Shown: piece by piece, positions 1-22,547 of the stretch
Layout: the number at the start of each line of letters is the position of its first letter
Numbering within the stretch: position 1 is the stretch's first letter
IMG/VR virus record: IMGVR_UViG_3300020404_002490
Span: 1 to 22,547 of that record
Length of the DNA stretch: 22,547 bases
DNA from: a virus
Direction: 5' to 3' (one strand)
Position numbers and translations under genes: made by a program
The notes under the pieces: generated by a model
The model's database searches: none
Told to the model about the DNA's origin: nothing
Seen by the model: the letters and a program-made list of their open reading frames with translations, nothing else

Positions 1-297
1 TTTGCATTGAAAAGATATCTTGGACTTACTGAAGAGGAAATGGCAAGGAATGCTGACCTTTGGGCAGAAGAAAACAATGTGCCACAGAGAAAACAAACGA
101 AATCGAATCAATTACGTAGTGCAGGTGTAACACAATCTGGCATATCAAGTGACTTAGACCAGTTTGAGGAGCCAACAGCAGACGCAGAGGCACCAACTCC
201 GGACTCTCCACAACCAGGACAACCAGGACAAACACCAGGAGGACAGGGCGGTGGCGGCACAACTCCGGGCGGAACAGGTGGCGGAGGCCAGGTATAA
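1..297 (+). CDS. 20: Portal vertex protein, C-terminal fragment (gp20-like, partial)
   Basis: The reading frame is open from the first base, so this is the 3' end of a longer gene. The visible 98 residues begin with a charged helix-like stretch (LKRYLGLTEEEMARN) and end in a low-complexity tail rich in Pro, Gly and Gln (PQPGQPGQTPGGQGGGG and a further TTPGGTGGGGQV). Identification as the T4 gp20-type portal rests mainly on position: in T4-like phages the order is gp20, gp67, gp68, gp21, gp22, gp23, and everything downstream fits that order. The opening helix is also compatible with the end of a marine T4-like portal. The portal forms the dodecameric DNA entry ring and nucleates prohead assembly. 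The Gly/Pro tail is unusual compared with T4 gp20 and probably disordered. The upstream part cannot be seen, so another head protein is possible. Confidence 0.7.
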   Translation, partial: FALKRYLGLTEEEMARNADLWAEENNVPQRKQTKSNQLRSAGVTQSGISSDLDQFEEPTADAEAPTPDSPQPGQPGQTPGGQGGGGTTPGGTGGGGQV

Positions 298-300
298 GGA

Positions 301-308
301 TTAAATAC
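301..308 (+). promoter_or_regulatory. Putative T4-type late promoter TTAAATAC
   Basis: The octamer resembles the T4 late promoter TATAAATA. T4 late transcripts begin about six bases after its last A, which predicts a start near 313, one base before the ATG at 314. No Shine-Dalgarno sequence lies between the octamer and the ATG. Confidence 0.45.
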
Positions 309-313
309 GTAAA

Positions 314-556
314 ATGAAACTTTTTGAATTCTTTACATATGGCGCAGATGGGTTTGAGCAGGACAAAACTTACGAACCTGAAAACGACATTTCTATTTTA
401 GACGACGAAGACACAAGAAAAACCAGACTTACCCTAAAAGATATCAACTCAATGAGATTGGCGTCAGAGGCACACGACGCTCAACAGAAAGAAGAAGCCG
501 TATTTGTTCAAAAGATGTACGGCGCACCAGCACAAGACGATAACTTACAGTTATAA
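314..556 (+). CDS. Small acidic prohead protein, gp67-like by position
   Basis: An 80-residue hydrophilic, acidic protein. It begins MKLFEFFTYG, has an Asp/Glu-rich stretch (ENDISILDDEDTRKTR, about residues 23-38), then a charged helix-like part with KTRLTLKDINSMRL, and ends around VQKMYGAPAQDDNLQL. T4 gp67 (Pip), which sits directly after the portal gene, is also 80 residues and acidic and is a prohead core component later degraded by gp21. The match here is by length, charge and position; I cannot show sequence homology. The start is preceded by a TTAAATAC box and no ribosome binding site. Its stop codon shares one base with the next ATG (TAATG at 554-558), which suggests translational coupling. 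Confidence 0.6.
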   Translation: MKLFEFFTYGADGFEQDKTYEPENDISILDDEDTRKTRLTLKDINSMRLASEAHDAQQKEEAVFVQKMYGAPAQDDNLQL

Positions 557-1170
557 TGTCAAACATAGCATTCGTACTAGGCAACGGTGAATCCCGTAGG
601 GGCATAGATATCAATGATCTGAAGGAAAAAGGCACTGTGTTTGCCTGCAATGCCGTTTACAGAACACACCAACCACACTTCCTTATTGCAGTAGACCCTA
701 AAATGGTACTAGAAATCAGCGAAACAGATTACATGATTAATAATAAAGTGTGGAGTAACTTCAATTCGCAATATTCAAAAAACAAGAAAATAATGGATCA
801 TTGTAATTGGTTCAAGCCAAGTTTGGGATGGTCCAGCGGTCCAACTGCATTGAGGATGGCTTGTGATCGTGGATTTAAAGAAATATACATACTTGGATTC
901 GACTACCAGGGACACAAAGAAGGCAACAGGTTCAAACTTAACAACATGTTTGGTGATTCAAGGAACTACAAAAGGCGTAAGGACGAGGCAACCTTCTACG
1001 GAAACTGGATGAACCAGACAAAACGCATATTACAAGATTTCAAAGATGTAAAATTCCACAGAGTGATACCCCAAGGATGGTTCCTACCCAAAGATCTCGA
1101 GTGGACCAAGAACATAGAACATCCGACCACCGAAGAATTCCTCACAAAATTCAATCTACAACGAAAATAA
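556..1170 (+). CDS. Sugar-transferase-like protein (DUF115/GT42-like fold suspected)
   Basis: A 204-residue protein with features of a nucleotide-sugar-binding fold. LGNGESRRGIDINDL (residues 8-22) resembles the N-terminal GNGxS loop of GT42 sialyltransferases and of MAF/DUF115 proteins. VFACNAVYR (28-36) follows, then AVDP (45-48). GWSSGPTALRMACDRGFKEI plus YILGFD (91-116) resembles the 'SG..al..A...G.keIyl.G.D' segment of the same families. The role in the phage is unknown; glycosylation of a virion or host surface component is an inference. It overlaps the preceding gene by one base, so it appears co-translated with head genes, and it has no counterpart in T4 between gp67 and gp21. It is complete, with typical codon use for the window. 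It may be enzymatically inactive; no catalytic residue can be assigned with certainty. Confidence 0.6.
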   Translation: MSNIAFVLGNGESRRGIDINDLKEKGTVFACNAVYRTHQPHFLIAVDPKMVLEISETDYMINNKVWSNFNSQYSKNKKIMDHCNWFKPSLGWSSGPTALRMACDRGFKEIYILGFDYQGHKEGNRFKLNNMFGDSRNYKRRKDEATFYGNWMNQTKRILQDFKDVKFHRVIPQGWFLPKDLEWTKNIEHPTTEEFLTKFNLQRK

Positions 1171-1274
1171 TTACAAAATACCACTTTTTGCACCAATTAT
1201 ACCACCGTTTTTACGCCCTTTTTGTAAATACAATACACTTATAAGTACAAATCGACAATAAAGGAGCACGTGTA
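1171..1274 (+). promoter_or_regulatory. Intergenic leader with late-promoter-like boxes before the acidic core gene
   Basis: This 104-base AT-rich gap contains GTAAATAC at 1224-1231 and TATAAGTA at 1240-1247, the latter within the perfect palindrome ACTTATAAGT. Either could serve as a late promoter for the gene at 1275. A good Shine-Dalgarno, AAAGGAG, lies at about 1260-1266, so this gene is translated in the conventional way. No terminator-like hairpin is clear. Confidence 0.4.
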
Positions 1275-2225
1275 ATGTCAAATAATAAATTTGAGAGTTT
1301 ATTAGAATTACTAATAAACGAAGAAAACGACAAAGCAGAAGCACTTTTCCATGAAATCGTAGTTGAAAAATCAAGAGATATCTACGAAAATTTAGCGGAC
1401 GAAGAAGTGACTGCTGAGGCGAAAGAAGAAACAAAAGAAGAGTCTAAAGAAGAAGTTAAAGAAACTGAAGCATCTGAAGAGGAAAAAGTAGAAGAAACTA
1501 CAGAAGAATCTAAAGATGAGCAAGTTGAAGAAACTTCTGAGGAATCTAAAGACGAGCAAGTAGACGAAGTTGTAGAGTTAGAAGACGAAGCAACAGAATC
1601 AGAAACAACTGAAGAAGAATCAATCGAAGAAGTAGGCGGAGACGCAACTGACGAATTGGTTAAAGACATATCAGCAGACGAAGAAGGCGCTAAAGAAATG
1701 GATATGGACATGGACAAAGATATGGACATGGACAAAGACATGGACGGCGACAAAGGCGAAGAAGATATGGAAGACAGAGTTGTTGACTTAGAAGACGCTT
1801 TAGACGAATTAAAAGCAGAATTCGAAGCAATGATGGGCAAAAAAGACGGTGACGAAGAAGAAAAAGACGAAACTGTTGAAATGCCAGCATCAGAAACTCC
1901 AGAAATGCCAGTGGAAGGTAAAAAAGCAGACATGAAAAAAGAAAAAATGGATGAATACAAAATCCAGAAGTCTGCAGATACAGCCGACCATGCTGATCAT
2001 AAATCATCTCCAGTAACAGATGCAGGTAACAAACTACCAAAAGGTGGTAAAATTACACAAGGCGGAGCAGACGAAAAAGGAAGACCGGCTCCAACTGCAC
2101 AAAAAATGAGTGATTTTGAGAATACTCCAGGTAAAGACAAGTCTACTTCTTACAAGAAGCAAGGCAAGGCGGATACCGCGGATCATTCAGACAAATCAGC
2201 AAAATCTCCAGTTGCTAACAAGTAA
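1275..2225 (+). CDS. Highly acidic prohead core protein (gp68-like by position)
   Basis: A 316-residue protein with an ordered-looking N-terminus (about 1-45: FESLLELLINEENDKAEALF then EIVVEKSRDIYENL). A long Glu/Asp/Lys low-complexity region follows, including the near-duplicate VEETTEESKDEQ / VEETSEESKDEQ and an (MD)nKD repeat around residues 139-155. A coiled-coil-like stretch (VVDLEDALDELKAEFEAMM, about 167-186) precedes a Lys/Ser/Thr-rich tail. In T4 the small core protein gp68 (141 aa) occupies this position before gp21. The N-terminal segment and position suggest an expanded core or scaffold protein of the same role. It contains L/I-x-E triplets (LLE, IYE, IEE) of the type cut by T4 gp21. 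It may be largely digested or remain as an internal head protein. Function is inferred; low complexity makes homology searches unreliable. Confidence 0.6.
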   Translation: MSNNKFESLLELLINEENDKAEALFHEIVVEKSRDIYENLADEEVTAEAKEETKEESKEEVKETEASEEEKVEETTEESKDEQVEETSEESKDEQVDEVVELEDEATESETTEEESIEEVGGDATDELVKDISADEEGAKEMDMDMDKDMDMDKDMDGDKGEEDMEDRVVDLEDALDELKAEFEAMMGKKDGDEEEKDETVEMPASETPEMPVEGKKADMKKEKMDEYKIQKSADTADHADHKSSPVTDAGNKLPKGGKITQGGADEKGRPAPTAQKMSDFENTPGKDKSTSYKKQGKADTADHSDKSAKSPVANK

Positions 2226-2249
2226 TTGTTGATTTAGAAGGAGTTTGGA

Positions 2250-2879
2250 ATGTCAGCACTATACCTAAGGGAGAATCTAACTTTTAACGAAGCCAGAGTC
2301 CAGATCTTACACGAGAACGACGGAAAAGATTTGTACATGAAAGGCATCTGTATTCAAGGTGGGATTAAGAATGCTAATCAAAGGGTTTATCCAGTGTCAG
2401 AAATTGCGAAAGCAACGAAAACACTGAATGATCAGATTAGTTCAGGGTACTCTGTGTTAGGTGAAGTCGACCATCCAGATGATTTAAAAATTAATTTGGA
2501 CCGAGTGTCTCACATGATTACTGAAATGTGGATGGACGGTCCAAATGGATATGGCAAAATGAAAATTTTGCCGACACCAATGGGTCAACTTGTCAAAACT
2601 ATGTTGGAATCGGGTGTGAAACTAGGCGTATCGTCAAGAGGAAGTGGTAACATTTCCGAATACGGTAGCGGTGAAGTTTCAGATTTCGAGATCATCACAG
2701 TTGATGTTGTGGCCCAGCCTTCGGCACCGGGTGCTTATCCTACGCCAATTTACGAACACCTAATGAATACCAAGGGTGGTAACATGGCAAAAGGACTGGC
2801 CGCTGAAGTTAGAAATGACCCTAAAGCACAAAGGTATCTAAAAGATGCCCTAACAAACATAATAAAGGACCTAAAATAA
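2250..2879 (+). CDS. 21: Prohead core scaffold protease gp21
   Basis: A 209-residue serine protease, close to T4 gp21 (212 aa), peptidase family S80. It digests the internal scaffold and trims the capsid proteins during head maturation. GEVDHP at residues 71-76 carries the expected catalytic His75, and GVSSRGSG at 126-133 carries the expected nucleophile (Ser128 or Ser129). DFEIITVDVVAQPSAPGAY follows at about 145-163, as in this family. The start is set by a strong AGAAGGAG ribosome binding site 6-13 bases upstream. Its stop overlaps the gp22 start by one base (TAATG at 2877-2881). Position between a core protein and gp22/gp23 matches T4 order exactly. The precise assignment of the nucleophile is inference; the family call is secure. 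Confidence 0.93.
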   Translation: MSALYLRENLTFNEARVQILHENDGKDLYMKGICIQGGIKNANQRVYPVSEIAKATKTLNDQISSGYSVLGEVDHPDDLKINLDRVSHMITEMWMDGPNGYGKMKILPTPMGQLVKTMLESGVKLGVSSRGSGNISEYGSGEVSDFEIITVDVVAQPSAPGAYPTPIYEHLMNTKGGNMAKGLAAEVRNDPKAQRYLKDALTNIIKDLK

Positions 2880-3943
2880 TGATTGATGCAATATCAAAAC
2901 TTGTTGAATCAGGAGCAATTTCAGAAGATGTGCAAAAAAGCATCCAAGAGGCTTGGGATTCAAAAATCAAGGAAAACAGAGAAACTGTTGGTGCTGAATT
3001 AAGAGAAGAGTTCGCAAAAAGATACGAACACGACAAGTCTAACATGATCGAAGCGATCGACAAGATGATGACTGAGAAGTTATCTGAAGAGATCACGAAG
3101 TTCGTTGAAGACAGAAAAGCACTAGCACAGGAAAAAATATCCTACAAAGAAAACGTAGGCAAACATTCTGCTAAATTAGAATCATTTATTCTTTCTAAAT
3201 TATCAGAAGAACTAAAAGAGTTACACAGTGACCGAAAAGGTGTTCATGAAAACTTTAAGAAAATGGAAGAGTTCGTAGTAAACGCTCTTGCAAAAGAAAT
3301 TAAAGAGTTCCATGAAGACAAAAAAGGCGTTGTGGAAACGAAAGTCAAACTAGTAGCCGAAGCCAAAAAACAAATGGCTAAGATGAAAGAGGCTTTCATA
3401 ACAAGATCTGCTAAAGTTGTAGAATCTGCTGTAAACAAAAAACTTGCTGAAGAGTTAAAATCTCTGAAGGAAGACATCACAGCGGCAAGAGAAGTCAACT
3501 TTGGTAAGAAAATATTCGAGGCGTTCGCTTCTGAGTACCAGAATTCTTACTTAAATGAGAAATCTGAGACTGCGAAGTTAATGAAAGTTGTGGATGAAAC
3601 CACTCTTAAATTAAAAGACGCCGAGAAAGCCGTCGAAGATAAACAAGCGGTGATTGAGTCCAAAGAGGCGGAAGCCAAAAGACAAGCGGACTTGATGGAA
3701 CGCAAGGAAAAGATGGCTGAGATGCTCAAACCATTGGGCAAAGAAAAGAGTGAAGTAATGGGTCAACTGTTAGAATCAGTTCAAACAGCGAAACTTCAGG
3801 CTTCATTCGACAAGTATCTACCACACGTGATGGCTGACAAACCAGTTGCAGAACAGAAACAAGTTATTTCTGAAGCGGCAGGTGACAGAGCACAAAGGGA
3901 AGATGCTGACTTAACAAATATCCGTAAATTAGCGGGTATATAA
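2879..3943 (+). CDS. 22: Major prohead scaffolding core protein gp22
   Basis: A 354-residue, almost wholly helical and highly charged protein that should form the scaffold around which gp23 assembles and then be degraded by gp21. It is longer than T4 gp22 (269 aa). Four imperfect helical repeats are visible: KLSEEITKFVEDRKAL (67-82), KLSEELKELHSDRKGV (107-122), ALAKEIKEFHEDKKGV (136-151) and KLAEELKSLKEDITA (188-202). A long coiled coil covers about 230-300. Possible gp21 cut sites of the L/I-x-E type include LLE near 297-299 and ISE near 330-332. It is translationally coupled to gp21 by a one-base overlap. The call rests on position, composition and length. Confidence 0.88.
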   Translation: MIDAISKLVESGAISEDVQKSIQEAWDSKIKENRETVGAELREEFAKRYEHDKSNMIEAIDKMMTEKLSEEITKFVEDRKALAQEKISYKENVGKHSAKLESFILSKLSEELKELHSDRKGVHENFKKMEEFVVNALAKEIKEFHEDKKGVVETKVKLVAEAKKQMAKMKEAFITRSAKVVESAVNKKLAEELKSLKEDITAAREVNFGKKIFEAFASEYQNSYLNEKSETAKLMKVVDETTLKLKDAEKAVEDKQAVIESKEAEAKRQADLMERKEKMAEMLKPLGKEKSEVMGQLLESVQTAKLQASFDKYLPHVMADKPVAEQKQVISEAAGDRAQREDADLTNIRKLAGI

Positions 3944-3967
3944 CAATAACTAAGGGGAAAGATACAA

Positions 3968-5140
3968 ATGTCAGATATATTTGAATCAAAATGGGGCGAA
4001 ACTAAACAGGCCCTAACCGAAGGTTTAACAGGCAACAAAAAGAAGACTATGGACGTTGTGTTAGAAAACACAAAAAGATACTTGTCTGAGGCTTCAACTG
4101 CTGGTGCAACTAGTGCCGGTAACGTTGCAACGTTAAACAGGGTTATCCTACCAGTAATCAGAAGGGTTATGCCAACTGTGATCGCTAACGAGATCGTAGG
4201 TGTACAACCAATGACTGGTCCTGTAGGACAAATCCACACATTAAGAATAAGATATGCAGACACAGTTGCGTCAAACACGACTGCAGGTGAAGAAGCATTA
4301 TCTCCATTCAAAATTGCGAAAGCATACTCTGGTAACCAGAACAACTCTACTCCAAAAGGTGCATCAACTGCCTCTTTAGAGGGAACACCTGGTAAGAGAT
4401 TATCAATCCAGATCTTGAAACAACCCGTTGAAGCGAAATCTAGAAAATTAAGTGCTAGATGGACATTTGAAGCGGCTCAAGATGCTCAAGCACAGCAAGG
4501 TATCGATGTAGAAGCAGAAATCATGGCGGCATTAGCTCAAGAGATTACTGCAGAAATCGACCAAGAGATCATTGGATCATTAAGAACATTGGCAGGAAGT
4601 GCTAGTGAAACTTTTGACCAAGCGGCTGTGTCAGGTACTGCAACATTCGTTGGTGATGAACACGCGGCTTTGGCTGTGTTAATCAACAGAGTTGCTAACC
4701 AAATCGCAACAAGAACAAGAAGAGGCGCTGGAAACTACGCGGTAGTATCTCCAACTGCTTTAACTATTCTTCAATCAGCAACAACTTCAGCATTTGCAAG
4801 ATCAACTGAAGGTACATTCGAAGCACCTACTAACACAAAATTTGTTGGTACATTAAATGGTGCAATGAGAGTATACACTGACGCTTACGCTTCAGATGGT
4901 ACTTCAGTACTTGTAGGTTACAAAGGTGCAAGTGAGGCAGACGCTCCAGCGTTCTATTGTCCTTACATTCCTTTAATGTCTTCAGGTGTTGTGTTAGATC
5001 CATCTACTTTCGAACCGGTAGTAGGCTTCTTAACTAGATATGGTTATGTAGAGTTAACAAACACTGCATCATCTCTAGGTAACGCGGCTGACTACGTTGG
5101 ATTAGTAGCGGTAACATCTGGAAACTTAAAATTCAAGTAA
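3968..5140 (+). CDS. 23: Major capsid protein gp23
   Basis: A 390-residue major capsid protein of the T4 gp23 family (HK97 fold). Diagnostic segments are VILPVIRRVMPTVIANEIVG followed by VQPMTGPVGQ (about residues 59-88), SARWTFEAAQDAQAQQGID (about 159-177) and a C-terminal region with FLTRYGYVEL. A maturation site of the L-x-E type, YLSE|ASTAG, is predicted after Glu41; T4 gp23 is cut after Glu65. The mature form would be about 349 residues, well below T4 gp23 (521 precursor), suggesting that the gp23 insertion domain is reduced or absent. The ribosome binding site AAGGGGAAAG precedes the ATG. A strong terminator follows 25 bases after the stop. No gp24-like vertex gene follows in this window. 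Confidence 0.96.
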   Translation: MSDIFESKWGETKQALTEGLTGNKKKTMDVVLENTKRYLSEASTAGATSAGNVATLNRVILPVIRRVMPTVIANEIVGVQPMTGPVGQIHTLRIRYADTVASNTTAGEEALSPFKIAKAYSGNQNNSTPKGASTASLEGTPGKRLSIQILKQPVEAKSRKLSARWTFEAAQDAQAQQGIDVEAEIMAALAQEITAEIDQEIIGSLRTLAGSASETFDQAAVSGTATFVGDEHAALAVLINRVANQIATRTRRGAGNYAVVSPTALTILQSATTSAFARSTEGTFEAPTNTKFVGTLNGAMRVYTDAYASDGTSVLVGYKGASEADAPAFYCPYIPLMSSGVVLDPSTFEPVVGFLTRYGYVELTNTASSLGNAADYVGLVAVTSGNLKFK

Positions 5141-5165
5141 GCCAAGGCTTATTTTATTTTCAAAG

Positions 5166-5192
5166 AAAGGCGGCTTTATGTCGCCTTTTTTT
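5166..5192 (+). terminator. Intrinsic terminator after gp23
   Basis: AAAGGCGGC (5166-5174) pairs with GTCGCCTTT (5180-5188) around a TTTAT loop, with one G-U pair, followed by a run of seven T (5186-5192). It closes the head block. Its stem is nearly the same as that of the terminator at 13929-13960. Confidence 0.9.
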
Positions 5193-5198
5193 GTGACT

Positions 5199-5341
5199 GT
5201 ACTTTAAAAAGTACACACATATAAAATTTTTTTCACCTTCATACTATTCGCAGACCAAATGTTGTAGTTTTACTTTTGTGTAGGACTTCTAAATAATTCT
5301 AAGTTTCATTAGAAACTTTTCAACATCAAGGGAGGTCCAAC
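5199..5341 (+). promoter_or_regulatory. Leader region of the small membrane protein gene with two inverted repeats
   Basis: After the gp23 terminator there is an inverted repeat GTACTTT-AA-AAAGTAC (5199-5214), a weak late-promoter-like CTAAATAA near 5290, and a hairpin AAGTTTC-ATTA-GAAACTT (5301-5318). A good ribosome binding site GGGAGGT lies just before the ATG at 5342. Whether the hairpin acts on RNA stability or translation cannot be told. Nothing else is seen here. Confidence 0.4.
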
Positions 5342-5575
5342 ATGGATATCATGATGAAAATAAAAGGATGGGCAAAAGGAATTGCTGATGTCGGTGTGAG
5401 TTTAATCGCATTAGGAATTGTTTTAGAAATCCTTTTCAATGGTCAAGGTATTCCGTTCTGGCCACAAGTTTCCGTAATTGGAAATGTACAGAGCGTACTG
5501 CAAGGGTTTTCAGATCAAGGTTTGATCGGACTAGTAGCAGTTTGGATTTTATATCATATCTACAACAGAAAATAA
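5342..5575 (+). CDS. Small two-helix membrane protein of unknown function
   Basis: A 77-residue protein with two predicted membrane segments: about residues 15-33 (GVSLIALGIVLEILF) and 59-74 (GLIGLVAVWILYHIY). They are separated by a polar and aromatic loop with GIPFWPQVS. A short amphipathic, basic N-terminus (MDIMMKIKGWAKGIADV) and a basic end (NRK) are present. The size and layout recall small phage membrane proteins such as holins, but nothing here proves that role, and its place directly after the capsid gene is not a lysis cassette. It sits alone between two terminators with a strong ribosome binding site (GGGAGG), so it looks like a well-expressed single-gene unit. It could be a virion-linked membrane protein. 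I do not recognise the family with certainty. Confidence 0.75.
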   Translation: MDIMMKIKGWAKGIADVGVSLIALGIVLEILFNGQGIPFWPQVSVIGNVQSVLQGFSDQGLIGLVAVWILYHIYNRK

Positions 5576-5603
5576 TATAAAAATCTAGAAATACGATAAC
5601 CTC

Positions 5604-5650
5604 AAGGGTGGTGTGATTAATTTATGGATTGTATTGCACCACCCTTTTTT
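5604..5650 (+). terminator. Intrinsic terminator after the small membrane protein gene
   Basis: AAGGGTGGTG (5604-5613) pairs perfectly with CACCACCCTT (5637-5646). Four further pairs (TGAT with ATTG, including wobbles) are possible inside, and T5645-5650 forms the U-tract. The loop is long (about 15-23 nt). Confidence 0.85.
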
Positions 5651-5678
5651 CTTTGTACTTTATTGTTTTAAAATTTTG

Positions 5679-5686
5679 GTAAATAC
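5679..5686 (+). promoter_or_regulatory. Putative late promoter GTAAATAC
   Basis: The octamer is T4-late-like and lies just after a terminator. A start near 5691 would give a leader of about 97 bases that contains the four hairpins before the gene at 5788. Confidence 0.5.
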
Positions 5687-5690
5687 TATC

Positions 5691-5787
5691 AGTTCAAACG
5701 TGCTTTGACACAAAGTCAAAGACTTATGCGGAAACAAACCGCGTACCCAGGAGAACTGGGATTGGACTCCTAAATAGGAGAAAACAA
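5691..5787 (+). promoter_or_regulatory. Structured 5' leader: four tandem hairpins, upstream ORF and sequestered RBS
   Basis: Four short hairpins follow one another. CTTTGAC/GTCAAAG is at 5703-5709/5715-5721, GCGG/CCGC at 5728-5731/5739-5742, CCCAG/CTGGG at 5746-5750/5756-5760 and CTCCT/AGGAG at 5767-5771/5776-5780. The last AGGAG is the ribosome binding site of the gene at 5788, so hairpin 4 would hide it. A second AGGAG at 5749-5753 could pair with the same CTCCT and free it, but only by breaking hairpin 3. A 15-codon ORF (5726-5773, MRKQTAYPGELGLDS) ends inside hairpin 4, so a ribosome stopping there would open it. The pairings are seen directly; the regulatory role is inferred. It is not a tRNA, and it does not match a riboswitch class I know. 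Confidence 0.55.
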
Positions 5788-6219
5788 ATGGGAAGACCTA
5801 TCAAGAAAAGTAACTTCACATCTGAAGGATCACCGGACGGAATTGCAGGAAGAATTGAAGTATCTGCATATTTTCCAACTGGCGGTTCTCTTCAGCAAAA
5901 TGATAACTCGTTTATCATCTCGCAAAGAGGATCTAAACAGTTCAAGATCCAACAAATGAACGACTCATCAGTTGCTACATACACGTTGGTTGCTAAAGCA
6001 CCAGCAGAATTATCAGCAGGTGAGATGTGTGTGAAAGTTACAATCAGGAATACTGATTCAGGTGTACCACAGGATGCATGGGTAGAAAAGTTCTACAACA
6101 GAACTTTACACTTTGCAGACGCTCAAGGTACAGAAACTGGTTCAGTTACATACTCACTTGGCGCAGAGGCAGGCGAAGATTCAACTGTTGCTGGTCAAGG
6201 TTCAGTAGACGTTATCTAA
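5788..6219 (+). CDS. Possible virion structural (decoration-like) protein, 143 aa
   Basis: A 143-residue protein without Cys-rich or membrane segments apart from one Cys. It starts MGRPIKKSNF, then alternates polar and hydrophobic residues as in a beta-sandwich protein. Segments are GRIEVSAYFPTGGS, FIISQRGSKQFKIQQMNDSS, TYTLVAKAPAELSAGEM and an acidic C-terminus with GSVTYSLGAEAGEDS. I recall proteins opening with MGRPIKK from the structural regions of marine T4-like phages, but I cannot name a proven function; a capsid decoration or other virion protein is an inference from location. It forms its own transcription unit, with a promoter-like box, the unusual hairpin leader upstream and a strong terminator downstream (6236-6267). 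The ribosome binding site AGGAG is 7 bases before the ATG. Confidence 0.7.
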   Translation: MGRPIKKSNFTSEGSPDGIAGRIEVSAYFPTGGSLQQNDNSFIISQRGSKQFKIQQMNDSSVATYTLVAKAPAELSAGEMCVKVTIRNTDSGVPQDAWVEKFYNRTLHFADAQGTETGSVTYSLGAEAGEDSTVAGQGSVDVI

Positions 6220-6235
6220 TAACGCACACGTGCTT

Positions 6236-6267
6236 AAAGGGGGAGTTTTTACACTTCCCCTTTTCTT
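6236..6267 (+). terminator. Intrinsic terminator
   Basis: AAAGGGGGAGT (6236-6246) pairs with ACTTCCCCTTT (6253-6263), with one G-U pair and a six-base loop, followed by TTTTCTTT. It directly abuts the next promoter box. Confidence 0.85.
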
Positions 6268-6275
6268 TATAAATA
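6268..6275 (+). promoter_or_regulatory. Late promoter TATAAATA before the first fibre gene
   Basis: An exact T4 late-promoter octamer. The expected transcript start is near 6281, two bases before the ATG at 6283. No Shine-Dalgarno is present in the CTAGCAA between them. Confidence 0.7.
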
Positions 6276-6282
6276 CTAGCAA

Positions 6283-7542
6283 ATGGCAAAAACAGTACGA
6301 ACATCAGGTGATTACACAATAAAAGCAGGTGATGGTTACAACGCAGGATCCGGTACAAATACGATAAATCTTGACAGTTTAAACGTCAGCATCACTGGTA
6401 ATTTAACAGTTGGTGGTACTTCGTCAACAATCAGTACAACAAACACAGTTATCGAAGATAACATCATCGAATTACAAACAGGAATTTCAGCAAGTTCCAA
6501 TGATGCAGGAATCATCATCGAAAGAGGATCAACAGGTGACAACGCCGCAATAGTTTGGGACGAATCTGCTGACACATTCAAATTAGGAACAACAACTGCC
6601 ACAGGTGCAGACAAATCAGGTGGCATCACTGTCACAGCAGGTGCATTGGAAGTTGGTGCCTTGACAGCAACGACAGGAACGTTCAGTGGTGCACTTACAA
6701 GTGTAGGTTTCACTGTTGAAGGAAACCTAACAGCAGGACAAGTTACTACAAACGAGATTACAGCCAATGGTTCGAACGCGGCCTTAACAGTTGCATCTTC
6801 AGGTACAGGAGATGTAACAATAGATTCGGGTGGTGACCTAATAGTAGACGTTGACAATGCTGATCTAATATTAAAAGATGACGGCACAGAATTTGGTAGA
6901 CTCAGCAGAGTGACGGCAGACTTTGTTATCAAGTCATCGGCACAAGACCAAGATCTTATTTTCAAAGGCAATGACGGCGGTAACACTGTAACTGCATTGA
7001 CATTCGACATGAGCGAGGGCGGCGAAGCAATTTTTGGTGCAGGCATCACTGCAAACAGTTTAACAACAAATACTATAACATCAAATGGATCAAATGCAGA
7101 ATTATCTTTACAAGCAAGTGGTACAGGTGATGTTGTTATTAGTGCATTAAGAGTAAATGGTACAACATTAGATTCAGCAGATTCCACAAAAATTACAGTG
7201 GCAGAAGATGTAGATGTCACAGGTACTTTATTCTCTCGAGGAAATGTTTATGGTGTGCAAACGCTGACTGGCTCAGGTAGCACAGAGGTCATAAATTTGA
7301 CAGACACTGTCACACTACTAGTTACAACAGGATCCAACCAGCAATTTTCGTTGGCAGATGGTGTGGAAGGACAACTTAAAATAATTTCAATGAAGACAGA
7401 CGCTGGCGATGGAATAGTCACTCCTGCAAACTTTGTGAACGGAACCAACATAACATTCAATGATGTAGAGGACACCGTAACAATGCTTTATCAATCAACT
7501 GGTTGGGTATTATTGGCACGTCAAAATGCTGTTGTAGGATAA
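6283..7542 (+). CDS. Fibre-like structural protein A (repeat-rich, 419 aa)
   Basis: A 419-residue Thr/Ser/Gly/Asn-rich protein of beta-helix or beta-prism type. A module around residues 35-115 contains GNLTVGGTSSTIS, VIEDNIIEL, DAGIIIERGSTGDNAAI and WDESADTFKLGTTTA. This module recurs in the fibre protein at 9662 and, more diverged, at 12892. Further units with TNxITxNGSNA-L-L-ASGTGDV appear twice (about 155-180 and 258-285). The C-terminal part (about 325-419) is less repetitive and ends in MLYQSTGWVLLARQ. Such repeats are typical of tail-fibre or whisker-like proteins of marine T4-like phages that extend from the virion and may contact the host. The exact place in the virion is unknown. The start codon follows a TATAAATA box closely, with no ribosome binding site. 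Confidence 0.7.
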   Translation: MAKTVRTSGDYTIKAGDGYNAGSGTNTINLDSLNVSITGNLTVGGTSSTISTTNTVIEDNIIELQTGISASSNDAGIIIERGSTGDNAAIVWDESADTFKLGTTTATGADKSGGITVTAGALEVGALTATTGTFSGALTSVGFTVEGNLTAGQVTTNEITANGSNAALTVASSGTGDVTIDSGGDLIVDVDNADLILKDDGTEFGRLSRVTADFVIKSSAQDQDLIFKGNDGGNTVTALTFDMSEGGEAIFGAGITANSLTTNTITSNGSNAELSLQASGTGDVVISALRVNGTTLDSADSTKITVAEDVDVTGTLFSRGNVYGVQTLTGSGSTEVINLTDTVTLLVTTGSNQQFSLADGVEGQLKIISMKTDAGDGIVTPANFVNGTNITFNDVEDTVTMLYQSTGWVLLARQNAVVG

Positions 7543-7545
7543 TAG

Positions 7546-7992
7546 ATGAGATATAAAGAGATCGACATCAACATAAAAGCAATTCCAGACAAAGAGGACG
7601 AAGCATTATTAAATCAACTTATGGGTGCTAAAGGCGTATCAGTCACTGACGCTGATAGCAAACCTGAACAACCTGCCGCTGACAACAGCGACAACCCAGG
7701 TAAGGTACCATCAGATGACCCAACTACTGTTGCGTCGGTATATCCCTTACAACAAGAATTAGAACTTAAGAAAGCAGAAGCAGGCAAGGACCTTGCACAG
7801 TTTGATCACATACAACAAGATGCAGATGAATCTGAAACAGATCAAGAAGCGAGAAAAGATCCGCCTTTAGTACAACAGCCAGAACTTACAGGTGGAGACC
7901 AACCGGGTGTGCCTGCCGACATGAAGAAAAAAGAACCAAAGACCGAAAGCGAATTCATACAAAGATTAAAGACATTATCTGGCCAAAATTAA
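7546..7992 (+). CDS. Hydrophilic, probably disordered protein of unknown function
   Basis: A 148-residue protein rich in Asp, Glu, Lys, Gln and Pro without hydrophobic core segments. It begins MRYKEIDINIKAIPDKED, which may form a small ordered start. The middle is Pro/Asp-rich (KPEQPAADNSDNPGKVPSDD), followed by a helix-like charged part (LQQELELKKAEAGKDLAQF) and a basic end (ESEFIQRLKTLSGQN). No family is recognised. It lies three bases after the first fibre gene and nine bases before the next gene, so it is co-transcribed with fibre genes and could be a linker, chaperone or assembly factor for them; that is inference. The last bases carry the AAGGAG ribosome binding site of the gene at 8002. 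Confidence 0.6.
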   Translation: MRYKEIDINIKAIPDKEDEALLNQLMGAKGVSVTDADSKPEQPAADNSDNPGKVPSDDPTTVASVYPLQQELELKKAEAGKDLAQFDHIQQDADESETDQEARKDPPLVQQPELTGGDQPGVPADMKKKEPKTESEFIQRLKTLSGQN

Positions 7993-8001
7993 GGAGCGTA
8001 C

Positions 8002-8451
8002 ATGGCATTTAGAAAACTAGTAGGATCTTACAAAGATTACAATCTATCAACCCACGTACTAGAAGACGGTTATCTTGCCGTTGATGTGGACAGCGGAAGT
8101 TTAAGATTAGGTGACGGATCTACTGCAGGCGGAATAGCAATATCTACAGGCAGTGGCGGAGGAGGCGGCGGTGCCGCAACAAGTCTTGGTGACTTATCTG
8201 CTACAGGTTCTACACTTTCAGCGCCTACCAATGCTGACTTAACTTTAGCAGTAGCAGGGACAGGTAGTATAGTATTGACAGGAATAACTTTTCCAAATAC
8301 AGACGGCTCGAACACACAGGTACTTGCAACAAACGGATCTGGAGTGTTAAGTTTTGTTGATCCCGTTAGCACAAATAATATCGACGGTGGCACTGCAGAT
8401 TCTGTATTTGATTCATCATTAACAACAATCGACGGAGGCACTGCCGCATAA
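8002..8451 (+). CDS. Short fibre-like protein B (149 aa)
   Basis: A 149-residue protein. The first 48 residues (MAFRKLVGSYKDYNLSTHVL, then VDSGSLRLGDGSTAGG) look like a short form of the N-terminal domain seen in phage receptor-binding proteins (the Mtd_N type, with a GDGsTaGG turn). A glycine linker GSGGGGGG follows at about 51-58. One fibre repeat comes next (GSTLSAPTNADLTLAVAGTG and NTQVLATNGSGVLSFVD), then a C-terminal NNIDGGTADSVF / TTIDGGTAA motif. Part of the same repeat occurs three times in the next gene. A strong AAGGAG ribosome binding site precedes it, and its stop shares a base with the next start (TAATG at 8449-8453). It may be a small partner or adaptor of the following fibre protein. 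Confidence 0.65.
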   Translation: MAFRKLVGSYKDYNLSTHVLEDGYLAVDVDSGSLRLGDGSTAGGIAISTGSGGGGGGAATSLGDLSATGSTLSAPTNADLTLAVAGTGSIVLTGITFPNTDGSNTQVLATNGSGVLSFVDPVSTNNIDGGTADSVFDSSLTTIDGGTAA

Positions 8452-9587
8452 TGCCAACTAAAATACAATTAAGACGAGACACGGCGGCGGACTGGGCAAG
8501 TAACAATCCAACATTGTCCGCAGGAGAATTTGGTTGGGAGTCGGATACTAATAGATTCAAAATTGGTACAGGGTCAACAGCATGGAACAGTCTTGATTAT
8601 TCTGACACCCTTAAAACTTTAGGTGACCTAGGAGTTACCGGTTCAACTATATCGGCTCCGTCTAATGGAGATTTAACTCTTACAACATCTGGTTCGGGTA
8701 AGGTCAACATATCTAATGCATACACTCTTCCGTCTTCAGACGGTAGTGCAAATCAAGTTCTGCAAACTAATGGATCTGGAGTTTTATCTTTCGGCACTGT
8801 CTCTGTAGGAGATTTTTCTTTTGTAGGATCAACCATGAGCTCGCCGTCAAACGCAGATATTACACTATCGCCAAGCGGTTCAGGCAAAGTAAACATAAGC
8901 GGAGCATATACCTTACCGTCCTCGGATGGAAGCGCCAACCAAGTTCTTCAGACAGATGGTGCAGGTAATCTTTCGTTTGGTACTGTTTCAATTGGTGATC
9001 TGTCAATAGTTGGATCAACAATTGGTTCACCTAGTAATGCTGATCTTACATTAACATCAAGCGGTGGTAACGTAGTAATTGAAGGAATCAGAGTAGCAGG
9101 TACAACAATATCAACAGAAGACTCCAGTGCTGGAGTGCAGGTAGCAGGTAACTTAATACCAAGTGCAGATGGAGTTTTTCAGTTAGGTTCATCATCAAGA
9201 AGATGGTCAACAGCATTTCTTTCTGCAGAGACATTAGACATTGGTGGTGCAACTATTTCATCGGATGGAACAGGTAGTATTGCTATTGCGGCCACAGGTG
9301 CAACACTTCCAACAGGAAGTAAAGTTGTCGACCAGGCAATAGTTCTTGGTGGTAAAACAGACAAAACTACCGCTAGACCGGTACAAATTGTAAAGGTATT
9401 TGTCAGTGACGGAAGTAGCAATTTTACCGATGCACAATTACTTGCCAAAACAGCAGATTTAGAACTAGAATTCAACGGCACTGTTGAGACTGTTCCAGTA
9501 TACACAGAAGCAAGTCAAACTTTTACACTCGCAGACGGCACATCATTATCAAATAATGCCGCTGGTATAACACTATTTCAATTTTAA
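8451..9587 (+). CDS. Fibre-like protein C with Mtd_N-type N-terminal domain (378 aa)
   Basis: The N-terminus (MPTKIQLRRDTAADWASNNP, LSAGEFGWESDTNRFKIG, GSTAWNSL, residues 1-48) matches the N-terminal domain of major tropism determinant-like receptor-binding proteins. About three tandem repeats of roughly 57 residues follow, built from VGST(I/M)xSPSNAD(L/I)TLxxSGSGKVNIS, then YTLPSSDGSANQVLQTxGxG and LSFGTVSxGD. After them comes DGVFQLGSSSRRWSTAFLSA and a C-terminal domain of about 100 residues with VVDQAIVLGGKTDKTTARPV. The two best copies of YTLPSSDGSANQVLQT use different synonymous codons, so the duplication is not recent. The role is probably host contact or fibre shaft; this is inference from domain type. 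It overlaps the preceding gene by one base. Confidence 0.75.
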   Translation: MPTKIQLRRDTAADWASNNPTLSAGEFGWESDTNRFKIGTGSTAWNSLDYSDTLKTLGDLGVTGSTISAPSNGDLTLTTSGSGKVNISNAYTLPSSDGSANQVLQTNGSGVLSFGTVSVGDFSFVGSTMSSPSNADITLSPSGSGKVNISGAYTLPSSDGSANQVLQTDGAGNLSFGTVSIGDLSIVGSTIGSPSNADLTLTSSGGNVVIEGIRVAGTTISTEDSSAGVQVAGNLIPSADGVFQLGSSSRRWSTAFLSAETLDIGGATISSDGTGSIAIAATGATLPTGSKVVDQAIVLGGKTDKTTARPVQIVKVFVSDGSSNFTDAQLLAKTADLELEFNGTVETVPVYTEASQTFTLADGTSLSNNAAGITLFQF

Positions 9588-9596
9588 TTAGTACAC

Positions 9597-9661
9597 ATAA
9601 ATACGTAAACAAAAGGGAATGCATCCGGTGAGGGCAATAAGGCCGGGCACAGAACTAGGAT
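9597..9661 (+). promoter_or_regulatory. Late promoter ATAAATAC and short leader with overlapping upstream ORF
   Basis: ATAAATAC lies at 9597-9604, predicting a start near 9609 and a leader of about 53 bases. CCGG at 9625-9628 can pair with CCGG at 9643-9646. An upstream ORF (9619-9672, 17 codons, MHPVRAIRPGTELGYGR) starts in the leader and ends 11 bases inside the fibre gene in another frame. The ribosome binding site for 9662 is weak (AGGAT). Function of the ORF is unproven. Confidence 0.45.
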
Positions 9662-12600
9662 ATGGCAGATAAAACACCGGTACGAGTAGTCTTTAATGAA
9701 TCTAATGTGGCCACGGGTATGGCAGAGTTCCAATCGGGCGACACGGTTGCAGTAGCAAACGGTGGTACAGGTCTTAGTTCAATAGGTTCAGCGGGACAGG
9801 TTTTAAAAGTAAATGCCGCAGGAAATGGATTAGAATTTGGTGCAGAAGGTGATATATCAATCACAAATTTAGTTGCACCAACAAACGCAGATTTAACATT
9901 TACAACATCAGGCACTGGAAATATTGTATTAGATGCAGTAACATTAAATGGTACGACTTTCAGCGCCGCGGATTCAACACAAATTACATTCGCAGAAAAT
10001 GTCGACGTCACTGGCACTCTAGGAGTTGCAGGTGCATTAAGTTCTTCGACAAGTTTAGCATTGGCATCAGGGGCAACAGTCACAGGCATTGCAGACGAAG
10101 ACAACATGTCAAGCAACAGTAATACGCTTTTGGCAACACAACAGTCAATCAAAGCCTACGTTGACAGTGAGGTGGGAAGTATTTCCGCCACATCTATTGT
10201 ACAAAACAATTCAAACATAACTGTTGCAGATACTGGAACTGGTACAATCACAGTAACAGTAGACGGATCCACTATTGGAACTTTTAACGCATCAGGTTTG
10301 CAACTAGGCGGTTCGGGTGCAAGAGTTACGACTGTATTAGATGAAGATAATTTAAGCACTGACAGTGCAACTGCACTTGCTACACAACAATCTATCAAAG
10401 CATATGTTGACGCACAAATTACAGCAGAAGACCTTGACTTCCAAGCGGACTCGGGTGGAGCATTATCAATTGACCTAGATTCAGAAACAATGACGTTTAC
10501 TGGTGGAACAGGTATTGACACATCGGGATCAGGCAACGCAGTTACATTTGCAATAGATTCAACAGTGGCAACACTGACAGGTTCTCAAACACTTACAAAT
10601 AAAGTTTTAACTACACCAACTATAAACGGTGCTACCATGACGGGTAACGTAACTGTTGACAACTTGACTCTAAATGATAACATAATTTCTTCAAGTTCAA
10701 ATGCAGATCTAATACTTGATCCTTCAGGCACAGGAAATGTTAAATTAAACGCGGCAACAGACGTAACCGGTGCAGTAACAATTACGACAACAACAACAGA
10801 TGCATCACTTTTAATCACGACGACAGAGGCCTCAAACAGTGCCGCCCCTGTAATTGAACTGAAAAGAAACAGTTCAAGTCCTGCCGACGCAGACTACATT
10901 GGAAGATTAACTTTCAAAGGAGAGAATGACGCGGACCAGGCAGTAACGTATGCAAGAATATCAGGAAAAATTTTAGATGCATCAGATGGTTCTGAAGATG
11001 GTGCCATAGAATTCAACACAATAAAAGCAGGTTCAAGCACTATTTCTGCTAGACTTAACAGCGACGAACTTAAACTATTAAACGGCACATCACTAGATGT
11101 AGCAGGATCAGTCACAATAGCAGGAGACTTGAATGTGACGGGTAGCACAACAACTGTCAACACATCAAACACTACCATTGCTGACAACATCATAGAATTA
11201 AATTCAGGAATATCTCAGTCATTGAACGATGCGGGTATCATAATAGAAAGAGGATCAACAGGCGACAATGCGGCCATACTATGGGACGAGTCAGCAGACA
11301 AGTTCATTATGGGTACGACAACTGCAACGGCAAGTGATAAGTCAGGTGGTGTCTCGGTAACGACAGGTACATTGGTTGCCAACATAGAAGGTAATGCAAC
11401 AGGTAACGCGGCGACTGCCACTGCCCTTGAAACTGCAAGGAACATAGCAGGACAGAGTTTCGACGGAACAGGCAACATAACGATTGCGTCAACTGACCTA
11501 TCGAATACAAGTGCTATCACACTCAACACAGCATCACAGACTTTAACAAACAAAACACTAACAAGTCCGACAATAAATTCACCTACTATTAACACACCAA
11601 CAGTGCTTGGTGCAATGGTTTCGACTTCTGTCACAACTAACGACATAACAACAAATGGTTCCAACGCTGATTTAGATTTAGCACCGCAAGGCACAGGAAA
11701 AGTTAAATTTTATGGAACATATACTCTTCCAACATCGGATGGAGACAACGGACAAGCACTTGTAACAGACGGATCAGGGACACTATCTTTTGGTACAGTG
11801 GCTGATGCATCTGCCAGTGATGACAGTGCCGCAGTTGTTATATCAGACAAACGTATTACATCAACTGCGAGAACAGTAGATTCATTCCACAGCAGTTTTC
11901 AAGACAGTGTTTTGTACTATGTTGTATCAAATGATCACAACGAAGACTGTATAAACGTGCAAAAAGTTTCTGTGTGTCACAATGATTCAGGGTCATTCAT
12001 AACTTCTGCAGGTGCACAATCAAAAGCGTCGGCCACAATGACGGCGTTCACAACGTCCTTAGACAATGACATGGTCAGGGTAAAGGCGGCAAGTTCAAAT
12101 GCAGTTGGAGGCACATTATCTTTTTACAAATTTGGACTAGGTGATAACACATCAACAGGAACATCAGGAAATATTATTATATCACAGAATACAGATGTTG
12201 ACTCGGCATCAGAATCACTGGTAAGTTTTGCTCATGCAACTTTTAGAGGTGCAAAATTGTTTATATCAATTAATAATGCTTCTAAAACAGAAGTAGGAAA
12301 CGTGGAAGCCTTGGTTGTACATGACGGATCTGATGCTTATATTTTACAATATGGCGGCATACAATCAGGAAGTGATCCACTGCTTACGCTAACGGCGGCC
12401 ATAGACGGAAGTAACGTTGTTGTATCAGCGGCAGGACTAGAAACAAACCTGAGAGTGACTACACATGCAATCATGTTGAAGGACACAATGGTATCAAATG
12501 ACGGCACTTATGCCAATGCTGAAGCCATTGCACCAGTAACTATTTCGTCAACAGCAACAGAAATAGACACACTAGTTGAAACAACTAGCAACGGTGCAGT

Positions 12601-12847
12601 ATACTACACAGTAAGTAAAAATGCATCAGAAGGATCTTTTGCAGTGAATGAAGTTTTCGTTGCACTTGGATCAGGAGAGATAGCAGTAGCAAGTGGTCCG
12701 TATGTGAGTACTAAAGGCACGAACCAATTGACATTCTCTACTGACTATAAAGATGACGTTGAGAACACAGGACAACTATTTGCGGCATCAACATCAGGTG
12801 CCAGTACTACTGTTAGCGCCTACAGAATTAATCTACTAGCCAAGTAA
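9662..12847 (+). CDS. Large fibre-like protein D (1061 aa)
   Basis: The largest fibre gene. Motifs common in marine phage fibres are visible. DEDNMSSNSNTLLATQQSIK and DEDNLSTDSATALATQQSIK (each followed by AYVD) form a duplicated unit. SQTLTNKVLTTPTING and SQTLTNKTLTSPTINSP form another pair. The DAGIIIERGSTGDNAAI module, shared with the gene at 6283, appears near residue 520. YTLPTSDGDNGQALVTDGSG, shared with the gene at 8451, follows near 682. The last about 330 residues hold three related domains of about 95-105 residues, each with a pattern like 'S-x-YYxVS-N ... V-EVxV-H' and ending in a 'Y-x-I/F-x-L' strand. The order suggests a long beta-structured shaft with three C-terminal globular domains that could bind a receptor; that is inference. 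No catalytic motif or signal peptide is seen. The start is read from a leader with only a weak ribosome binding site. Confidence 0.75.
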   Translation: MADKTPVRVVFNESNVATGMAEFQSGDTVAVANGGTGLSSIGSAGQVLKVNAAGNGLEFGAEGDISITNLVAPTNADLTFTTSGTGNIVLDAVTLNGTTFSAADSTQITFAENVDVTGTLGVAGALSSSTSLALASGATVTGIADEDNMSSNSNTLLATQQSIKAYVDSEVGSISATSIVQNNSNITVADTGTGTITVTVDGSTIGTFNASGLQLGGSGARVTTVLDEDNLSTDSATALATQQSIKAYVDAQITAEDLDFQADSGGALSIDLDSETMTFTGGTGIDTSGSGNAVTFAIDSTVATLTGSQTLTNKVLTTPTINGATMTGNVTVDNLTLNDNIISSSSNADLILDPSGTGNVKLNAATDVTGAVTITTTTTDASLLITTTEASNSAAPVIELKRNSSSPADADYIGRLTFKGENDADQAVTYARISGKILDASDGSEDGAIEFNTIKAGSSTISARLNSDELKLLNGTSLDVAGSVTIAGDLNVTGSTTTVNTSNTTIADNIIELNSGISQSLNDAGIIIERGSTGDNAAILWDESADKFIMGTTTATASDKSGGVSVTTGTLVANIEGNATGNAATATALETARNIAGQSFDGTGNITIASTDLSNTSAITLNTASQTLTNKTLTSPTINSPTINTPTVLGAMVSTSVTTNDITTNGSNADLDLAPQGTGKVKFYGTYTLPTSDGDNGQALVTDGSGTLSFGTVADASASDDSAAVVISDKRITSTARTVDSFHSSFQDSVLYYVVSNDHNEDCINVQKVSVCHNDSGSFITSAGAQSKASATMTAFTTSLDNDMVRVKAASSNAVGGTLSFYKFGLGDNTSTGTSGNIIISQNTDVDSASESLVSFAHATFRGAKLFISINNASKTEVGNVEALVVHDGSDAYILQYGGIQSGSDPLLTLTAAIDGSNVVVSAAGLETNLRVTTHAIMLKDTMVSNDGTYANAEAIAPVTISSTATEIDTLVETTSNGAVYYTVSKNASEGSFAVNEVFVALGSGEIAVASGPYVSTKGTNQLTFSTDYKDDVENTGQLFAASTSGASTTVSAYRINLLAK

Positions 12848-12891
12848 TAAATACAGCACATTAACAATAATCATGCGGGAGATATGGAACC
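12847..12891 (+). promoter_or_regulatory. Late promoter ATAAATAC overlapping a stop codon, with short leader
   Basis: ATAAATAC at 12847-12854 begins on the last base of the preceding stop codon. The predicted start is near 12859. The leader holds a CGGGAGA ribosome binding site (12876-12882) about ten bases before the ATG at 12892. It also holds a 10-codon upstream ORF at 12873-12905 (MREIWNHDNT) that overlaps the gene start in another frame. Confidence 0.5.
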
Positions 12892-13902
12892 ATGACAACA
12901 CGTAACTTTAGAGTTAACAACGGTATTGAAGTAGGCGATATTACGATATCAGCATCTACTAACAAAATTACCGGCGGAAGCACAGCGGCACCATCGGGAG
13001 ACGGTGACTTTGCAAACAAAAAATATGTTGATGATTCAATTGCGGCAGTTTCGACAACTGCGATATCGCAAGGGAACAGCAACGTAACAGTATCAGATTC
13101 TGGAACTGGATCAGTAACAACAACAGTTGACGGTAACACAGAAATGACAGTCACTGATGTGGGTGTTAGGATACACGGAAACTTAACAGTAGACGGTACA
13201 CAAACAATCCTTAACACAACGACATTATCGGTTGAAGATAACATTATCGAAGTAAACAGAAACGTTTCTTCAAATTCTGGAATGCCAACATTATCAGGCT
13301 TGAAAATTAACAGAGGTGACGCATCAAGTGCCACAGAAAACGATCTTTTCTGGGTATGGGATGAATCATTTGCAGATGACGGAACAACGATCCATGGAAA
13401 CTCAGGTGGTGCCTTTACAGCAGGTAGAGGACAGAACCCGGGCGACATCGATGCACTAGTAGACATCAAATGTAACGTAGTACACGCCCTAGCAACTTCG
13501 GCTCAGTACGCGGACGTTGCCGAGCGTTTCGAAGCAGACGCTCCAATGACAGCAGGTGCAGTGGTAGAAGTAGGTGGCTCAGCAGAAATCACAGAAACAA
13601 CATCAGATTTATCTGAGAACGTTTTTGGTGTTATCTCTGATCAACCGGCATATGCCATGAACGCGGCGGCAGGTTCAAGTGAGACTCACCCATTTGTAGC
13701 AATGACAGGTAGAACACCAGTTAGAGTTACAGGTGCGGTAACAAAAGGTCAAAGACTTGTTACTTCAAGTATAAAAGGTTGTGCTAGAGCAGTAGCGGCA
13801 GGTGAGTCAATTTCACCTTTCAACGTTATTGGTAGAGCATTAGAAAGTTCAACAGACGCAGGTATCAAATTGGTAAACTGTGCAGTGAGAACTAACAACT
13901 AA
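12892..13902 (+). CDS. Fibre-like protein E with Peptidase_G2-like C-terminal region (336 aa)
   Basis: Residues 1-110 are fibre-like (NNGIEVGDITISASTNKITG, KKYVDDSIAAVSTTAI). A diverged copy of the module in the genes at 6283 and 9662 follows (LSVEDNIIEVNRNVSS, WVWDESF, about 115-165). The C-terminal part, about 200-336, begins ALATSAQYADVAERFEADAP and continues with FGVISDQPAYAMNAAAG, VAMTGRTPVRVTGAV, KGQRLVTSS and ending RTNN. The 'QYADxAExFEAD ... GVIS-P-Y-MN' pattern resembles the C-terminal intramolecular-chaperone/autoprocessing region (Pfam Peptidase_G2-like) found in phage fibres. If so, it may assist trimerisation and be cleaved off. No catalytic residue is assigned here. A strong terminator follows 27 bases after the stop. 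Confidence 0.7.
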   Translation: MTTRNFRVNNGIEVGDITISASTNKITGGSTAAPSGDGDFANKKYVDDSIAAVSTTAISQGNSNVTVSDSGTGSVTTTVDGNTEMTVTDVGVRIHGNLTVDGTQTILNTTTLSVEDNIIEVNRNVSSNSGMPTLSGLKINRGDASSATENDLFWVWDESFADDGTTIHGNSGGAFTAGRGQNPGDIDALVDIKCNVVHALATSAQYADVAERFEADAPMTAGAVVEVGGSAEITETTSDLSENVFGVISDQPAYAMNAAAGSSETHPFVAMTGRTPVRVTGAVTKGQRLVTSSIKGCARAVAAGESISPFNVIGRALESSTDAGIKLVNCAVRTNN

Positions 13903-13928
13903 TAAATATTCATACTTTTTAGTAGAAC

Positions 13929-13960
13929 AAAAAGGCGGCTTTCGGGTCGCCTTTTTTTTT
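13929..13960. terminator. Bidirectional terminator between convergent genes
   Basis: A 12-bp stem (13929-13940 with 13945-13956, core AAGGCGGC/GTCGCCTT with G-U pairs) has a TTCG loop. The plus strand continues with T to 13960. The minus-strand read has a run of T from A13929-13933. The Nudix stop codon (13959-13961) overlaps its edge. It ends both the fibre block and the minus-strand unit. Confidence 0.85.
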
Positions 13961-14387
13961 AGGTGATAAGATCTAATATTGTCTGCAACTTTCCTTTAAT
14001 TGCTTTATTATTCAGCGTGTTCTTAAGTCCCATGTGAAGATTTTTTGGCCAGCATTCAAAAGCACACCAACAATATCCGTTGTGTTCTTCATTTAATTTT
14101 GGAATAAATTCGGATTCAATTGCAATAAGATAGGTATGAAAATAAAATTTTTGGTCATTTGAAGTAAACATTTCTAGGGGAATTACTTTCTTGAATTTTG
14201 GCGTGCCGCCCACTTCTTCTTCAATTTCTCTCTTCAGTCCTTCAAAAGCACTTTCAGTAAATTTTGATTTACCACCTACCAATCCCCACAGGCCTTGGGT
14301 CTTTTTGTCGGTCCTTTGTAGAAAAAGGAAACGTTTAGTGCTTGTTGAATAGAATAGAGCACCTGAACAAATTATATTTTCTTTCAT
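13959..14387 (-). CDS. Nudix hydrolase
   Basis: A 142-residue protein with the Nudix box G-x5-E-x7-RE-U-x-EE-x-G at residues 39-60 (GKSKFTE, then SAFEGLK, then REIEEEVG). Before it is FLFLQRTDKKTQGLWGLVGG, typical of the substrate-side strand and loop. Nudix enzymes cleave nucleoside diphosphates linked to another group; phage members act on ADP-ribose, dinucleoside polyphosphates or damaged NTPs, or decap RNA. The substrate cannot be read from the sequence. The residue after the box is Gly rather than a hydrophobic one, a mild deviation. It is the last gene of the minus-strand unit but has its own near-consensus sigma70-type promoter (14393-14421), whose predicted start falls on the ATG. The start is chosen at the only Met before the domain. 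Confidence 0.92.
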   Translation of the reverse strand: MKENIICSGALFYSTSTKRFLFLQRTDKKTQGLWGLVGGKSKFTESAFEGLKREIEEEVGGTPKFKKVIPLEMFTSNDQKFYFHTYLIAIESEFIPKLNEEHNGYCWCAFECWPKNLHMGLKNTLNNKAIKGKLQTILDLIT

Positions 14388-14392
14388 AACGT

Positions 14393-14421
14393 ATTATAAC
14401 AAAAAATTATTTAATTATCAA
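14393..14421 (-). promoter_or_regulatory. Sigma70-type promoter for the Nudix gene
   Basis: On the minus strand TTGATA (14421-14416) is followed after exactly 17 bases by TATAAT (14398-14393). The usual start, seven bases after the -10 box, falls at about 14386-14387, which is the ATG itself. The -35 box overlaps the gp15 stop codon. Confidence 0.65.
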
Positions 14422-15857
14422 GGCGTTGTTGCATCAACAGATGGGTCATAGTCTACGCTACCGCCTTCTAAAACTATCGTCCAATTACCTTGTGTGTACA
14501 CACCCTCGTAAGATTTTACCCATTCTGTGCCGTTGAATCTGTACTGTATGCCTGTGTTTGTATTGGTAACGTAATGTAAAGTAGAGTCTGGATGACTAGC
14601 GTCAAAGACCTTTTGCCATCTGCTTTCTGATGAATTATATTGGATAATATCACCAACACTTGCCACCAATGTCCCCCAAGTAGAACTTTGTTGAGTTGCA
14701 GTAGAGTCACCTATTTCGTCAATTATCAAATATCTATCGCCGTCTGCAGGACTTGTTGGAGCAAACGTTGTGGGATTTATTATTTTCTTAACCGCGGTCA
14801 ATGTGTTAGCAGGAATAGTGTCTGAATCTATCGTATATAATAAAATTGTATCATCTAAAGTTGTTGTAGCAATGGTTCCTATCACTTCTGTACCATCACT
14901 TTGTTTCAATCTTATCTGACTCGTGCCATTTACAACCTTGCCGTATTGATCTAACAACACTTTCCAATTCACAGGTGGTCCAAAAGTTTCGAAAGGATCT
15001 GCAAGTCCGGGATCTTTTGCTCCGGTATGAAATCCATCTCCGCCCGATTTGACATTGACCCCTGTTGTCCCAAGCAATCTTAACTGGTTACCCGTCACTA
15101 ATAATCCAAAATTGTTTGGTGTAATAAAACTTTGCGAAAGCAAAGGTCCGCTTATTAAACCTTTGTTGAATCCACCGTCGTCGTCGTAAATGCTCATAAT
15201 AATCTTTTGTACTACACCTAATTTTTTAACTTTGACCGGAGGAGAAAGCCATATCGGCATACTGAAAGTCATTGTAGCGACATCTATTTCTGTGTCGGCA
15301 CCTACCGGAATGGTCCTCGAACTAAATGATATGTCTTTTAACTCGACATAACTCAAACTTGTCCAATCTATGTAGTTGTCTGATTTTTGGATTTCAAAAT
15401 CTGGATTGAACAAATATAAAATCTGTTCCAATATTTGTAATTTTTGATCAGTGTTAGAACTGTAAATGTCGGCTGTGACTTCTAATCTAAAGGGCGATGG
15501 CATGACCTTTTCAACAGTGTATCCTGCACCTAAACGATTGGTGTAGTTTCCGTCCGAATCAACATCTCTTTCACGCAAATGTTGTTTTTCAACATGATAA
15601 GGATTTTGCATTCTTTCCCTATCGTAATTTAATTCTCGAATATAACAAGCAATTTTAGGAGCATAATTTAATGCATTTTCACTATTGTTACGTATTATAT
15701 TTGCTACCTGCCTTGTTGGATCACCATATACTACAGGCACCGGACGTAACGCTATCTGATTATCGCTACCTCTTCCTGTTTCAACAGAAAAATTATTCAA
15801 AATTCTCATAAATTGCGTTAAGAACTTTCTTACCTGCCCTGAATAAAAATGTAGCAT
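14418..15857 (-). CDS. 15: Tail sheath stabilizer/completion protein gp15 with C-terminal extension
   Basis: A 479-residue protein. Residues 1-225 match the T4 gp15 pattern: a start like MLHFYSGQVRKFLTQFMRIL, PVPVVYGDPTRQVANIIRNN (40-59), PKIACYIRELNYDRER (67-82), MPSPFRLEVTADIYSSNTDQ (119-138) then LQILEQILYLFNPDF, and TMTFSMPIWLSPPVKV (195-210). In T4, gp15 (272 aa) caps the top of the tail tube and contracted sheath and joins the tail to the neck. Here a further 250 residues follow. They carry small modules such as SPADGDRYLIIDEIGD, GDIIQYNSSESRWQKVF and YRFNGTEWVKSYEG, similar to pieces in gp14 and gp18. It overlaps the upstream gp14 stop by one base (TAATG on the minus strand), so the two are coupled. 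Confidence 0.88.
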   Translation of the reverse strand: MLHFYSGQVRKFLTQFMRILNNFSVETGRGSDNQIALRPVPVVYGDPTRQVANIIRNNSENALNYAPKIACYIRELNYDRERMQNPYHVEKQHLRERDVDSDGNYTNRLGAGYTVEKVMPSPFRLEVTADIYSSNTDQKLQILEQILYLFNPDFEIQKSDNYIDWTSLSYVELKDISFSSRTIPVGADTEIDVATMTFSMPIWLSPPVKVKKLGVVQKIIMSIYDDDGGFNKGLISGPLLSQSFITPNNFGLLVTGNQLRLLGTTGVNVKSGGDGFHTGAKDPGLADPFETFGPPVNWKVLLDQYGKVVNGTSQIRLKQSDGTEVIGTIATTTLDDTILLYTIDSDTIPANTLTAVKKIINPTTFAPTSPADGDRYLIIDEIGDSTATQQSSTWGTLVASVGDIIQYNSSESRWQKVFDASHPDSTLHYVTNTNTGIQYRFNGTEWVKSYEGVYTQGNWTIVLEGGSVDYDPSVDATTP

Positions 15858-17026
15858 TAATTGTCAGCCTTTGGTTTAAGTGCGTTTTCTAACGACTGTC
15901 TTTGGTCTACTGTTAATCCATTTATCGTATCTGTTGATGTGTTATTAACAAATCCGGTTTTTTGTGTTGACCTAGTGTCAGTATTAGAATGCGTTATTCT
16001 TACAGAGTCTTCTACCTTGACCCATCTGTTGCCATCGTAACGGAACAATCTGTTTGGTAGGAAGTCTGTTCTTAAAAAATAGTCGCCTTGATCAACATTT
16101 GAATTAGGAAAACTAATGCCAAAGCCTGCTGGGTTTCCGTTTGGCGCTACTCCATCACCATCGAGATAGAATCCATAATGAGAACTTGCAGGAGTATCGA
16201 TTGTAGCGTTTACAGTCTTGTCCATGCTTACTCGTTGGTCCTCGGTGTTTACATTATCAGTCCTGATGTTGCCACGTTCGTCTATAGGTGCAACATAGTA
16301 CTGTTTGTAGTTGAAACCTGCTTTTGGCGAATCTGCTTCTGCCTGTGCTAGAACTTGATCCGAAATAGTTTTTTCTCTGTTGAAAGTTGACATATAACTT
16401 GCAAGAGAATTTTCTGTGGTTGCATCTCCCAAAATATCTCTGTATTCCTGTGAATCTACCAAAGACTTTAATTTTAGTCTTAGTAAATGCGGCCACCATG
16501 TTGCCGAAAATCCTTCAGCCGCTCTGTTTACGTCCTCTACAACATAGTATCTTTTCAATGCTATTGGAATAGTTTCATCCAATGAGTAATCTTCTTTCAT
16601 GTGAGGAAATTCTATTACATCGCCACTCATAGGCTTCCTGCCCAATCTTTCAACAGAATCATTCAAATGCACGGTCAAAAATAGTGTGTCATTTTGTAAG
16701 AACATACCAAACTGACTTAGATTAAAATCAACGTCTTGAACGTTATAAATCCCCCTGATTGTATAGATATCTGAATCGTATTTCCTGTCTCGATTTTCTA
16801 AAAAGAGTAAATCTTGAATGGTCCTTTCATTTAAACTATCGCCCGAATACTGTGGTTGAGTTGGACTAGCATCACCGTCCTTGTTTGTTTCCCCCTGATC
16901 GTAAGGACCTAGGTATTTGTGGAAATGTAGATCAGTGCCACCTACCGTAAACATCTCCTTGATGTTACGATCGAAGAACTTATAGTCACTGCCCTTTTCA
17001 GGCTTGAAAATGGATAATCTTGGCAT
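15857..17026 (-). CDS. 14: Neck protein gp14 with C-terminal module
   Basis: Read from MPRLSIF (17026) it has 389 residues; an ATG nine bases upstream is less likely because it overlaps the promoter box. The core, about 1-200, contains LNERTIQDLLFLENRDRKYD, YTIRGIYNVQDVDFNLSQFG, SGDVIEFPHM, ALKRYYVVEDVNRAAEGFSA and TWWPHLLRLKLKSLVDSQEY. This is the pattern I know from neck proteins of marine T4-like phages annotated gp14. T4 gp14 is 256 aa. Gp14 with gp13 closes the filled head and forms the neck onto which the tail docks. The C-terminal part (about 280-345) has HYGFYLDGDGVAPNGNP and QGDYFLRTDFLPNRLFRYDG plus NRWVKVED, a module shared in style with gp15 and gp18. It is transcribed divergently from gp13. 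Confidence 0.83.
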   Translation of the reverse strand: MPRLSIFKPEKGSDYKFFDRNIKEMFTVGGTDLHFHKYLGPYDQGETNKDGDASPTQPQYSGDSLNERTIQDLLFLENRDRKYDSDIYTIRGIYNVQDVDFNLSQFGMFLQNDTLFLTVHLNDSVERLGRKPMSGDVIEFPHMKEDYSLDETIPIALKRYYVVEDVNRAAEGFSATWWPHLLRLKLKSLVDSQEYRDILGDATTENSLASYMSTFNREKTISDQVLAQAEADSPKAGFNYKQYYVAPIDERGNIRTDNVNTEDQRVSMDKTVNATIDTPASSHYGFYLDGDGVAPNGNPAGFGISFPNSNVDQGDYFLRTDFLPNRLFRYDGNRWVKVEDSVRITHSNTDTRSTQKTGFVNNTSTDTINGLTVDQRQSLENALKPKADN

Positions 17027-17029
17027 ATC

Positions 17030-17069
17030 ACACATATTTATTGTGCAGGCAACGGCTATAAATATGTGT
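17030..17069. repeat. Inverted repeat holding back-to-back late promoters
   Basis: ACACATATTTAT (17030-17041) and ATAAATATGTGT (17058-17069) are perfect 12-base inverted repeats 16 bases apart. Each carries a late-promoter octamer: AATAAATA on the minus strand (17042-17035) and TATAAATA on the plus strand (17057-17064). They drive gp14 and gp13 outwards, and predicted starts fall at 17029 (three bases before the gp14 ATG) and 17070 (the gp13 ATG itself). Confidence 0.75.
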
Positions 17070-17831
17070 ATGTCAGAACTGCAAACAGGTCAACAAGAAA
17101 TATTCGATTACGTTAAAAATAACCTTGGTGAGGGAATGATCGACGTAGAGCTCGATCCCAAACACTATCAAACGGCTCTTACAAGGGCAATCGATAGATA
17201 CAGACAGCGTAGTTCAAATGCAGTCGAAGAATCCTACGCTTTTTTAACTTTGAAGAAAAATCAAAATTCATACATCTTGCCAAATGAAATAATCAATGTG
17301 AGAAACCTTAACAGAAGAACTGTTGGATCCAGGACAGAAGGCGGTGAAGGTGGTACACTTTTCGAACCATTCAATTTGGCATACACAAATACCTATCTCC
17401 TAAGGGCAGGTGCAACAGGTGGATTGGCAACTTACTACGCTTTTGCAAGTTATCAAGAGTTGGTTGGAAAAATGTTTGGAAGTTTCATACAATTCCACTT
17501 TGATGTAGCAACTAAAAAACTTACAATCACGCAAAGACCTAGGGCAGATGATGAAACAATATTGATGCATACAGATAATTTTAGACCAGACATAACATTA
17601 TTCAAAGACATCTATGCAAAACCCTGGATCAGAGATTACACACTTGCAGTTTCCAAAGTTATGTTGGGCGAAGCAAGAGGCAAGTTTACGCAGATAGCAG
17701 GACCACAAGGTGGCACAACACTTAACGGTGCTGAACTGAAACAGCAAGGACTTGCTGAAATGGAAAGACTAGATAACGAAATTGGCAACTTTGCCGAAGG
17801 TGGAACTCCACACAGTTTTGTTATTGGTTAA
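17070..17831 (+). CDS. 13: Neck protein gp13
   Basis: A 253-residue protein starting MSELQTGQQEIFDYVKNNLG. The longer frame back to 17004 is rejected because it runs through the promoter and into the gp14 coding start. Characteristic parts are HYQTALTRAIDRYRQRSSNA (helical, about 32-51), EESYAFLTLKKNQNSYILPN, GGTLFEPFNLAYTNTYLL, GGLATYYAFASYQELVGKMF, WIRDYTLAVSKVMLGEARGK and AGPQGGTTLNGAELKQQGLA. I know this pattern from the neck protein annotated gp13 in marine T4-like phages (T4 gp13 is 309 aa). It acts with gp14 to complete the neck and allow tail joining. No Shine-Dalgarno precedes it; the TATAAATA box ends six bases before the ATG, so the transcript may be leaderless. Confidence 0.83.
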   Translation: MSELQTGQQEIFDYVKNNLGEGMIDVELDPKHYQTALTRAIDRYRQRSSNAVEESYAFLTLKKNQNSYILPNEIINVRNLNRRTVGSRTEGGEGGTLFEPFNLAYTNTYLLRAGATGGLATYYAFASYQELVGKMFGSFIQFHFDVATKKLTITQRPRADDETILMHTDNFRPDITLFKDIYAKPWIRDYTLAVSKVMLGEARGKFTQIAGPQGGTTLNGAELKQQGLAEMERLDNEIGNFAEGGTPHSFVIG

Positions 17832-17847
17832 TAACCTACAAACAGCA

Positions 17848-17855
17848 TTTAAATA
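17848..17855 (+). promoter_or_regulatory. Putative late promoter TTTAAATA
   Basis: A weaker late-type octamer whose expected start, near 17861, lies three bases before the ATG at 17864. No ribosome binding site of the usual kind lies upstream (AAAAGAG is at best partial). Confidence 0.35.
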
Positions 17856-17863
17856 AAAGAGTC

Positions 17864-18046
17864 ATGACAGACTCCAATTATAAAAAATATTCTGACCTAA
17901 CACTAGAAGAGTTAGAAGATGTAGTGCAAGACATAGAAAATATGAGTCTTGCGGCCTTGAAGCAACAAAAGAAAGATCTCAGAATTACCATGTTAAAGAC
18001 TGTGCAAGAGGCTAAGAAAGAGATTGAAAAACGATTGAAAAAATAG
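17864..18046 (+). CDS. Small helical protein of unknown function (60 aa)
   Basis: A 60-residue charged protein, MTDSNYKKYSDLTLEELEDV and onward, ending in AKKEIEKRLKK. It is predicted to be two helices or one helical hairpin with heptad-like Leu/Ile spacing, so probably a coiled coil; there is no membrane segment and no Cys. It lies between gp13 and the dNMP kinase gene, and the sigma70-type promoter of the kinase gene begins inside its last codons. Codon use looks like the rest of the window and the frame is clean, which supports a real gene, but I recognise no family. It could be a small assembly or regulatory partner. Confidence 0.55.
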   Translation: MTDSNYKKYSDLTLEELEDVVQDIENMSLAALKQQKKDLRITMLKTVQEAKKEIEKRLKK

Positions 18047-18052
18047 TATAAT
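18024..18052 (+). promoter_or_regulatory. Sigma70-type promoter for the dNMP kinase gene
   Basis: TTGAAA (18024-18029), a 17-base spacer and a perfect TATAAT (18047-18052) are seen. The usual start seven bases later is position 18059, exactly the A of the kinase ATG. The -35 box and most of the spacer lie inside the preceding 60-aa gene. Confidence 0.7.
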
Positions 18053-18058
18053 AACACT

Positions 18059-18694
18059 ATGTTGATAGGCGTAGTAGGATTAATAGGTTCCGGAAAAGGC
18101 ACTGTTGCGGATAGGCTGGAACAGAAACACGGATTTCGAAAAGATTCATTTGCTAAAAGCCTTAAGGATGCCGTAAGTTTCATGTTCAATTGGGACAGGG
18201 AAATGCTTGAAGGCAAGACAGAATCAAGCAGGCACTGGAGAGAACAACCTGACAAGTTTTGGAGTGACAAATTTGGAAAGCCGGTAACGCCAAGATGGGT
18301 GATGCAATATTTCGGGACAGAAGTAATGCGTGGACAAATGCTTGATACAATCTGGATAGACAGTTGTCTAATGAGATACAACGGTACTCCAACTGTAATA
18401 GCAGATACCAGGTTCAAGAATGAACTGAAAATGATACAAAAATCAGGTGGCAAACTTATACTTGTAAAACGTGGCGAACTGCCAAGTGTAGAAGAAATGC
18501 AACAAAAAGGTGCTCATAAATCCGAGTGGGATTGGATGGGTTGGAACTTTGATTACACTATTGAAAACGACGGTACTAAAGAAGAGTTATATGCAAAAGT
18601 CGACGACTTAATCGTCAGCAACAAGATCGCCTACACGCCATCCCAATCTACGGATAGCACCCAACCTTTGGCAATTGGCGCAAACAGTTTTTAG
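18059..18694 (+). CDS. 1: Deoxynucleoside monophosphate kinase (T4 gp1-like)
   Basis: A 211-residue P-loop kinase. GLIGSGKGT at residues 7-15 is the phosphate-binding loop. DSFAKSLKDAVSFMF follows at about 31-45, PRWVMQYFGTEVMRGQML with DTIWIDSCL at about 80-107, and a TVIADTRFKNE segment at about 112-122. T4 gp1 (241 aa) has the corresponding order: P-loop, 'K-DA', 'RRLMQALGTDL', 'W', 'PDTR.. E'. The family phosphorylates dNMPs (in T4 dGMP, dTMP and hm-dCMP) to dNDPs, feeding DNA synthesis. Which bases this one accepts cannot be told. It has its own strong sigma70-type promoter with the predicted start on the ATG. Its last 28 codons overlap the minus-strand gene at 18608-18967. Confidence 0.85.
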   Translation: MLIGVVGLIGSGKGTVADRLEQKHGFRKDSFAKSLKDAVSFMFNWDREMLEGKTESSRHWREQPDKFWSDKFGKPVTPRWVMQYFGTEVMRGQMLDTIWIDSCLMRYNGTPTVIADTRFKNELKMIQKSGGKLILVKRGELPSVEEMQQKGAHKSEWDWMGWNFDYTIENDGTKEELYAKVDDLIVSNKIAYTPSQSTDSTQPLAIGANSF

Positions 18695-18967
18695 ATTAGT
18701 TTCAGCGACATTTCTTAAATTTCCATCTACAAAAAAGACGTCCAATTGGCTAGTGTGCTGTGCTTTGAAGCCACATAACTCACATTTCCTACGCTTTTTG
18801 TAGCCTGACCTTTGAAGAGGAGTGACGCCTCCTATCTTCTTGCCAGCATTTTTCCTTATGCATGAATCACATTTACTACGCCAATATATCTTGTCATTCC
18901 GCTTGTAGGCATATGCCCGTGGCCTTGTCTTACAGTTCTTGCACAAAGGTCTGCTAATATGTCGCAT
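18608..18967 (-). CDS. HNH-like zinc-binding protein, catalytic His apparently missing
   Basis: Read from MRHISRPLCK (18967) it has 119 residues and four CxxC pairs: Cys9/12, Cys33/36, Cys62/65 and Cys96/99. The last two pairs frame a treble-clef region, KCELCGFKAQHTSQLDVFFV then DGNLRN and NLKTVCANCQ. This resembles the HNH endonucleases common in T4-like phages ('..C..CGF....SQL.V.H.DGN..N....NLKTVC.NC'), but Phe-Phe-Val stands where the catalytic His usually precedes DGN, so nuclease activity is doubtful. An in-frame extension up to 19162 is rejected since it would run through the gp18 start. GTAAATA ends six bases before the ATG. The 3' end overlaps the dNMP kinase gene by 87 bases in antisense. 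It may be a decayed free-standing homing endonuclease or a DNA/RNA-binding zinc protein. Confidence 0.65.
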   Translation of the reverse strand: MRHISRPLCKNCKTRPRAYAYKRNDKIYWRSKCDSCIRKNAGKKIGGVTPLQRSGYKKRRKCELCGFKAQHTSQLDVFFVDGNLRNVAETNLKTVCANCQRLGAIRRLGWRVGDLVADD

Positions 18968-18972
18968 GTTGC

Positions 18973-18979
18973 TATTTAC
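18973..18979 (-). promoter_or_regulatory. Putative late promoter GTAAATA for the HNH-like gene
   Basis: The box lies on the minus strand. Its last A (18973) is six bases before the ATG at 18967, so the T4-late rule predicts a transcript beginning at the start codon. The match is partial (G for T at the first base). Confidence 0.35.
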
Positions 18980-19036
18980 GTCACCTATATAGGTACCTCG
19001 AAAATGGTAAATTATGTCAACAAAACCGTATGATTG

Positions 19037-19044
19037 AATAAATA
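19037..19044 (+). promoter_or_regulatory. Putative late promoter AATAAATA for gp18
   Basis: A late-type octamer in the divergent gap between the HNH-like gene and gp18. The expected start near 19050 gives a 34-base leader with a good AAGGAG ribosome binding site (19068-19073). Confidence 0.5.
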
Positions 19045-19083
19045 ACTCTAGTATATACGTAACTTGCAAGGAGAATACGAAAA

Positions 19084-22000
19084 ATGGCTTTAACATCACC
19101 AGGAGTAGAGGTTTCAGTAATAAACGAAAGTTTCTACGTACCATCAGATGCGGGTACAACACCTTTATTCATAGTAGCATCATCACAAGACAAACAGAAT
19201 GGCGCAGGGTCAGGCACAGCGGCAGGAACACAAAGTTCAAATGCCAATACAGCATACTTGATCTCATCGCAAAGAGAATTAACAGAGACTTTTGGAGATC
19301 CAAAATTCTACACAGACGCATCAGGAAATTCATTAAATGGATATGAATTAAATGAATATGGATTACAAGCGGCGTACTCGTTCCTTGGAGTTGCCAACAG
19401 AGCGTTTGTATTAAGAGCAAACATAAACACTTCAGAATTAGTAGGAAGTGCATCGGCTCCTACAGCAGACCCATCAGATGGAACATACTGGTTAGACCTT
19501 GCATCAAGCAGTTATGGAATATTTGAGTGGTCACAAGCAAATCAAAAATTCACTGCTAAGACACCAACTTTAATTACTAGCGTTGGTGACCTAGTAGGCG
19601 CAGTATCAACAGGTGCTCCAAAAACATCAGTTGGTTCTATTGGTGATTACGCAATCAACACAACACACGTTTCAAACAAGATTTACAAAAAAACTGCAAG
19701 TAACACATGGGCACAATTAGGATCACTTGCATGGCACAATTCACTACCAGTAGTGACAGTGGCATCAGGCACAACAGTTTCAAGCGGTAACACTTTTGTA
19801 ATAAACGGAATAACAATTACACCAGGTGGCACAGCATTATCAGATGTTGCAACAGCAATTGGTTCAAGTGTTGTAAACGTTTCAGCAAGTGTAAACGCAA
19901 CAACAGGTAACCTAGAAATATTCCACAATGGTCTATTAACAGGTGACAGTACATCAGGTGCTAACACAATTAGATTTGAAGAAGGTAACGGTGTATTAGC
20001 AGAATTAGGAATAACAGCAGGTGTTAAAAACGGTGCTAAATTCTTACAAGCGGCGCACACTTCTAGACCAACTTGGAAAACAGCAGACGAAGATAGACCT
20101 AACGGATCAGTTTGGTTCAAAACTACAAGTGCCAACTCTGGTGCTAACATCATTGCAAAACTTTACAGTTCTGCAAGTGCTAGTTTCTCAACAGTAGCGT
20201 CACCATTACATGCTACACATCACAGTGCAATCTTTAATTTAGATGCCGCTGGCGGTGGAGCAAATTTATCAGTTGGAGCACTTTATACACAATTCAACAT
20301 CACTGAACAGTCATTGTCAAGTGGTGCTGACGCAACTACAAATGTTGGTGACTTCCAATTATTCAGATACGAAGGTGGCACAACAGTTATTTCATCTAAA
20401 ACTACAAGTCCAAGTTTCACACACAACGAAACTTTCACTGTAAGAGAATCACTTAAAAATCAAGAAGCATTGGACACTGCAAAAACAGTCACAATACAAT
20501 CTGGTGATGGTTCAACATTAGCAGACGCTGATGATTTTGTTACGGCTTTCACAGCGGCAAACTTCACAAACTTGACAGCAGAAATAATTGCTACAGGTGA
20601 ACACGCAGGTGCAATCAGAATAACACATGCACTAGGCGGTGAGTTTAGAATGAACAACACATCAGGTACACCACTTGATGACGCAGGCTTTGGAACGTCA
20701 AATGCACACGCATATGGCACATTCACTGCAAACAGTTCAACATTAATTGACAACTTATATGTTACTCCAACAGGCGAATCTGAGGACTCAACAGTTGGTA
20801 ACGAAGTAATGGCAAGTAACTGGAAGAGATTAAGTTACACTGCTTCTGTAAATGCTCCTACAAATGAGCCAGCAGACGGCACACTATGGTACGACACAAA
20901 CACAGATGTTGCGGACATCATGGTGCATAATGGAACAACTTTCAAAGGTTACCTACAAGTTTACGCTACAACAGATCCAGCAGGTCCACAGTTCAGTGCA
21001 ACAGCACCAACTACACAGTCAGATGGTACTGCACTTGTGAACAACGACTTATGGATTGACACTAGCGACCTAGAAAACTATCCAAAACTTTACAAATACA
21101 ACACAGCGGCAACGTTGAGTTCAACTAACACAAACAACCAGGTTGCTGTTACTACAACAGGTGCGGCTTGGGAATTAGTTGACAAATCAGACCAAACAAC
21201 AGAAGACGGTATTGTGTTTGCGGATGCTAGGTTCCACACTTCAGCAGACAAGCAGGCAGGAACATCAACAGCGGCGGGTACTGCATCATCAATCAAAGAC
21301 TTATTGAGTGATGACTTCCTAGATCCAGATGCTCCAAATCCTTCATTGTTTCCAAATGGTATACTTTTATGGAACACAAGAAGAAGTGGTTTCAATGTAA
21401 AAGAATACAAAAACAGTTACATCACAACAACAAAATATCCTGGATCAGGTTCGTCAGGACTTGGTAACGTGAGATTCAGCAACGAATCAGTTGCATCTTA
21501 CTACCCAGACAGATGGGTTACTAAATCAGGCAACAATGCTGACGGTTCTGGAACATTTGGCAGAAAAGCACAGAGAAAAGTTATTGTTGAGCAACTTAAA
21601 TCTGAGATAGACACTAACCAAGCAATCAGAGAAGACCAAAGAGGTTACAATGTAATTGCTTGTCCTGGATACCCAGAATTAATAGCAAACATGATTAACC
21701 TAAACACAGATAGAAACAACACAGCGTTCATCTTGGGAGACACACCTTTCAGATTAGAAGGAACAGCAACTTCTATACAGAACTGGGCTAACAACACAGC
21801 AGGTGCAAGTGACAACGGTGAAGACGGTTTAGTAAGCGGAAGCGATTACTTGGGCGTGTTCTACCCGTCAGGTCAAACAACTGACAACACAGGCAAGTCA
21901 ATCGTTGTTCCACCATCACACATGATGTTGAGAGTATTAGCAAACAATGATAATGTTGCTTTCCCATGGTTCGCACCAGCAGGTACTAGAAGAGGTGTTG

Positions 22001-22506
22001 TTGACAACGCAACAGCAGTTGGATACATTGAAGCAAGTACAGGTGAGTTTGAAACTATTTCTGTAACAGAATCAGTTAGAGACTCAATGCACGAAGTTAA
22101 AGTAAATCCAATTACGTTCTTCTCAGGTTCAGGAATAGTAAACTTTGGAAACTTAACAAAAGTTTCAGGAAGTTCAGCACTAGACAGAATAAACGTATCA
22201 AGATTAGCAGTATATCTAAGAACACAATTAGATGCCATTGCTAAACCGTTTATCTTTGAACCAAATGATCAACTTACAAGAAATGAAATTAAACAAGCAG
22301 TTGAATCATTCTTGTTAGAACTTGTTGGTCAAAGAGCACTATTTGACTTCCTAGTAGTTTGTGACGAAACAAACAACACTGCTACAAGGATTGACAGAAA
22401 CGAACTGTATGTAGACATAGCAATTGAGCCAATCAAATCAGTTGAATTCATTTACATACCGTTGAGAATTAAAAACACAGGAGAAATTGCAAAGTTAGGG
22501 AACTAA
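19084..22506 (+). CDS. 18: Tail sheath protein gp18, much enlarged
   Basis: A 1140-residue sheath protein. The conserved start is MALTSPGVEVSVINESFYVP. The conserved C-terminal 400 residues include FPNGILLWNTRRSGFNVKEY (about 755), VASYYPDRWVTKSG, FPWFAPAGTRRGVVDNA and RTQLDAIAKPFIFEPNDQLT. VESFLLELVGQRALFDFLVV follows, and the end has VEFIYIPLRIKNTGEIAKLG. T4 gp18 has 659 residues. The extra length lies at about 120-720 as a chain of small domains: five 'P-x-DGTxW-D ... W/F' modules near 123, 177, 328, 588 and 641, and two flagellin-like 'V-SG-T-S-GN-F-INGI-I' type domains near 226 and 469. The sheath polymer contracts to drive the tube into the host; the insertions would decorate its outside. 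The AAGGAG site sets the start. Confidence 0.95.
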   Translation: MALTSPGVEVSVINESFYVPSDAGTTPLFIVASSQDKQNGAGSGTAAGTQSSNANTAYLISSQRELTETFGDPKFYTDASGNSLNGYELNEYGLQAAYSFLGVANRAFVLRANINTSELVGSASAPTADPSDGTYWLDLASSSYGIFEWSQANQKFTAKTPTLITSVGDLVGAVSTGAPKTSVGSIGDYAINTTHVSNKIYKKTASNTWAQLGSLAWHNSLPVVTVASGTTVSSGNTFVINGITITPGGTALSDVATAIGSSVVNVSASVNATTGNLEIFHNGLLTGDSTSGANTIRFEEGNGVLAELGITAGVKNGAKFLQAAHTSRPTWKTADEDRPNGSVWFKTTSANSGANIIAKLYSSASASFSTVASPLHATHHSAIFNLDAAGGGANLSVGALYTQFNITEQSLSSGADATTNVGDFQLFRYEGGTTVISSKTTSPSFTHNETFTVRESLKNQEALDTAKTVTIQSGDGSTLADADDFVTAFTAANFTNLTAEIIATGEHAGAIRITHALGGEFRMNNTSGTPLDDAGFGTSNAHAYGTFTANSSTLIDNLYVTPTGESEDSTVGNEVMASNWKRLSYTASVNAPTNEPADGTLWYDTNTDVADIMVHNGTTFKGYLQVYATTDPAGPQFSATAPTTQSDGTALVNNDLWIDTSDLENYPKLYKYNTAATLSSTNTNNQVAVTTTGAAWELVDKSDQTTEDGIVFADARFHTSADKQAGTSTAAGTASSIKDLLSDDFLDPDAPNPSLFPNGILLWNTRRSGFNVKEYKNSYITTTKYPGSGSSGLGNVRFSNESVASYYPDRWVTKSGNNADGSGTFGRKAQRKVIVEQLKSEIDTNQAIREDQRGYNVIACPGYPELIANMINLNTDRNNTAFILGDTPFRLEGTATSIQNWANNTAGASDNGEDGLVSGSDYLGVFYPSGQTTDNTGKSIVVPPSHMMLRVLANNDNVAFPWFAPAGTRRGVVDNATAVGYIEASTGEFETISVTESVRDSMHEVKVNPITFFSGSGIVNFGNLTKVSGSSALDRINVSRLAVYLRTQLDAIAKPFIFEPNDQLTRNEIKQAVESFLLELVGQRALFDFLVVCDETNNTATRIDRNELYVDIAIEPIKSVEFIYIPLRIKNTGEIAKLGN

Positions 22507-22511
22507 TTTTG

Positions 22512-22519
22512 AATAAATA
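22512..22519 (+). promoter_or_regulatory. Late-promoter-like AATAAATA before the next gene
   Basis: The octamer overlaps the ribosome binding site AGGAG (22519-22523). If transcription began six bases after it (22525), the ribosome binding site would be lost from that transcript, so it may be only a spacer sequence with the gene read from the gp18 mRNA. Confidence 0.3.
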
Positions 22520-22529
22520 GGAGAAACAG

Positions 22530-22547
22530 ATGGCAATATCAACTTTA
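22530..22547 (+). CDS. 19: Start of the next gene, probably tail tube gp19 (partial)
   Basis: Only six codons (MAISTL) are inside the window, with the ribosome binding site AGGAG seven bases before the ATG. In T4-like phages gp19, the tail tube protein, directly follows gp18, so the call is by position. The remainder is outside the window. Confidence 0.5.

Follow-up and report, generated by a model that had tools for sequence, protein, structure and literature searches.

The 22,547-base virus fragment analysed here (hereafter the window) contains neither GCAGC nor GCTGC, and this total absence of GCWGC belongs to a wider exclusion of DNA words. It is highly probable that the pattern arose from repeated, host-specific selection by type II restriction, which the phage lineage escaped through elimination of the sites. 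The first-pass annotation of this DNA had reported the missing GCWGC; the observation is true but incomplete, since at least five words are excluded from the window, GCWGC being one of them, and the depletion of AGCT is equally strong.

The window is a whole record, with no further genome sequence in it. Its source is a T4-like jumbo phage, as judged from gp21, gp23 and the tail sheath; genes for a prohead protease, gp23, a tail sheath and a NUDIX protein are all present (table 1). The gene preceding gp23 matches a protein family of no named function, and its probable assignment as a gp22-like scaffold follows the gene order of 121Q. Among cultured phages, Sinorhizobium phage Phosso has the closest gp23 (73%), followed by Vibrio phage 2.275.O, Pseudomonas PA5oct and the GAP32/121Q group. 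This gene was used as the marker for the tree and for finding relatives, which amounted to 80 viral contigs with a related gp23. No near-identical records were found in the phage collection.

Table 1. Genes and surviving AGCT sites of the window.
Feature	Position	Strand	Remarks
Prohead protease gene (gp21-like)	2250..2879	+	PHROG 207, E 1e-57
Probable gp22-like scaffold gene, precedes gp23	2879..3943	+	PHROG 10922, E 8e-80; TAAREV at 3479 (gcggca)
Major head protein gene gp23	3968..5137	+	PHROG 138, E 4e-100; NAADYV at 5081 (gcggct)
Gene of unknown function	8002..8451	+	no PHROG match; GAATSL at 8170 (gccgca)
Tail sheath gene	19084..22506	+	PHROG 10581, E 4e-216
Surviving AGCT 1	4534..4537		5' G flank on one or both sides
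Surviving AGCT 2	8838..8841		5' G flank on one or both sides
Surviving AGCT 3	17149..17152		5' G flank on one or both sides

GCAGC and GCTGC were each counted 0 times in the window, GCGGC 37 times and GCCGC 13 times. Shuffling of synonymous codons over all window genes (500 replicates) gave an expectation of 33.9 ± 3.2 GCWGC with a minimum of 24, and shuffling of codons within genes (1000 replicates) gave 32.6 ± 3.2 with a minimum of 21. The absence is spread evenly over the three thirds of the window. On the other side, GCSGC occurs 50 times versus 18–20 expected in codon shuffles, an excess which is the footprint of the synonymous replacement of GCWGC. The codon-preserving comparison of the two words, proposed in the first-pass annotation as a check, thus came out in its favor (GCWGC 0 vs. 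about 33, GCSGC 50 vs. about 20).

The genetic code allows every GCWGC to be removed synonymously, in all three frames. About 40 Ala-Ala pairs had been said to begin with GCG or GCC, and this applies to all 41 pairs of the window (GCG 30, GCC 11), with Ala codons overall being mostly GCA or GCT (GCA 337, GCT 126, GCG 80, GCC 69). The three cited examples are present, with GAATSL placed at 8170 instead of 8161. At columns with identical protein residues, the GCWGC of relatives corresponds mostly to GCGGC or GCCGC in the window. The claim that the avoidance acts on the DNA word, independently of gene and strand, is therefore borne out by the shuffles, the Ala-Ala codons, the compensating GCSGC, the homologous sites and the close relatives that do not avoid the word.

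Besides GCWGC, several words are purged from the window. In their notation H is any base except G and D any base except C, so that HGCD denotes a GC outside any GGC or GCC. AGCT was observed 3 times versus 67 expected in codon shuffles, and HGCGCD (0/9 observed/expected), HGCDHGCD (0/7) and the gapped word HGCD-N5-HGCD (0/26) are all at zero. Elimination in the sense of Rusinov et al. (2018; PMC6286503), defined as an observed/expected ratio below 0.1 with more than 15 sites expected, is found in the window for GCWGC (0/33), AGCT and HGCD-N5-HGCD.

The surviving AGCT sites depend on their flanks. Without a 5' G flank none remains in the window (0/48), with a one-sided flank the ratio is 1/17, and with flanks on both sides (GAGCTC) 2/1.4. 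The respective values are 0/51, 10/25 and 5/1.5 in the related contig G001, and 0/57, 5/22 and 3/2.5 in the related contig G003. This graded survival suggests that what selection sees is the rate of cleavage.

The longest close relative (G002, 196,581 bases, possibly incomplete) has a gp23 of 95% identity and about 77% DNA identity to the window over 20.7 kb. In codon shuffles of this contig, the observed/expected counts were 0/212 for GCWGC, 0/440 for AGCT and 0/114 for RCATGY, all three again within the elimination limits given above, 0/50 for RCTWAGY, 0/47 for AGCCC, 0/42 for HGCGCD and 0/37 for HGCDHGCD. HGCD-N5-HGCD was observed twice versus 157 expected. When palindromic, degenerate and short non-palindromic words were searched greedily, the order of selection was AGCT, GCWGC, RCATGY, RCTWAGY, AGCCC and HGCGCD. 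The comparison with relatives proposed in the first-pass annotation thus gives no GCWGC over this whole contig, and normal counts in other lineages of the same family. Two further non-palindromic words, AACGCT (5/42) and AGCGTA (4/28), are strongly depleted in G002 and are assigned to no named motif.

Pairs of HGCD in G002 are gone at GC-GC spacings of 2 and 7, they are near expectation at spacings 4–6 and 8–12, and at spacing 3 they stand at 26/42. At spacing 7, two survivors in total were found among the half-site combinations without GGC or GCC. The combinations containing GGC or GCC are raised, and for this reason the plain GCN7GC is unchanged (251/256). In a scan of gapped words, whose long list of matches was dominated by AGCT, GC-N7-GC was among the matches listed the sole pattern not explained by AGCT, GCWGC or RCATGY.

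A common flank rule covers part of these words. A neighboring GGC or GCC exempts GCGC, GCNNGC and GCN7GC words, and AGCT is exempted by 5' G flanks (GAGCT) in the clade of the window. GCWGC has no exempting flank, as GGCWGC is at 0/41 in G002. The purged words with a common HGCD half-site have GC-GC spacings of 0, 2 and 7; W being the overlap of D and H, GCWGC fits the inner HGCD rule at spacing 1. Either related enzymes share the half-site and the flank preference, or GGC is modified in the phage DNA. It is conceivable, but on balance doubtful, that an undescribed family of host nucleases reads paired HGCD half-sites at enzyme-specific spacings, its specificity and flank effects being recorded in phage genomes.

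The exclusion changes among relatives. On the gp23 tree (87 rows, of which 27 avoid GCWGC fully or partly and 60 do not), the minimum number of state changes was at least 16 for GCWGC, at least 9 for AGCT and at least 11 for HGCGCD, as read from one gene by a quick method, with many open forks, possible recombination, few expected sites in short loci and thresholds of our own setting. For instance, L006 is placed within the focal clade, yet its GCWGC is at expectation (17/16). L010 has 30/28, and its tree neighbors L011 and L013 have 4/24 and 18/79, respectively. L066 and L074, relatives from one sample, are both normal for GCWGC. Among the non-avoiding relatives, GCWGC is at 460/397 in G013 and 467/451 in G014, and all of the excluded words are normal in G013, which lies outside the clade. 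Avoidance of GCWGC, AGCT and HGCGCD varies separately, and some relatives lack other subsets of the words. The loss is thus specific to lineages and is not a composition of the whole family, in which CTTA, CATG and RCGCGY show mild biases.

Two separate observations were made in the same comparison. RCGCGY is absent or nearly so in G013 (0/43), G016 and G017, without avoidance of GCWGC, and a wider avoidance of RCGCGY is possible. G017 (L137-L140, 79 kb) also has GCGC at 0/67 with GCWGC at 136/132, a separate purge of a single word.

The pattern is repeated in jumbo-phage contigs of metagenome-assembled genomes (MAGs). The GTDB bin Rickettsiales bacterium MED657 (G024), a marine MAG, includes a 54-kb contig with a gp23 of 88% identity and the same fingerprint of missing words. 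Eleven contigs of this bin, each with at least six G002 homologues at differing E-value limits (C1, C2, C6, C10, C13, C19, C21, C22, C24, C26 and C29), sum to 357 kb of phage sequence. In these, observed/expected counts were 0/328 for GCWGC, 0/764 for AGCT, 0/234 for HGCD-N5-HGCD, 0/125 for HGCGCD and 0/84 for RCTWAGY, followed by 3/203 for RCATGY, 5/146 for AGCCC and 5/96 for HGCDHGCD. With four more low-word contigs, grouped partly by the word pattern itself, the set reaches 449 kb and GCWGC 0/406. The presence of more than 350 kb of jumbo-phage contigs in a species-representative bin is probably due to contamination or to a phage of that bacterium.

Subsets of these words are missing from two further MAG phages. 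G025 C57 (335,231 bases) has GCWGC at 35/450 and HGCGCD at 0/151, with other words near normal. G026 C3 (108 kb) has GCWGC at 0/101, HGCGCD at 0/50 and HGCD-N5-HGCD at 15/83, with the rest much nearer to normal. In the MAG phages each remaining GCGC sits within GGCGC or GCGCC. G025 C57 and C77 (153 kb), from the same MAG, both carry jumbo-phage gp23 genes of equal score and are therefore probably duplicate assemblies of one phage.

Repeated selection by type II restriction predicts an exclusion of just this kind, one that is total and synonymous, acts at the level of words, affects several of them and is specific to lineages. Total exclusion at the genome scale, synonymous replacement, several independently varying words and turnover among relatives were all observed; from them we infer host restriction as the selecting force, and the enzymes that took part. 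The missing words would be recognition sites of type II enzymes in past or present hosts. Synonymous changes would remove these sites until the genome-wide count is zero, turning GCWGC into GCGGC or GCCGC and the Ala codons GCA and GCT into GCG and GCC. Each lineage's own portfolio of lost words would then correspond to the restriction repertoire met by that lineage, and with a change of host, words would be lost and regained. We take GCWGC to be of the TseI/ApeKI type, AGCT of the AluI type and RCATGY of the NspI type, and GCGC, GCNNGC and GCN7GC presumably to be HhaI-, Cac8I- and MwoI-like sites with a flank requirement. To our knowledge, HGCGCD, HGCDHGCD and HGCD-N5-HGCD as written match no known specificity. 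Selection by a host restriction system, as the first-pass annotation had suggested, stands as the best explanation, but the effect is wider than GCWGC and no matching host enzyme was identified; in addition, part of the word set follows a flank rule that would not be expected from a simple TseI-type specificity.

The search for a cognate enzyme gave none of matching specificity in any host. The bacterial contigs of MED657, co-binned with the phage contigs of the best relative, have normal counts for every word tested, which speaks against the restriction reading, though avoidance is not required of a host that has a methyltransferase. Co-binning is itself weak evidence of infection. The same bacterial contigs have two clusters of paired m5C methyltransferases. 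In the one (L163:2467-3959, minus strand), two adjoining ORFs match the two parts of the PADLOC REase_II model PDLC03402, which marks them as one gene, split or frameshifted, with two m5C methyltransferases next to it. At the center of the second is a 464-aa protein in which an HNH-like motif was read by eye and to which no library gave a name. An M.HhaI-like specificity was considered for a MAG methyltransferase; its catalytic part matches and its target-recognition part aligns poorly, so no specificity is claimed. A photosystem gene, considered as a sign of a cyanobacterial host, and the tRNAs did not account for the loss of words.

Self-protection might have purged the phage genomes if the phages themselves encoded a restriction system, or nucleases, to cleave these words in the DNA of hosts or competitors; this reading seems very unlikely. 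G002 does have nuclease-like genes, namely a TnsA-like endonuclease N-terminal domain, a SegE GIY-YIG, an HNH and an SNase, but at least six different words would require six enzymes. Non-avoiding relatives have homologues of the genes that yielded the TnsA-like, GIY-YIG and HNH candidates, and the SNase, although among the G002 genes without such homologues, is of the staphylococcal type, whose nucleases are not word-specific. No phage C5 (PF00145, 24 records) or N4/N6 (PF01555, 14 records) DNA methyltransferase was found in these partly fragmentary records, nor, among the matches listed for the part of the G002 genes scanned, an avoider-specific restriction system in Pfam. G002 also has many metabolic genes that lack a homologue in the compared relatives, among them those for Cu/Zn superoxide dismutase, DnaJ, Cpn10, peptide deformylase, UvdE, IMP dehydrogenase, a DegT aminotransferase and a Vut_1 transporter.

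The HGCD flank rule could also reflect a protective base modification at GGC/GCC (e.g., 7-deazaguanine), with selection against unmodified GC only, which we hold to be improbable. The exemption of GCGC, GCNNGC and GCN7GC by any GGC or GCC agrees with it, G002 carries GTP cyclohydrolase I as well as the transporter gene, and phage CAjan has a DpdA whose targets are GA and GGC (Kot et al. 2020, cited in PMC8306585). Nevertheless, GGCWGC is unprotected, the exempting flank of AGCT is GAGCT rather than GGC, GTP cyclohydrolase is also present in non-avoiders, and 14 records gave no match to a TGT-type protein (PF01702) or QueC (PF06508), a search that could miss a distant DpdA. The gene searches thus speak against the known 7-deazaguanine route, another modification may be involved, and restriction would still be needed as the selecting force. 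That the words became rare through a bias in mutation or in codon pairs, or through an artefact of assembly or of the library, has a negligible probability. The mild family-wide biases are in its favor, but the exclusion is absolute and flank-dependent, affects GC-GC spacing 7 and not 4–6 or 8–12, is compensated by GCSGC, and switches between close relatives such as L006 inside the clade; moreover, L066 and L074 of one sample and the MAG bacterial contigs are normal.

Host restriction is thus the preferred reading, and if it is indeed responsible, neither modified bases nor a nucleus gives these jumbo phages full protection, and restriction reaches their DNA. Most descriptions of site loss concern a single word or a few. 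Here, by summed expectations, the 197-kb contig G002 lacks about 1,100 sites of eight words and the 357 kb of MED657 phage about 2,000. The set of missing words could record the restriction repertoire of uncultured hosts, including flank preferences, and it changes fast enough for close relatives to be compared.

The loss of sites is well established as a way for phages to escape restriction (PMC6286503; phage K, PMC6532042). Rusinov et al. (2018; PMC6286503) describe elimination of orthodox type II sites, GCWGC among them, in non-temperate dsDNA phages, found in 7.5% of phage-site pairs; the passages of their text consulted make no mention of jumbo phages, multi-word purges or flank-dependent words, and no paper joining restriction site avoidance with jumbo phages was found in the library searched. 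Enzymes reading GCWGC or D-degenerate GC words do exist, that is, the methyltransferases M.AbaBS3I (GCWGC), listed without a restriction-modification system, and M.BatI (GCDGC), a prophage orphan enzyme (PMC6329791, PMC8936443), and no link of either to the phage of the window was found. In the cultured phages GAP32, 121Q and XaC1 of the same family (L145, L146 and L144), GCGC is gone (0 of 26–36 expected, in 50 kb of each), but unlike in the window lineage it is lost in all contexts including GGCGCC, with GCWGC and AGCT near normal. Phage K (PMC6532042) resembles the window lineage in that a type II word is wholly lost from the genome of a large lytic phage; it differs in having one word and a known host enzyme, whereas the window lineage has lost at least six words, over up to hundreds of kilobases and with turnover. 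The strategy of site loss is therefore already known, and what is new is its jumbo-phage scale, the number of words and a flank rule unmatched to a known enzyme.

Follow-up and report, generated by a model that had tools for sequence, protein, structure and literature searches.

A clade-level variant of freshwater-2 RNA precedes a capsid-cluster gene of T4-like phages and probably controls its translation initiation

The leader of a 143-amino-acid protein gene in the capsid cluster (5788–6219, plus strand) of the window, as we call the whole 22,547-nucleotide stretch of viral DNA analysed here, is, judged by its sequence, a clade variant of freshwater-2, a known, unexplained RNA family, and it probably controls translation initiation of that gene by hiding the gene's own start. 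Comparison with the covariance model of freshwater-2 (Rfam RF02980) returned a full-length match at 5704–5790 on the plus strand, covering model positions 1–84 of 84 with 79.2 bits, as compared with a gathering cut-off of 49.9 bits. The sequence hallmarks of the family are present as well, that is, a hairpin 2 of the form UUAUGCnG/CnGCGUA, a hairpin 3 with an AGAAC loop and, further downstream, a Shine–Dalgarno (SD) sequence and AUG. Family and window leader hence share hairpins 1–3, the AGAAC loop, the linker, the SD and the AUG; in the Rfam consensus, however, the linker is unpaired and hairpin 4 is missing, and the model ends at the AUG, so that it cannot display a pseudoknot with the start codon. 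RF02980 is catalogued as a candidate cis-regulator, and the sources searched state no gene partner, phage type or mechanism for it. The motif is named in no paper found by our literature search, its original description lying beyond that search; freshwater-2 was reportedly described by Weinberg et al. in 2017. The original prediction had proposed a cis-regulatory structured leader within a structural cluster, a view that the RF02980 match supports, but it had missed the family identity. What had been an orphan Rfam family can thereby be linked to a partner gene located downstream of that for the major capsid protein, to a type of phage and to a promoter, and its mechanism becomes testable.

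Folding of positions 5700–5800 gave a minimum free energy of −33.0 kcal/mol, as compared with −17.3 ± 3.1 kcal/mol for shuffled sequences (z = −5.0; 0 of 200 shuffles), and all four hairpins that had been proposed to stand in a row are indeed there, in a fold far from chance. Hairpin 1 (plus strand, 5703–5721) pairs CTTTGAC (5703–5709) with GTCAAAG (5715–5721) in a stem of 7 bp closed by an ACAAA loop; it is optional and variable in the family, its stem adjoining hairpin 2 in 83% of leaders versus 34% after shuffling. Hairpin 2 (plus strand, 5725–5745; TATGCGG 5725–5731 with CCGCGTA 5739–5745), which is part of the Rfam consensus, is the most conserved element of the leader, its invariance among the leaders that we collected by pattern scans of IMG/VR (191 at first, later 206 unique ones) being partly imposed by the search pattern. 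Where hairpin 2 does vary, it covaries: across 100 sequences its sixth pair is GC in 64, AU in 19 and UA in 17, and its fifth pair changes from C-G to the compensatory G-C in a set collected by protein similarity (UAUGGGG/CCCCGUA). Hairpin 3 (plus strand, 5746–5760) pairs CCCAG (5746–5750) with CUGGG (5756–5760) around the loop GAGAA, the family loop being nUAGAAC, and four of its four pairs vary on both sides across the 100 sequences. Pairing is kept in 93% of cells of this alignment, and the covariation score of 0.382 compares with 0.093 for shuffled and at most 0.058 for slid alignments. The compensatory changes that had been expected for all four stems were thus strong in hairpin 3 and present at the variable pairs of hairpin 2, while hairpin 4 lies outside the Rfam consensus and is kept within a clade. 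On this comparative evidence, hairpins 2 and 3 are the conserved core of the leader. As a separate matter, recognition of hairpin 2 through a uS15-type U-G/C-G motif was considered and set aside, the order of the pairs differing from that in the uS15 site.

Complementarily, we used protein-guided searches, which choose samples without an RNA pattern (with one protein as the query for the larger set). The leader stood in front of the gene at four out of four loci in the first sample and at 34 out of 34 loci, representing 21 distinct leaders, in the second. Searching 20 whole records revealed exactly one copy in 18 of them, two in one and none in one short contig, indicating that the element belongs to one gene rather than to all structural genes. 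The genomes carrying the family are those of uncultivated, aquatic T4-like phages. Among cultured phages, we found no significant leader match and no relative of any of three MGRP proteins, the one of the window and two others; a freshwater-2-like leader in Pelagibacter phage HTVC008M (L222:27394–27477) scored 23 bits, under the cut-off, stands before the unrelated gp136 and may be a remote relative or a chance match. Among 84,980 species genomes of bacteria and archaea, a pattern search returned eight pattern hits, none of them freshwater-2.

A metabolite riboswitch whose aptamer consists of hairpins 2 and 3 would also be expected to show conserved bases within and beside two helices ahead of an expression platform, and other cis-regulatory RNAs (glnA, wcaG, manA and PhotoRC-II) occur in T4-like cyanophages (PMC9964418, PMC10665884). 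We nevertheless regard this explanation as highly improbable, given that the gene encodes a capsid-cluster protein rather than a metabolic one and that no other context was found, the 84,980 species genomes yielding no true match with the pattern used.

The gene itself is defined by its first residues. An ORF starting with MGRP follows 184 out of 191 leaders, with a MAR start in most of the others, and a profile built from short MGRP proteins detected one shared domain in 186 out of 194 proteins, so that the downstream ORFs constitute one gene family. Its members range from about 115 to 512 amino acids; in many long MGRP proteins, the N-terminal peptide is followed by an insert whose length varies and which, in proteins of more than 200 amino acids, for example L037, L054 and L100, sits between this conserved peptide and the shared domain. 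The 143-amino-acid protein of the window belongs to no Pfam or PHROG family and has no significant PDB match by sequence or fold; its AF2 model reached a pLDDT of 86, and most of the viral proteins that it matches in fold are phage proteins without a name. Codon 2 almost always specifies Gly or Ala. Arg3 (window 5788–5799 and relatives) is encoded by CGU in 90, AGA in 83, CGC in 22 and CGA in seven MGRP proteins, and this retention through synonymous codons indicates that the short N-terminal peptide is maintained at the protein level. The G-R-P sequence resembles the core of AT-hooks.

The leader occupies a T4-like structural cluster, with the genes for the prohead protease and the major capsid protein gp23 (3968–5140, plus strand; Pfam Gp23, E = 1.7e-99) just upstream and a tail sheath gene at the far end of the window. 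A gp23 homologue was found in the loci of 134 out of 191 leaders; in the 45 locus rows listed, it lay without exception upstream of the leader and on the leader's strand. The late-type box that had been suggested in front of the leader could be verified as a T4-type late promoter −10 box, TAAATA, at 5680–5685 on the plus strand; the 80 nt preceding hairpin 2 contain the same hexamer in 199 out of 200 leaders, as compared with a shuffled expectation of 5%.

This placement distinguishes the leader from a known T4 arrangement. The T4 genes e, soc, 49 and I-TevI hide their SD or AUG within an RNA helix, and in gene e the late promoters are placed such that late transcripts lose the 5' arm and escape the helix (PMC3014915). 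The MGRP leader resembles these cases in that a T4-type phage gene has its translation start paired in the mRNA, here by prediction. Unlike in gene e, however, the late promoter (5680–5685) lies upstream of the hairpins, which begin at 5703, so that late mRNAs carry them and escape in the manner of T4 late transcripts does not apply. Hairpins closely following a late promoter and retention of a strong SD (AGGAGAAAACAAAUG) could also mean that the leader is constitutive, merely stabilizing the late mRNA or fixing its expression level without any switch. We consider this unlikely, as it accounts neither for the pairing to the start codon and the way in which this pairing covaries with codon 2 nor for the fixed loop sequences of hairpins 2 and 3.

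The putative pairing of the start codon emerged from the hairpin-2 loop. In most relatives, this loop ends with CCCR next to the 3' arm, complementary to UGGG at bases 2–5 of the coding sequence (CDS), and CCCR loops also prevail in the protein-guided samples. A four-base match between the loop and CDS bases 2–5 was present in 60% of 206 unique leaders versus 29% with shuffled loops, and dropped to 16% at the next offset and to 0–6% at all others; about 40% of leaders are without such a match. The loop follows the type of start: CCCR loops occurred in 97 out of 171 AUGGG leaders and in none of 35 AUGGC leaders, and GCCR or GUCR loops in 12 of the 35 AUGGC leaders and in none of the 171 AUGGG leaders. 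Within the NCCR motif, the base facing CDS base 5 was C in 96 and G in no AUGGG leaders, but G in 11 and C in no AUGGC leaders; several AUGGCU leaders have the loop sequence AGC. Comparing loops with those of the leaders whose AUGGG proteins are nearest revealed GCCA versus CCCG (L299/L093) and GCCA versus CCCA (L246/L094 and L175/L068). When loops were permuted among leaders, the 73 strict matches observed exceeded every one of 1000 permutations (mean 55, maximum 63). Fisher values for loop versus start type (about 1e-10) overstate independence, as the gp23 tree holds few independent changes: where the loop type is clear, the start type changed three times, as often as the loop type, with all three matching and all comparable pairs changing in the same direction, too few for a sign test.

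The layout fits a normal H-type pseudoknot clamping the start codon, with a loop 1 of mostly 2–3 nt, a loop 2 of mostly 0–1 nt (up to the 3' arm) and a loop 3 of 28–45 nt that contains hairpin 3 and the SD. At 4 bp, the putative helix is short and perhaps only one component of a more extensive recognition. Its recurrence across the leaders suggests a family-level feature that is new relative to the Rfam model, and the pairings described previously for this DNA had not included it. If true, a start-codon pseudoknot coevolving with codon 2 would be, next to T4 gene 32, a rare viral case of control through a leader pseudoknot, and could help account for the near-constant Gly or Ala at codon 2.

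The window itself cannot form this pseudoknot, its hairpin-2 loop (5732–5738) being AAACAAA, without CCCR. Here, hairpin 4 (plus strand, 5767–5780) pairs CUCCU (5767–5771) with the SD AGGAG (5776–5780), and the SD was 87–100% paired in the predicted ensemble. Among 61 distinct leaders with long linkers, the SD was paired with a probability above 0.5 in 62%, as compared with 21% when linkers were shuffled; among 92 distinct short-linker leaders, it was paired in 2%. The proposed sequestration of the SD by CTCCT therefore applies, at the level of prediction, to most of the window's clade, in which pairing is kept with differing arms (CUCCU, CUCC, CUCU and CCUU). Compensatory changes are not expected at the SD, since the SD itself is barely free to vary. 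These comparisons indicate that hairpin 4 is real and maintained, yet clade-specific. Leaders with a strong hairpin 4 mostly have no pseudoknot (19 without, four with), whereas the remaining leaders mostly have one; this inverse relation does not reach significance in a test that corrects for the gp23 tree. Three leaders, L001 (3191–3259), L166 and L167, have neither hairpin 4 nor CCCR, and their hairpin-2 loop ends with UCCU, complementary to the AGGA of the SD; a loop–SD pseudoknot is thus a possible third route, seen three times only. For the hairpin-2 loop of the window's clade, which is A-rich, the linker sequence AUUGG was evaluated as another partner downstream; it performed no better than permutation and was discarded.

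Family membership, hairpins 1–3, the gene and promoter context, the covariation of loop and start and the clade-level keeping of hairpin 4 can all be read from the sequences; from them we infer repression, its timing and its trigger. Freshwater-2 would be the 5' leader of a late mRNA, that of one gene in the capsid cluster. In most relatives, CCCR of the hairpin-2 loop would pair with UGGG, forming an H-type pseudoknot over the start codon, while in the window's clade the complementarity of loop and start is weak or lost and hairpin 4 would cover the SD instead. Translation of the MGRP gene would stay low as long as nothing opens or tunes the clamp; most plausibly, a factor that reads hairpins 2 and 3 would do so, and this could be MGRP, the encoded protein, whose feedback would be the trigger that we prefer. 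More tentatively, and with less than even confidence, we propose that codon 2 changed from Gly to Ala together with a matching loop change, that the SD hairpin replaced the pseudoknot in the window's clade, and that one regulator, probably the encoded protein, reads both forms, which would be interchangeable means of closing one and the same start.

The identity of such a factor leads to a closely related explanation, namely that hairpins 2 and 3 are an operator bound by a phage or host protein, possibly MGRP, with the start pairings as its output. Conservation of sequence as well as pairing in hairpin 2 and the nUAGAAC loop argues for it, as do the single copy in 18 out of 20 records before one gene family and the synonymous retention of Arg3 as a possible basic contact; the lack of a significant match between the AF2 model of the MGRP protein and solved structures speaks against it. 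Autogenous control through pseudoknots also has precedents. The protein encoded by T4 gene 32 binds a pseudoknot in its 5' leader and represses translation, and the review of this case regards it as perhaps the sole viral pseudoknot with a known role in translational autoregulation (PMC3014915); uS4 (alpha operon) and uS15 (rpsO) use regulatory pseudoknots at the initiation site of the controlled mRNA (PMC10931766). With gene 32, the MGRP leader would share a leader pseudoknot, putative here, under translational control in a T4-type phage gene, although here the start codon would lie within the helix of the pseudoknot; with uS4 and uS15, it would share a putative pseudoknot at the initiation site of its own mRNA, but those are bacterial ribosomal-protein genes, and the likeness that we see is one of layout rather than of sequence. 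An operator of this kind is compatible with, and partly contained in, control of initiation by start hiding, our best explanation, and as an account in its own right we deem it possible, if somewhat doubtful.

The original prediction had left the choice between a translational switch, an attenuator and a protein-binding RNA, and a leader controlling initiation is what the analysis retains of it, as opposed to a uORF attenuator or a switch between two partners. In the former, ribosomes translating a 15-codon ORF (plus strand, ATG at 5726 to TAA at 5771–5773) would unfold the hairpins and free the SD. The ORF exists at 5726–5773, and its AUG is found in all pattern-collected relatives; this AUG, however, belongs to the stem of hairpin 2, which is itself conserved in sequence, and no SD precedes the ORF in the window. 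Among relatives, neither frame, length, stop nor peptide is conserved: the ORF comprises 2 to over 30 codons, is found in all three frames relative to the main start (62/69/75), and has a stop that may precede the SD, follow it or fall within the gene. MRKQTA* occurs alongside 15-codon forms within the CUCCU clade, and in the RF02980 consensus the frame closes after six codons. Relatives thus lose the ORF while the gene stays intact, which counts against its regulatory role; we judge it not to be a gene and rate the attenuator as extremely unlikely. As to the two-partner switch, the second AGGAG (5749–5753) is present as described, but it does not compete as an alternative partner of CUCCU, the best structure with this pairing reaching −36.3 versus −44.8 kcal/mol, that is 8.5 kcal/mol worse. 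The AGGAG in hairpin 3 is moreover not general, being found only in part of one clade, and two exclusive folds are thus not supported.

Several further features of the window lie outside the leader. Hairpins followed by T-runs at 5164–5196, 5600–5652 and 6238–6266, after gp23, a 77-amino-acid gene and the MGRP gene, respectively, look like intrinsic terminators; if they are, each of these three genes would be its own transcription unit. A second late-type box (TATAAATACTAG) lies at about 6270–6280, just upstream of a 419-amino-acid gene. Within the structural cluster, a Nudix hydrolase gene is encoded on the minus strand (13959–14387), and in the loci of 26 related leaders, Nudix homologues are found downstream of the MGRP gene in the opposite orientation. 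Finally, the large proteins encoded at 6283–7542, 9662–12847 and 12892–13902 have in common a repeated segment like NTxxxxDNIIELxxGIS..NDAGIIIERGSTGDNAAIxWDESAD, which recalls a repeated fibre or structural module.
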